From the NCBI GenBank assembly GCA_026182355.1, contig JAPFBL010001928.1, forward strand, positions 7,193,501 to 7,257,500: a DNA stretch of 64,000 bases, read 5' to 3'. The notes beneath the pieces are model-generated. The model saw only the letters and a list, made by a program, of their open reading frames with translations, did no database searches and was not told the origin of the DNA. Made by a program: the position numbers and the translations under genes. The DNA comes from Hermatobates lingyangjiaoensis (Eukaryota > Arthropoda > Insecta > Hemiptera > Hermatobatidae). Shown here piece by piece: positions 1-64,000 of the stretch (positions within the stretch are counted from its first letter, which is position 1; every line of letters begins with the position of its first letter).

Positions 1-48
1 AGCAAATTCCTGTTTAAGTTCAGTAAAAAATGAAGCTAATCTTTAAAT

Positions 49-235
49 CAGTGATTCTCAACCTTCTTGTCGTCACGACACACTTTTAATAATTTAAACT
101 TGATGGCACGCTAACAATTAGATAAATTAAAAAAAAATCATTTTTAATTAACTGTTATACCTATAATACGATGTATTTTGTAAAAATAGCAGGCGATAAT
201 AATTTTCAATGGAATATAAAGTGAAATAGTATTGC
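49..235 (+). mobile_element. hAT-like transposon terminus (fragment)
   Basis: The stretch opens with CAGTGATTCTCAACC (49-63), followed by a CACGACACAC box and a second GGCACGC box. This resembles the 5' end of widespread non-autonomous hAT elements (CAGTGGTTCTCAACC followed by CGCGGCACAC). I found no matching 3' end or 8-bp duplication, so only one terminus is supported. The 48 bases before it resemble 4260-4295, so it may sit inside an older repeat. Confidence 0.45.
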
Positions 236-239
236 GATG

Positions 240-1060
240 TAAGTAAAATGTTTGATCAATGATAAATTACAAAATAGGTACATTTAATGCGAAATTTGAA
301 GTTTTTTCACAACTACATTTATATTTGGGTGAAAAACGATATCGCTACTCTCATTTCATGATCTATAATTTAGTTCTAATTTTGTTCTACTTTCTATATT
401 TCTTCTCGATGGATACCCAGGCAGCAAAATACATTCTCTAAAAGTCTCCTCCGGTATTTGACTGTATGCATCCGTATAATTTGACGGCACAGTGGTTGAA
501 TATCACTGATTATTTTCATGCCTCGTGCTATATACGATCGTCGGAAACTGTTTATCAATCATCAGTTAATCGGTTTCAAGTGGGACTGTATTCACGAGAT
601 TTGTTTAATGTGTGGAAAAAATTCAAGCGGGCAAAATGTTTGATGAAAAAAAAACCGTCTAAATGGAGGTTTGTTTGAAGATGACGCAGGTTGTGAGATG
701 CTGAGTGGGTCTGTGTGGAGAGAGAGGGACGTGGGATCAGCTGGCTGGCCTTGACCCTCACAACTCCTCACTCACTCGCACTTCTGCTTTTCTCTATGCC
801 TCTTACTTTTTTCTTTTTTTTTTTACTAATTTTAATCAATTCATGCATTCCGGATCATATAACTTAAACTATTTATTATCTTTTCCTAAACATTATTACA
901 CTTCCTTTCTTTTTTAAATTTTCATCTTATCACGTTATTCCTTCGGTATAAGCCGTCTTTTATTATGTGATGCACCAGTTGTAATATAAAGTTTTTGATT
1001 CATTCCCTTCTGTAAGTTTGTATATATCAACTTTTACGTTCAAAAGCTATTTCAAACGTT
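240..1060. other. AT-rich stretch, nothing recognised
   Basis: Short open frames occur here (259-441, 466-678, 705-917) but show no domain, codon bias or splice context. I see no repeat that I can place. It lies upstream of the first supported exon and could be promoter-distal or an upstream intron. Confidence 0.4.
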
Positions 1061-1062
1061 AT

Positions 1063-1200
1063 AGGGTAAAAAGCTGATGAAATGGTCTCCACATATAAAC
1101 ATTTCATGGTATAAACAACGCGTTTCGAACACTTATTGTTCTTCCTCAGGCATTAACTAAAAAATACAATGATACCAGAGAGTTATCAATAGTATAAAGT
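1063..1200 (-). repeat. F1 dispersed repeat with hammerhead-like core
   Basis: Read on the minus strand, it has CTGAGGA, one A, a GAACA/TGTTC hairpin, GAA, the palindrome ACGCGT, then TGTTTATA and a conserved tail with TGTGGAGACC. The copy at 51955-52080 is nearly the same, including the flank ATACAATGA(T/C)ACCAGAGAG. It is short and non-coding. Confidence 0.75.
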
Positions 1201-1605
1201 AAATGTAGTACAAAATTAAAATAAAATAAAATAAGGAAGAGAATACGAACCTAAATATTTTGTATCGTAAATTGGACGTGTGTGAGCGTATGGGGTACAT
1301 GTGTTTTATATTAGAAGGCAGGTACATTTCATTGTTATTTTTTCCCCTAAAGGAGGTTATTAAATTAAGGTTATTAAGCCTTTTTTAATTAAAGGCTGAG
1401 CCTTTACATTTGCTCTAAGACTAAGTGTATTTCAAATATGTTTTAGACAATTTCGACAACGCAAACAACCAAGAATAAAAGATTTAAACATATCATCGCT
1501 GGTATATATTGACTGTGTTATTTTATATACGAGTAATTTTGAACCTTTTTGAAAAAGTTATTTAGATACCAGAATGGTAAGAATTTCCTGCTTCAGCACG
1601 AAATA

Positions 1606-1634
1606 GTCTGAAGATGCGATAAACATCTTCAGAC
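1606..1634. repeat. Perfect 11-bp hairpin
   Basis: GTCTGAAGATG (1606-1616) and CATCTTCAGAC (1624-1634) are perfect complements around a 7-nt loop. Its parent element is unknown. Confidence 0.6.
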
Positions 1635-1639
1635 GTCTC

Positions 1640-2700
1640 ATATAATACGAAGCATGGAGTAATTAAATCAGTGATACTCAATAGTGAAGTGAATTCACTA
1701 TATTCTATTCAGAAATATAAAAGAATTTCTAATTTATTTTTAATTTTATTTCTAATTCTATTTTTATTTATTTTTTATTATTTATTTATTATTACTCTTT
1801 ATGTATTTATTTTTATGTCACTTTATAATTTATTTATTTCTAATTTCTTATTTATTTAATTTTATATACGATGCCATTAGGTCGTAATTATAGATACATT
1901 GTTCTGCTGAAGTTAAAATATGATATTATAACGATCTATATACATATATAAACTAAATTCACTGAAAGAACTCACATATAAAAGGTTACAAAATTCACTA
2001 CTATATTTAGACTGTGTCGTCATCAGGAAGAAAGGCGTGAGTTGCTCCGAAAATAAGCGAGGACTTAAGTGAGTCTCATTCAATCAGTGTTGCCAAGTTA
2101 CGGAGGGATAGGAGACAAAAATAAATAAAATAAATAAAACATCATACATTGATAGTTTATATCATCTAAGTTCAACGACCAACGAATATATCTGCACACT
2201 ATAGTGCACGTCGTAACTAGCAGTTCCAGACTAGAGACCTTCTACTTCTTGATTACTGTGCTACTATAAATTGAACTGTCAGTAATTCATGTCGAATATA
2301 GTAATGACGTCGTATTCACGGTCATGTGGTCTTTTGGTGTAATGGCTGGAAGACGAGGGTGTACAGCGATCAAAACAGGTCATATGGTCTTGTTAGTCAA
2401 TAGTTTTCAATATGTTTTTAGTCATGAATTGGAAAAATTTGAGGAAATAAAAATAATGAAAGTTCTGAAAAGATGAAAAAAAAAAATTATTTTAACGGGG
2501 CTTGTAAATAAGAAAGAGTTAAGAAGAATTGAGTATTAATATAAAACAATAATGGAAGGAGTAAAGAAGAATTTGGTAAAAGGGCGAAGTTAAAATTAGG
2601 AATAAGGTAAGAAGTCCCTGGCGGCAGTCTGACTTAAGAGTTTCCCCTCTATGGATAGCACGAACGGTTCTCCTGCTTTCAGCCAAGCCGAGCCGAGGAC
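1640..2700. other. AT-rich stretch with no recognised feature
   Basis: Simple T/A-rich sequence around 1725-1860 gives a spurious Phe/Leu/Ile-rich frame. Around 2005-2100 there is a degenerate GTCATCAGGA segment that may be an eroded F3/F4-type copy. Nothing else can be supported. Confidence 0.35.
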
Positions 2701-2704
2701 TTAT

Positions 2705-2725
2705 GGGGGGGGGGGGGGGGGGGGG
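2705..2725. repeat. (G)21 homopolymer
   Basis: This is an uninterrupted run of 21 G on the plus strand. It could form a quadruplex, and its length is unreliable in any sequencing. Confidence 0.9.
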
Positions 2726-3171
2726 AGATTTGTTTATGAACACGCAAAGAACTTTTCTGAACACCTTGCCTACCATATACATTATTCACAAGTCTACTAA
2801 AAATGAACTTTCACACAATTTGATTTCTCAACCTTTGGGGAAATCTTATCTTGTTCGTCGTAGCTACATTTTTGTTGACTATGTTCTGGTAAATTGCTTA
2901 TTCTTTGTCTCGTAATATTTTAAAGCTTATTAATTTAGTATAAACCTCATTTTCAAGGAGATTTAAGACTATTTTGACTAAGCTTGTTCATGATTCAGAG
3001 CATAAAACATATCTTATTATACATAATTATAAAGAATAGTTTTTATAAGTATGCCAACCCGTTCTATCATCTTTAATTTGAACTTTTATTAAGAACATGA
3101 TGCTAATTTCTTTAAAGGTTTATTTTTAGTTGAAAATTTATGTTTGTGCATTTTGTTAGTAGTAATTTTTT

Positions 3172-3508
3172 TAAGTTATTTTATAATAATATTGTATGTT
3201 GTATAATATTTGGTAGTCTTTTGTTTTTAGTTGGTAGTATAATAGTATAATCTTTTGTTGGTACTGATTTGTTAAGTTATATTATTATATTATAATAATA
3301 TTGTAGGTTGTATAATATTTGATAGTCTTTTGTTTTTTGTTTTTAGTTGGTAGTATAATAGTATAATCTTTTGTTGGTACTGATTTCTTAAGTTATATTA
3401 TTATATTATAATAATATTGTAGGTTGTATAATATTTGATAGTCTTTTGTTTTTTGTTTTTAGTTGGTAGTATAATAGTATAATATTTTGTTGGTAGTAAT
3501 TTGTCAAG
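3172..3508. repeat. Minisatellite, about 110-116 bp unit, three copies
   Basis: The phrase TTGTAGGTTGTATAATATTT (or its close variant) recurs near 3191, 3301 and 3416, followed each time by TAGTCTTTTGTTTT and GTTGGTAGTATAATAGTATAA. The units are close to identical and AT-rich. Confidence 0.85.
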
Positions 3509-4011
3509 GTATATATTATTACAATAACATTGTATTATTGTATGTGATATATTATAGAATTGTGATGATCTTAATCAAAGATAAGATAATCAACCTATTT
3601 GAACATGTTGATGATATAGCTAAGAATGGCAAGCCGAAGATTAATGTGACATTCTTAGATAAACCCGTCTTACTTTGTGAATAGTTGTTACAGTCGTCCG
3701 ACTGGTTTTGTACGTACTGAAGAATCTTTAAGTAGGACTCCGTATGACTGATACCTGATCTAATATGCAAGTATTCAGGTATTAATGGGATTACAGACAT
3801 GGACTTACGGTCAAGACAACCAACAACTAAGCCTTATGAAGAAAAAATTGTATGTTTATATTGTTCAAGCTTTGCTCACGAGTTGTCAAAGAGTATTATA
3901 TCAATGTTATGTATTTATTTCCTTCTTTAGCCTTATTATTTATTGAGGGATGAAAGGATGAGTACTAACAGCTGGCGTGCCACCCTTAAATATCAAATAT
4001 TAGGGGTTGTA

Positions 4012-4200
4012 AGGTAAAAAAGTTAATGAAATAGACACCACATATAGAAGTTTAATATAAATAACGTGTTTCGAACATGTAGAGTTCTTCTTCAGGTATA
4101 AAGCTAATCGTTTTTTTTTATGTTAACCTGAAGAAACACTAAGTTTCGAAACGCGTTGTTAGTTTTTACATTAAACTTTTTTTTGTGTGGAGACGTATTT
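4012..4200. repeat. Head-to-head pair of F1 repeats (foldback)
   Basis: A minus-sense F1 copy (4012-4108) is followed by a plus-sense copy (4122-4200), forming an imperfect inverted repeat. The plus copy keeps CTGAAGA at 4128-4134, GAAACGCGTT and the TGTGGAGACG tail. Bases before the core (GTTAAC) can pair with GTTAGT after the palindrome. Stem II has lost bases in this copy. Confidence 0.7.
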
Positions 4201-4315
4201 TTTTTGAAATTCAGTAATATAAGTAAATACCACACTATAAGAGAAGTATACTCCTTTTATGTTCAGTGAAAAATGTAACTAATCTTTAATTATGTCATTG
4301 CTCGTGGTATAGAAC

Positions 4316-4425
4316 TATTACTTTTATGCCTAAAGAAGAACAGTATGTGTTCGAAACGCGTTGTTTATATTATTAAACCTTTATATGTAGAGGTTATTTC
4401 ATTAAGTTTTATACCCTACAGTGAG
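4316..4425 (+). repeat. F1 dispersed repeat
   Basis: CTAAAGA (C3-T4-A5 variant of CTGAAGA), a GAACA/TGTTC hairpin, GAAACGCGTT and a TGTAGAGG tail. It ends in a TACCCTACAGTGAGTAAA block also present at 52195-52215. Confidence 0.7.
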
Positions 4426-4721
4426 TAAAGACCACATAATAACTGATTGCAATATCTTAGAATATTAGTGGTTGGTATCTGAGTTATAAACCTAGATTTT
4501 TTCTTATGGTAGCAGGTGGAATATAGAAAATGTTTAGCTGACTTTCGGAGAGGATTTGAAGCTGTTTGTCTGTACGATCTAAAATAGTCAGTCAAAGATC
4601 TCTACTATAATAATCTTATGTCTCGTAAAATGTAAGATTATACGCTTTGGGTGTCTAATCAACCTGGTAATATGGTTCTACCACAGGTAAAATGGGTACC
4701 CAGTAAACAAATAAGCCTCAC

Positions 4722-4757
4722 TTAATTAATATGATATGTTAATATCATATTAATTAA
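4722..4757. repeat. Perfect 16-bp inverted repeat
   Basis: TTAATTAATATGATAT and its exact complement are separated by 4 nt. It is very AT-rich and prone to cruciform extrusion. Confidence 0.8.
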
Positions 4758-4820
4758 CTATTAATATCTTCTATTATCTATATTATAATTTCTATTAATA
4801 TAATATCTATATCTTCTATC

Positions 4821-4857
4821 TATAAACTTACTTATATACCATATAAGTAAGTTTATA
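4821..4857. repeat. Perfect 17-bp inverted repeat
   Basis: TATAAACTTACTTATAT and its exact complement are separated by 3 nt. It lies about 150 bp upstream of the first coding exon. Confidence 0.8.
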
Positions 4858-5010
4858 TGGTATATAAACTTATAACTGCACCGAACGTGAAGACCTGCAT
4901 CTATGTGCAGTAAAAAGCATTCGTAGACAGTTTGTTTGTTATAATTATTGTGTGTTGGTTATTTAAAATTGATAATTGTTGTGATGACTAATGAGGTCTG
5001 GTTTACAGGG

Positions 5011-5219
5011 ATGGAGGTGAGGCTGCCTAATGTAGTAGACCCTAGCGTTGGCGGCTCGAGCAGCAGCAGCGGGGGCGGGCGGAGGCAGTATGGGGCCGGC
5101 CTGCCCCCGCCGGCCGTGGCAGCTGGGCCGCCCCCAGGCCAAGCTCCTGCCCAACCCCCCACCGCCCCTTACTTCCAGCCCTCCGCCGCCCCCTCACCTC
5201 TACCCTACCCCCACCATAG
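5011..5219 (+). CDS. Exon 1 (first coding) of Gln/His-rich co-regulator-like gene
   Basis: It encodes residues 1-69 plus two bases of codon 70. The proposed start ATG at 5011 has G at -3 and at +4. TTTACAG at 5002-5008 could be an acceptor, in which case the true start may be upstream. The exon is strikingly GC-rich against its AT-rich surroundings. The peptide begins MEVRLPNVVDPS, then runs into Ser/Gly, Pro/Ala and Pro/Tyr low complexity. It ends CATAG followed by GTAACC, a phase-2 donor. The next usable acceptor (34023) supplies the missing G and restores Arg70, keeping the frame open. The start choice is the weakest part. The protein family is not recognised. Confidence 0.72.
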
Positions 5220-5975
5220 GTAACCAAAAATCATAATCCAATTCTCATTCAAATATTTCTTTGTTGGTTAACAGTTAAAAACACCTTACATGCGTTACTA
5301 TCATTTCATTAATTAATGCTACTACTACCTCATTGATATTTCATTCATCTATAAAACCCTGCAGCTTTGAAAACGTTGACTGTATACAGTGTTGCCAACA
5401 TACATAGAGAACGCAATTAAAGCTTGCTTTCATACAGTGATACCAACTTAAGTATTTCATTTTGCTGGCATTCCTAATTGCTTAGCGTGATACATCTTAG
5501 AGACCTGCAAGATATTTTTCTAAACAACACAGTGTTACCAAATTCGAGATAAAACATATACAACAAAAACTTATAAATAGCAGTATGTTACCTAACAATT
5601 GAATATTTATTTTACCTGGGAAATATTTTAACGGAAAATATATGAACGCTAAATATGGGGTAGTTGTTAGTTATTTTTAAAATATAGATACTGTTATAGT
5701 TGTTATTTAACGCTATCCCTCAGCAGTAAAAAAACCTCAACACCTGCTGTAAGGCAAACGGATTTAAAGTGTAATATGAAAAAAGAAAACACAGAATTAA
5801 GAGAAAAAAGTTGAGACTTTAAAATTTAAATGTTATTATTTTTTTTATTTCTATTTTTAGTTGGTATATAAGTTCTTAAATGTATTAAGTAATAGAGCAT
5901 ATAGTTGTGTTATTTCTTAGTAATGTAGTTTTAGCGCCTTTTCAAATGTATTCTCTTAGAAGGGATGGTATAGAT

Positions 5976-6390
5976 CAGGGGTGTCAAACTTATTTCAGTT
6001 TGGGGGCCGAATACAGCTTAGTTTGATCTCAAGCGGGCCGTGCCAGCAAGCTCATTGCAAAATTACATACAACTAACAATAAGTCTACCTTTTTCTTTGT
6101 ACCAGTCACTGGTACAAAGGTAGAATAAGTCAACTTTAAAAATCTTTATTAAAATCCGACACTCAGTATCCACTATTATCCATTTTAACAGAGATATTTC
6201 GTTAGTCAAGGTTCCAGGAGAAAGGAAAAGTGGATAATATTTCGCCTACTAAAACACTGCAGGTTTTTAAAGAAATTAGAGTAAACTGCTTTTTTTTTTT
6301 TATAATAATAATGCAGATTTATTCTGCGGGCCGGATTGAATCCCCAGGTGGGCCGGATCCGGCCCTCGGGCCGTATGTTTGACACCTGTG
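5976..6390. mobile_element. Complete non-autonomous hAT-type MITE, 415 bp
   Basis: The left end CAGGGGTGTCAAAC and the inverted right end GTTTGACACCTGTG form matching termini. An identical 8-bp duplication, GTATAGAT, flanks it (5968-5975 and 6391-6398). The interior keeps the GGGGGCCG and GGCCGGATCCGGCCC boxes known from a widespread hAT MITE group. Eight-base duplications are the hAT hallmark. There is no transposase frame. Confidence 0.93.
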
Positions 6391-6700
6391 GTATAGATGA
6401 AGAGTGGCTTAGAGGTTAACCAGAATGAGATGGGCATTCGCTGCTTTGTGTGGACCAACTGGCAGGAGGGACCAGCTGTGGGTGGCATAACGGTACTTCT
6501 CTCCCGTTCGTCCACACAAAACTTTTAGGTCTTTTCAACCGTGTGTCATTTTAGATTCCATAGTCAAGCAAAAGTAACTGAAGTATTCTTAATAACTTAC
6601 TTTAGATTGTTTTCTTTAACAATATTTTGAAACATCAGCATCATTTGTTGTTATGTGCGCATTTAGGATACAATTTACAGCCCCCAGACGGTTGTACTGT

Positions 6701-6775
6701 AACCTGAAGAAGAACATCAAGTGATCGAAACGCGTTGTTTAATTTTTTATAATAAACTTTTTTGTGTGGAGACTT
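6701..6775 (+). repeat. F1 dispersed repeat
   Basis: AAC then CTGAAGA (6704-6710), one A, a partly mutated hairpin, GAA, ACGCGT and TGTT, then the TGTGGAGACTT tail. The AAC before the core complements GTT after the palindrome. Confidence 0.7.
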
Positions 6776-6799
6776 AATAATTTCCCCAATATAGATAAA

Positions 6800-7980
6800 T
6801 GTTTTGGTTTTCCTGTTAAATTAATGTATTACTGGGAACCTTTGTTCTATTAAAACAATTCTTGCTTTATATAAATAAATGAATACGAATTTTCTAACTT
6901 TATTTATTAATTATTTATTCACTAATTTAAGAATCTTCTAAGTGATGAAGTACAATGAGGACTGCGGATGAACATGACTACGATATATTTGACTGAATTT
7001 CGAAATGATACTGTGTATGTTCGACTTACTCACAGCTGACGCTGAGTATCGCTCTACGCGCATAGAGGCAGGTGCTTCGAACACTCAACAGAACTATAGA
7101 AGAACTTATACTGTTGGATCCAACAAAATGCTGAACTTTTTGGAGGCAGTGAAGCTTACTGGGTACTTTAAGTACAGAAGGGAGGAAGTACAATAGTTTT
7201 TAGGACGTAGTGCTATAATCACCCTCAATGACTAATAATATAATCACTCTACGTCTCATCATCATTACATGCGCATATCCATTCATGATTGTATTGGACA
7301 TTTTCAGGAGCTTAAATCGTCTGGAACTACTCGTATAATCATCTAAAACAAGTTTATTATGTTACATCCTTTTACTGTCTTCTATCTAGATCTTCATTTA
7401 ACTTTTCTCTGTTATTAGTTTTGTCCTCTTTTTTGTCACACTGAAGATATTCTTTCTTATCTCACGTTCTCACGGACTCAGTTTCAATGACTGTTTCCGT
7501 ATACACTTTCTAAGACAAATGGATGAGACTAATTCGAAAGTTACTCTGAGAGCTTCAGAAGAAGCACTTATTAGTCTTCAAGGTGGTAGATCTCCTCCTG
7601 GGCTTAACCTCAATCGTTAATTGTTCCTTTCATTTATTTTAGTCTTTTTTTACTTACTCAGTTTTATTTTTTATTTTTAGTTTGTTTTTTTTACAAGTTC
7701 TTAATAGTTTTTAATTTTTTTTTTTGGTTAAATGTTTCCATTCATTTCATCTTTTTTATTTGGCTTTTATTTCTTTATCACCCTTCTCTATCCTCCCTCA
7801 GAAAGTTGGCTACACTGTTTGAGTGCTTCTTTTTGAACGCAAACCAGTCGTTATCAGCCTTTGGAACGATTCACATCTATTCCTGACAACGAGGACATCG
7901 AAATATGGTAGTGAGTTTCAGTGATTTCTTTTTTGTATATTCATTTGATAATTCGAGTTTATATATATAATAACAGTTTG
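6800..7980. other. AT-rich intronic DNA, nothing firm
   Basis: Around 7870-7920 there is an eroded F4-like segment (CCTGACAACGAGGACATCGAAATAT). No coding signal is visible in the short frame at 7005-7196. Confidence 0.35.
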
Positions 7981-7985
7981 TTAGA

Positions 7986-8094
7986 ATATATATATATATA
8001 TATATCAGTTTTGTTTTCCTATTTCATATTGTGATTTGATCATTGATTGTTGTTTCACGTGTTTATGTGAAATCATTATATATATATATATAAT

Positions 8095-8126
<32 letters not shown>
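7986..8126. repeat. TA runs, F2 tail (8008-8076) and (GT)n at 8097-8126
   Basis: A TA microsatellite leads into the 3' part of an F2 element in plus sense (TTCATATTGTGATTTGATCA, then TTTCACGTGTTTATGTGAAA). More TA and a 30-bp GT run follow. Confidence 0.75.
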
Positions 8127-8128
<2 letters not shown>

Positions 8129-8815
8129 TAAAAGTTGGTTTATCCTTGTGAAAACATGTTACTTGGCGAACTCCCATTTCGATTAATCCCTGATAGAAGG
8201 TAATAGGTTTGGAACTTCCACTCTCTTTGTTGGAGCTTTATTGAGCGATATGATTGCTGTCACTTTAATGAAATATATGTATAGTATGTTTTTTATTGAA
8301 TTATTTTTTAAATCAATATAAATTTATTTACTTATTTGATTTCGACATGGTGGCTGAGCACTAGTGTGAGCTCAGTACTAGAGCTCACGTTCTTCTCAAG
8401 TACTTGACAGTTTGTTGTTTAATGTGGAGGTCGGAGCGTATCGCGTGGCCTGAATCTGTGATGTTGTTGTCTGGTCGTTCCTATCATTTGCCATTCTTCA
8501 CGTTGACTTTCCTTCTGACAGATTTCAGAAGATTTTATTCTGAAATAAATGTTTAATATTGTATTAGATCTTTCTTCTACTCTTAGATCTTTTATGGACT
8601 TTTTTTTATTGATATTGTTTTGGACTAGGATTCTCCTCGGTGATCCTTGTCATGGCCTTAGTTTACCTTCGTCTCAGTATTTGCTTTCAGCTGCCCTGTG
8701 TACTTCTTCTCCGACATTTTTGTCCTATCTTTTGTTGAAGCTATATTTGGCGATATTATAATGTGTCGCATGTTTGTTAGCTAGTAATTGGAGGTAATTA
8801 CTATATTACAGGTTA

Positions 8816-8890
8816 GATTGGGCCTAAAAAATCCAGCCCTACCCGACCCAGGCCTGCGCTGATTATTGGGCACGGGCCAGTTCGGGTATA
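8816..8890. repeat. GC-rich repeat fragment (GGGCCT/CCCGACCC type)
   Basis: A short GC-rich block with alternating CCCGACCCAGGCC and GGGCACGGGCC boxes stands out from AT-rich DNA. It resembles dispersed DNA-transposon debris, but no termini or duplication can be defined. Confidence 0.35.
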
Positions 8891-9206
8891 TGTTGGAGTT
8901 TATCTCCATCAGCTAAGCAAATACCGGTCATCTGTTTTATCTAAATTATTTATTTTATTATTTTATGACAAATATTCATTTTTACTTTACTAGCATATAA
9001 GTAACGTATACTGATCGTTAAAAAAATCTATCTCGAAATTTTGACGGAATTTCTTGTTTTGAGGTCTTAGAAGTCGTTTTATGAAGTTTTTTTTGATGAT
9101 TTCTGTGGGTGGGTGAGTATGTATTCAAAGTTTGTGCCATGCTATAGTCCAGAATCTTTTATAGATCAAATTGGTATTTTATATAAAAATGGGCCTCATA
9201 GTGTAG

Positions 9207-9237
9207 ATAATAACTCCTATTGTTTAGGAGTTATTAT
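9207..9237. repeat. Perfect 13-bp hairpin
   Basis: ATAATAACTCCTA and its exact complement around a 5-nt loop (9220-9224). No function is assigned. Confidence 0.65.
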
Positions 9238-9239
9238 GT

Positions 9240-10418
9240 ATGATGGGGAAGTAACTTTTTTTTTTGCCTAAAACCTGTTTTTAGACTATATTTTTTTTCT
9301 CCTCAACTACCAATTCTAGTGTCTTAAAATTTTGGTATTCTCTTTGAGGCTACAAAAGTAATAAACAAAAAATATCCTCTAATTTTTAAAACAACAGCAA
9401 ATATTTTTTGTTCAATAAAATGTAAAAATTTTTACTTATAATTCAATCTGAAAGCTTGTGAAAACGATGCAAGACATATCGTTTAACGAATCAAAATGAA
9501 ACTATACCTAGAAATACAACAAAAAATAGTATATATTCTGTTATCAGAAAATATTTGTTTGACGCTAAATGGTCTATTAAAATACTATGAAATTTTGCTA
9601 AAAAATTGAACAGAAAATGTATTGAGTATATCAGAAGTATTGAAAGTATTAATTCAATCCTGTTCAGGGATGAATGATTTGAATAAAAAGCAATTTTACA
9701 ACTTAATTTATTAGTAGTTGGTAACACTGGATGGTAGTAAAACATCAACGCCAATCAAACATATTATTTCTGATGCTTTCCATGATATGATGGATTGGTC
9801 TCACAAAATCCTCCTCTAATCAATCTAAATGTTGGACCCTTGAACAAAACCTAATATCAGATAAAAATTTTTTTTAGGTTAATAAATCATAATAACTTTG
9901 GGTAATTTCAAAGTGTTAGGAATGAATTCTTTCCTATTATGTTGTTGATAAATATTTTATCTTATAAAGAATAATATATAATATATACATTTAGTGTTCT
10001 CAGTGAAATTTTAAAAAATGGTTCAATTTTATTAAATGTATTATTACTTCTTCGGTTTTTACAAACTGTTTGAATAGTTAATAATACTCGGCCGCATAAA
10101 TTTTCAAGATATTGAAAATTAATTTAAAACATTACTCAGCAAAAGACTCTAGTTTTAATTATCAGTCATCGTGACTCATTTGTTTTTTACAAGGTCATGA
10201 CAATGTTAACATTATACTTTTGAAATTAGCAAAATAGAGATAACTTCATTAAAAGAAATATTGAATTAAATAGTTAGTCAATTAATTTAATAATCAATTT
10301 CATCAAAGTTGAGTGCAAACCGACACAAAGTTTTTAAAATATAAAACATATTATTATCGACCGACCAGAAAAGTAAATTTCTAAACCCCTTTTCCATTTT
10401 TTGTCTTTTATTATAAAA
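9240..10418. other. AT-rich intronic DNA, nothing recognised
   Basis: No repeat family, splice pair or coding signal is supported here. Confidence 0.4.
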
Positions 10419-10745
10419 CTAGCAAACGTACCCGTCTTTGACGGAATCAAAAATTCTATTATACTTGGTATTCCAAAATATCAATTATAGTATTATACTA
10501 ATACTACAATTAGAAGTTATAGAATAGTAGAAAATACCATTATTAGTACAGTGCTAAAAAAAAGCCTCTGTATACAAAGATTAGATTTTAAGTTAGACAT
10601 ACACAAATCTACAATCAATGTTTCAGCTTTATATGTCTTATGGTAGCAATATTTTGTGGACAAACCGACAGACAGAAATTATTCTAAGGGTACATGTGGC
10701 TACTCTGAAGTATGAAACGTAAAGAAAACTTGAAATGAGTTAGTT
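10419..10745 (+). repeat. Dispersed repeat, copy 1 (AGCAAACGTACCCGTC type)
   Basis: It opens with TAGCAAACGTACCCGTCTTT and ends with a GGACAAACCGACAGACAGAAAT block followed by ATGAAACGTAAAGAAAAC. The same start recurs at 11016 and the same end at about 12300-12390. This looks like a non-autonomous element family in repeated partial copies. The class is unknown. Confidence 0.7.
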
Positions 10746-10769
10746 CTAATTAACGTGCTCCCAGTCAAA

Positions 10770-10995
10770 AGCTAGCACGCAAGCCACTGGGCTACTCTGG
10801 TTCCATACCTTACTTTATTACCAGTGTTTATATTACGCAAATATTAAATTAAAAAAAAATATTTTTGTTGTGTTTATTTATAATACATTTGCACTACTGT
10901 CATCGGCGATCACGCAAGCCACTGGGCTACTCTGGTCCCATACCTTACATTATTACCAGTGTATTTATTAAGCAAATATTAAATTAAAAAAAAGT
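10770..10995 (-). repeat. Tandem pair of tRNA-like SINE fragments
   Basis: An approximately 85-bp block occurs twice (from about 10773 and 10908). On the minus strand it reads AGAGTAGCCCAGTGGCTTGC, which fits a tRNA A-box, and the following bases continue like a tRNA D-arm. I could not find a convincing B-box, so the SINE call is tentative. Confidence 0.4.
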
Positions 10996-11015
10996 TGACA
11001 GTTATATATAATACA

Positions 11016-11280
11016 TAGCAAACGTACCCGTCTTTGACGGAATCAGAAGTTCCTGTTTTGGTTTATTGCCGTGTGCCTATTGCCTTTCGGCTATACCACG
11101 GAGGAATCAGAAGTTCCGTCATTTTTGGTATTTCAAAATGTCATTAGAAATTATAGAACAGTAGAAAATACCATTATTACTACAGTGTTAAACAAATGCC
11201 TCCAGCTTATACACTACATTAGCTGTCTGTCCTTCAGGTTCATGGTAGAAGAAAGAGTTGAAACCTCTGACCGTTGAGCA
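11016..11280 (+). repeat. Dispersed repeat, copy 2 (AGCAAACGTACCCGTC type)
   Basis: It starts like copy 1 (TAGCAAACGTACCCGTC), shares the AGAAAATACCATTATTA block with it, then diverges. The overlapping 68-codon frame is not credible as a gene. Confidence 0.65.
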
Positions 11281-11284
11281 TGTA

Positions 11285-12050
11285 AACTACATTTGACCAT
11301 GTGAGAAAAACTTGGTTTTGCTACCTTGTATTCCTGCGTTAGATGAAGTCTCCCTTTGCGACTTAGTTAACGTCATTGCGAAATAGACTCTGACCCGACT
11401 TTGCAATCATTTCAACGTAAACAGACAGTGGCTCGGAATCAATGGTATGTGAAGTATACACACAGACTCCCCAATACCACATCCAGTCATTATGTCCGCC
11501 TCTATGGCATATCTGTGTAGAGCACGAACTCAGAGTCGTGTACCGTTGCACAGTTTTTGGGTCACTCATGTTTCGTAACATGAAATTTGTTACTGCTATA
11601 AATTGCAGCATCATTGGTGCTCCTACTTTAAGTTTTTACTCATGAGCAGGCAGTCCAGGAGAAATAAATTCAGAGTCAAGAAATTCAATTAGATAATGAA
11701 CTGCTTCTTCATCACTAATCCAATCTCTTTACTGACTTGTAAGTTCTTTCCTCGGCTTCATATAGCGTAAGAACTTGTTTGTTGATTTCTCATGCCTGTT
11801 CATATTAAGGGCTGAGAATTGCTCGTTTACAAAACATTTATTCTCAATAGATAGTACATCCTTAACTCTGTGAAACACCATTTCAATGATGTCAAATACG
11901 CAATATATTCATGTGCTCAATTGAAATTAAAATCAACTAACAATACCTACTTGCCACACCTGTGTATTTTCAAAACAAACTTGTCTGTGAAGTTAGGAAA
12001 ATACAGCTAAAAGCCCAATAACTTCGCTTCTGTACTGAATTAATAATCTA
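11285..12050. other. Intronic DNA between repeat copies
   Basis: Base composition is less AT-rich than its surroundings and two overlapping antisense frames exist (11363-11645), but neither has a recognisable domain. It may be the interior of a longer copy of the flanking repeat family. Confidence 0.3.
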
Positions 12051-12055
12051 TTTAG

Positions 12056-12425
12056 AGCCCATAAGCCCATATTTTAAGTTAGGCACACACAAATCCAGTG
12101 TCAATGTTTCAGCTCGCTATGTCTTATGGTGGCTGAGTTTACTTGTGACAAACATTTTTGCGTTAAACGTCCATAACTTCACTTCTACGTTGAATTTCCA
12201 ATCAATTCATAGCCTATATTTTAAGTTAGACCTACACAAATCTACTGTAAAAGTTTCAGCTTTATATGTCTTATGGTAGCTGAGTTTACCTGTGACAAAG
12301 TTTTGCGGACAAACCGACAAACCGACAGAAATTTTTCTAAGGGTGGATTCGGTTTCTCCAATGTATGAAACGTAAAGAAAACTTGAAATGAGTCAGTTCT
12401 AAGCAATGTACAGACAAAATCATTA
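12056..12425 (+). repeat. Dispersed repeat, copies 3 and 4 (3' parts)
   Basis: Two tandem versions of the TATTTTAAGTTAG-ACACAAATC-TTTCAGC-ATGTCTTATGGT module occur, the second with the CAAACCGACAAACCGACAG end and the ATGAAACGTAAAGAAAAC tail found in copy 1. Confidence 0.65.
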
Positions 12426-12761
12426 TTTTATTTATAAAGATTATCTTTTATAAAAGTTTATTTATAAATATAAATATATATAATATAGAATTATTTTTTT
12501 GTTAAATTCAACCGACCAAATTTATAGGCATAATTATTTCATGTTTACTCGTAGTATATTTAATTCATGATAATTCCCTGTCCAATGTAAACACTGGCTT
12601 AATTAAGCGCCCAATCCCTTTTGTGTGTTTTTCTGGTAAAGTGCTTTTCTTTTAAGTTTCTAAAATCATTTTTTTCACTTTGATAGGATTTGGAGACCTT
12701 TTGTACTCGTATTAGTTGAACTTCTAACATACTGATTATTTATTTATTCTTTGATGTTGCT

Positions 12762-12765
<4 letters not shown>

Positions 12766-12815
<50 letters not shown>
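12766..12815. repeat. (TA)n microsatellite
   Basis: About 50 bp of uninterrupted TA, directly bordering an F3 foldback element. Confidence 0.95.
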
Positions 12816-12823
<8 letters not shown>

Positions 12824-13035
12824 CAGCTCAAAAACGAAGAAAAGCAACACACAGAGAAAGAGATACACTTACAAACTCAAATTTTTGGATGACCCGGTTG
12901 CCTGGACGGTTTCCTGCCGTTGTGCTTCCGGCGTGCTTAGTCGCCCATTCTATTTTCTCGTGAAGACGGATCACCCGAAAATTTGAGTTCGTAAGTGTGT
13001 CTCTCTGTGTGTTGCTTTTCTTCGTTTTTGAGCTG
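12824..13035. mobile_element. F3 foldback element, arms about 60 bp
   Basis: It begins CAGCTCAAAAACGAAG and ends with the exact complement. The arms are near-perfect over some 60 bp and enclose a short GC-richer loop. Each arm carries the F3 core (GTGAAGAC, GG/CC hairpin, GAA, AATT, T, GAG). TA runs lie on both sides. There is no coding capacity. Confidence 0.8.
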
Positions 13036-13071
13036 ATTTGCGTCCAGTTTGGATGGTTTTTCGAATTTTGA

Positions 13072-13106
<35 letters not shown>

Positions 13107-13109
<3 letters not shown>

Positions 13110-13311
13110 TGATCAAACCACAATATGAAATGGGAAAACAAGACAAAGATCTTTCAACCGTAACAAGCGGTCTTCGTCAGAGGCAAAAACCCAACTGACT
13201 CTGACGAAGACTAATTGTTACGGTTGAAAGATCTTACCATAAGTCTTGTTTTCCCATTTCATATTGTAGTTTGATCATTGATTGTTATTTCGCGTGTTTA
13301 TGTGAAATCTT
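13107..13311. mobile_element. F2 palindromic element
   Basis: A minus-sense F2 copy is followed directly by a plus-sense copy. Both contain AAGATCTT-centred cores with CTGACGA and CGGTTGAAAGATC. It is flanked by TA runs (13076-13106 and from 13312). Confidence 0.85.
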
Positions 13312-13884
13312 TATATATATATATATATATTGTGTTCCGAGTATTTATTGTCCGAATCTTGTTTGCCAAATATAAATCGTTGTAAGTTATCTTTTCTGTT
13401 TTCATTAGTAGGAAGGTTGTATTTATAAAATAATTGTTTTGATTATCTCAAGTTAACCCGTGGAAGTTTTATCTGTATGATTGTGTAATCAGTTTGCATT
13501 GTGTTTATGAAAGCCTGGCGTGTAGTGTTTCTCCGGGTTACATCTACTAAACTGATTGATTCACTGCTTTTAATTTTTCCTTCAGTTCTCAAAGTTAATA
13601 AGTTGTTTGGTGGTTATAACAATTATTTTTTTAATTAAATTAGTAAAAAAGTCTTTTTGTTCAGAATAGAATATAATTTTGATAAGAATAATAAAATTCA
13701 AAGTAGAAATTTTGAGCGAGTGTTGTGATGTATCAAAGATAGGAAAGTGATTTTATTATGGCACTTTCAAATAAACTTACTGTTATTAGCAAGTGAAATA
13801 GATTTCTTGTTGTTTTATGTTTATTGTATATTTGCCATTTGCCATAATTAGAATTGTTTAATTTAAACAACTTTAACAAGATTT

Positions 13885-14100
13885 CACAATAACCACAGTC
13901 AACGTTCAAACCACAATAAGAAATGATAAAAAAGACTAAGATCTTTTTACCGTTAACAAGCGGTCTTCGTCATAGTCAAATTCCACTATATCTTGAAATA
14001 GAAGTATTTCAAAGAGTTTAAAGTGCAGGAAAGGACAATAGTCCAGGGAGAGATATTAAGATAAACAAAGGAGTACAGGAAGAAAAAAAGTAAAGAAAAA
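13885..14100 (-). mobile_element. F2 element, one arm plus interior
   Basis: A minus-sense F2 arm (13885-13985) is followed by AAAGTGCAGGAAAGGAC and AACAAAGGAGTACAG, the same interior found between the two arms at 37273-37650. The second arm is missing. Confidence 0.7.
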
Positions 14101-14157
14101 ATCTTCGTACATCTTTTAAAATCTTTCAATTTTATACAATATTGAGGGATTTCAAAA

Positions 14158-14245
14158 ATTACGTCTCAACACAAAAAAAGTTTAATATGAAAACCAACAA
14201 CGCGTTTCGAACTCTTAGTCTTCTTCAGGTTTACGTCTAAAAAAA
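14158..14245 (-). repeat. F1 dispersed repeat
   Basis: In minus sense: CTGAAGA, A, an imperfect hairpin closing GTTC, GAA, ACGCGT, TGTTGG, then the tail ending in GTTGAGACGT. Confidence 0.7.
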
Positions 14246-14249
14246 TATA

Positions 14250-15029
14250 CATATCTGTGAGTTTTAAGAACATCACAGTGAATTATTTGAAATTGAATAC
14301 AATATATGAATGTTGAATTATACTATTGAGATTTTTAACAGGGAAATTATTATGAAAAATGACTTAATTTAATGTCATGTTTTTTTAGGAAAGGGACAGT
14401 TTCTGATTTCATTTATTGATTAAAGAAAAATGGAAAGAATTAAATCTCTGAGGTTGACCTAAAGAGTTATATAAAACCATCTTAAACAGTTTTTTTACTT
14501 AATTATTTTTAATTTTGTTAAACCATAAAAGATATTAAATATTAAACGTTTTTGATCGCCTGTTTAGTATCTTAGCTTCCTACTCCCACAGTTATAGGCT
14601 ATCACCTTTAGCGCTGTCCTAAGAGAGACAATTATAGCTAAGTTGTTATTTACCGCTTATATGTGTGTTAGGGATGACACACATATCTGGGATGGTCCAC
14701 ATCGGGAGTCCGAAATTTTACCGCACTTAAAAGTATTACAGTAGATAATAATTTGGAAGCTTTTCTATAAGTAATGAAACTTTCCAGTATGTGGTGAGGA
14801 ATTTGTACAAATTGTTTCAGTTATCGTGTTTTTTGTAAGGCATTCCTGTGTGTATACAGTTGAATTTCTTTATACATTTCCATAATTTTACTTGTGGCAG
14901 TTAAACATATACTACATTTCATTAATAAAATGTGCAGTTGTTTTTATTTTATCATATGCGGAATGAATTAATAAGAATATTGCATGTCGCCATTGCATTG
15001 AGTTATTGAAGGCTGGACGATTGTCAGTA
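14250..15029. other. AT-rich intronic DNA before the satellite
   Basis: Nothing recognisable. The last part changes gradually into degenerate satellite sequence. Confidence 0.35.
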
Positions 15030-15049
15030 TCGTTTACGAGGTCAAAACG

Positions 15050-18000
15050 AATGACAGTTTGAATTGCAGTTGAAGTAAACCCGACCTATCAGTGACTGGA
15101 GGACCAAGGGCAGTGACCTTCTGAGCACGATCAACACTGGTCAAACCCTGACCTGTCCGTAGACTGTAATGCAGTGACCTTCCGTACATGATCATAACTG
15201 AATCTAACACAGCTGTCAGTAGTCTGACAGACTAAGGGTCACTGACCTACGAATACGATCAACTCTGAAGCAAACACTGAGGTGTCAGTAGTCTGGCTGC
15301 TTAAGGGTCACTGACATACTAATACGATCAACTCTGAACTAACACAGCTGTCAGTAGTCTGACAGACTAAGGGTCACTGATCTACGAATACAATCAACTC
15401 TGAAGGAAACACTGAGGTGTCAGTAGTCTGGTTGCTTAAGGGTCACTGACTTACTAATACGATCAACTCTGCAAGTAACACAGCTGTCAGTAGTCTGACA
15501 GACTAAGGGTCACTGATCTACGAATACGATCAACTCTGAAGCAAACACTGAGGTGTCAGTAGTCTGGCTGCTTAAGGTTCACTGACCTACGAATACGATC
15601 AACACTGAAACTAACACAGCTGTCAGTAGTCTGACAGACTAAGGGTCACTGATATACGAATACAATCAACTCTGAAGCATACACTGAGCTGTCAGTAGTC
15701 TGGTTGCTTAAGGGTCACTGACCTACTAATACGATCAACTCTGAAACTAACACAGCTGTCAGTAGTCTGACAGACTAAGGGTCACTGATTTACGAATACG
15801 ATCAACTCTGAAGCATACACTGAGCTGTCAGTAGTCTGGTTGCTTAAGGTTCACTGACCTACTAATACGATCAACTCTGAGACTAACACAGCTATCAGTA
15901 GTCTGACAGACTAAGGGTCACTGATCTACGAATACGATCAACTCTGAAACTAACACAGCTGTCAGTAGTCTGACAGACTAAGGGTCACTGATCTACGAAT
16001 ACGATCAATTTTGAAGCATACACTGAGCTGTCAGTAGTCTGGTTGCTTAAGGGTCACTGACCTACTAATACGATCAACTCTGAAACTAACACAGCTGTCA
16101 GTAGTCTGACAGACTAAGGGTCACTGATCTACGAATACGATCAACTCTGAAACTAACACAGCTGTCAGTAGTCTGACAGACTAAGGGTCACTGATCTACG
16201 AATACGATCAACTCTGAAGCATACACTGAGCTGTCAGTAGTCTGACAGACTAAGGGTCACTGATCTACGAATACGATCAACTCTGAAACATACACTGATC
16301 TGTCAGTAGTCTGGCTGCTTAAGGGTCACTGACCTACTAATACTATCAACTCTGAAACTAACACAGCTGTCAGTAGTCTGACAGACTAAGGGTCACTGAT
16401 CTACGAATACGATCAATTTTGAAGCATACACTGAGCTGTCAGTAGTCTGGTTGTTAAGGGTCACTGACCTACTAATACTATCAACTCTGAAACTAACACA
16501 GCTGTCAGTAGTCTGACAGAATAAGGGTCACTGATCTACGAATACGATCAATTTTGAAGCATACACTGAGCTGTCAGTAGTCTGGTTGCTCAAGGGTCAC
16601 TGACCTACTAATACGATCAACTCTGAAACTAACACAGCTGTCAGTAGTCTGACAGAATAAGGGTCACTGATTTACGAATACGTTCAATTCTGAAGCATAC
16701 ACTGAGCTGTCAGTAGTCTGGTTGCTTAAGGGTCACTGACCTACTAATACGATCAACTCTGAAACTAACACAGCTGTCAGTAGTCTGACAGAATAAGGGT
16801 CACTGATTTACGAATACGATCAATTCTGAAGCATACACTGAGCTGTCAGTAGTCTGGTTGCTTAAGGGTCACTGACTTACTAATACGATCAACTCTGAAA
16901 GTAACACAGCTGTCAGTAGTCTGACAGACTAAGGGTCACTGATTTACGAATACGATCAACTCTGAAGCATACACTGAGCTGTCAGTAGTCTGGTTGCTTA
17001 AGGGTCACTGACTTACTAATACTATCAACTCTGAAAGTAACACAGCTGTCAGTAGTCTGACAGACTAAGGGTCACTGATTTACGAATACGATCAACTCTG
17101 AAGCATACACTGAGCTGTCAGTAGTCTGGTTGCTTAAGGGTCACTGACTTACTAATACGATCAACTCTGAAAGTAACACAGCTGTCAGTAGTCTGACAGA
17201 CTAAGGGTCACTGATTTACGAATATGATCAACTCTGAAGCATACACTGAGCTGTCAGTAGTCTGGTTGCTTAAGGGTCACTGACTTACTAATACTATCAA
17301 CTCTGAAAGTAACACAGCTGTCAGTAGTCTGACAGACTAAGGGTCACTGATTTACGAATACGATCAACTCTGAAGCATACACTGAGCTGTCAGTAGTCTG
17401 GTTGCTTAAGGGTCACTGACTTACTAATACGATCAACTCTGAAAGTAACACAGCTGTCAGTAGTCTGACAGACTAAGGGTCACTGTTCTACGAATACGAT
17501 CAACTCTGAAGCATACACTGAGCTGTCAGTAGTCTGGTTGCTTAAGGGTCACTGACCTACTAATACGATCAACTCTGAAACTAACACAGCTGTCAGTAGT
17601 CTGACAGACTAAGGGTCACTGATTTACGAATACGATCAACTCTGAAGCATACACTGAGCTGTCAGTAGTCTGGTTGCTTAAGGTTCACTGACCTACTAAT
17701 ACGATCAACTCTGAGACTAACACAGCTATCAGTAGTCTGACAGACTAAGGGTCACTGATCTACGAATACGATCAACTCTGAAACTAACACAGCTGTCAGT
17801 AGTCTGACAGACTAAGGGTCACTGATCTACGAATACGATCAATTTTGAAGCATACACTGAGCTGTCAGTAGTCTGGTTGCTTAAGGGTCACTGACCTACT
17901 AATACGATCAACTCTGAAACTAACACAGCTGTCAGTAGTCTGACAGACTAAGGGTCACTGATCTACGAATACGATCAACTCTGAAACTAACACAGCTGTC

Positions 18001-21000
18001 AGTAGTCTGACAGACTAAGGGTCACTGATCTACGAATACGATCAACTCTGAAGCATACACTGAGCTGTCAGTAGTCTGACAGACTAAGGGTCACTGATCT
18101 ACGAATACGATCAACTCTGAAGCATACACTGATCTGTCAGTAGTCTGGCTGCTTAAGGGTCACTGACCTACTAATACGATCAACTCTGAAACTAACACAG
18201 CTGTCAGTAGTCTGACAGACTAAGGGTCACTGATTTACGAATACGATCAATTCTGAAGCATACACTGAGCTGTCAGTAGTCTGGTTGCTTAAGGGTCACT
18301 GACTTACTAATACGATCAACTCTGAAAGTAACACAGCTGTCAGTAGTCTGACAGACTAAGGGTCACTGATTTACGAATACGATCAACTCTGAAGCATACA
18401 CTGAGCTGTCAGTAGTCTGGTTGCTTAAGGGTCACTGACTTACTAATACGATCAACTCTGAAAGTAACACAGCTGTCAGTAGTCTGACAGACTAAGGGTC
18501 ACTGTTCTTCGAATACGATCAACTATGAAGCATACACTGAGCTGTCAGTAGTCTGGTTGCTTAAGGGTCACTGACCTACTAATACGATCAACTCTGAAAC
18601 TAACACAGCTGTCAGTAGTCTGACAGACTCAGGGTCACTCATTTACGAATACGATCAACTCTGAAGCATACACTGAGCTGTCAGTAGTCTGGTTGCTTAA
18701 GGTTCACTGACCTACTAATACGATCAACTCTGAAATAACACAGCGTGTCTAAGGGTCAGCTCATGATCAAGAAACTAAAGGGTTCACTAGGGATTTACGA
18801 ATACGATCAATTTTGAAGCATACACTGAGCTGTCAGTAGTCTGGTTGCTTAAGGGCCACTGACCTACTAATACGATCAACTCTGAAACTAACACAGCTGT
18901 CAGTAGTCTGACAGAATAAGGGTCACTGATTTACGAATACGATCAATTTTGAAGCATACACTGAGCTGTCAGTAGTCTGGTTGCTTAAGGGTCACTGACC
19001 TACTAATACGATCAACTCTGAAACTAACACAGCTGTCAGTAGTCTGACAGAATAAGGGTCACTGATTTACGAATACGATCAATTCTGAAGCATACACTGA
19101 GCTGTCAGTAGTCTGGTTGCTTAAGGGTCACTGACTTACTAATACGATCAACTCTGAAAGTAACACAGCTGTCAGTAGTCTGACAGACTAAGGGTCACTG
19201 ATTTACGAATACGATCAACTCTGAAGCATACACTGAGCTGTCAGTAGTCTGGTTGCTTAAGGGTCACTGACTTACTAATACGATCAACTCTGAAAGTAAC
19301 ACAGCTGTCAGTAGTCTGACAGACTAAGGGTCACTGATTTACGAATACGATCAACTCTGAAGCATACACTGAGCTGTCAGTAGTCTGGTTGCTTAAGGGT
19401 CACTGACTTACTAATACGATCAACTCTGAAAGTAACACAGCTGTCAGTAGTCTGACAGACTAAGGGTCACTGATTTACGAATACGATCAACTCTGAAGCA
19501 TACACTGAGCTGTCAGTAGTCTGGTTGCTTAAGGGTCACTGACTTACTAATACGATCAACTCTGAAAGTAACACAGCTGTCAGTAGTCTGACAGACTAAG
19601 GGTCACTGATTTACGAATACGATCAACTCTGAAGCATACACTGAGCTGTCAGTAGTCTGGTTGCTTAAGGGTCACTGACTTACTAATACGATCAACTCTG
19701 AAAGTAACACAGCTGTCAGTAGTCTGACAGACTAAGGGTCACTGATTCTACGAATACGATCAACTCTGAAGCATACACTGAGCTGTCAGTAGTCTGGTTG
19801 CTTAAGGGTCACTGACCTACTAATACGATCAACTCTGAAACTAACACAGCTGTCAGTAGTCTGACAGACTAAGGGTCACTGATTTACGAATACGATCAAC
19901 TCTGAAGCATACACTGAGCTGTCAGTAGTCTGGTTGCTTAAGGGTCACTGACCTACTAATACGATCAACTCTGAACTAACACAGCTGTCAGTAGTCTGAC
20001 AGACTAAGGGTCACTGATCTACGAATACGATCAACTCTGAAACTAACACAGCTGTCAGTAGTCTGACAGACTAAGGGTCACTGATCTACGAATACGATCA
20101 ATTCTGAAGCATACACTGAGCTGTCAGTAGTCTGGTTGCTTAAGGGTCACTGACTACTAATACGATCAACTCTGAAACTAACACAGCTGTCAGTAGTCTG
20201 ACAGACTAAGGGTCACTGATCTACGAATACGATCAACTCTGAAGCATACACTGAGCTGTCAGTAGTCTGGCTGCTTAAGGGTCACTGACTACTAATACGA
20301 TCAACTCTGAAACTAACACAGCTGTCAGTAGTCTGACAGACTAAGGGTCACTGATCTACGAATACGATCAACTCTGAAGCATACACTGATCTGTCAGTAG
20401 TCTGGCTGCTTAAGGGTCACTGACCTACTAATACGATCAACTCTGAAACTAACACAGCTGTCAGTAGTCTGACAGACTAAGGGTCACTGATTTACGAATA
20501 CGATCAACTCTGAAGCATACACTGAGCTGTCAGTAGTCTGGTTGCTTAAGGGTCACTGACTTACTAATACGATCAACTCTGAAAGTAACACAGCTGTCAG
20601 TAGTCTGACAGACTAAGGGTCACTGATTTACGAATACGATCAACTCTGAAGCATACACTGAGCTGTCAGTAGTCTGGTTGCTTAAGGGTCACTGACCTAC
20701 TAATACGATCAACTCTGAAACTAACACAGCTGTCAGTAGTCTGACAGACTAAGGGTCACTGATTTACGAATACGATCAACTTGAAGCATACACTGAGCTG
20801 TCAGTAGTCTGGTTGCTTAAGGGTCACTGACCTACTAATACGATCAACTCTGAAACTAACACAGCTGTCAGTAGTCTGACAGACTAAGGGTCACTGATTT
20901 TACGAATACGATCAATCTCTGAAGCATACACTGAGCTGTCAGTAGTCTGGTTGCTTAAGGGTCACTGACTACTAATACGATCAACTCTGAAACTAACACA

Positions 21001-24000
21001 GCTGTCAGTAGTCTGACAGACTAAGGGTCACTGATTTACGAATACGATCAACTCTGAAGCATACACTGAGCTGTCAGTAGTCTGGTTGCTTAAGGGTCAC
21101 TGACTTACTAATACGATCAACTCTGAAAGTAACACAGCTGTCAGTAGTCTGACAGACTAAGGGTCACTGATTTACGAATACGATCAACTCTGAAGCATAC
21201 ACTGAGCTGTCAGTAGTCTGGTTGCTTAAGGGTCACTGACTTACTAATACGATCAACTCTGAAATAACACAGCTGTCAGTAGTCTGACAGACTAAGGGTC
21301 ACTGATTTACGAATACGATCAACTCTGAAGCATACACTGAGCTGTCAGTAGTCTGGTTGCTTAAGGGTCACTGACTTACTAATACGATCAACTCTGAAAG
21401 TAACACAGCTGTCAGTAGTCTGACAGACTAAGGGTCACTGATTTACGAATACGATCAACTCTGAAGCATACACTGAGCTGTCAGTAGTCTGGTTGCTTAA
21501 GGGTCACTGACTTACTAATACGATCAACTCTGAAAGTAACACAGCTGTCAGTAGTCTGACAGACTAAGGGTCACTGATTTACGAATACGATCAACTCTGA
21601 AGCATACACTGAGCTGTCAGTAGTCTGGTTGCTTAAGGGTCACTGACTTACTAATACGATCAACTCTGAAAGTAACACAGCTGTCAGTAGTCTGACAGAC
21701 TAAGGGTCACTGATTTACGAATACGATCAACTCTGAAGCATACACTGAGCTGTCAGTAGTCTGGTTGCTTAAGGGTCACTGACTACTAATACGATCAACT
21801 CTGAAAAGTGACAAGCTGTCAGTAGTCTGACGAGCTAAGGGTCACTGATACGAATACGATCAACTCTGAACAACACACTGTCAGTAGTCTGTCTTAAGGG
21901 TCACTGACTACTAATACGATCAACTCTGAAACTAACACAGCTGTCAGTAGTCTGACAGACTAAGGGTCACTGATCTACGAATACGATCAACTCTGAAGCA
22001 TACACTGAGCTGTCAGTAGTCTGGTTGCTTAAGGGTCACTGACTACTAATACGATCAACTCTGAAATAACACAGCTGTCAGTAGTCTGACAGACTAAGGG
22101 TCACTGATTCTACGAATACGATCAACTCTGAAGCATACACTGAGCTGTCAGTAGTCTGGTTGCTTAAGGGTCACTGACTACTAATACGATCAACTCTGAA
22201 ACTAACACAGCTGTCAGTAGTCTGACAGACTAAGGGTCACTGATTACGAATACGATCAACTCTGAAACATACACTGAGCTGTCAGTAGTCTGGCTGCTTA
22301 AGGGTCACTGACTACTAATACGATCAACTCTGAAAGTAACACAGCTGTCAGTAGTCTGACAGACTAAGGGTCACTGATCTACGAATACGATCAACTCTGA
22401 AGCATAACACTGAGCTGTCAGTAGTCTGGTTGCTTAAGGGTCACTGACTTACTAATACGATCAACTCTGAAACTAACACAGCTGTCAGTAGTCTGACAGA
22501 CTAAGGGTCACTGATTCTACGAATACGATCAACTCTGAAGCATACACTGAGCTGTCAGTAGTCTGGTTGCTTAAGGGTCACTGACTACTAATACGATCAA
22601 CTCTGAAACTAACACAGCTGTCAGTAGTCTGACAGACTAAGGGTCACTGATCTACGAATACGATCAACTCTGAAGCATACACTGAGCTGTCAGTAGTCTG
22701 ACAGACTAAGGGTCACTGATCTACGAATACGATCAACTCTGAAGCATACACTGAGCTGTCAGTAGTCTGGCTGCTTAAGGGTCACTGACCTACTAATACG
22801 ATCAACTCTGAAACTAACACAGCTGTCAGTAGTCTGACAGACTAAGGGTCACTGATCTACGAATACGATCAACTCTGAAGCATACACTGATCTGTCAGTA
22901 GTCTGGTTGCTTAAGGGTCACTGACTTACTAATACGATCAACTCTGAAAGTAACACAGCTGTCAGTAGTCTGACAGACTAAGGGTCACTGATCTACGAAT
23001 ACGATCAACTCTGAAGCATACACTGAGCTGTCAGTAGTCTGGTTGCTTAAGGGTCACTGACCTACTAATACGATCAACTCTGAAACTAACACAGCTGTCA
23101 GTAGTCTGACAGACTAAGGGTCACTGATTTACGAATACGATCAACTCTGAAGCATACACTGAGCTGTCAGTAGTCTGGTTGCTTAAGGGTCACTGACCTA
23201 CTAATACGATCAACTCTGAAACTAACACAGCTGTCAGTAGTCTGACAGACTAAGGGTCACTGATCTACGAATACGATCAACTCTGAAACTAACACAGCTG
23301 TCAGTTCTGACGCTAAGGGTCACTGATCTACGAAACGATCAATTTTGAAGCATACACTGAGCTGTCAGTAGTCTGGTTGCTTAAGGGTCACTGACCTACT
23401 AATACGATCAACTCTGAAACTAACACAGCTGTCAGTAGTCTGACAGACTAAGGGTCACTGATTTACGAATACGATCAACTCTGAAGCATACACTGAGCTG
23501 TCAGTATGGTCTAGGGATTTCAAGAACTTAAAGAAGTGTCACTGACCAGGTACGTTTAATACGATCAACTCTGAAGCATACACTGAGCTGTCAGTAGTCT
23601 GGTTGCTTAAGGGTCACTGACTCAATCTACTGAATAACGTATCAGGACTCTTGAAACGTCATAACACAGCTGTCAGTAGTCTGACAGACTAAGGGTCACT
23701 GATCTTACTGAATACGATCAACTCTGAAGCTATACACTGAGCTGTCAGTAGTCTGGTTGACTTAAGGGTCACTGACTTACGAATACGATCAACTCTGAAA
23801 CTAACACAGCTGTCAGTAGTCTGACAGACTAAGGGTCACTGATCTACGAATACGATCAACTCTGAAGCATACACTGAGCTGTCAGTAGTCTGGTTGCTTA
23901 AGGGTCACTGACTTACTAATACGATCAACTCTGAAATAACACAGCTGTCAGTAGTCTGACAGACTAAGGGTCACTGATTTACGAATACGATCAACTCTGA

Positions 24001-27000
24001 AGCATACACTGAGCTGTCAGTAGTCTGGTTGCTTAAGGGTCACTGACTTACTAATACGATCAACTCTGAAACTAACACAGCTGTCAGTAGTCTGACAGAC
24101 TAAGGGTCACTGATCTACGAATACGATCAACTCTGAAGCATACACTGAGCTGTCAGTAGTCTGGCTGCTTAAGGGTCACTGACCTACTAATACGATCAAC
24201 TCTGAAACTAACACAGCTGTCAGTAGTCTGACAGATTAAGGGTCACTGATTTACGAATACGATCAATTCTGAAGCATACACTGAGCTGTCAGTAGTCTGG
24301 TTGCTTAAGGGTCACTGACTACTAATACGATCAACTCTGAAACTAACACAGCTGTCAGTAGTCTGACAGACTAAGGGTCACTGATCTACGAATACGATCA
24401 ACTCTGAAGCATACACTGAGCTGTCAGTAGTCTGACAGACTAAGGGTCACTGATCTACGAATACGATCAACTTCTGAAGCTATACACTGAGCTGTCAGTA
24501 GTCTGGCTGCTTAAGGGTCACTGACCTACTAATACGATCAACTCTGAAACTAACACAGCTGTCAGTAGTCTGACAGACTAAGGGTCACTGATCTTACGAA
24601 TACGATCAACTCTGAAACTATACACTGAGCTGTCAGTAGTCTGGTTGACTTAAGGGTCACTGATCTACGAATACGATCAACTCTGAAAGTAACACAGCTG
24701 TCAGTAGTCTGACAGACTAAGGGTCACTGATCTTACGAATACGATCAACTCTGAAGCATACACTGAGCTGTCAGTAGTCTGGTTGCTTAAGGGTCACTGA
24801 CTTACTAATACGATCAACTCTGAAACTAACACAGCTGTCAGTAGTCTGACAGACTAAGGGTCACTGATTTACGAATACGATCAACTTGAAGCATACACTG
24901 AGCTGTCAGTAGTCTGGTTGCTTAAGGGTCACTGACTTACTAATACGATCAACTCTGAAACTAACACAGCTGTCAGTAGTCTGACAGACTAAGGGTCACT
25001 GATTTACGAATACGATCAACTCTGAAGCATACACTGAGCTGTCAGTAGTCTGGTTGCTTAAGGGTCACTGACTTACTAATACGATCAACTCTGAAAGTAA
25101 CACAGCTGTCAGTAGTCTGACAGACTAAGGGTCACTGATTTACGAATACGATCAACTCTGAAGCATACACTGAGCTGTCAGTAGTCTGGTTGCTTAAGGG
25201 TCACTGACTTACTAATACGATCAACTCTGAAACTAACACAGCTGTCAGTAGTCTGACAGACTAAGGGTCACTGATTTACGAATACGATCAACTCTGAAGC
25301 ATACACTGAGCTGTCAGTAGTCTGGTTGCTTAAGGGTCACTGACCTACTAATACGATCAACTCTGAAACTAACACAGTCTGTCAGGTAGTCATGACAGAA
25401 CTAAAGGGTCACTAGGATTCTACGAATACGATCAACTCTTGAAGCATACACTGAGCTGTCAGTAGTCTGGTTGCTTAAGGGTCACTGACCTACTAATACG
25501 ATCAACTCTGAAACTAACACAGCTGTCAGTAGTCTGACAGACTAAGGGTCACTGATTTACGAATACGATCAATCTCTGAAGCATACACTGAGCTGTCAGT
25601 AGTCTAGGTTGCTCATTAAGGAGTCACTGAGGCCTACTAATACGATCAACTCTGAAAGTAACACAGCTGTCAGTAGTCTGACAGACTAAGGGTCACTGAT
25701 TCTACGAATACGATCAACTCTGAAGCATACACTGAGCTGTCAGTAGTCTGGTTGCTTAAGGGTCACTGACTTACTAATACGATCAACTCTGAAAGTAACA
25801 CAGCTGTCAGTAGTCTGACAGACTAAGGGTCACTGATTTACGAATACGATCAACTCTGAAGCATACACTGAGCTGTCAGTAGTCTGGTTGCTTAAGGGTC
25901 ACTGACTTACTAATACGATCAACTCTGAAAGTAACACAGCTGTCAGTAGTCTGACAGACTAAGGGTCACTGATCTACGAATACGATCAACTCTGAAGCAT
26001 ACACTGAGCTGTCAGTAGTCTGGTTGCTTAAGGGTCACTGACTACTAATACGATCAACTCTGAAAGTAACACAGCTGTCAGTAGTCTGACAGACTAAGGG
26101 TCACTGATTTACGAATACGATCAACTCTGAAGCATACACTGAGCTGTCAGTAGTCTGGTTGCTTAAGGGTCACTGACTTACTAATACGATCAACTCTGAA
26201 AGTAACACAGCTGTCAGTAGTCTGACAGACTAAGGGTCACTGATTCTACGAATACGATCAACTCTGAAGCATACACTGAGCTGTCAGTAGTCTGGTTGAC
26301 TTAAGGGTCACTGATCTACGAATACGATCAACTCTGAAACTAACACTGAGCTGTCAGTAGTCTGACAGACTTAAGGGTCACTGACCTTACGAATACGATC
26401 AACTCTGAAACTATACACTGAGCTGTCAGTAGTCTGGTTGACTTAAGGGTCACTGACCTACGAATACGATCAACTCTGAAGACTAACACAGCTGTCAGTA
26501 GTCTGACAGACTAAGGGTCACTGATCTACGAATACGATCAACTCTGAAGCATAACACTGAGCTGTCAGTAGTCTGACAGACTAAGGGTCACTGATCTACG
26601 AATACGATCAACTCTGAAGCATACACTGAGCTGTCAGTAGTCTGGTTGCTTAAGGGTCACTGACCTACTAATACGATCAACTCTGAAACTAACACAGCTG
26701 TCAGTAGTCTGACAGACTAAGGGTCACTGATTTACGAATACGATCAACTCTGAAGCATACACTGAGCTGTCAGTAGTCTGGTTGCTTAAGGGTCACTGAC
26801 TCTACTAATACGATCAACTCTGAAAGTAACACAGCTGTCAGTAGTCTGACAGACTAAGGGTCACTGATTTACGAATACGATCAACTCTGAAGCATACACT
26901 GAGCTGTCAGTAGTCTGGTTGCTTAAGGGTCACTGACTTACTAATACGATCAACTCTGAAACTAACACAGCTGTCAGTAGTCTGACAGACTAAGGGTCAC

Positions 27001-30000
27001 TGATTTACGAATACGATCAACTCTGAAGCATACACTGAGCTGTCAGTAGTCTGGTTGCTTAAGGGTCACTGACCTTACTAATACGATCAACTCTGAAACT
27101 AACACAGCTGTCAGTAGTCTGACAGACTAAGGGTCACTGATTTACGAATACGATCAACTCTGAAGCATACACTGAGCTGTCAGTAGTCTGGTTGCTTAAG
27201 GGTCACTGACCTACTAATACGATCAACTCTGAAACTAACACAGCTGTCAGTAGTCTGACAGACTAAGGGTCACTGATCTACGAATACGATCAACTCTGAA
27301 ACTAACACAGCTGTCAGTATCTGACAGACTAAGGGTCACTGATCTACGAATACGATCAATCTGAAGCATACACTGAGCTGTCAGTAGTCTGGTTGCTTAA
27401 GGGTCACTGACCTTACTAATACGATCAACTCTGAAACTAACACAGCTGTCAGTAGTCTGACAGACTAAGGGTCACTGATTTACGAATACGATCAACTCTG
27501 AAGCATACACTGAGCTGTCAGTAGTCTGGTTGCTTAAGGGTCACTGACTACTAATACGATCAACTCTGAAACTAACACAGCTGTCAGTAGTCTGACAGAC
27601 TAAGGGTCACTGATTTACGAATACGATCAACTCTGAAGCATACACTGAGCTGTCAGTAGTCTGGTTGCTTAAGGGTCACTGACTTACTAATACGATCAAC
27701 TCTGAAACTAACACAGCTGTCAGTAGTCTGACAGACTAAGGGTCACTGATTTACGAATACGATCAACTCTGAAGCATACACTGAGCTGTCAGTAGTCTGG
27801 TTGCTTAAGGGTCACTGACTTACTAATACTGATCAACTCTGAAACTAACACAGCTGTCAGTAGTCTGACAGACTAAGGGTCACTGATTTACGAATACGAT
27901 CAACTCTGAAGCATACACTGAGCTGTCAGTAGTCTGGTTGCTTAAGGGTCACTGACTTACTAATACGATCAACTCTGAAAGTAACACAGCTGTCAGTAGT
28001 CTGACAGACTAAGGGTCACTGATTCTACGAATACGATCAACTCTGAAGCATACACTGAGCTGTCAGTAGTCTGGTTGCTTAAGGGTCACTGACTACTAAT
28101 ACGATCAACTCTGAAATAACACAGCTGTCAGTAGTCTGACAGACTAAGGGTCACTGATTTACGAATACGATCAACTCTGAAGCATACACTGAGCTGTCAG
28201 TAGTCTGGTTGCTTAAGGGTCACTGACCTACTAATACGATCAACTCTGAAACTAACACAGCTGTCAGTAGTCTGACAGACTAAGGGTCACTGATTCTACG
28301 AATACGATCAACTCTGAAGCATACACTGAGCTGTCAGTAGTCTGGTTGCTTAAGGGTCACTGACTACTAATACGATCAACTCTGAAACTAACACAGCTGT
28401 CAGTAGTCTGACAGACTAAGGGTCACTGATCTTACGAATACGATCAACTCTGAAACTATACACTGAGCTGTCAGTAGTCTGGTTGACTTAAGGGTCACTG
28501 ATCTTACGAATACGATCAACTCTGAAACTAACACTAGCTGTCAGTAGTCTGACAGACTAAGGGTCACTGATCTACGAATACGATCAACTCTGAAACTAAC
28601 ACAGCTGTCAGTAGTCTGACAGACTAAGGGTCACTGATCTACGAATACGATCAACTTCTGAAGCATACACTGAGCTGTCAGTAGTCTGGTTGCTTAAGGG
28701 TCACTGACCTACTAATACGATCAACTCTGAAACTAACACAGCTGTCAGTAGTCTGACAGACTAAGGGTCACTGATCTACGAATACGATCAACTCTGAAAC
28801 ATAACACTGAGCTGTCAGTAGTCTGGTTGACTTAAGGGTCACTGACTCTACGAATACGATCAACTCTGAAATAACACAGCTGTCAGTAGTCTGACAGACT
28901 AAGGGTCACTGATCTTACGAATACGATCAACTCTGAAGCATACACTGAGCTGTCAGTAGTCTGGTTGCTTAAGGGTCACTGACCTACTAATACGATCAAC
29001 TCTGAAACTAACACAGCTGTCAGTAGTCTGACAGACTAAGGGTCACTGATTTACGAATACGATCAACTCTGAAGCATACACTGAGCTGTCAGTAGTCTGG
29101 TTGCTTAAGGGTCACTGACTTACTAATACGATCAACTCTGAAAGTAACACAGCTGTCAGTAGTCTGACAGACTAAGGGTCACTGATTTACGAATACGATC
29201 AACTCTGAAGCATACACTGAGCTGTCAGTAGTCTGGTTGCTTAAGGGTCACTGACTTACTAATACGATCAACTCTGAAATAACACAGCTCTGTTGCAGTA
29301 GGTCTGACTAGAACTAAGAAGGTCATCTGATAGGTCTTACGAATACGATCAACTATGAAGCATACACTGAGCTGTCAGTAGTCTGGTTGCTTAAGGGTCA
29401 CTGACCTACTAATACGATCAACTCTGAAACTAACACAGCTGTCAGTAGTCTGACAGACTCAGGGTCACTCATTTACGAATACGATCAACTCTGAAGCATA
29501 CACTGAGCTGTCAGTAGTCTGGTTGCTTAAGGTTCACTGACCTACTAATACGATCAACTCTGAAACTAACACAGCTATCAGTAGTCTGACAGACTAAGGG
29601 TCACTGATCTACGAATACGATCAACTCTGAAACTACACAGCTGTCAGTATCTGACAGACTAAGGGTCACTGATCTACGAATACGATCAATTTGAAGCATA
29701 CACTGAGCTGTCAGTAGTCTGGTTGCTTAAGGGCCTGACCTACTAATACGATCAACTCTGAAACTAACACAGCTGTCAGTAGTCTGACAGACTAAGGGTC
29801 ACTGATTTACGAATACGATCAATCTGAAGCATACACTGAGCTGTCAGTAGTCTGGTTGCTTAAGGGTCACTGACCTACTAATACGATCAACTCTGAAACT
29901 AACACAGCTGTCAGTAGTCTGACAGAATAAGGGTCACTGATTTACGAATACGATCAATTCTGAAGCATACACTGAGCTGTCAGTAGTCTGGTTGCTTAAG

Positions 30001-31450
30001 GGTCACTGACCTACTAATACGATCAACTCTGAAACTAACACAGCTGTCAGTAGTCTGACAGACTAAGGGTCACTGATTTACGAATACGATCAACTCTGAA
30101 GCATACACTGAGCTGTCAGTAGTCTGGTTGCTTAAGGGTCACTGACTTACTAATACGATCAACTCTGAAAGTAACACAGCTGTCAGTAGTCTGACAGACT
30201 AAGGGTCACTGATTTACGAATACGATCAACTCTGAAGCATACACTGAGCTGTCAGTAGTCTGGTTGCTTAAGGGTCACTGACTTACTAATACGATCAACT
30301 CTGAAAGTAACACTAGCTGTCAGTAGTCTGACAGACTAAGGGTCACTGATCTACGAATACGATCAACTCTGAAGCATACACTGAGCTGTCAGTAGTCTGG
30401 TTGCTTAAGGGTCACTGACCTACTAATACGATCAACTCTGAAACTAACACAGCTGTCAGTAGTCTGACAGACTAAGGGTCACTGATTTACGAATACGATC
30501 AATTCTGAAGCATACACTGAGCTGTCAGTAGTCTGGTTGCTTAAGGGTCACTGACTTACTAATACGATCAACTCTGAAAGTAACACAGCTGTCAGTAGTC
30601 TGACAGACTAAGGGTCACTGATTTACGAATACGATCAACTCTGAAGCATACACTGAGCTGTCAGTAGTCTGGTTGCTTAAGGGTCACTGACTTACTAATA
30701 CGATCAACTCTGAAAGTAACACAGCTGTCAGTAGTCTGACAGACTAAGGGTCACTGTTCTACGAATACGATCAACTCTGAAGCATACACTGAGCTGTCAG
30801 TAGTCTGGTTGCTTAAGGGTCACTGACCTACTAATACGATCAACTCTGAAACTAACACAGCTGTCAGTAGTCTGACAGACTAAGGGTCACTCATTTACGA
30901 ATACGATCAACTCTGAAGCATACACTGAGCTGTCAGTAGTCTGGTTGCTTAAGGTTCACTGACCTACTAATACGATCAACTCTGAAACTAACACAGCTAT
31001 CAGTAGTCTGACAGACTAAGGGTCACTGATCTACGAATACGATCAACTCTGAAACTAACACAGCTGTCAGTATTCTGACAGACTAAGGGTCACTGATCTA
31101 CGAATACGATCAATTTTGAAGCATACACTGAGCTGTCAGTAGTCTGGTTGCTTAAGGGTCACTGACCTACTAATACGATCAACTCTGAAACTAACACAGC
31201 TGTCAGTAGTCTGACAGACTAAGGGTCACTGATCTACGAATACGATCAACTCTGAAACTAACACAGCTGTCAGTAGTCTGTCAGACTAAGGGTCACTGAT
31301 CTACGAATACGATCAACTCTGAAGCATACACTGAGCTGTCAGTAGTCTGACAGACTAAGGGTCACTGATCTACGAATACGATCAACTCTGAAGCATACAC
31401 TGTGCTGTTAGTAGCCTGGTAAGCTGAAGGGACGTTAGTTAGTTAGTCTT
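15050..31450. repeat. Intronic satellite array, 136-bp dimers of 67- and 69-bp monomers
   Basis: Monomer A (67 bp) contains CTGACCTACTAATACGATCA, ACACAGCTGTCAG and CTGACAGACTAAGGGTCA. Monomer B (69 bp) contains CTGATTTACGAATACGATCA, CACTGAGCTGTCAG and CTGGTTGCTTAAGGGTCA. They mostly alternate: the GATTTACGAA mark recurs 136 bp apart (16941, 17077). By length there are roughly 240 monomers. Hybrid monomers (B start with A end) occur in blocks that recur, giving higher-order structure. Both edges fade into degenerate monomers sharing CTTCTGAGCACGATCAACA. Stops in every frame explain the absence of open frames. Confidence 0.97.
16910..16927. repeat. Example of the A-monomer hairpin
   Basis: CTGTCAG, loop TAGT, CTGACAG: a perfect 7-bp stem. 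In B monomers the second arm is CTGGTTG, so the stem is lost. The difference holds across the array. Confidence 0.85.
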
Positions 31451-32350
31451 CTGAGCACGATCAACAACGATGTGCACCCTGACCTGTGGATAGACTGGTT
31501 TACCATTGGGGAGGTACAGTCGTAGCACGAACTGCACTAACCTCATGCTTCCTGCGCCCCATAAGCCTTATACATGGCCTTGTGCTCTTATTAATAAAAA
31601 AAACTATTGCTTACGGCACAGATGATTGTGAAGCTATTCATGAAACCTTCAAACATCAACAGCCACTCGTTCTTTTATTCCTTATCAAAATAAAATATAA
31701 CATTATGTTGTTATCTGTGTTGTTTCCCTCAAAGTCAAAAAAATAACTGTATAAAAAATAATCTTTTTATAGTTGAAAAACATTATGAAACCATTCATTA
31801 AAATGCCAAATCTTTGAATAATAATTTGAACCAAGAATGTATAAATTATTTATAAGAGGAATAATGACAAGTAATTGACTACAAAGAGTCATTGTTACAC
31901 CTCTCACACAATTTCTGTTTTCAATTGAGTTGTTTTTACTTTGCAATAATTGATAAGTTCAAATTATCAAGAGTTTTACCTGTTGGAAAAGACAGTATAA
32001 TACTAAAAAGGTGGCATTCAACTTAGAGTAATTTCCCTTCCTTGTTGCCGGATTTCCATAAAAACTTCGAAAATTTTACCTTAGAGTCAAGACAGATAGA
32101 TTTATTAAACTTTTTTTTTTTTAAATGTTGTAATAATTTTAACGAGTTATTTTGAAATGTAAAAAATAAAAAATATTTGACACTAAGGTAGCAAATATTA
32201 TGTAACTGTATGAGTTTTAGGCATTGTGTGTATTTGTTCTTTGGACACGACATTACTTCCTTCTTTAGTGTCTATTTGTATATATATAAATAGGCATCAA
32301 ATCTTCTTCAATACAAATATTATTGAAAAGAAGAGAGGCTTCTTGCATGT
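31450..32350. other. Post-satellite intronic DNA
   Basis: The first 50 bases are a decayed monomer. After that the DNA is AT-rich. The 86-codon frame at 31486-31746 starts inside the decayed monomer and has no recognisable domain. Confidence 0.4.
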
Positions 32351-32352
32351 AC

Positions 32353-33050
32353 TTTTCCTTTTAAATAAGTGTTCCTTTTTCCTAAACTGATAGAGTAACT
32401 CTCCCAAGGACATATTTAACACTTCAAAATCCAAAAAAACATTTACTTATATCAATCAAGCTTTCGACCTGGCTGGCCATCTTCAGGATTATAAAGTAAA
32501 TATAGTAAGAAGAATTAAATAAAATATAAAGAAAAGAATGTAAGTAAGAATGCTGGTGAATGGAACTGCTGTCCTTATTACTAATAACAATCTCCTTCAT
32601 ATTTGCAAATATTGAAAGCATTGTTTATTAAAGAAAAATTCCTTTCACTAAATTGTCAAATAAATGATATTTGTTATTCCTAGTTCAAGAAATGTTAATC
32701 CTAGATTTAAATTTAAAAAAAATGATACTGTTAGTTGAACTACTGAGCGCTAGTGGCGCTAGTGAGTTGTAATCCTATCTTATTTCGCCTGTTATCAATG
32801 CGCGTGGTTTTAATCCTGTTTTCAATATTTTCATTATCTTCTTAATATTTTATTGTATTTTATTCTTCTTATTATATTTACTTTAGAATCCTAAAGATTC
32901 CCAGTGAGGTTGAAAGCTTGATTTAGATTAGTAAATGTGTTTTTAGATTTTGAAGTGTTGAATATGTCCTGGGTGAGTGAGTTACTCTATCAGTTAACAG
33001 TGCAACATCGTAAAGTGTTTAGGAAAAAGGAGCACTTATTTAAAAGGATC
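32353..33050. mobile_element. F5 element with long terminal inverted repeats
   Basis: The left arm (32353-32545) and right arm (about 32840-33050) are complementary over some 190 bp with substitutions. The ends read TTCCTTTTAAATAAGTG and its near-complement. The left arm holds, on the minus strand, CTGAAGA (32486-32480), GGCC/GGTC hairpin, GAA, palindrome AGCT and GATTG, which pairs with TAATC before CTGAAGA. The right arm holds a mutated plus-sense version at about 32887-32930. The middle is non-coding. Confidence 0.75.
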
Positions 33051-33261
33051 GTTAATGCAGAAGTTGTTCTGATTTTCAATAAGGTACATATTTATAGTAT
33101 AATTATGGTTTGATAATGTATAGTGATGTATAGGCAATGGGTACATTAAACTTTTAGACAAATACTCGTAATGAGTTTTCCCTTAACATATACACAGTTA
33201 TTTATTTACGTTGTAAGTATATATCATGTGGAAAAGAATATTTTTTTTCTGTTTTTCACAG

Positions 33262-33465
33262 GTTTACTCGTTAAGTGGTCCTATGAATCCACTTGTTGAT
33301 TATGCCCGCCGCCATGTGGGTGTCCTTAGAAAAGGTTTTCAACACTCCACAAATGCCTCTATCCGACAAGTCCTAATCACGTTTTGCAAACACTTAGTTC
33401 TTAGTAAGGATATTATCCCTTCTATTTTTTCGTTCTTGTTGCAAGCATGGGGAACAGAGTTGTAG
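33262..33465 (+). other. Unassigned exon-like island (possible pseudo-exon)
   Basis: A strong acceptor (long T run then TTTTTCACAG at 33252-33261) precedes an open frame starting VYSLSGPMNPLVDYARRHVG with more balanced base use than its flanks. A GTAAGG that could act as donor lies near 33410; otherwise the frame stops at 33465. It cannot join exon 1: with that phase-2 donor a TAA appears after three codons. It may be a decayed gene or transposon fragment, or an exon of another transcript. I do not recognise the peptide. Confidence 0.3.
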
Positions 33466-34023
33466 TACTCTCTATACCAAAACGGATGTTAAATTCAACC
33501 AACTCTCCTGATTATTGCAAACACTTTAAATATCGTATTAAATTTAGTCTTAATTTGAATTTACATCATAAAAATGTAGGTAATTTTTTAATGTTAGCAA
33601 CTGGAATATTACACTTGAAAGGATAACTAACTATACATTTAGACCTGCAGTAACTATCATTACATTATCATTTATATAGGCTGGTTAAAATAAAGGAATC
33701 ATTTAATTGATTGTCAATGCGTTTTTATCTTAGAATATAATACAGACACAGAATGGCTGTATTGAAATAAATCAATTAAATTGTTAATGAGATGATATGT
33801 ATACTTTTATTAAAGCTGAATGTAACAAAACTCCATTTTTTTATAAATTCAAGTTGAAAAGGTTAAATAAAAAATAAATTAAGTGAAAAAATTAAAGACT
33901 GTAAAAGAAAATTTGTTTTTTATTTGTGTAAAGAATGATTTCTAGTTATTATTTCTGATTATCTCTGAATTAGTTTTGTTGAATACTTGTGGTGCAGTGG
34001 TTTGAAGGAAGGTTATGTTTCAG

Positions 34024-35140
34024 GTTACCTTCAATCGGTACTCTCAGCGCAGGTGTGCAGCGATCGCCTAGCTCTGCTTTGCCGTCGATAGGTCAACTCA
34101 AGCAGGGTCTTCACGACTTGAACTTAGCTAACAGATATGGTAAGTTTCTGGTGGGTGAGCATCAAGCTAGTGCCGCTCTCTACAGCAGCAGGAGTCAGTT
34201 TCAGCAACAGCAACAACAGCAGCAGCAACAACAACAACAACAGCACTATCACCATGTTCCTGCCACCCTCCAGCATGCTCCATCGAATCACCAACACACA
34301 CCAGCGAATCACATGGACCAGTCATCTCATCGCAGCTCCGTCCCGTCCCAGCAATTCCAATCCTCGTCAATGCAGCCCCAGCCTTCCCCAAACCCTCAAG
34401 AACAAAAACTTCTGGAACAAAGGGTTCTCGATCAGAGAATACAAGAACAAAGGATAAAAGAGTTGCAGGCTTCCCACCAAATGCAGCAAGCGGTAACAAA
34501 CTCAAGACTTCATAGTGGAGCGAGTGGGGTTGCTCAAAGGTCGCATCATCACCAGGTGGCCGTAGCGGCCCATTACAACTCTCAGAGGTTAGCAGCAGCG
34601 CAGCGACATCAACAACAGCAGCAACAGGAGCACTTACCCACCACCATGCCTCAACAAGTGGCCGTTAACCACCAACAATCTGTGCACCACATGCATAAGC
34701 TACATGGGCAGTCCATGGCGAGCCACTACCCACCTGGGATACCCCACGGTCCTGACCAAGCAGCCAGGCTGCCGTCCCCTGTCCAACACCACCAAGTCCA
34801 CCAGCACTCCGTGTACATGCCTAACCACCAGGGGCTACCCAATCAACTGCCTCGCTCTGAACACCAGCCGATGAGCTCCTCACCCTCCTCTCATGCCAGT
34901 CATCGAACCATTCCACAGCAGCCGTCTTACCATCAGTCAGCGATACGGAATCATTCTTCTCTTCAGCAACAGATTGCTACTCATCAAATGCTGTCAGCTG
35001 CAGGTGCTGCTGTGAGCGGCTCTAACCACCAAATGCTTCTGCAGCAGTCTCGGTCTTCTTCCTCCGGCAATGCGTCCTCTCAGATGCCCCATCACCACCA
35101 CCAACCCTCATTCCACTCTTCTCATCCTACCAATGCTCAG
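34024..35140 (+). CDS. Exon 2: Gln/His-rich, coiled-coil-like
   Basis: It encodes residues 70 (second part) to 442. It opens RLPSIGTLSAGVQ, with LPSIG recurring 20 residues later (SALPSIGQLKQGL). A run of about 15 Gln from mixed CAG/CAA codons follows, then His/Gln/Ser/Pro-rich sequence. Residues about 195-225 form a charged, Leu/Arg/Gln-spaced segment with coiled-coil potential. The acceptor is TTATGTTTCAG and the donor CTCAG followed by GTCAGA, phase 0. A GTAAGT at 34140 looks like a stronger donor, but using it would lose the Gln run. Histidine is unusually common, often in HH or HHH groups. This composition is typical of nuclear co-regulators but names no family. Confidence 0.88.
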
Positions 35141-35331
35141 GTCAGAAAACTGCCTCTTTATCAAATTATATTCATTAAAATTCTATATTGAGTAATTTGC
35201 TTGTAGTTTTACTAATGCTATTTGTTTACTTCTGTTCACAAAACTTCGATAAAGAATAGGAATTGTTTTAGAACTCATAGTATTTGATATTTATATTTGA
35301 TTTATTTTATAATATTAATTTCGTTATATAG
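35141..35331 (+). other. Intron 2 (191 bp)
   Basis: It starts GTCAGA and ends TTATATAG. It is AT-rich between two GC-richer exons. Both neighbouring exons meet in phase 0. Confidence 0.85.
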
Positions 35332-36387
35332 GCTCAAGGTTACCCTGGAGTGACCCCAAGAAGTGTAAACCACATGTCATCCGCTGGTATGCACCATCAT
35401 CAGCAACAGCTTCAACAGAGGCTGGCAAACCACCACGGGCAAAATCACCAGGGAGGAGGGAGTTTAAAAATGGGGACGGGCCTACCTTCGTCTCAGCCGT
35501 ACCATCACCATACCAGCAGCCACCACACGCCCTCCTCGTCCCATCAAAGTTCCTCTTCTAGCAGCCAGTCAATACCTTCCACTCCGGTGAACCAGGTCGT
35601 CAACCGTGTCATTTCAACTACGCCCGCCGCCCCCTACCCTGCAAGTCGGAGCTCCGCTCATCTAAACAGTTCTAACCCTGTGCACCATGTTGAACGATCC
35701 CGGAATGACTTTCCTATGGAGCCACAGCTAAATAACCATACCGCTCAAACAAATCACGTAGCTTATACAAATGAGTTCCACTCGCCTGGTCAGAAGAACC
35801 CTATGCCTGGGGCAAGTAGGAAAGAGTCACCTCTTGACCTGTCTGTTAAAACAGTGAGGCAGTCTGCAGACTCAACAGCTCTTGACGACCAAGAGTATTA
35901 CAAAAATAAGCACCTTCCTAGGGTTGACTTCATGCCAGACTTTCAGGCATTGACCAAGCGAAAGTTACCCTCTATTTCATCTATTATGAGGCCTTCCTCG
36001 TCTGAGAGTTGGAGGCAAAGTATAGATAAACAAATAGAGAATAAATTAAATTCGTACTTATCAGCCAAGGCTGTACAAGAAAAACCGGCTGATAAACGAG
36101 TTTTAAATATATTGAGAAGTAGTTTGGAAAATAGAGGTGAAATGCGAATGAAACCAGGTATGGGTGGCGGCGTGCCTACTGGGAGTCAGCAACACCACCA
36201 ACAGAATGCTGTACCCGTGGTCGACATCACGTTAGATGAAGTTGAAGAACAACAGCACAGGCAAAGCCTGCTGGAGTCTCAGAGAGTGGTGAACGGCAGT
36301 GCGGCAGGTCCTGGAGCTCCCGCCGAACTGGATGGACTTGCTGCCTTTCTGGCCTCTAGAATCAGAACGAAGGCCGAACTCAAGCAG
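35332..36387 (+). CDS. Exon 3: CtBP-type PLDLS motif and conserved-looking C-terminal part
   Basis: It encodes residues 443-794. The first half is His/Ser/Gln-rich. SPLDLSVK follows (PLDLS at residues 609-613), matching the PxDLS consensus by which repressors bind CtBP. The basic patch KRKLPS starts at residue 651. SESWRQSIDKQIENKLNSYL (from about residue 666) and the end LDGLAAFLASRIRTKAELKQ (775-794) read as helices and are compositionally normal, so they are probably the conserved parts. The donor is AAGCAG followed by GTAACA, phase 0. No zinc finger, SANT or homeodomain is visible. I infer a scaffold-like nuclear repressor or co-regulator. Confidence 0.9.
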
Positions 36388-36877
36388 GTAACAAGTGCAG
36401 TCTGGTTGTCACTTTAGAAAAAAAAACTGTTTTGTACTAATTCAAAAATATAAATCTCTTACCTAAGTATAATGGGGCAGAAAATTTAGTTTAATTTGAG
36501 ATGTACAAAGACTTCTATTTTAAGTAATAGTGTTGATATGTAGATAGTTTTTAAGGTGGAATTATAACATAAAGGATTTCATTTAAAAGAAGGTTCTAGT
36601 AGTTTTTACTGTTCTTTTATCTCCATTTTAATTGATTATTTCAACAAGGTCCAAGTAAAAAACAGAATATTTAACAGAAAAAAAAGAAGGATTTCTTAGA
36701 ATTTATGAAAATGTGTAAATATTAACGAATGATAGTACAGTAATCCTTCTGTTACTACTGTTACTCTTTTCACAGACTCTTTGAAAATATATACTATATA
36801 TATTTGAAAAACTTATTGCTGGGTTCTGCAGTAGAAAAATTACTAGTCTCCGAAAATAAGTTTTTTTTTTTTAAAAA

Positions 36878-36945
36878 AAAAAAAGAACCGAGTGTTTTCT
36901 AACACTACGTGTTCTTCTTCAGGTAACATATAGTTATCAGGGAGA
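36878..36945 (-). repeat. Degenerate F1 repeat
   Basis: ACACTACGTGTTCTTCTTCAG on the plus strand is the F1 hairpin and CTGAAGA box in minus sense. The ACGCGT palindrome is lost. Confidence 0.5.
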
Positions 36946-37272
36946 TGTGAGAGGGAAAGATGCCACCTCATGTGCTTGATAAGTAATATAACATGAAAAA
37001 TACTAAATATCGAAACCCGGTCATTTTTATGGAACATCTTTTTTTTTCTATTTCATTTTCCTATTAAGGAGTTAATGTTACAGACTAACTGATTGAATAA
37101 ATTAATAAGGTCCTATTTGTATTTATTTTTTTGTGTTTTAATTTTGTTTGCGCTAAAGAAATATATTTTTATCCTGAAAAACGACAGTAAAATAATGGGT
37201 AAAAAGTTAATGCACCGTGTGGAAACTAAATTAATATAAATATTAGGGTGTAAGTCTGTTAGTATATAACAA

Positions 37273-37650
37273 ACAATGATCAAACCACAATATGAAATGG
37301 GAAAACAAGACTAAGATCTTTCAACCGTAACAAGCGGTCTTCGTCAGAGTCAAAAACCCAACTGAAACACTAGATGCACAAACATCATGGTTAGGTGTTG
37401 AGAAGAGTGGGAGGGAAGAGTAGTATTTTATAAGGGTGAAAGTGCAGGAAAGGACTAATGTCCAGAAAGGGATGTTTATGGAAACAAAGGAGTACAGTAA
37501 GAAAGAGCTGTCAACCCTCTTAGAAGATTGTTAGTTTTTGAGTCTGATGAAGACCGCTTGTTACGGTTGAAAGCTTTTAGTCTTGTTTTCCCATTTCATA
37601 TTGTGGTTTGACCATTGATTGTTATTCCACATGTTTATGTGAAATCTTTT
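37273..37650. mobile_element. Full-length F2 element with interior
   Basis: The left arm (37273-37365, minus sense) and right arm (37536-37650, plus sense) are inverted and enclose a 170-bp interior with AAAGTGCAGGAAAGGAC and ACAAAGGAGTACAG. The interior is shared with 14000-14090, so this is the most complete F2 copy here. The palindromic copies look like internal deletions of it. Confidence 0.85.
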
Positions 37651-37669
37651 TATTTATATAACAAACAAA

Positions 37670-37855
37670 CTCTAATTTTCGGTTTGAATATTCTTGAGGA
37701 GAAATAAGAGAGGGAAACCACCGGTCTCCAACCGTCTCCTCTTATTAGGTTTCCCCCTTTTATCTCTTCTGAAAACTGTTCAAACCGAAAAAATTATAAT
37801 TTTTTAGAAACATTAGAATTAGAAATTAGACTTTAAGTGTGTGTTTTTAATTTCT
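37670..37855. mobile_element. F3 foldback element
   Basis: The inverted arms contain CTCTAATTTTCGGTTTGAA and TTCAAACCGAAAAAATTATA. The loop has GAGAGGGAAACCACC and its complement-like GGTTTCCCCC. It ends in the TTAATTTCTTTATGTTTC tail shared with 63120-63135. Confidence 0.75.
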
Positions 37856-38181
37856 TTATGTTTCTTTACCTGTATTGAACTTCATTTGTCCGTTTCCGAT
37901 TGTATTTTTATCGAAAATGTGTTAGTATATATAACATCGTTTTTAAAAGTCATTCTGTTCAAATGTGTTTTTAAATAGCTAAGTATAAGTCGTAAAGTAA
38001 GTCGACGAGATCGGAAAGGGGTTACAAGAGCGTGAGAAAGTATTTGAGGCTTAATATTTATTACAAGAAAATGAAACTTATCTTGATATTAAGTGATATA
38101 TCTAGGGGAGAGGGGTGTTTAAAATGCAATAATGAGTGACAACTTCATTACGTTATAATGTTTACATTTTATATTTAACAG

Positions 38182-38470
38182 GTGGATGGTAGGACGTTGA
38201 ATTTGCAACAACAACAACAGTTGCAGCAACAACAGCTTCAACAGCACCAACAACAACAACTCCACCAACAGCAACAACAACAACAGCTTCATCATCAACA
38301 AATCCAGCAACATCATCTACAACAACAGCGGCTACAGCAGAGCTTGCAACAACAACCAGCCATTCACTCGGAGGCCACTGCCCAGTTGACGAACCACCAG
38401 CCATCCGTGATCTTCCCTCCATCGCACCCGACGCCTCCCACCCTCCACTCAGCCGTCCCGACCAAGCAGG
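38182..38470 (+). CDS. Exon 4: poly-Gln
   Basis: It encodes residues 795-890 plus one base of codon 891. After VDGRTLNL come some 50 residues that are nearly all Gln with Leu and His, from mixed CAA/CAG codons. The rest is Ser/Thr/Pro-rich: NHQPSVIFPPSHPTPP. The acceptor is ATTTAACAG and the donor GCAGG followed by GTAAGC, phase 1. Mixed codons argue for a maintained Gln tract rather than a recent CAG expansion. Gln tracts of this kind are common in animal transcription co-factors and act as flexible interaction segments. Confidence 0.87.
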
Positions 38471-38947
38471 GTAAGCAGTCTACCTTCTTTATATATCCTT
38501 CTCATAGTTTGTATGTGTGTACGGCCACAATTATAATTCCAGATTTTGCTTGAATCATCCTCATATGAAATCTAGGTAAAAAAAAAATTATAATCAATAC
38601 TTCTTAAATTAATAGAAAATACGAGGTAAAATTTTCTTTTTGTTTACTTTTATCATTTTTTTCTGGTAATGTCAGCAGTTAGTACATTGTTAAACAGATA
38701 TTTAAAATCAGTAGTAAAAGGCATTATTCCACTTAAATATCTGGAGGAAATATTTATTTATATACATAGCAGTGATGAAACCTTAATGTTAAATTTGATT
38801 AGTAGTTTTAACATAAGTTAATGTAATGATGAAAATAGCCAGGTTATCTATCATTGTTTAATTAATCTGGTAATTGTCGGACTAATAGTATTCAATGTAT
38901 TTAACCGAACCATTAAAATTCTTAACTTTCTAAAATTAAGTTTTTAT

Positions 38948-38968
38948 GTATATATATATATATATATA
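38948..38968. repeat. (TA)n microsatellite
   Basis: A short TA run bordering an F2 palindrome. Confidence 0.85.
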
Positions 38969-38972
38969 TGTG

Positions 38973-39183
38973 TGACAAGATTTCACATAAACACGTGAAA
39001 TAACAATCAATGATCAAACCACAATAAGAAATGGGAAAACAAGACTAAGATCTTTCAAATGTAACAAGCGGTCTTCGTCAGAGACAGAGTCAGTTGGGTT
39101 TTTGACTCTGACGAAGACCGCTTATTACGGTTGAAAGGTCTTAGTATTGTTTTCCCATTTCTTATTGTGGTTTGAGCATTGAT
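38973..39183. mobile_element. F2 palindromic element
   Basis: Minus-sense then plus-sense F2 copies meet at a GAGTCAGTTGGG joint. Both cores are recognisable with small changes (CTTATTACGG, AAGGTCTT). Confidence 0.85.
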
Positions 39184-39233
39184 ATACATATATTCTTAAA
39201 TTCATATATTTTGGGAGCAGACCTTCGTTTATG

Positions 39234-39444
39234 CATGTCTTGTTAAATTGTATGCCTATTTTTATTTTCACCACATTTCTATTGAGTCTCTCAATAGCCC
39301 AAAACATGTCGGGCTAAGTAAATAACAATTTTGGACAACTAATCTATCTTGTACCACAAATATAGAGAAAATGTATTAGAGAAATTGAGAGACTCAGTAG
39401 AAAAGTGATGAAATTAAAAATAGGCATACAATTTAGCAAGACAT
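39234..39444. mobile_element. Foldback element, arms about 61 bp
   Basis: ATGTCTTGTTAAATTGTATG at the left is matched by its complement (CATACAATTTAGCAAGACAT, one change) at the right. The arms run into GAGTCTCTCAAT and ATTGAGAGACTC. Just inside is a small AGCCC/GGGCT hairpin. It is non-coding, with TA-rich flanks on both sides. Confidence 0.75.
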
Positions 39445-40354
39445 ATATACATATATATTCCTTAGTTTTTCTTCGAAAATTCATTTGAGATGATTAAAAG
39501 GGAGGAACTATCTGCTCTATATTGTAGATTTTATCAAGTATTGTTTTTTTACTTATATTGAAACCAATATTTAATAAGGGATAAGATTTCGGAATAGAAT
39601 TGAAAGTACGTAACAGTATTCTAATTTCCAATTCCATTAGATTGCATTATGGTTGGCTGCTTCTACAAAGTGGACACATTTAAGCCTTAAAGTACATTGT
39701 ATATCATTGTGAGTTTTTTGTTCTCATCATATTATTATAAAAATCCGTCATACCTTTGTGAATCGTTGTTGTAGACGCCCGACCGGTTTCCACTTGTGCA
39801 TCTTCAAGTGGAACTGATAATAGTAAAAAAAAAATCCTGAATATAAGTACCTATTAAGCAGCTAGTGGGAAAATGCACCTCAATTTCATATTACTTTATT
39901 TTTGTATAATTGAAATCGTCATTATCAAGTCCGTTCAGTCGTCTTTTGGTTTTTATACACTAAATGAACAATTAAGTTATAATTCAATAAATGTGCATAT
40001 TAATCATCAAGCGGATGTTGTATTTCAAGTAAATAATAAAATTGAAAGTAGTAATGGATGGACTTGATAATGAGGATTTAATAAGTAAAATAATATTAAT
40101 AATAGGAAATTAGTCGTATATTGGCACTCCTGCTTACATAGATAATTATTCTATTCCAAGGGTATTTTGGCTGCTATCATTCTCGCTTGATTGACAACGT
40201 ACGACACCAGGCAGGTGTGCACAACAACGATGCAGAAAGTATCACGTATTTGTATGATAATATCATTGATTACTTGTGCACTCTGTTATTGTGCGGTAAC
40301 AACAGGACAGAGGCCTTCCTAGGTCCCTCTTGCCGTAACACCCTCAATAGTGCA

Positions 40355-40440
40355 GATGTAAACCTGAACAAGTACACTAAGCGTTTGAAACGCTTTGTTA
40401 GTTTTAACCAATAAAACCTGTTTTGTCTGGAAATGTAAAT
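40355..40440 (+). repeat. Degenerate F1 repeat
   Basis: AAC, CTGAACA, a mutated hairpin, GAAACGCTTT, GTTAG and the TGTCTGGAAATG tail. It is the F1 layout with several substitutions. Confidence 0.55.
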
Positions 40441-40950
40441 GCTTTTTTAAATTCTTCATAATAATATGATTTTTGCAATCATCTGTGGTACTGACAATAT
40501 GCATGTATTCTTCTAGTTCGTAGTCATATAAAGTTTTACAGCAAGTGAGTCTTTGATAGTATTTTCAACTAGAAAATAGAAAACGATAGTAACTAGAAAA
40601 TGACCTAAGTGAAGATGATTCAAAAATTGTAAAGTAAGGAATTTCTAAAAATCTTCAATCATACCAATAAATATACCATAAAGTTCATATAAAACTTTTA
40701 TTGCAAACATTTAAACTATTGTGCGCGTTTAAAAGTAGGTTAATTGATTTATAATCTTTTTTGGACGTATAGTTCTATATTTTCTGCTATATACATTTTT
40801 TTTGTACTTTATTTAATGAATCGAAACATTTTTTCATACGTAAATTATTCTTATATATTTTAATCTATTTTTTGCGTTTAACGTTTGGCTACACCTGTTG
40901 ATTTTATATAAATGGTAAAGTAATAGAATTCAACTACTAAGTAATGTTAT

Positions 40951-41045
40951 ATCAATGTTCAAACCATTAAATAAGAAATGAGAAAAAAAAAACTAAGGTC
41001 TTTCAACCATAACAAGCGGCCTTCGTCTGAGTCAAATCTCAACTC
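40951..41045 (-). repeat. F2 element, single arm
   Basis: ATCAATGTTCAAACC leads into GGTCTTTCAACCATAACAAG and GGCCTTCGTCTGAG. It is a somewhat diverged minus-sense arm. Confidence 0.7.
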
Positions 41046-41239
41046 AAATTGTATATAATGTTATTTTATGGATTGATTTCAGTTGATAGGTCTATTGTAT
41101 TAACAAGATATTTACGTCGCCCATCAAAATAGAAGTTATAAAACTTATGTGTAATATTTGCCCTGCAGCAAATGTTTAACTAAATTAAACTCCTGTAAGA
41201 ATAGCTCTAACTGATATAAACATTCGAGTGAAATACTAG

Positions 41240-41930
41240 CCTTCAAGGTGAATTGATAACAATGTTTACATTGATGTCACATTTTTTTTAAAATACTTAC
41301 CTTCTGTTTGAACTCATAGCAAAGTTTATTGCTTTGAATATGATTGATATCGACTTAGGCTTAAAATACTTGCCTTCTATTTGAACTCATAGCAAAGTTT
41401 ATTGCTTTGAATATGATTGATATCGACTTTTCCTTAAAATACTTGCCTTCTATTTGAACTCATAGCAAAGTTTATTGCTTTGAATATGATTGATATCGAC
41501 TTTTCCTTAAAATACTTGCCTCCTGTTTGAACTCATAGCAAAGTTTATTGCTTTGAATATGATTGATATCGACTTAGGCTTAAAATACTTGCCTTCTATT
41601 TGAACTCATAGCAAAGTTTATTGCTTTGAATATGATTGATATAGACTTTTGCTTAAAATACTTTGCCTTCTGTTTGAACTCATAGCAAAGTTTATGCTTT
41701 GAATATGATTGATATCAACTTTTGCTTAAAATACTTACCTTCAGTCTGAACTCATAGCAAAGTTTATTGCTATGAATATAATTGATATCAACTTTTGCTT
41801 AAAATACTTACCTTCAGTCTGAACTCATAGCAAAGTTTATTGCTATGAATATGATTGATATCAACTTTTGCTTGAAATACTTACCTTCATGTTGAACTGA
41901 TAACAAAGTTTGTTGCTATGAGTCTGGCTA
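41240..41930. repeat. 73-bp minisatellite, about 8 good units
   Basis: GAACTCATAGCAAAGTTTAT recurs every 73 bp or so (41309, 41382, 41455, 41528, 41601, then 41675, 41747 and 41820). Diverged units lie at each edge. Units contain AATATGATTGATATCGACTT. Stops prevent coding. Confidence 0.95.
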
Positions 41931-42504
41931 TATATATACTGATATGAACTTGTGAATGACATGCATGTCTTGAAACTAAAGTTATTACTGAGGTATGTAT
42001 AGCAGGCTTCATAAATGATGTATATCCGTGACTGCACCACCCCCTCTCTCCCTAGGTGAAAAGTTTGGCCCCAAGTCAAGTCACGTACCAGCTGGAGAGA
42101 TTTAATAGTCATAACTCAGCTCAGGTCTTCTGCCTGTGTGGCCATGTCACTTTCAAATGAACAGGTTCTTTACATGTACTTGATCAAGTCTTCATTTCCT
42201 ATATCCTCCTTGTTTTGCTAAAAATTATTTGTAAAAAAAAAGTCAATCACCGTTGTTAAGTTTTGTATACTGGTTAATATGATTTACTTACTCTGAAACA
42301 AATCATTAAAATCAATTTTTTCTCGAGAAAGATAACAATATTTTGATTTTGATTTGGTTTCATTTTGAAGGCTTAACGACTCCATATTTAAAGACCCCTT
42401 AAAACAGCATTCAGTATAATGGAACAGTTTATATTCAATTCGACATATTTCAATATATATCATTATATATGTAAAATATATGATATATATGCATAATTAT
42501 ATGA

Positions 42505-43236
42505 GTCAGTTAGGTTTTTGACTCTGATGAAGACCGCTTGTTATGGTTTAAAGATCTTAGTCCTTTTTTTCCCCATTTCATATTGTCGTTTGACCATTGA
42601 TTGTTAATTCATGTGTTTATGTGAAATCTTGTATAGATCATTATATGTATCTATAATGATCAGATCATTATAAGATGGTTAGTTTGGAAAATGTTTCTAA
42701 AATGAGGGTCCTAGAAGCAAAGCACCTCTTGACTTGTTTCTTTTTCCATTGATGGAAGAAGTTAAAGATTATTTTATAACTGAAATTTATTTAAATTTCC
42801 TCCAGAAAGTTAATGATGTAATTTTGATTTTGATGATAATCTACTTTCTTGTACCTTCGTTCTAATTTTGAGAAAAAAATTGTGTGCAATTTATAATCAG
42901 TTTTATATTAAACCTTTTTTTTGAGTAATCTATAATTTACATTCTATAATTTATTTCTTTTATCTGAAAAAACTTATGTGTGACGAAACTATAGAAAAAC
43001 GAAAAATACTGTTTTCGTTTTATGTAATTTATTATTAGAGGTGGAATTAAATTGATTTCCGCGCACCGCCTGGTAGATCAGCTAGTGAAAAATAAAATGA
43101 TGAACTGAAAGCAGACCCTCATTTTAGAAACATTTTCCAAACTAACACATCTCATAATTATTTTCTGATGAATATAGATACATATAATGATCTATACAAG
43201 ATTTTACATAAACACGTGAAATAACAATCAATGGTC
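42505..43236. mobile_element. Composite F2-bounded foldback, about 730 bp
   Basis: A plus-sense F2 arm (42505-42637) and a truncated minus-sense tail (43195-43236) bracket a further inverted pair. GGTTAGTTTGGAAAATGTTT (42678 onward) is answered by AAACATTTTCCAAACTAAC near 43128-43146. The arms total about 120 bp and the interior is unique. It may be a larger element that carries the F2 ends. Confidence 0.65.
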
Positions 43237-43239
43237 AAT

Positions 43240-44400
43240 CAGGGTGGTCGGTCAGCAGCAATGATCTCTTGTAGGCTGCCTGCAAATCATTCAACCCCTC
43301 GCTTGCAGCAGTAATAATTAAACAGGGTTTAATGAAATCCCATTTTAATGCATTTTACCTTTAATGAATTTCTAAGTGTTCATGTTTTTTTGCTATCCTA
43401 CTTTAGAAAAAACCTAACCCACATCAAAGAGTAGTAAGAAAGTCGGAAAAATTTCAGCAAGAAGGCCTGCTCCCCAAATACACGAATATATATATATATA
43501 TATATCCACTTGATAAACGGAAAAACGATCCAAACTGAACACAATAACAGTTATAGATGTCGTCTATAAATTGGACAGAAGCTAAAATGATAGTATAAAA
43601 AAGTATGAAAGGTATAAAAGATCTATGTTCTGAAGAAAGATTATAGTCTTCTTTAATTAAATTTAATACTATAAACATTACTGATATAGCTAGACTAAGT
43701 GTTAAGCAGAGCAATAAGTTTGTCGACAAGGTTTTACAGACGGCAGATAACTTTAACTTATTTCTTCCTCAGCTTGTTGGACAGGAACTGATTTGCTTGG
43801 CTCTGACTTGCTTAGCCTTTTGTTGTCTTTCCATACGCTCATTAAAATGCCTTCCTTGTCTTTGTCCCTTTTAGCACCAGTACCAGATGAGTCGAACTCT
43901 TAACGAAAACCAATTGTTTTTGTTTAAATCATAGTCATATTTCTGAATTTCTTACTGTAATTTATAAAACGTTTATAGTTTTCTAAATTCTGTCTTCTTT
44001 TTTAATTTACGCGAAGCAAAATACAATCAGTATTAAAAGTCAACATAAGACTGTCTTGACCCGAATTCTCTTAAGACTGTAGAAATAGAAAAATGTCACA
44101 AAATATTGCATATTTTGGAGTAAAAGTTCTAAGAGAGGAAGTTAGTATTATCGGTCATTCTCCTCCTGTCATGATATTTGCTGTGCTGGGCGATTGACCT
44201 CTGCATATACTAGGCTTCTACCAACCCAAACAAGCCAAACAGACAACTTTGTACCAGGCAAACAGTCTCAACCCGTGTAGGTGTATAATATTTTTAATTG
44301 TACTTTAAATTATATTGTATTTTTTTTCAGAAAAAGGTATTTCCAGAAGTTTATTTAATTAATGAATAGTTATATATATAACTCTCTATAAAATTTAGTT
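43240..44400. other. Intronic DNA with an F3 end-module
   Basis: A TA run at 43482-43505 is followed by the F3 end-module (ACTTGATAAACGGAAAAACGATCC). The rest is AT-rich with no call. Confidence 0.4.
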
Positions 44401-44404
44401 ATAT

Positions 44405-44535
44405 CACTCACTTTCCATAGTTCGTTTTTGAACGAACGTACTTCATCTTCTTCCCTTCTAGACTTCTTCTTCCTGTTCCTGACGACGAACTGCGGTTCCA
44501 AATATTGATTCTATTACGTGTTTTCTTTCTTTTTT
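44405..44535 (+). repeat. F4 single arm
   Basis: It contains TTCCTGACGACGAACTGCGG, then TTCCAAATATTGATTCT and a TTCTTTTTTGTGTGG tail. This matches the F4 units at 47.6-48.0 kb, with GAA changed to CAA. Confidence 0.6.
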
Positions 44536-44830
44536 GTGTGGTTCTTTTTCAGTTAACTTATTTATCCGGTTTGGACCGTTTCTTTATTATTAGCAGAGCA
44601 GATTCTGTATTCACAATTTTTTTCAGCAATTGTTCTTTTTTTCTAATCACTTTTCTATGCTGCATAGGCAATAAACATAATAAATTTCCCAGGGAAATAA
44701 TAAATTGACATACTGGAGGCAATAACACAGTCCAATAACTGATAACATATAATATATGCATTCTTAGATGAAGACCTGCTGCCAGTTTATACAAATAAGA
44801 AATATACAATATTGATATATATTTATATAT

Positions 44831-44932
44831 CAATAATCAAACCACAAAACAAGACTAAGATCTTTCAACAGTAACAAGCGGTCTTGGTCAGAGTCAAAAA
44901 CCCAGCTCACGTGTTTATATGAAATCTTTATT
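44831..44932. repeat. F2 element with internal deletion
   Basis: A minus-sense F2 core (GATCTTTCAACAGTAACAAG, CGGTCTTGGTCAGAG) joins directly to the plus-sense tail CACGTGTTTATATGAAATC. The second core is missing, as at 63511-63618. Confidence 0.7.
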
Positions 44933-44944
44933 ATTATATATATA

Positions 44945-45130
44945 TATATTAACAAAATTCAGTGGAGAAGAGAGACACCAAGCGCCCTTGCAAATCGACG
45001 GTTGTAAAGTGAACTTGGTGCCCCTACCTCTTCTCTCCTGATGACGGTTAAACCGAAAGTTAGAGACTCTAAGTCTGTTTTTCTGTTTACTGTATACCTA
45101 TAGTTTACTTTGAAACGTAAATATATATAT
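44945..45130. mobile_element. F3 foldback element
   Basis: GAGAAGAGAGACACCAAGCG and GGTGCCCCTACCTCTTCTCT face each other. The plus-sense core reads TCTC, CTGATGA, C, GGTT/AACC, GAA, AGTT, A, GAGA, so stems I and II are intact and the palindrome has one change. Confidence 0.75.
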
Positions 45131-45184
45131 ATAGTCATTAAATAAAAACCAATTAACGGACTTTTAAATAAAAACCAATTAAAA

Positions 45185-45288
45185 AGAGAATAGCACACAG
45201 ATAGACACAAGAATAACTCACTTCTATATTTCGACCATCGTTGTCATCAGGAGGCGAAGAGTCCCACAGGAAGGCAGAGCGGCGACTC

Positions 45289-45331
<43 letters not shown>

Positions 45332-45380
45332 TTGATAAACGGAAATATGATCCAAACTGGACACAATAGCAGTTAAAATT
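45185..45380. repeat. F4 arm (minus), TA run, F3 end-module
   Basis: In minus sense the arm reads CTC, CTGATGA, C, a decayed hairpin, GAA, ATAT, A, GAAG. A TA run of about 40 bp follows (45291-45330), then CTTGATAAACGGAAATATGA, the module seen next to TA runs in other F3 copies. Confidence 0.65.
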
Positions 45381-45964
45381 AATGTTTTTATAAAATGTTA
45401 TCAATTAAATAGTAATTAAAACATGATGGATATTTAAAACATAAATTCATTCAAAATAGTTTTTTTTTTAATTTATAATTAGGTGGTCAAAACTTATAAT
45501 AGTTTTCTCACTCTGTAAACTTACTATGGTCACAATTCACCCCCTGAAAACCAAAACTTCACCCTTGGGGGTGATTTTCAGCCCCATTGAGAGCCCCTAG
45601 TATAGAAGCTTGGATAAATTACTCTTGATCTCAGCAGAAGAGATGAGGAGTGGACGTACAGGTGGTTTGAGCGTTGCATCATCAAACTTTTCCTTCTCTT
45701 TTTGCTTTGAATTAGTTTAATCCGAGTACCCTTTATTTGACAAACTGGAAGTTCTTCCAACGCGTTTTTGTTTATTTATAGGATTTTTTAATATATTATT
45801 CAAACTGTTGAATGAAACATCCGTTTAATTGATCTTGGGTCCTTAACTCTGATATTGTTGTCACCTGTGAGATAAAATCAACCAGCCCCAGTAATTAATT
45901 CTTTTTTGCTGTCACCTGTCCTGTTTCAATAACTATGTTAATGCCAACTCTTCCCATGCCATTG

Positions 45965-46285
45965 ATGTTTTCCATTTCATTGTCATTTACGTTTTTCATC
46001 CATTTACGTTTACGTTTTCCATTCCATTGATGTTAACGTTTTCCATTCCATTCACATCTATGTTTTCCACTCCAATGTCGTCAGTGTTTTCCACTCTATT
46101 TACGTTTACGTTTTTCATTCCATTTACGTTTACGTTTTCTTCCATTGACGTATATGTTTCTATTCCATTGATGACTACGTTTTCCATTTCATTTACGTCT
46201 ACGTTTTCCATTCCATTGTCGTCTAAGTTTTCCGCTCCATTTACGTTTACGTTTTCTATTCCATTGACGTTTACATTTTCCATAG
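45965..46285. repeat. 24-bp minisatellite with an open minus-strand frame
   Basis: Units built on CATTCCATTGACGTTTACG with varying ends keep a 24-bp period. Because 24 is a multiple of three, the minus strand stays open for 95 codons (46283-45996) with the octapeptide theme MENVNVNG. The plus strand is also open. There are no splice or start signals, so coding is not claimed. Confidence 0.85.
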
Positions 46286-46546
46286 AAAAAAGTAGACCAT
46301 AGTAAAAGGTCTATCTTTACTCGTTTTCGAAATGCTTACCTTACGTTTTTCCTTTTCCAATCACTACAAACATTTTTTATAAAAACCCGTTAAAATAGTT
46401 ATTTTGAATCCTAGATATATAATATTGTATTTCTATTTTATGATATTAAATTTAACAATGACATTTTAAAGAGAAATGTATTCTAAACAATAAAACTACA
46501 AGACTGTGTTATGTATTTATGCGTAAACGTGTTAAGATATAACAAG

Positions 46547-46640
46547 ATATCACAATAAACACGTGAAATAACAATCAACATCCTGACCAAAATAAGAAAA
46601 TTCTTATTGTGGTTCGGACGTTGAGTGTTCAGATATATAA
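46547..46640. repeat. Remnant F2 palindrome
   Basis: TCACAATAAACACGTGAAAT is the F2 tail. AATAAGAAAATTCTTATT marks the joint of the inverted halves. Both cores are deleted. Confidence 0.6.
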
Positions 46641-47110
46641 ATGGATGTTAATTATTAAAGTTGACTAAATTTATTCACGAGATAAAAGCTCTTCTTTATG
46701 TGGTCAAGATGTTTTTTGAATCATTTTTATATATCTATTTCATCTATGATTTTATATTATCGTGCTTAAAAGTATCAGTTATAGAGTTTCTAAAAAAAAA
46801 ATAAATAAAAGTATATTTTTTTCAGTCTGACCCTTTGAGAGTGACCCCTTCTTCAAGATCCCCCCTTCTAAATCCACTCTCTTGCCCTTTAAGAGCGTTA
46901 TCTGTCTAAAACAGTCCCATAGATGCTCTGCTATATTGAGGGGTGGGCTTTCATCTTTTATCTGTTCGATTAAAAAGAAATATTAGAAATAGTTTCTTTT
47001 AAACAAAATAAATATTTCTCGTTAAACTCCTCTCAAACGTGTTATCACAAGATTAATCCAATTTATTTTCTTTAACTATTATACACGTATATTTGTAATA
47101 TATATATATA

Positions 47111-47236
47111 AAAAGATTTCACATAAACACGTGAAACAACAATCAATGATCAAACCACAATAAGAAATGGGAAAACAAGACTAAGATCTTTCAACCGTAA
47201 CAAGCGGTCTTCGTCAGAGTCAAAAACCCAACTGAC
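47111..47236 (-). repeat. F2 element, single full arm
   Basis: A well-preserved minus-sense arm from the CACGTGAAAC tail through AAGATCTTTCAACCGTAAC to CAAAAACCCAACTGAC, between two TA runs. Confidence 0.85.
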
Positions 47237-47554
47237 CAAAATATATATATATATATATTTAGTTAGTATTCAAGTGGTAATCGATGTTGGTATTCTTCTT
47301 ATGATGATTACGTCTATCTTTTCTGAGTTACCCAGATGACCCAAGTTTTATTGGTCTTAAGCCATTCTATGTATATGTCATTTAAGGTCTGTTCCTTGAG
47401 TTACTTTCCTATCCTTTTCATTATTATTTTCACTTACCCTCGATATAAATATAATGGTAATGAGCCATTCGTGTCAACATTCTGATAATGAGTTTTCAAC
47501 CAATATATTCGTTTTGAGGTCTCCTTACTCAAATAAAATATGTTTCATAAATCG

Positions 47555-47558
<4 letters not shown>

Positions 47559-47592
<34 letters not shown>

Positions 47593-47993
47593 CTTTAAAT
47601 TAAATTTAACGACACAGAAAAAGGAATAAAAAGAACACTTACAGAATTCAATATTTCGAACTGTTGTTCGTCATCAGGAGTAGACTAGAAGAGAGGTCGA
47701 AGTGAGAGAGATGATGATTCGCTCTCCGTTCTTCGACGTGGGGAGATCTCTCTCACTTCGTCCTCTCTTCTAGTCTACTCCTGATGACGAACAGCCGTTC
47801 GAAATATTGAATTCTGTAAGTGTTCTTTTTATTCCTTTTTCTAAGGACGAAGTGAGAGAGATGATGATTCGCTCTCCGTTCTTCGACGTGGGGAGATCTC
47901 TCTCACTTCGTCCTCTCTTCTAGTCTACTCCTGATGACGAACAACAGTTCGAAATATTGAATTCTGTAAGTGTTCTTTTTATTCCTTTTTGTG
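47559..47993. mobile_element. TA run plus three F4 units
   Basis: After a TA run (47559-47590) come a minus-sense F4 unit (about 47640-47690) and two plus-sense units in tandem (ends near 47840 and 47993), about 145 bp apart. The last has CTGATGA at 47931-47937, C, GAAC/GTTC hairpin, GAA, ATAT, T, GAATTC. The loop GGGGAGATCTCTCTCACTTC is repeated. It records a local tandem duplication after foldback formation. Confidence 0.8.
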
Positions 47994-47999
47994 TGTCGT

Positions 48000-50110
48000 G
48001 CTTTGTGTACGGAGGCAAAGTTTAGGACTTCCAATGTAGAATCAATCTGCATACGTGGTATCACAAAGGGCCCAATGTTCGGCCTAAGTGTGTTCTCTTG
48101 TGGGAAGCCACTGCAACCTGCAGTGTTGGCTACTACTACTACTGTTACAGTTGCTTTTGATTCAAGAGCTTTAGTATTTTTTATAGTCTTTTACTGTTTA
48201 AGCTTAAAATGGAGTTGACAAAACTGTATTCTTTAAATTGAGAGGATGACATCAATTCAGTATTTAATTCGGATTGATTTAACAAAATAGTATTTGATAT
48301 TTTTACTAAAACAACTATTGTAAAGTTTATGATGGACTGTTTTTCCTGTATTTTGAAGTAATAACAATAAGAAACTAGATTAAGAAAACAAGGAAAGGAA
48401 CAATATAATGGGTAGACTTAAATATTTTGACAGCATCATCTTGGGTGGGGAAAGTTGAGTCCATGCGGAAGTGAGTGACAGCCCAGATTAACATCTCTTT
48501 GCCTTGAACCATTCCTTACTTACTATAAGTTAAGTGTAGTGATCATGAAAATATTCCATCTCAAGGTTTTGACAGATTTACATGTTTTGATGTCTCCAAA
48601 CTGCTTTCAATCGAGAGCGCTTGGAACGTCTTGCGATGAATGGAATAACTATTGAAAATGACTAGTATGTATAATATAAATTACTTATTATTATTTTGTT
48701 GTATTTTAAATTTTTGAAAATAACTTTTCATTTTTTTCAAATTTCAAAAAATTGTGGTTATTGATTATTGATAAACCTTCTTTTGGGATCCTTTGTCAAA
48801 GAATAGTTATGTTCGTTTATGACTTTGCTTTAATATTATTAATGGTTGACAGTCAAACAGGAAATTGCTTTCCTAGATTTAGAAGAGGTGATTTGTTGGG
48901 CGGGGGAGTTACTTCTATTCCCGCCACTTTTAACCGACTACAGACTATATCCTATAACCTTCCCTCTTTGTGGACCTCTAAATCACTCACAACAATTATT
49001 ATTATAAATATGATTCGCCTTTATAGTTTTTAGAATTTTATTATACTTACACATCATATTAAATCTTTGAAAGTTTAATAAAACAATTGTTTAAACAATT
49101 CTGTTTTACTCGATGATGATAAAATTTTCAAAATGTATCTGTAATAAATAAATCCAACACGTACTCAAAGTTGTTTAGTACGTGTTAATTTGAGTTTCAA
49201 CTTTTTATAACTATATTGCCTTTTGCAATATTCAGAATTTTCTATTATACCAAATTATAGTATTGGTAATATTAACATACTAATTTCAGGTATATATTTT
49301 TAGAAATTTCATTTTTCTATAGTCAGTAGTTGAATCAATTTTTTTTTTCTGCAAAAAGCTTGCAGAATCAATCATAAGTCAAAATTTTTACATTTCATTG
49401 CAAAACAAAACTTTCTTGTTATTGAAAAATACTGCAGTTATCCTTTAAGGAGGTATTTACCATTAGTTTCTTCTATTAAACCTGTAATAAAGTGTAGTTT
49501 GTCATAAATTGCAATAATTCGTGTAATTATTACAAAAAGAATTTGTCATCAAGAATTTTTTTTGTTAAAAAACTAATCCAGAAATTCATATTTGTTTCAT
49601 AGCATATCAAGTTGTCCTAATTCAAAGATATATACTTTAAACAGAGTATAATAAAACTTTATTTAGTCTTACTCGATAAAAGTTGAACTCCTATAAAATT
49701 ACAAAATGTTACAAATTATAACTGTAGGAATTGAATTTATAATTAGAGAGTAGAAAAAAGGTGCATAAAATATGCATGGAAGATAAACTGAGTCAATGCA
49801 ATTATTTAGTAAAATTATAATACAATTATCTATTTATGTATTCTTAATTTCATAATGTAATCAATTTTATTTATGTATTTTTAAAGAAAGTGTATTTTAG
49901 ATTATTTTTGTAAGTTTTATATTAAAAATGTATATGAATTAACACTTCGTTTGTTTGAAAATGGCGGAGCTTCCATATTTTTGTTTGTTGGAAAATAACT
50001 TCCTTTTAACATTTGATACCGGTAAAGTGTATTGAATATTGCATGGAATAAATTTGAAAGTATATGTAAAGAGTAGTGATGAAATGTAATCTGTTTTGAT
50101 ATAATGAAAT
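48000..50110. other. AT-rich intronic DNA
   Basis: Nothing recognised except a 10-bp perfect hairpin around 49158-49188 (AACACGTACT and AGTACGTGTT). Several antisense frames around 49917-50293 overlap the end of the intron and exon 5 and look spurious. Confidence 0.4.
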
Positions 50111-50136
50111 GTAATGTGATTGATATTTGATTACAG

Positions 50137-50296
50137 TTAAAAGTGAGAATGCCTTCGCTACAAATACATTGGGAAGTAAGAGCAGTGCGAAGAGTTGGCT
50201 GGGTGTGGTTGAAGGCGAAACCAGCTCCCTGAAGCCCACTATAGAGGAAAAGATACAAAAGAAACTAGACTGCAAGGGTGGGCCTACTGTCAAAAG
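50137..50296 (+). CDS. Exon 5: charged helical segment
   Basis: It completes Val891 and encodes residues 892-943 plus two bases of Arg944. The peptide KSENAFATNTLGSKSSAKSW, then LGVVEGETSSLKPTIEEKIQ and KKLDCKGGPTVKR, is compositionally normal, unlike the Gln-rich exons, with a Lys/Glu-rich helix. The acceptor is TTGATTACAG and the donor AAAAG followed by GTATAT, phase 2. The frame agrees with exon 4 before it and exon 6 after it, which is the main support. The short length and the weak donor lower confidence. Confidence 0.75.
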
Positions 50297-50419
50297 GTAT
50301 ATCTCATTGAGACGCTCCTTTGCATGGTCTCTCTTTACATGTGCCCCCTAACACTAACAATGCTTTTATCAAAATCTTTCCATTCGCCTCATTTAACTTC
50401 GTTATAGTTTTAATATAGC

Positions 50420-50490
50420 AGATTTTAATAAGCTTACTCAATGACGTAGCAACCCCCCACCCTCGGCTGGCAATAATAATCCGTTAACCT
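50420..50490. repeat. CCCCCCACCCTCGGCT repeat fragment
   Basis: GACGTAGC-CCCCCCACCCTCGGCT resembles 51226-51265 (CCCCCCACCCCCCTCGGCTA, TGCCACTGAGC). It reads as a small dispersed repeat of unknown class. Confidence 0.35.
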
Positions 50491-50600
50491 TCAAAATTCC
50501 AGAAAGTCCTCAAAATATTTATTTTCATGGAATTAAAATCAAGGATCTAATTTTAGACTGCCGTTATTAGTCCCAGACTTTCATCTTATTACAATATTCG

Positions 50601-50640
<40 letters not shown>
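50601..50640. repeat. (TA)n microsatellite
   Basis: About 40 bp of TA before an F2 palindrome. Confidence 0.95.
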
Positions 50641-50642
<2 letters not shown>

Positions 50643-50648
50643 TATAAA

Positions 50649-50847
50649 AAGATTTCACATAAACATGTGAAACAACAATCAATGATCAAACCACAATAAG
50701 AAATGGGAAAACAAGACTAAGATCTTTCAACCGTAACAAGCGGTCTTCGTCAGAGTCAAAAACCCAACTGAGCAGTTGGGTTTTTGACTCTGACGAAGAC
50801 CGCTTGTTACGGTTGAAAGATCTTAGTCTTGTTTTCCCATTTCTTAT
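50649..50847. mobile_element. F2 palindromic element, best-preserved copy
   Basis: Minus- and plus-sense arms are almost identical. In the plus arm: GACT 50786-50789, CTGACGA 50790-50796, extra A 50797, GACCG 50798-50802 pairing with CGGTT 50810-50814, GAA 50815-50817, palindrome AGATCT 50818-50823, T 50824, then AGTC 50825-50828, the exact complement of GACT. Confidence 0.88.
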
Positions 50848-51624
50848 ATATATACATAGTATATAGTCATCATCAAAGAAAACCAACAAAATTTTTCAAA
50901 ACAAAAAATCATATAAAATAAAATCATAAAAAAAATGGTTAAATTAAATCACTTGACTAAAGAAACAAATATAATAAACTTTCAACTCCTTTTAATAAAA
51001 AATAGTTTTAAAAAATTTAAAATAAATTTATTTTTAATTTGTAAAATATTACAGTTGAAAAATCCGTTTAAAAAACAGTACTATACACATAAAAAATAAA
51101 AAGAATTACGACCTTAAAAACTCATTTTGGTGTAAAATTTCCGATGTTTTGTTAGCTTTTTTTATTTTAATTTTTTTCCTTTTTTCTATTTTTACCCCAT
51201 CAAAATGTCGCCTTATGGACTGGGGCGGAGCCCCCCCACCCCCCTCGGCTATGCCACTGAGCTTACCACTGTCGAATTACAATGAAATACTCTACAGTTA
51301 TCTGAAACACCACAGAACTTTTGTCATTGTTTATTTGATTCAATAGTCACTTGTTTTTTATTGTTTGATTTTATACACCGTGATATGGTCGAGATGGGTA
51401 TTTGTGATATAACAGAGGAAAAGCTTGCAGGTCAGTACCTAAAGAAATCCAAGTTTGTTTCGGTTTGTCGTCGACCGTCCCTTACGATAGCACTCTTAAT
51501 ATCAAATGTCCAAGGTCATTCATTATCTTGTTTTTCCTGTCCTCTTCTTTATTCTACAAATTTGATGGAAGCCAATAATCGGGGATCATTAATGAAAGTT
51601 ACCATACAAATCTATTTATTTAAA

Positions 51625-51780
51625 ACTACGTATTTTGAACCCATAATGTTCTTCTTCAGGTTTCATCAATAGTTTTGGGGCAGTAAATCTTTTACCCAAC
51701 TGTTGATGTACCTTGATGAAGGGCATCTTGTTTGAAACGTATCGATTTTATTAAACATTTGTGTATGGAGAGGTTTTTTT
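51625..51780. repeat. Degenerate F1 pair
   Basis: A minus-sense remnant (51625-51665, ending CTTCTTCAGGTT) faces a plus-sense remnant (51706-51780, GATGAAGG, GAAACGTATCGA, TGTATGGAGAGG). The hairpins are eroded. Confidence 0.5.
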
Positions 51781-51954
51781 GCATTTTTTACCAAAATTTT
51801 ACAAACTGATTACACTTTCTTTGAATATATCTTCTATTTAGAACATTTTTTTTAGATTAAAGATGTTCAGATTACTTCCAAAAGTAAATATCACGGGCCT
51901 CTGGTTTATTGAATTACACATAAGTCCATAATAATATTATATATTCATTGTAGG

Positions 51955-52230
51955 GTAAAAAGCTAATGGAATGGTCTCCACATATAAAAATTTAATCGTA
52001 TAAACAACGCGTTTCGAACACGGCATTAACTAAAAAATACAATGACACCAGAGAGTTATCTATAGTACCTATTTTACTTATAGTACCTATAGTACTTATT
52101 TTAGTTAATGCCTGAGGAAGAACACTATGTGTTCGAAACGCGTTGTTTATAGGATTAAATTTTTATATGTGGAGACCATTCCATTAGCTTTTTACTCTAC
52201 AATGAGTAAATACCACATAATAACTGATTG
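51955..52230. mobile_element. F1 foldback pair
   Basis: The minus-sense arm (51955-52080) and plus-sense arm (52095-52230) are inverted. The plus arm keeps CTGAGGA 52112-52118, A, GAACAC 52120-52125 with GTGTTC 52129-52134, GAA, ACGCGT 52138-52143, T, GTTT. In the minus arm 16 bp are missing, which removes CTGAGGA and half of the hairpin but leaves the rest. Confidence 0.8.
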
Positions 52231-52449
52231 CACCACGTTAGAATATTATATATTACCTTCAGTTAACTATTTTTCATTATTTTGTTTAATACATTATATT
52301 AATTCATGCCACTTTAGGATCGCGTCACGAGTACTCCAAGTACGGATTGTTATTACGGATGTCATTTATGAAAAGGGACCAAAGCAGATCTTTTTACAAA
52401 GTAAGGTCAATTCAACGTGTTGTTTTGTCCTTTGTGGTTCGAGTTGATT

Positions 52450-54200
52450 GTCACCATGGTTTAAATTCTTTTCGTGTATATTTGTTCATTATAGAAAGTA
52501 TTAATAAAATTTAAGAAGTTATTATATTGACGATAATGAGAAGTAAAGTACAATAAGGTCAGACGAGTCATTCATGTTTTTATAATTTGCAGAGGGGATA
52601 ATTAAAACTAAAACGCAAACAACAGCTGGTTCAAAGATATTTTTGGATTCCCTATAGTAAATACTAAACAAAAACCTCGACACTTTCTTGTAGTGGTATA
52701 TCTCTGATTTTGCACGGGCCATTCATACCATTTCTTGCATCTAATATACACAAAGCAAGTATTAACCGCTTGAGACATTCTAAAGAGAAACTAGGGCCTT
52801 TCTATAAATTACGGTAAAAGTATGATGAGAGCTCGATTTGAAAAGCGAGATGAGAATAAGACTGTCGTCATGTAGTACTGTCTCATTGCTTTACTAACTT
52901 CATTCGTTTCATCTGTAATTAGCATATCGAAAAAGTTTGTTTTCTTCAAACACAATTTCTTCTATTATGGGAATGAGTTTTATCTTGCGTAAAATCAGCT
53001 TTCCAAACTTGCAGTTTTTCGAAGAGAAAATAAAACAGTATACCCTGTCTATAGACTATACAGTAGAAATGGTTTTATTAATAATATACTATTGAATGAG
53101 TATACCAGTGGCTTCACTTATTTTCGACTTAAGTTATAACGATCAATTAAACATTTTTAAATAAACTTACTACTTTTTTACTTTTCTTTTTTCTGTATTA
53201 TAAGTAAGTTGTAGTTGCCATGAAAAAAAAACCGAGTTTGATGGATCCACTCCCCTTGATGTCGTCCTTCAGTCCGTTTTTGATATTTTCCCCTTTGATG
53301 TATCTTTGTGCTTGTGTCTCAAAACACTACAAGTCGCACTATTTGATGGACCTTCATGAATTTTGACAGATGTATAATAGGCCTCGGTGTCGAATAGAAC
53401 CCCTGTTGTTTTTAAACGTCTCTTTTCCTGGTTCAGTGGTGGGTTATGTGTGCCAAACATAGCACGCCAGTGGCTTGTTTCTTGCACGCAAAGTCCACTC
53501 TTGTAAATTCTCCATTTAACGACTTTTTCTCAACATCGACTTCTTACTTCTCAGATAAATACCTACTAAGTAGGTGCATCTCAGATAAAGAAATTACAAT
53601 ACTATAGACTGATAATTCTAAAATAATAATAATAAATAAAATAATAAATGAATTATTTTAATAATTTGATAGATAAACGAATTCGTGTCATAAAATGTTT
53701 AATAATATATTGTAAATCTTCCAAAATTGTACATTATTAGAAGATTATAAAATTACAATTACGGACTATTTACAAATGTTCTTTATATCATTACGATGGT
53801 ACAACTTTGATAGATAATATATTGATTTTTTTTGTAAATATTTAGAATTATCATTTAATTAATCTAAGATTTGATTTAATTGTTGTACTAATTAATTAAC
53901 TGTTGTAAACGATTAATAGACCACATTACAAAAAAATGTAGTAAACATGTAAATTCCGACAACTTTTAAAAGAAATAGGTTGATTGTTTATTTTTATTAA
54001 TTTTTAATATATCGACTAATTAATTTAAGGTATATATTGATTACATATGTTTTATTTTTAATAAATTGTTTAAACATTTCTTTGTATATTAAATTAATGT
54101 TTCTATAAGAATCACTGATAGAAGAGGACTATTTTAAAATGAGATAATTTAGATGGCATTGATTAGAGTGATAGTAAAGCATAGTCACTCCTCGACCATA
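52450..54200. other. AT-rich intronic DNA, nothing recognised
   Basis: No repeat that I can place and no exon-like open frame with splice borders. The stretch 53600-54100 is extremely AT-rich. Confidence 0.4.
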
Positions 54201-54204
54201 GAGG

Positions 54205-54335
54205 ATTGAGTAATGAAAGAAAGTGTTCGAAACGCGTTTTTAGTTTTCATATTGAACTTTTTTATGTGGAGACGAAATTTTTGAAATCTTCCAAAATGAG
54301 TAAATAGCTCACTATAACAGATTGCACAATAATGA
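54205..54335 (+). repeat. F1 repeat, 3' part
   Basis: GTGTTCGAAACGCGTT with the TGTGGAGACGAAATTTTTGA tail and a GAGTAAATAGCTCACTATAA block. The CTGAAGA half is mutated. Confidence 0.6.
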
Positions 54336-55004
54336 AAAAATGTGAATATTTAACACAGTAAGAAGTTGTCATAAACCCAGGAAATAGGACAAGTAAATTC
54401 CTGAACGTAATGATTTTTTTCAGAGTTCGTCTGAACCTCTACCTCGTCTTCTATTAAGGACACTGTTGAAATGCAGTTTTAGAGCGGTGCTTAATATAGA
54501 TCAATCGATCTGTCTTTGGATTATAGTTTTGATTTGTAGTTATCGTTGCTTTAATTTCTTATAAAAATAACTATGTTATAATGATGTCTTTCTGAAAATG
54601 ATTAATAATAATGCTGTAGAAGGTATTGATGGGTTGAAGAGGATTTTTGATGTTCCCGGCTCCCGCATTGACTAGTCGCTTTAATTACCTCCAGTCGGGC
54701 TATAGTTTCTTCATTTTCCTAGAATCCTAATGACTCCTTTAAAGCATTTTCCTTCATTCTTCCTCTTCTCCTCTTCTCCAAGTGTTCAAATCAATCTTGT
54801 GTGTTTCTCTTATTTCTCTCTGGTTGGTTCACTTTGGTTCCTTTTCTCTCTCTCAATGTATTTCCCTATGTATTTCTTCTCTTTCATTTTTCATTATTTC
54901 AGCAGTTTAAACGTTGTCTCCAAAAAATCACTTTTTTCTAGAATGGGAAATAATTATGTCCTGTTAAAATCATTATTTAGGTATTACAGATATTGGGGAA
55001 TTTC

Positions 55005-55235
55005 AAAAAATACGTCTGCACACAAAAAAGTTTAATATGAAAATTAGCAAACTTTTGAACATTTAGTGATCTTCATCAGGTTTACATCTGTATTCTTGAG
55101 AGTCAATCTACGGGAGTGACTTAGGAAGGACTACTGACTCCCCTTTTCTTTTTTCTTTTTTTGTGAGTGGAGACGATATTTTTGAAATCCCCCGATATGT
55201 GTAAATACCACACTATAACAGATTGCAAAAGTAAT
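55005..55235. repeat. F1 foldback pair, eroded
   Basis: A minus-sense arm (55005-55085; TTCATCAGGTTTACATCTG) and a plus-sense tail (55160-55235; GTGGAGACGATATTTTTGAA) carry the same family ends as at 4185-4250. The plus-sense core is deleted. Confidence 0.6.
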
Positions 55236-55295
55236 GAATATTACAGATACCCTTATGAAGGGTATGACTCATCATAATACATCACTCACTCTGTC

Positions 55296-55345
55296 TGTCG
55301 CTCTCTCTCTCTCTCTATCTCTATCTCTATCTCTATCTCTATCTC
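55296..55345. repeat. (CT)n / (TATCTC)n microsatellite
   Basis: A CT run passes into five or so TATCTC repeats. Confidence 0.9.
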
Positions 55346-55634
55346 GTTGGTAACTATTACCTTCTTATCATTGCGAACTTGTTTATCGTATTGCTAAATG
55401 TTTAGCTCTAGTGACTTTAAGGCGGACTTCAGCTCATCACAGCCGTTGAGTCAGTCTTGATTGACCTTTCAAGACATCAACTACTCTTCTTCATGTCTAC
55501 TTATAAGGCACTTTGACAAATTTTTACCTCGAAAAGGGGTTGAAACTTTATTTTTCTATTGAATCTGTGGTGGTTCTTTAACTGTAGAGTTACGCCTGTT
55601 TTATTGTGACATTCATGCGTATATATATATATAT

Positions 55635-55920
55635 CACTTAATAAAACGAAACACACTTCAAACAAATCAAAATTCAAGAAGAGTAACACACAGAGTAAGG
55701 AAACATACTTACAGACACAAATTTTCGGTTAATCCGTCTTCAGGTGAAAAGAAAAAGGGAAACCAAGCACGTTGTAGACGCAACGGCAAGTAAAAAGTTG
55801 TAGTAACAACGGCAAGGTTACTTGCCGAAATTTTGAGGTTACCCCCAAGGTTACCCGAAAATTTGAGTCTGTAAGACTGTTTCCTTACTCTATGTGTTAC
55901 TCTTCTTGAATTTTGAAATC

Positions 55921-55953
<33 letters not shown>
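55635..55953. mobile_element. F3 foldback element plus TA run
   Basis: Left arm CACACAGAGTAAGGAAACAT with right arm ATGTGTTACTC and AGACTGTTTCCTTACTC. The minus-sense core reads CAC, CTGAAGA, C, GGAT/AACC-like hairpin, GAA, AATT, T, GTG. CAC/GTG replaces CTC/GAG of other copies with pairing kept. A TA run follows at 55923-55953. Confidence 0.75.
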
Positions 55954-55957
<4 letters not shown>

Positions 55958-56007
55958 CTTGATAAACAGACGATCCAAACTGTTATATATAGATATATAT
56001 ATATATT

Positions 56008-56115
56008 CAATAATCAAACCACAATAAGAAATAGGAAAACAAGACTAAGATCTTTCAACCGTAACAAGCAGTCTTCGTCAGAGTCAAAAACCCAACTGAC
56101 CCGTTGGGTTTTTTG
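56008..56115 (-). repeat. F2 element, single arm
   Basis: AATCAAACCACAATAAG, AAGATCTTTCAACCGTAAC, CAGTCTTCGTCAGAG and a CCGTTGGGTTTTTTGGG joint start. The second arm is lost. Confidence 0.75.
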
Positions 56116-56119
56116 GGTT

Positions 56120-57200
56120 TTTATATCACATACACTCACATGTGTGTATGTGAGTACTGTTTGAACTGCACATGACCACCGTACACATTCAGCGTTTTTT
56201 CTCTCTGATACTGTTCATTGCCCGAGCAGAACACCTCTGTTAGTTTTAATTATATATAAAGAATACCTATGTGTGCGCCTTCTTGTTAATTATGGTATAC
56301 CCCTCTTAAAGATCGTTGCATGCAATAGAAAGTGAGTCATTCTAATTACCATAATGATAATTCCATGCCCCTTATTTCCTAATAGTGATTTCTTAGCGAC
56401 TTTTTCCACTATTTTTATGTTTGTATTTCACGTATAATTGCATGCTCAATGTGTTTTTTTTGTCTTACTTATTACATTAGTGTATAGGTAGCCTGGGTCG
56501 TTGAATTGCAAAGTAGTATTAAATAATTCAGGATGCGAGTGGTGGATATTTTTACGAATATATAATGTGTGTATATATGTTAATGTCGGACTGTGTTTTT
56601 GTAATAATCACAAATTACACTTGTAACAAATCATTTTGTTTTAATTAAATGAACTATGATTGGCAAGCTTCCTACTTGTTATCATTATGCAAAAAACAGT
56701 AAGGAGAGAATATATAGGAAACCATACAATGCTACATCTACAAACAACTTTTCTTTTAAACATTAGTGAAGGGTACAGTGAAATGAATGTTAGAAAAGGA
56801 AAAGTAAAAATCAACACATTTTTCTTAAATATTCTCTTAGTTTTCAAACAATGTAATGTTTGAAAAAGTTTTGAAAACTAAGAATAAGTTTTTTAAATTT
56901 AATAGAAATATAAGTTATTAGAACTACTAACCGTTTGTTAGTAGTGACTGATTTAATTGTAACATTCTTTAGTGTTTCTAAAAAGGTGTAGCTGTAATTC
57001 AGTTTGGTTTCCTGTTGTTTTTCTTATTATTGTTTTTACAGGATGAAAATGTTTATCTCCAGGTCGAAAGCTAGCCAATAGTAATTTAATTAAATCATAA
57101 GAACTGATTTGTTAAGAAGTTTAAGTAAATATTGATATAACCTCTGGAGCACTGATTTTTAAACTTCAAAGATGGGTTTCTTAAAGATTTTTAGTCTAAA
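56120..57200. other. AT-rich intronic DNA
   Basis: Two overlapping antisense frames near 56641-56863 lack any domain. Nothing else seen. Confidence 0.35.
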
Positions 57201-57214
57201 GAAATTACACTCCT

Positions 57215-57300
57215 GTTTATACGCCGACGTTTCGCCAAAAATTAATTGGCATTTTCAAAGGTAAAAACAATTTATTAACGATATAAGTAGTGTAAAAAAA
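57215..57300 (-). repeat. F6 fragment
   Basis: In minus sense: TTTGAAAA (mutated CTGAAGA box), T, a GCCA/TGGC hairpin with a long loop, GAA, ACGT, C, GGCG. It has the same order of parts as F6 at 63.2-63.4 kb. Confidence 0.5.
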
Positions 57301-57559
57301 TACATCTACGGAATATCAGCCAAGAGAAAACAAAAAACCAAAACATACAATAAAAATAAAACCAGAAAAGGGCCACAAAATAGACAGTGTTATTGATTTT
57401 TTTAAAGTGCTGTTTACGCACAGTCTAGCTGGTGTAATAAGTGACGTTATTGCTCAATAATCAAAAGCTCATTTAAATTGTTCAGATTCATCAATATTTC
57501 ATCTGCTTATCTCTTCTTTCTTATTTAATTCGAAATTTCTAACTTTCTTTAACAGCTGT

Positions 57560-57729
57560 TACCTCAACTGCGTTGAGTTTCAGTTTGCTTCTCAACGCTA
57601 AAACTACGTACTTCTTCCTTATGACGACAGATGTCGAAATATCAGAGTGAGTTCTGTAGTGACTTTCTCTGTTCTTTTCTATCTGTAAATGTGTTTGTTG
57701 TCCATTCGGACCTTTCATTTTATTCGAAG

Positions 57730-57757
<28 letters not shown>
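57560..57757 (+). repeat. F4 arm and TA run
   Basis: CTTATGA (57618-57624, one change from CTGATGA), C, GACA/TGTC hairpin (57626-57635), GAA, ATAT (57639-57642), C, AGAG. The tail ends in TTCGAAG and a TA run (57730-57757). Confidence 0.6.
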
Positions 57758-57760
<3 letters not shown>

Positions 57761-58469
57761 TATGAATGGTGTATATTTTTTAGGATTTAATGACCATATC
57801 AATAAAAAGAAATTTGAAATGTTAATAAAATTTCCGAACTAGAATGGATTGTTCCCCTCCTCCCCTGACTGATCATTCGTACAGTCATTGAATCGCTGCA
57901 AAAGGCTTTTGAGAGATAATGTATTTACTTGAGCAAATGATGCATGTGTCACACGCTTTGGCAACCTTCGAGTAGTAAACCTTTACGAGGTCAAATCGTT
58001 CTCTTAAAATAGATAAAGCTACTGCTGTGGGTGCCAAATATAACGGTTAACGTGAAAGTAGTAATTGAACTCTTTTATTCAACGGTTTTTTGAACCAGAG
58101 CCATACTTTATGCATTAGTAACCTCAAATAAATTTACTATGAACTTTTTTTTCTAGAGGTTGAGTTATTTATAATATAGCTATTTCTAACTGCAGGAACT
58201 CGTTCTGCAAAAAAAAAAAACTAATTTTGAAAACGCCTAAGTACTTATAATGAAATCAGTTATTAATCAGAAGTGGTTTTCAGAGGCAGTGACTAACTAA
58301 GACTCGGGTGGTGGGTAGGGTTTGTTTTATCCTTGTAAAATTAAACAAGATGATAATGTTAAAATTTGATCGTCATCAATTAGGATCTAGAGTCTAAAGT
58401 ATAACATGACTGCCTAAGCAGCTATTAGTTCATGGTTCTTATACATATATGTTTCACAGTAAATCACAG

Positions 58470-58735
58470 TCACACAACAAAGAAACGAACGCACTTAGTG
58501 TCTCTAATTTTCGGTTGAACCGTCATCAGCAGAGTTAAGATAGGGACACCAAGCGCACCAACAGACCAACTGTTGGTCTCCAACCGTCGCTTCGCAAGTG
58601 CGCTTGGTGTCCCTATCTTAACTTTCCTGATGGCGGTTCAACCGAAAATTGGAGACACTAAGAGTGTTCGTTTCTTTGTTGTGTGATTTATTGTGAAACT
58701 TTTGTTGTCCTTTTGGATCGTTTTCCTGTTTACTA
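58470..58735. mobile_element. F3 foldback element
   Basis: Inverted arms: AACGAACGCACTTAGTGTC with GACACTAAGAGTGTTCG. The plus-sense core has TTTC, CTGATGG, C, GGTT/AACC, GAA, AATT, G, GAGA. The loop repeats GGTGTCCCTATCTTAACT. Confidence 0.75.
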
Positions 58736-58809
58736 TATAAATATGTATAATATATATATATTCTTAAAAGTTGGAAGTAGTCTTTCTTCCAACTTCCTTC
58801 TTCCATCTA

Positions 58810-58920
58810 ATTCTGAAGAGGATGTATGAAGCACCGAAACATGTCAGATATAAATGTGTCAAATATTTGATAATTCTGATGACGGGGTATGGAGCACCGA
58901 AATATGTCAAATATAAATTT
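58810..58920 (+). repeat. Tandem pair of hammerhead-like motifs
   Basis: Two units about 63 bp apart: TTCTGAAGAGGATGTATGAA with GCACCGAAACATGTCAGATA, and TTCTGATGACGGGGTATGGA with GCACCGAAATATGTCAAATA. Each has the CTGANGA, hairpin-like GG/CC, GAAA order, but stem I is not evident. Confidence 0.5.
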
Positions 58921-59064
58921 GAAAAAGTTTATTTTCTTTGATTTGAATAACCTTGAATTGGAAAAAAAGGTTTCGAAGTTTGGAAAAATATTCAACAAGC
59001 TAAGTAAAGTGCACTCGGATATAACATTTTTAAATAAATATATATACATATATATTTCTATATA

Positions 59065-59262
59065 AAAAGGTTTCTCATAAACACGTGAAATAACAATCAA
59101 TGATCAAACCACAATATGAAATGGGAAAACTAGACTAAGATCTTTCAACCGTAACAAGCGGTAACTGAACGTTGGGTTTTTGATTCTAACGAAGACCGCT
59201 TGTTACGGTTGAAAGATCTTAGTCTTGTTTTCCCATTTCATATTGTGGTTTGATCATTGATA
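59065..59262. mobile_element. F2 palindromic element
   Basis: Minus- and plus-sense arms are well preserved near the ends. The first core has a deletion after CAAGCGG; the second has CTAACGA in place of CTGACGA. Confidence 0.8.
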
Positions 59263-59274
59263 TTTATATATATA

Positions 59275-59350
59275 TTAACAGTAATAAATTCTCGACCATG
59301 TGATAGAAATATAACTAAAAAATGATGAATCGGGACGCGGTGAGTTTCTT
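59275..59350 (+). repeat. Fragment shared with the 63.86-kb palindrome
   Basis: CTCGACCATGTGATAGAAAT, AACTAAAAAATGATGAATCG and GGACGCGGTGAG align to the complement of 63880-63950. Unknown family. Confidence 0.5.
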
Positions 59351-59728
59351 CCAATCAAACTCTCATTGTCGACTGTTTGATATTCTTTAAAAACTTTTTC
59401 AAAGGCAAAAGTAGGAATATTTGAAAATAGACAGACTACTGCATATTAAATTACTAAAACAATTTTGGAAGGTTAAACCATTTAAATGACAAATCTTTAG
59501 CTATAGCCGTTGCTGTTTATTAAAAGCTAGAGTCTTAATGTTTGAACGGAAATAATTAAAAATTAACTGGTGGATATATTTGGAATTGGGTTGTTCTAAT
59601 GAAGGGGTTTAGTGAGGATGTGATGTGTGTGTGTGTGTATGTGGTGTGTGTGTGGGCATGTGGCTTGGAGCATGTGTCGCTTGACTGCCAGACTAAAGGG
59701 CTTGTTGGGTGGTGTTGCGCGGCACCAG

Positions 59729-59924
59729 GCTGCTCGCAGCGGAGGAGGTGGTGGTTGGCGATAGGACGGCCGTCGTCCAGCAGGCCGTCACATCACATCA
59801 GCACTCTGTCTTTGACTTCAGGGCCTCTGACTCGGAGCTTGATGATGAAGTCGTTGACAAGGCGCCCACTCTTCATCACGACCGCAAGCCTCCGCAGTCC
59901 AGTCTTCACCATCCCATCAAACTT
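59729..59924 (+). CDS. Exon 6: acidic patch
   Basis: It completes Arg944 and encodes residues 945-1009. It reads LLAAEEVVVGDRTAVVQQAV, then TSHQHSVFDFRASDSELDDE and VVDKAPTLHHDRKPPQSS. The acidic stretch lies at about residues 976-987. The acceptor is GGCACCAG, with an alternative GCAG eleven bases on that would break the favoured frame. The donor is AAACTT followed by GTAAGT, phase 0. The phase matches exon 5. The GC-rich, CG-containing sequence stands out from the AT-rich flanks. Downstream exons lie outside the window. Confidence 0.77.
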
Positions 59925-62090
59925 GTAAGTTTTCTTTCTTTATTTCTTATAAACCTATCTGTTGGGTAACTCTATTGTAAAGATTGTTAAAGGGTAGGAT
60001 AATGGTTGTATAGCGTCACTATTCACGTGCTTGCTGGTATTTGTAAATACCAACAAACATAATTTGTTTGAATTATTTTTTTTTTCCAGCTCCCCATACT
60101 TATTAGCCTTTCACTTTCGGTGTTATTCTAGATGCAAAAAGTGCTATTCAAGGGGCATTATACGTATTTACCGGGTTGATTTTACGTATTGTTTGTAAAT
60201 GATGAGTTGAACAATCATTTCTTGTGTGGGCTTTACTCAAAATGAAAATGAAGAAGAAAAAAAATTATTAAGTATCAAACAAGTGTCCGCACGAAACGAG
60301 TCTGTAATTAAACTACTCTAACAAAAAATAGTAAATGTTTGCAAGGTGTACTACTACTATACTATAAAGATTTTAGGAGAGCAAACTCTTAGCGATCTCA
60401 AAAGCATATATCTAAAAACTGATATTTTAGCATTACATTTCTAGTGTAGGTGGAATAAAACAAGGACAATAGACTTATCCATCAGAGTGAACAACTAGTA
60501 AATAATGGCTTACTTATTTCTTCCTGAACTTGTTTGTTAGTCTGACTTGCCCAGCTTTCAATATTAACATGGTAAACTGACAGCATAATGGGGAATAATG
60601 ACTGATGAAAGGCACAGAGATACATTATAAATGTGTGTAGGTGGGTCAGATTTGTCTTGGCTTCCTCGTATGTCTGTCCTGTTTGACTTTTTAATCCGTG
60701 CAACAAAGCTTGTAAAACAAAATTAAGAATGATGAATCAATATCAAAGTGAACAAAAGCGACATTTCAGTTCAGTGATGAGGAACAACCGCCCAGATATC
60801 GATTTTCTGCGCTATTTAAAGCGTTTCTTTTGTAAATTCCTTTTTCGTTTATATACATTGTTTGTTTTTTTTTTTACATGCTCGCCTAACAGCTTCCTTA
60901 TCACGTTAGTTATTTTAATGTGACTATTGAGGATAAAAGTTTTGATTTTCTTTTCAAAATAGTGTCAAGTTTTATATTGAATAATTTATTTGGTTAAATT
61001 TTAATGTTTTAATGTTTAAATAAACTTTTTAAAGAAAAGATAAAGCAGTTTTAATTAATGCAAATTTAGAAGCAATTTACGAAGGAAATCTTAATATTTT
61101 GACTCTAACGTATCTAACTAACAATTCGAACTTTGCAATCAGCTAGTGGGTTGCCCTAGTAACTGTTTTTCGAACCTTCTAAACCCGTTCGATACAAAAA
61201 GATTTTCTGTATCCCTTTTATACGGAATTTTATATAGAATATTGTAAATAGTGTTAAATGTATGTGGTTGAGATAAGAAAAACATCCGATTATAAAATTT
61301 AGTAATAATAATTATTTAAATCATAAGAAGTTAAAATTGAGACCAATTGTTTGTGAGGTTCTGTTTTTCATTCCTTTCAAAGTTTTACCCTTGAATTATT
61401 ATTCTGGCAGTCATTAAAGAACCTTTATTTTTGCAGCCCTCGGTATTTTTAGCCCTTCATTTACTAATTATAAGCTATATAGTTTGCACAAGAATAATCC
61501 AGCGCGCTAATTAATTGTTTCTTGTGAGTCCCAAGTTTTTTTTTTAAACAGTGTTATCCAAATTGAAACTTTTACATGAAGTTCGTAACCTTCACTTGAC
61601 ATAGGTAACACATATAAACTAACGTCTGTTTTGAATCTTTTCAAGTATTTGTTATTGAAATTAAATTAAACATTGCGATCACTGAAAAGCAATTTTTGAA
61701 TAATACTTTTCTCAAGAAATCAAAATTGGCGTCGAAACTAAAATATTGATAGTGAATCAGTGCCAAAATGATTTCACAACAGGAATGTCTCGATAAAAGC
61801 GGATAAACAAGTAATTGATCCTGTTTGAAGATATCTTATTAAAATCAAATTTCGATAAAAGGAAATTAATAAAGTTTTGGCTGTCAGTGTAAATACTCTT
61901 ATCTAATGCCGCCTCATATATTTGTGTAATTGCATTTTCCGCTGTGCAATATTAATGAAAAATAAGTTTATAAATATAAGCATAATTAATTTCCTTCGTG
62001 GAATTATAAACTTCTTATCAAGCAATTGCTTATCTATACTATTATAAAAGAAACCATATCATTCTGACCCTCACAAATATAAACATCCTA
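59925..62090 (+). other. Start of intron 6; AT-rich, nothing recognised
   Basis: The intron opens GTAAGT and continues past the window end. The first 2.1 kb shows no repeat or exon I can support. Confidence 0.5.
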
Positions 62091-62096
62091 CTACTA

Positions 62097-62469
62097 CCGT
62101 CTTTTACCGAAAATAAGACAGTCTTACTTTCTTTGTAGGTACAAAATACGTGCTAGGGCTTACTATATTTTTGGGGGGAGGGCTTCAACTAGATAAGTGG
62201 AAGTATATATCATTGTTTAATAATAATTTATATAAATATATTTAAATTTATTCAATTACAGTCATGTCATCTTCGTCTGGAACATAGTAATAAATTATTA
62301 AATTTGTTATAACGTTCTGATTTTCCTCCAAATTCATTTCCTGTAGAATCATTGGTCCGAATCTCTTATGTCTTGCAATATAGCTATAATTTTTAACGAA
62401 TTATATTTTTCACATTATTTTAACTAGGGCTTATTTTCAGGGGGATGTCTTATTTTCTGAAAAAGACGG
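62097..62469. mobile_element. Non-autonomous Tc1/mariner-like MITE, 373 bp
   Basis: The left end CCGTCTTTTACCGAAAATAA and the inverted right end (complement of CCGTCTTTTTCAGAAAATAA) match with three changes, flanked by TA on both sides. The interior keeps AGGGCTTA boxes near each end. TA duplication fits Tc1/mariner. No transposase frame. Confidence 0.75.
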
Positions 62470-62915
62470 TATAGTAATGCTACATTATCCCAGGATGACA
62501 TTGTAGCTTTTATAGATATATTGCCCTTTGTTGAATACGGAATTTTATTAATTCTATTTTGTTAATTGCTAATTTTAGTTTTATTTTTTGGCAAAATTTC
62601 ATTGTCCTATAGTAAGTCGTTTAGCATTGGACAGCATTTATTTAAAAACAAAAAATGTTCCATAAAGACCCTTTTTGTAAATGTAATTTAAAAAAAAAAT
62701 CATCTCATTCCTAAAATAATACTCCTACCATATTTGTAGGTATAATTTCATGCTGTACGTCAAACAGTATGATGTGTTTGTCAACCTTTCAAAATAAATC
62801 ATCAGTCAAAATTTTTACATTTTAAAAAGCTTTACACAATTCACTTTATATATAAGTGATATAGGCATGGATAGTTTATTTTAGGTTAGATATATTAGCA
62901 TAATTCAAATGATAA

Positions 62916-63153
62916 TGAAAATACGATCCGAAACGGGCAAATAAAGATAGAGGAATGTAGGCAAAGAAACCTAAAGAAATTAAAAACACACACTTACAGT
63001 CTCTAATTTTTGGTTTGAACCGTTGGTCTCCAATCGTCTTTGTACAAGTGCCCTTGGTTTCCCTCTCTTATCTCTCTTGAAGACGGTTCATACTGAAAAT
63101 TAGAAACTGTGTGTGTTTTTAATTTCTTTATATTTCTTCGTCTACATTGAACT

Positions 63154-63189
<36 letters not shown>
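62916..63189. mobile_element. F3 foldback element plus TA run
   Basis: Both arms are present: ACACACTTACAGTCTCTAAT at the left and ATTAGAAACTGTGTGTG at the right. The left begins with the F3 end-module (AAAATACGATCCGAAACGGG). The right core has TCTCT, CTTGAAGAC, GGTT, GAA, AATT. The TA run is 63161-63189. Confidence 0.75.
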
Positions 63190-63191
<2 letters not shown>

Positions 63192-63441
63192 GTATTTTTT
63201 TTTAAGGGTTGAGGTCTAATGATTTGAAACTAGTCCTTTTGCGGACGTTTCGACATATATTTAAGTCATCTTCAGGGCTATAACATGATTTTTTTAAAAT
63301 TAGCACTACTATTACTACTATTTTGGTTATTTAAAAAAAAATCATGTTGTAGCCATGAAGATGACATAAATATATGTCGAAACGTCGGCAAAAGGACTAG
63401 TTTCAAATCAAAAACCTCAACCCTCAAAAAAAAAAAAAAAA
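63192..63441. mobile_element. F6 element with about 100-bp inverted arms
   Basis: The arms (63203-63300 and 63330-63428) are near-perfect complements with T-rich ends. In plus sense: GCC, ATGAAGA (CTGAAGA with one change), T, GACATA/TATGTC hairpin, GAA, ACGT, C, GGC; GGC complements GCC. The minus-sense copy has the intact CTGAAGA. It is non-coding. Confidence 0.8.
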
Positions 63442-63486
63442 AAATAGATCATACCATATAAATATTGGGTCAAGAAAACAAATCAT

Positions 63487-63618
63487 CATATATATATATA
63501 TATATATATAATCAATGATCAAACCACAATATGAAATGGGAAAACAAGACTAAGATCTTTCAACCGTAACAAGCGGTCTTTGTCAGAGTCAAAAACCTGT
63601 TTATGTGAAATCTTTATA
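63487..63618. repeat. TA run and internally deleted F2 element
   Basis: After a TA run the minus-sense F2 core is intact except for CTTTGTCAG. It joins directly to CTGTTTATGTGAAATC, the plus-sense tail. The layout equals that at 44831-44932. Confidence 0.75.
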
Positions 63619-63631
63619 TATATATATACAC

Positions 63632-63850
63632 TTTTTCGTTGGAAATACGATTCAAAACGGACAAAAATAGTTCAATATAGACAAAGAAACATAGAGAAAT
63701 CAAAAGAACACACTTACAGTCTCTGATTTTACTGGTCCAGTGCGCTTGGTTTCCCTCTCTTATATCTCCTGAAGACGGTTCAAACCGAAAATTAGAGACT
63801 GTAAGTGTATTCTTTTGATTTCTCTATGTTTCTTTGTCTATATTGAACTA
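63632..63850. mobile_element. F3 foldback element, best core
   Basis: The left arm starts with the end-module (GGAAATACGATTCAAAACGG). The right arm core: TCTC 63765-63768, CTGAAGA 63769-63775, C 63776, GGTT 63777-63780 with AACC 63783-63786, GAA 63787-63789, AATT 63790-63793, A 63794, GAGA 63795-63798. TCTC and GAGA are exact complements. Confidence 0.8.
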
Positions 63851-63857
63851 TATATAT

Positions 63858-63917
63858 AAAACTAAAATTTATCGGGACTCGGTCAGTACTGACCGAATCC
63901 CGATAAATTTTAGTTTT
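63858..63917. repeat. Near-perfect palindrome, arms about 29 bp
   Basis: AAAACTAAAATTTATCGGGA is matched by its complement at the other end, with CGGTCAG and CTGACCG meeting in the centre. Only one or two positions mismatch. Confidence 0.8.
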
Positions 63918-63969
63918 GTTTCTATTCCACGGTCGATACTTTTATCAATATTTATATATATGTAATAAA

Positions 63970-64000
63970 ACCCAGAGTTGGGTTTTTGACTCTGACGAAG
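63970..64000 (+). repeat. F2 element cut by the window end
   Basis: GTTGGGTTTTTGACTCTGAC then GAAG: a plus-sense F2 core whose rest lies outside. Confidence 0.75.

Follow-up and report, generated by a model that had tools for sequence, protein, structure and literature searches.

Minimal, dimeric hammerhead ribozymes of Penelope-like retroelements (PLEs) were reportedly described by Cervera and de la Pena in 2014 and by Lunse, Weinberg and Breaker in 2017. Both studies are cited in PMC7761336, PMC6466107 and PMC10085705, and it is through these citing papers that we compare the known PLE set with the families described here, which are alike in their type I layout, very weak palindromic helix III, location in PLE terminal repeats and massive copy number in animals, but differ in that all have one additional base separating A9 from helix II. 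The CChMVd (+) viroid hammerhead (De la Pena and Flores 2001, as described in PMC3705267) also has an extra base in this location, A10; there, A10 slows the ribozyme moderately, U10 raises the rate 3–4-fold, and C10 and G10 are strongly harmful (PMC3705267). That ribozyme belongs to a viroid and not to a retroelement. In the insect families, N10 is often A, T or C, and G also occurs. Two PLEs offer further parallels. In the vertebrate element PAc of Anolis, the hammerhead overlaps the beginning of the element's reading frame, its cleavage has been demonstrated and the PLE protein assists it (PMC11167929). In Adineta, PLE terminal repeats (pLTRs) lie head to head, as inverted repeats joined by a palindrome, but the description in PMC3846280 mentions no ribozyme.

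We analyzed 64,000 nt of Hermatobates lingyangjiaoensis DNA (JAPFBL010001928.1, positions 7,193,501–7,257,500; hereafter ‘the window’), in whose coordinates all features are given (Table 1). A strict scan for CTGANGA, a spacer, a helix II of at least 4 bp, GAAA, a palindrome, a non-G base and a helix I of at least 2 bp returned 12 matches, every one with a 1-base spacer and none with a spacer of 0, 2 or 3. Three hundred dinucleotide shuffles gave two matches altogether (one with spacer 1 and one with spacer 3), and when the core letters were arranged in 180 ways, the true order alone produced matches, the other 179 yielding none. These controls rule out a chance origin and confirm that the hammerhead-like repeat motif of the window is real. 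The helices, palindromes and core reported in a first-pass annotation, and its single spacer base, are present, at a frequency far above that of shuffled sequence.

Table 1 Hammerhead copies and fold-back elements, ordered by position in the window
Feature	Position	Strand	Details
F1 hammerhead copy	1111..1157	-	E 2.5e-8
Hammerhead copy	4057-4103		Model match; outside the interval first annotated
F1-type hammerhead copy	6696..6742	+	Helix I AAC/GTT
F5 hammerhead	32452..32494	-	T10, helix II GGCC/GGTC, AGCT, T17, helix I TAATC/GATTG
F5 hammerhead, decayed, opposite arm	32883..32925	+	E 0.022; inverted match 74%
F2 hammerhead copy	37307..37355	-	Model match
F2 hammerhead copy	47177..47225	-	Model match
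F4 hammerhead, inverted arm	47644..47685	-	
F4 hammerhead	47773..47814	+	C10, helix II GAAC/GTTC, ATAT, T17
F4 hammerhead, second direct copy	47923..47964	+	150 bp downstream of 47773..47814
F2 fold-back element	50696..50847		Arms 98.7% identical; hammerheads face outward
F2 hammerhead, opposite arm	50713..50761	-	In element 50696..50847
F2 hammerhead	50782..50830	+	A10, helix II GACCG/CGGTT, AGATCT, T17, helix I GACT/AGTC; predicted cut 50824/50825
F1 fold-back element	51938..52212		Two inverted arms, 76% identity
F1 hammerhead	52112..52147	+	CTGAGGA, A10, helix II GAACAC/GTGTTC, GAA, ACGCGT, T17; model match 52104-52150, E 3.1e-8
Predicted cut, F1 hammerhead 52112..52147	Between 52144 and 52145	+	Predicted from the hammerhead rule
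F2 hammerhead copy	56041..56089	-	Model match
F3 hammerhead, arm of fold-back element 58451-58699	58499..58539	-	E 0.0016
F6 hammerhead, opposite arm	63238..63283	-	Helix I lost; fold-back element 63195-63434, arms 85%
F6 hammerhead	63347..63392	+	C3 -> A; T10, GACATA/TATGTC, ACGT, C17, GCC/GGC
F3 hammerhead	63761..63800	+	C10, helix II GGTT/AACC, AATT, A17, helix I TCTC/GAGA

The motif is abundant in this genome. Model R1, built from 12 source sequences, found 40 matches at E<0.01 in the window, from which five of those sequences came, and 47 in twenty 10-kb stretches taken at round coordinates from contigs C1–C5, where six of them lie. By contrast, 342 kb from 28 of 240 viral-contig loci gave a single match (E 0.64); these 240 pattern-derived loci are mostly chance, as only two of them pass the pairing filter, with spacers of 4 and 2. 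Two stem-specific patterns hit one and five loci in the viral contigs. The Rfam hammerhead families have the conserved core letters in common with our sequences, yet none matches the window at gathering cut-offs or at E values up to 10. The best Rfam matches in the window, MIR821 and MIR7723, sit on fold-back hairpins and fall under the curated cut-offs.

Six unrelated families had been proposed within 12824..63850. Their shared core is as described, but further copies lie outside that interval (among them the first three entries of Table 1), and a 340-kb survey yields 12 flank clusters that we count as 9 or 10 distinct sets. For F6, neither window copy is complete, since the plus-strand copy has A at C3 and the minus-strand copy fails helix I pairing; complete copies are found elsewhere in the genome (L281, L012 and L026). 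Partial decay also affects several of the F1 and F3 copies in the window.

Pairing has been kept while the letters of the helices changed. The core C3 U4 G5 A6 N7 G8 A9, G12 A13 A14, A15.1-U16.1 and H17 is invariant in 12 of 12 representatives, which were chosen with that core. Because these representatives were also partly picked for pairing, the strict-scan controls and the 340-kb survey are fairer tests than the 96.9% of 96 helix cells found paired across them (71.6% in shuffled and 12–36% in slid alignments) or their covariation score of 0.782 (0.249 shuffled, at most 0.095 slid). Helix I is paired in 94.4% and helix II in 97.9% of cells, both sides have changed at six of eight pairs, and helix III is a short palindrome of 4 or 6 bases across families. 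With the core masked, the flanks of F1–F10, F3b and F6b share short matches only, none in register with the core. This pattern bears out the earlier suggestions that nothing aligns outside the core and that an RNA structure has been selected. In Vienna predictions, the monomer with helices I and II is the best structure for F2, F3, F5, F6 and F8, but not for F1, F4, F7 and F9, and the best dimers in general differ from the predicted palindrome dimers.

The survey itself covered the window together with L001–L028 and L269–L282, some of which had been selected for holding such motifs, and demanded neither helix I nor H17. Among candidates with a palindrome after GAA, a helix II of at least 3 bp was present in 58/90 with spacer 1, compared with 7/89, 1/90 and 1/90 for spacers of 0, 2 and 3. 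When the spacer was 1 and helix II reached at least 4 bp, base 17, although left free, was non-G in all 51 candidates (T 41, C 7, A 3), and the palindrome started with A in 50.

Helix II does not follow A9 directly through a 10.1-11.1 pair; one extra base intervenes in 12 of 12 representatives and in 33 of 35 strict matches. An F1 pattern allowing spacers of 0–3 found 15,551 places, and visual inspection of the ~100 that were listed shows a 1-base spacer in all except one. Vertebrate repeats look as if they carry such a base too. Because the extra base sits between A9 and helix II, the hammerheads here are core variants, and natural variants with extra bases are counted as hammerheads (PMC3088659, PMC3705267). 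The near-constant spacer in the strict matches, the F1 places and the 340-kb survey leads us to reject random decay of a canonical core as the source of N10, and agrees with the first reading of a variant class marked by a 1-base insertion. For the same reason we think it rather doubtful that the motif represents the decayed or inert remnant of an ancient PLE ribozyme, lacking present activity and with the extra base as part of its decay. Many copies are indeed mutated, C3 is lost in one PLE with a long open frame (PLE1), and the PLE in PMC11167929 could transpose in vitro with no cleavage by the ribozyme; decay, however, would not hold a single extra base across families while the helices co-change.

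The literature that we searched, which did not include the two key PLE-ribozyme studies, does not mention that PLE hammerheads have an additional base. One tentative interpretation, which we consider improbable as a whole, is that these sequences belong to a distinct hammerhead core class whose obligatory N10 separates A9 from helix II. Such a class would be retained across at least nine PLE-borne families and perhaps across animal PLEs generally, missed by textbook-core searches and absent from Rfam, and its N10 might tune dimer or protein-assisted cleavage. More conservatively, the N10 hammerheads here are a fresh set of a known ribozyme kind, with a possible core subclass.

Judged from sequence and anatomy, the families are very probably minimal type I hammerhead ribozymes of PLEs, with a short, self-complementary helix III and the extra N10 between A9 and helix II. 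The minus strand of locus L283 holds a pair of direct repeats (67% identity across 709 columns), and both of them run from a PLE-like C-terminus through a hammerhead to a PLE-like N-terminus. The hammerheads score E 3.3e-7 and 1.4e-9; the terminal PLE matches are weak (best 0.001 for the C-terminus and 8e-5 for the N-terminus), the palindrome of the upstream hammerhead is broken, and no reverse-transcriptase match at E<=1e-3 lies between the hammerheads of this decayed locus. Family F8 has its hammerhead within a PLE terminal repeat. The placement in a single tandem PLE is observed directly, as are structure, covariation, spacer and abundance; L283 is the one locus at which hammerheads were met in tandem PLE terminal repeats, and F1–F6 are not individually placed there. 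Two further PLE lineages, both with long open frames, have hammerheads whose cores are altered. In PLE1 (848 aa), a hammerhead laid out like that of PLE2 overlaps the start codon but has A at C3 and a mispair in helix I next to the core. PLE2 (L274), whose GIY-YIG domain passes the Pfam cut-off and whose RVT_1 match (E 1.6e-6) falls slightly short of it, has a hammerhead with helix I GCC/GGC, T10, GCCAAA/TTTGGC, GAA, ACGT and C17, and a U3-A8 core in all four copies inspected, a swap reported to be active (PMC3088659).

No PLE coding relics were found within the 64-kb window. The same anatomy sits in PLE terminal repeats of this genome, so that ‘unrelated’ probably goes too far: instead of six inventions, the families may be parts of retroelements with an ancient common origin. 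The copies in the window are probably solo remnants of terminal repeats; most form inverted pairs that meet head to head, like the fold-back terminal repeats of the PLEs described in PMC3846280. An inverted copy with its axis 5′ of the core accompanies 25 of 35 strict matches, the axis lies on the 3′ side in five, and five have no inverted copy; neighboring matches within 1 kb show only a mild head-to-head bias (13 -+, 10 +-, 5 ++, 5 --). Fold-back arms reach about 100–270 bp around a short center, and several adjoin TA runs.

Such anatomy, with its inverted arms, short center and nearby TA runs, would also fit miniature inverted-repeat DNA transposons, in which the hammerhead-like motif would be a passenger of the terminal inverted repeats. 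We regard this origin as highly improbable, as the inverted repeats join centrally with ribozymes facing outward, the stems covary across families and the same motif lies in direct orientation between PLE reading frames. It is unlikely, too, that the families are non-autonomous, retrozyme-like elements that spread via circular RNA by borrowing PLE enzymes and are not PLE terminal repeats. The window copies are short and lack coding sequence, the F4 tandem places two hammerheads in the same orientation and PLEs have been proposed to mobilize retrozymes (PMC7761336), but known retrozymes are described as direct tandems of 150–450 bp with a helix III that is stable in most invertebrates (PMC7229834, PMC7761336). 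In the present families helix III consists of a palindrome alone, the prevailing copies are head to head, F4 has one direct tandem of 150 bp, and F8 is located in a PLE terminal repeat.

If the families are PLE ribozymes, a tandem PLE transcript would place one where a reading frame has ended and the following one has yet to begin. Ribozymes might then pair in twos through their palindromes (ACGCGT, AGATCT, AGCT and others), with a predicted cut in each on the 3′ side of H17, which would release unit-length RNA for use in the PLE life cycle. Because most copies are dead insertions, the constraint would act on the source elements that are active, as opposed to every individual copy in the window.

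PLE hammerheads with very many genome copies are a known kind, and the departure here is the shared extra core base. Candidates with core changes or a mispair beside the core were discarded in PMC3088659, with discards mainly in repeated elements. If N10 is fixed in PLE ribozymes, surveys that use the textbook core would miss one of the commonest hammerhead forms. Many families in one genome, each with its own helices, offer a natural panel for asking why N10 persists and if palindrome dimers are used. More broadly, PLE mobilization is poorly understood, and a ribozyme between tandem frames would be a simple route to unit-length templates.

Read as RNA, the repeat motif is by its sequence a hammerhead, with C3–A9, G12–A14, A15.1–U16.1, H17 and helices I and II in place and a helix III consisting of a bare palindrome of four or six bases, which could be shared by two molecules or two tandem copies. 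It belongs to the already known kind of minimal hammerhead that sections of PMC7761336, PMC6155905 and PMC6466107 describe in Penelope-like elements (PLEs). The first-pass annotation had reported six families in which CTGANGA is followed, after a single base, by a helix, then GAA, a palindrome of the form A...T, a base other than G and an outer helix; all are recovered by a CTGANGA listing and a pairing scan. A strict form of this pattern (helix II of at least 4 bp, GAAA, palindrome, non-G, helix I of at least 2 bp; spacers 0–3) occurs 12 times in the window, versus two matches in total over the same spacers in 300 dinucleotide shuffles; rearranging the core letters in the 179 remaining ways yields no strict-pattern match there. 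Because the shuffles are nearly empty and the rearranged cores wholly so, chance does not account for the pattern in the window.

The single base between A9 and helix II (N10), originally described as a constant insertion, is close to constant: spacer 1 is found in 12 of 12 window matches and in 21 of the 22 full patterns (spacer 2 in the other) in a 200-kb sample of the same genome, made up of 20 segments, each 10 kb long and placed at round-number positions of contigs C1–C5. Among palindrome candidates for which neither helix I nor base 17 was required, a helix II of at least 3 bp forms in 58/90 with spacer 1, 7/89 with spacer 0 and 1/90 each with spacers 2 and 3, and one of at least 5 bp in 40 versus 0, 0 and 0, in a set that includes loci fetched for holding such motifs; the shuffles and the 200-kb sample are free of that bias. 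Across 12 representatives N10 is T in five, C in four (families F3, F4, F10 and F3b), A in two (F1, F2) and G in one (F6b). The extra base is likely common to other animal PLE ribozymes as well. Its fixation may mark a subclass absent from Rfam, and part of PMC3705267 provides a viroid precedent for an extra base at position 10.

Helix pairing is retained while sequence changes, as had been proposed. In an alignment of the 12 representatives, 96.9% of 96 cells are paired (97.9% for helix II by itself), versus 71.6% when shuffled and 12.0–35.8% when partners are slid by 1–3 columns, with both-side changes at 6/8 pairs; the rows were chosen partly for pairing, and the figure therefore gauges compensation, not detection. 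With the core masked, the representatives (F1–F10, F3b, F6b) give no match to one another that is in register with it. The six families stand, but the count is larger: 12 flank clusters, likewise with the core masked, in the window and fetched loci, three of which are F2 and two of which have the F6 stem in common.

The sample density, ~100 full patterns per Mb, extrapolates to ~100,000 in the 910-Mb assembly. With a covariance model built from the 12 representatives and a threshold of E<0.01, the window has 40 matches (5 of them model-source sequences) and the 200-kb sample 47 (6 of them model-source); the same model gives a single match, at E 0.64, in a 342-kb control (28 of 240 viral-contig loci); six more viral loci, selected by stem-bearing patterns, gave five matches (E 0.00057 to 0.23). 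Genome-wide, an F1 pattern with spacers 0–3 allowed has 7,875 + 7,676 exact matches and its reversal none; by eye, the spacer is 1 in all but one among ~100 matches listed. An F2 pattern that admits only loops shorter than those of the main F2 form has 1,280 + 1,197 matches versus 15 + 16.

PLE loci occur in the same genome. A GIY-YIG search matched 142 of 150 scored candidates (from 9,198), some forming −/+ neighbour pairs. Contig C1092 of the assembly (L282) looks bacterial, with dense frames including a strong GIY-YIG match. Two PLE lineages carry changed ribozyme cores. PLE1 (L269–L273) has an 848-aa frame with 25 relatives, most containing PF26215 and many RVT_1; Pfam found no significant domain in the frame itself. 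Its ribozyme region (ATGAAGA, T, GGA...TCC, GAA, AGCGCT, C) keeps the hammerhead layout, although helix I is poor and A stands in place of C3; this substitution creates an ATG, and the start codon lies inside the core. PLE2 (L274) scores 34.4 for GIY-YIG, above the cut-off of 22.6, and 28.4 bits for RVT_1, below that of 29.6. Upstream lies GCC TTGATAA T GCCAAA...TTTGGC GAA ACGT C GGC, identical in 4/4 copies read and matched by the covariance model at E 0.0067 to 0.017, in which U3–A8 replaces C3–G8, a substitution that a portion of PMC3088659 reports as natural and active.

The clearest hammerhead–PLE case is locus L283, where an F8 hammerhead sits between PLE frames. Two direct repeats (67% identity over 709 columns) each carry, in order, a PLE-like C-terminus (NNDKDRL.ILEA..IKDINP.LN), the hammerhead and a PLE-like N-terminus (FNSICLQEDLLPTYT), and an endonuclease relic adjoins the second. 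The hammerheads lie 3,067 nt apart, and no reverse-transcriptase match at E≤1e-3 was found between them; the two termini match only weakly, with best E-values of 8e-5 (N-terminal) and 0.001 (C-terminal), and the element is decayed.

Searches of the window at E≤1e-3 or 1e-4 found no PLE coding relics. Among 35 strict hits, 30 are accompanied by an inverted copy, the axis lying 5' of the core in 25 and on the 3' side in five, and five have none, and neighbouring model matches ≤1 kb apart are arranged 13 −+, 10 +−, 5 ++ and 5 −−. Head-to-head, palindrome-joined inverted terminal repeats are reported for PLEs in part of PMC3846280. Solo fold-back copies would be expected to be inactive, because the complement of each ribozyme lies in the same fold-back and is available for pairing with it. 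The F4 hammerhead lies in a direct tandem (2.0 copies, 97%), like a retrozyme in having two same-orientation ribozymes on one strand.

Other features were seen in passing. The window holds a 16-kb satellite with higher-order periods of 136, 272 and 408 bp, and a coding stretch rich in glutamine and histidine, containing PLDLSVKTVRQSADST and common to 17 unnamed proteins. Locus L020 has a TAO kinase frame that shares 83% identity with a Nesidiocoris protein and 81% with one from Cimex, two to three other proteins being closer still; this indicates an insect host, probably a true bug. On viral contigs, L288 carries an intergenic hammerhead-like motif, not reported by an Rfam search, that by eye has the same extra T10, helix I CAAT/ATTG and helix II GACC/GGTC, while its helix III forms a stable hairpin (ACGTC GAGA GACGT); L287 has a type III hammerhead-like match of 38.6 bits, under the Rfam gathering score of 48.5.

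Coordinates of ribozyme-related and other features
Feature	Sequence	Position	Strand	Unit
PLE1 start codon in core	L269	2811 and 138	−	
PLE1 start codon in core	L270	1286 and 3959	+	
PLE2 U3–A8 ribozyme	L274	732–778		
PLE2 U3–A8 ribozyme	L277	2640–2686		
PLE2 U3–A8 ribozyme	L279	1642–1688		
PLE2 U3–A8 ribozyme	L286	1843–1889		
F4 hammerhead tandem	window	47694–47990		150 bp
Satellite array	window	15207–31419		~67–68 bp
Tandem array	window	3176–3534		116 bp
Tandem array	window	41288–41921		73 bp
Tandem array	window	45967–46283		24 bp
Coding stretch	window	33983–36417		
Hammerhead-like motif	L288 (viral)	12749–12795		
Type III hammerhead-like match	L287 (viral)	6011–6068		

For a vertebrate PLE ribozyme, passages of PMC11167929 describe cleavage only with its protein present and insertion in vitro that did not require cutting. 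Observed directly in the present genome are the anatomy, covariation, spacer, abundance and, at a single locus, placement between PLE frames. As the most likely course, we infer that a tandem PLE transcript would carry a ribozyme between units, and that ribozymes would pair through the palindrome and cut 3' of H17. Such a cut would trim the RNA to unit length for target-primed reverse transcription.
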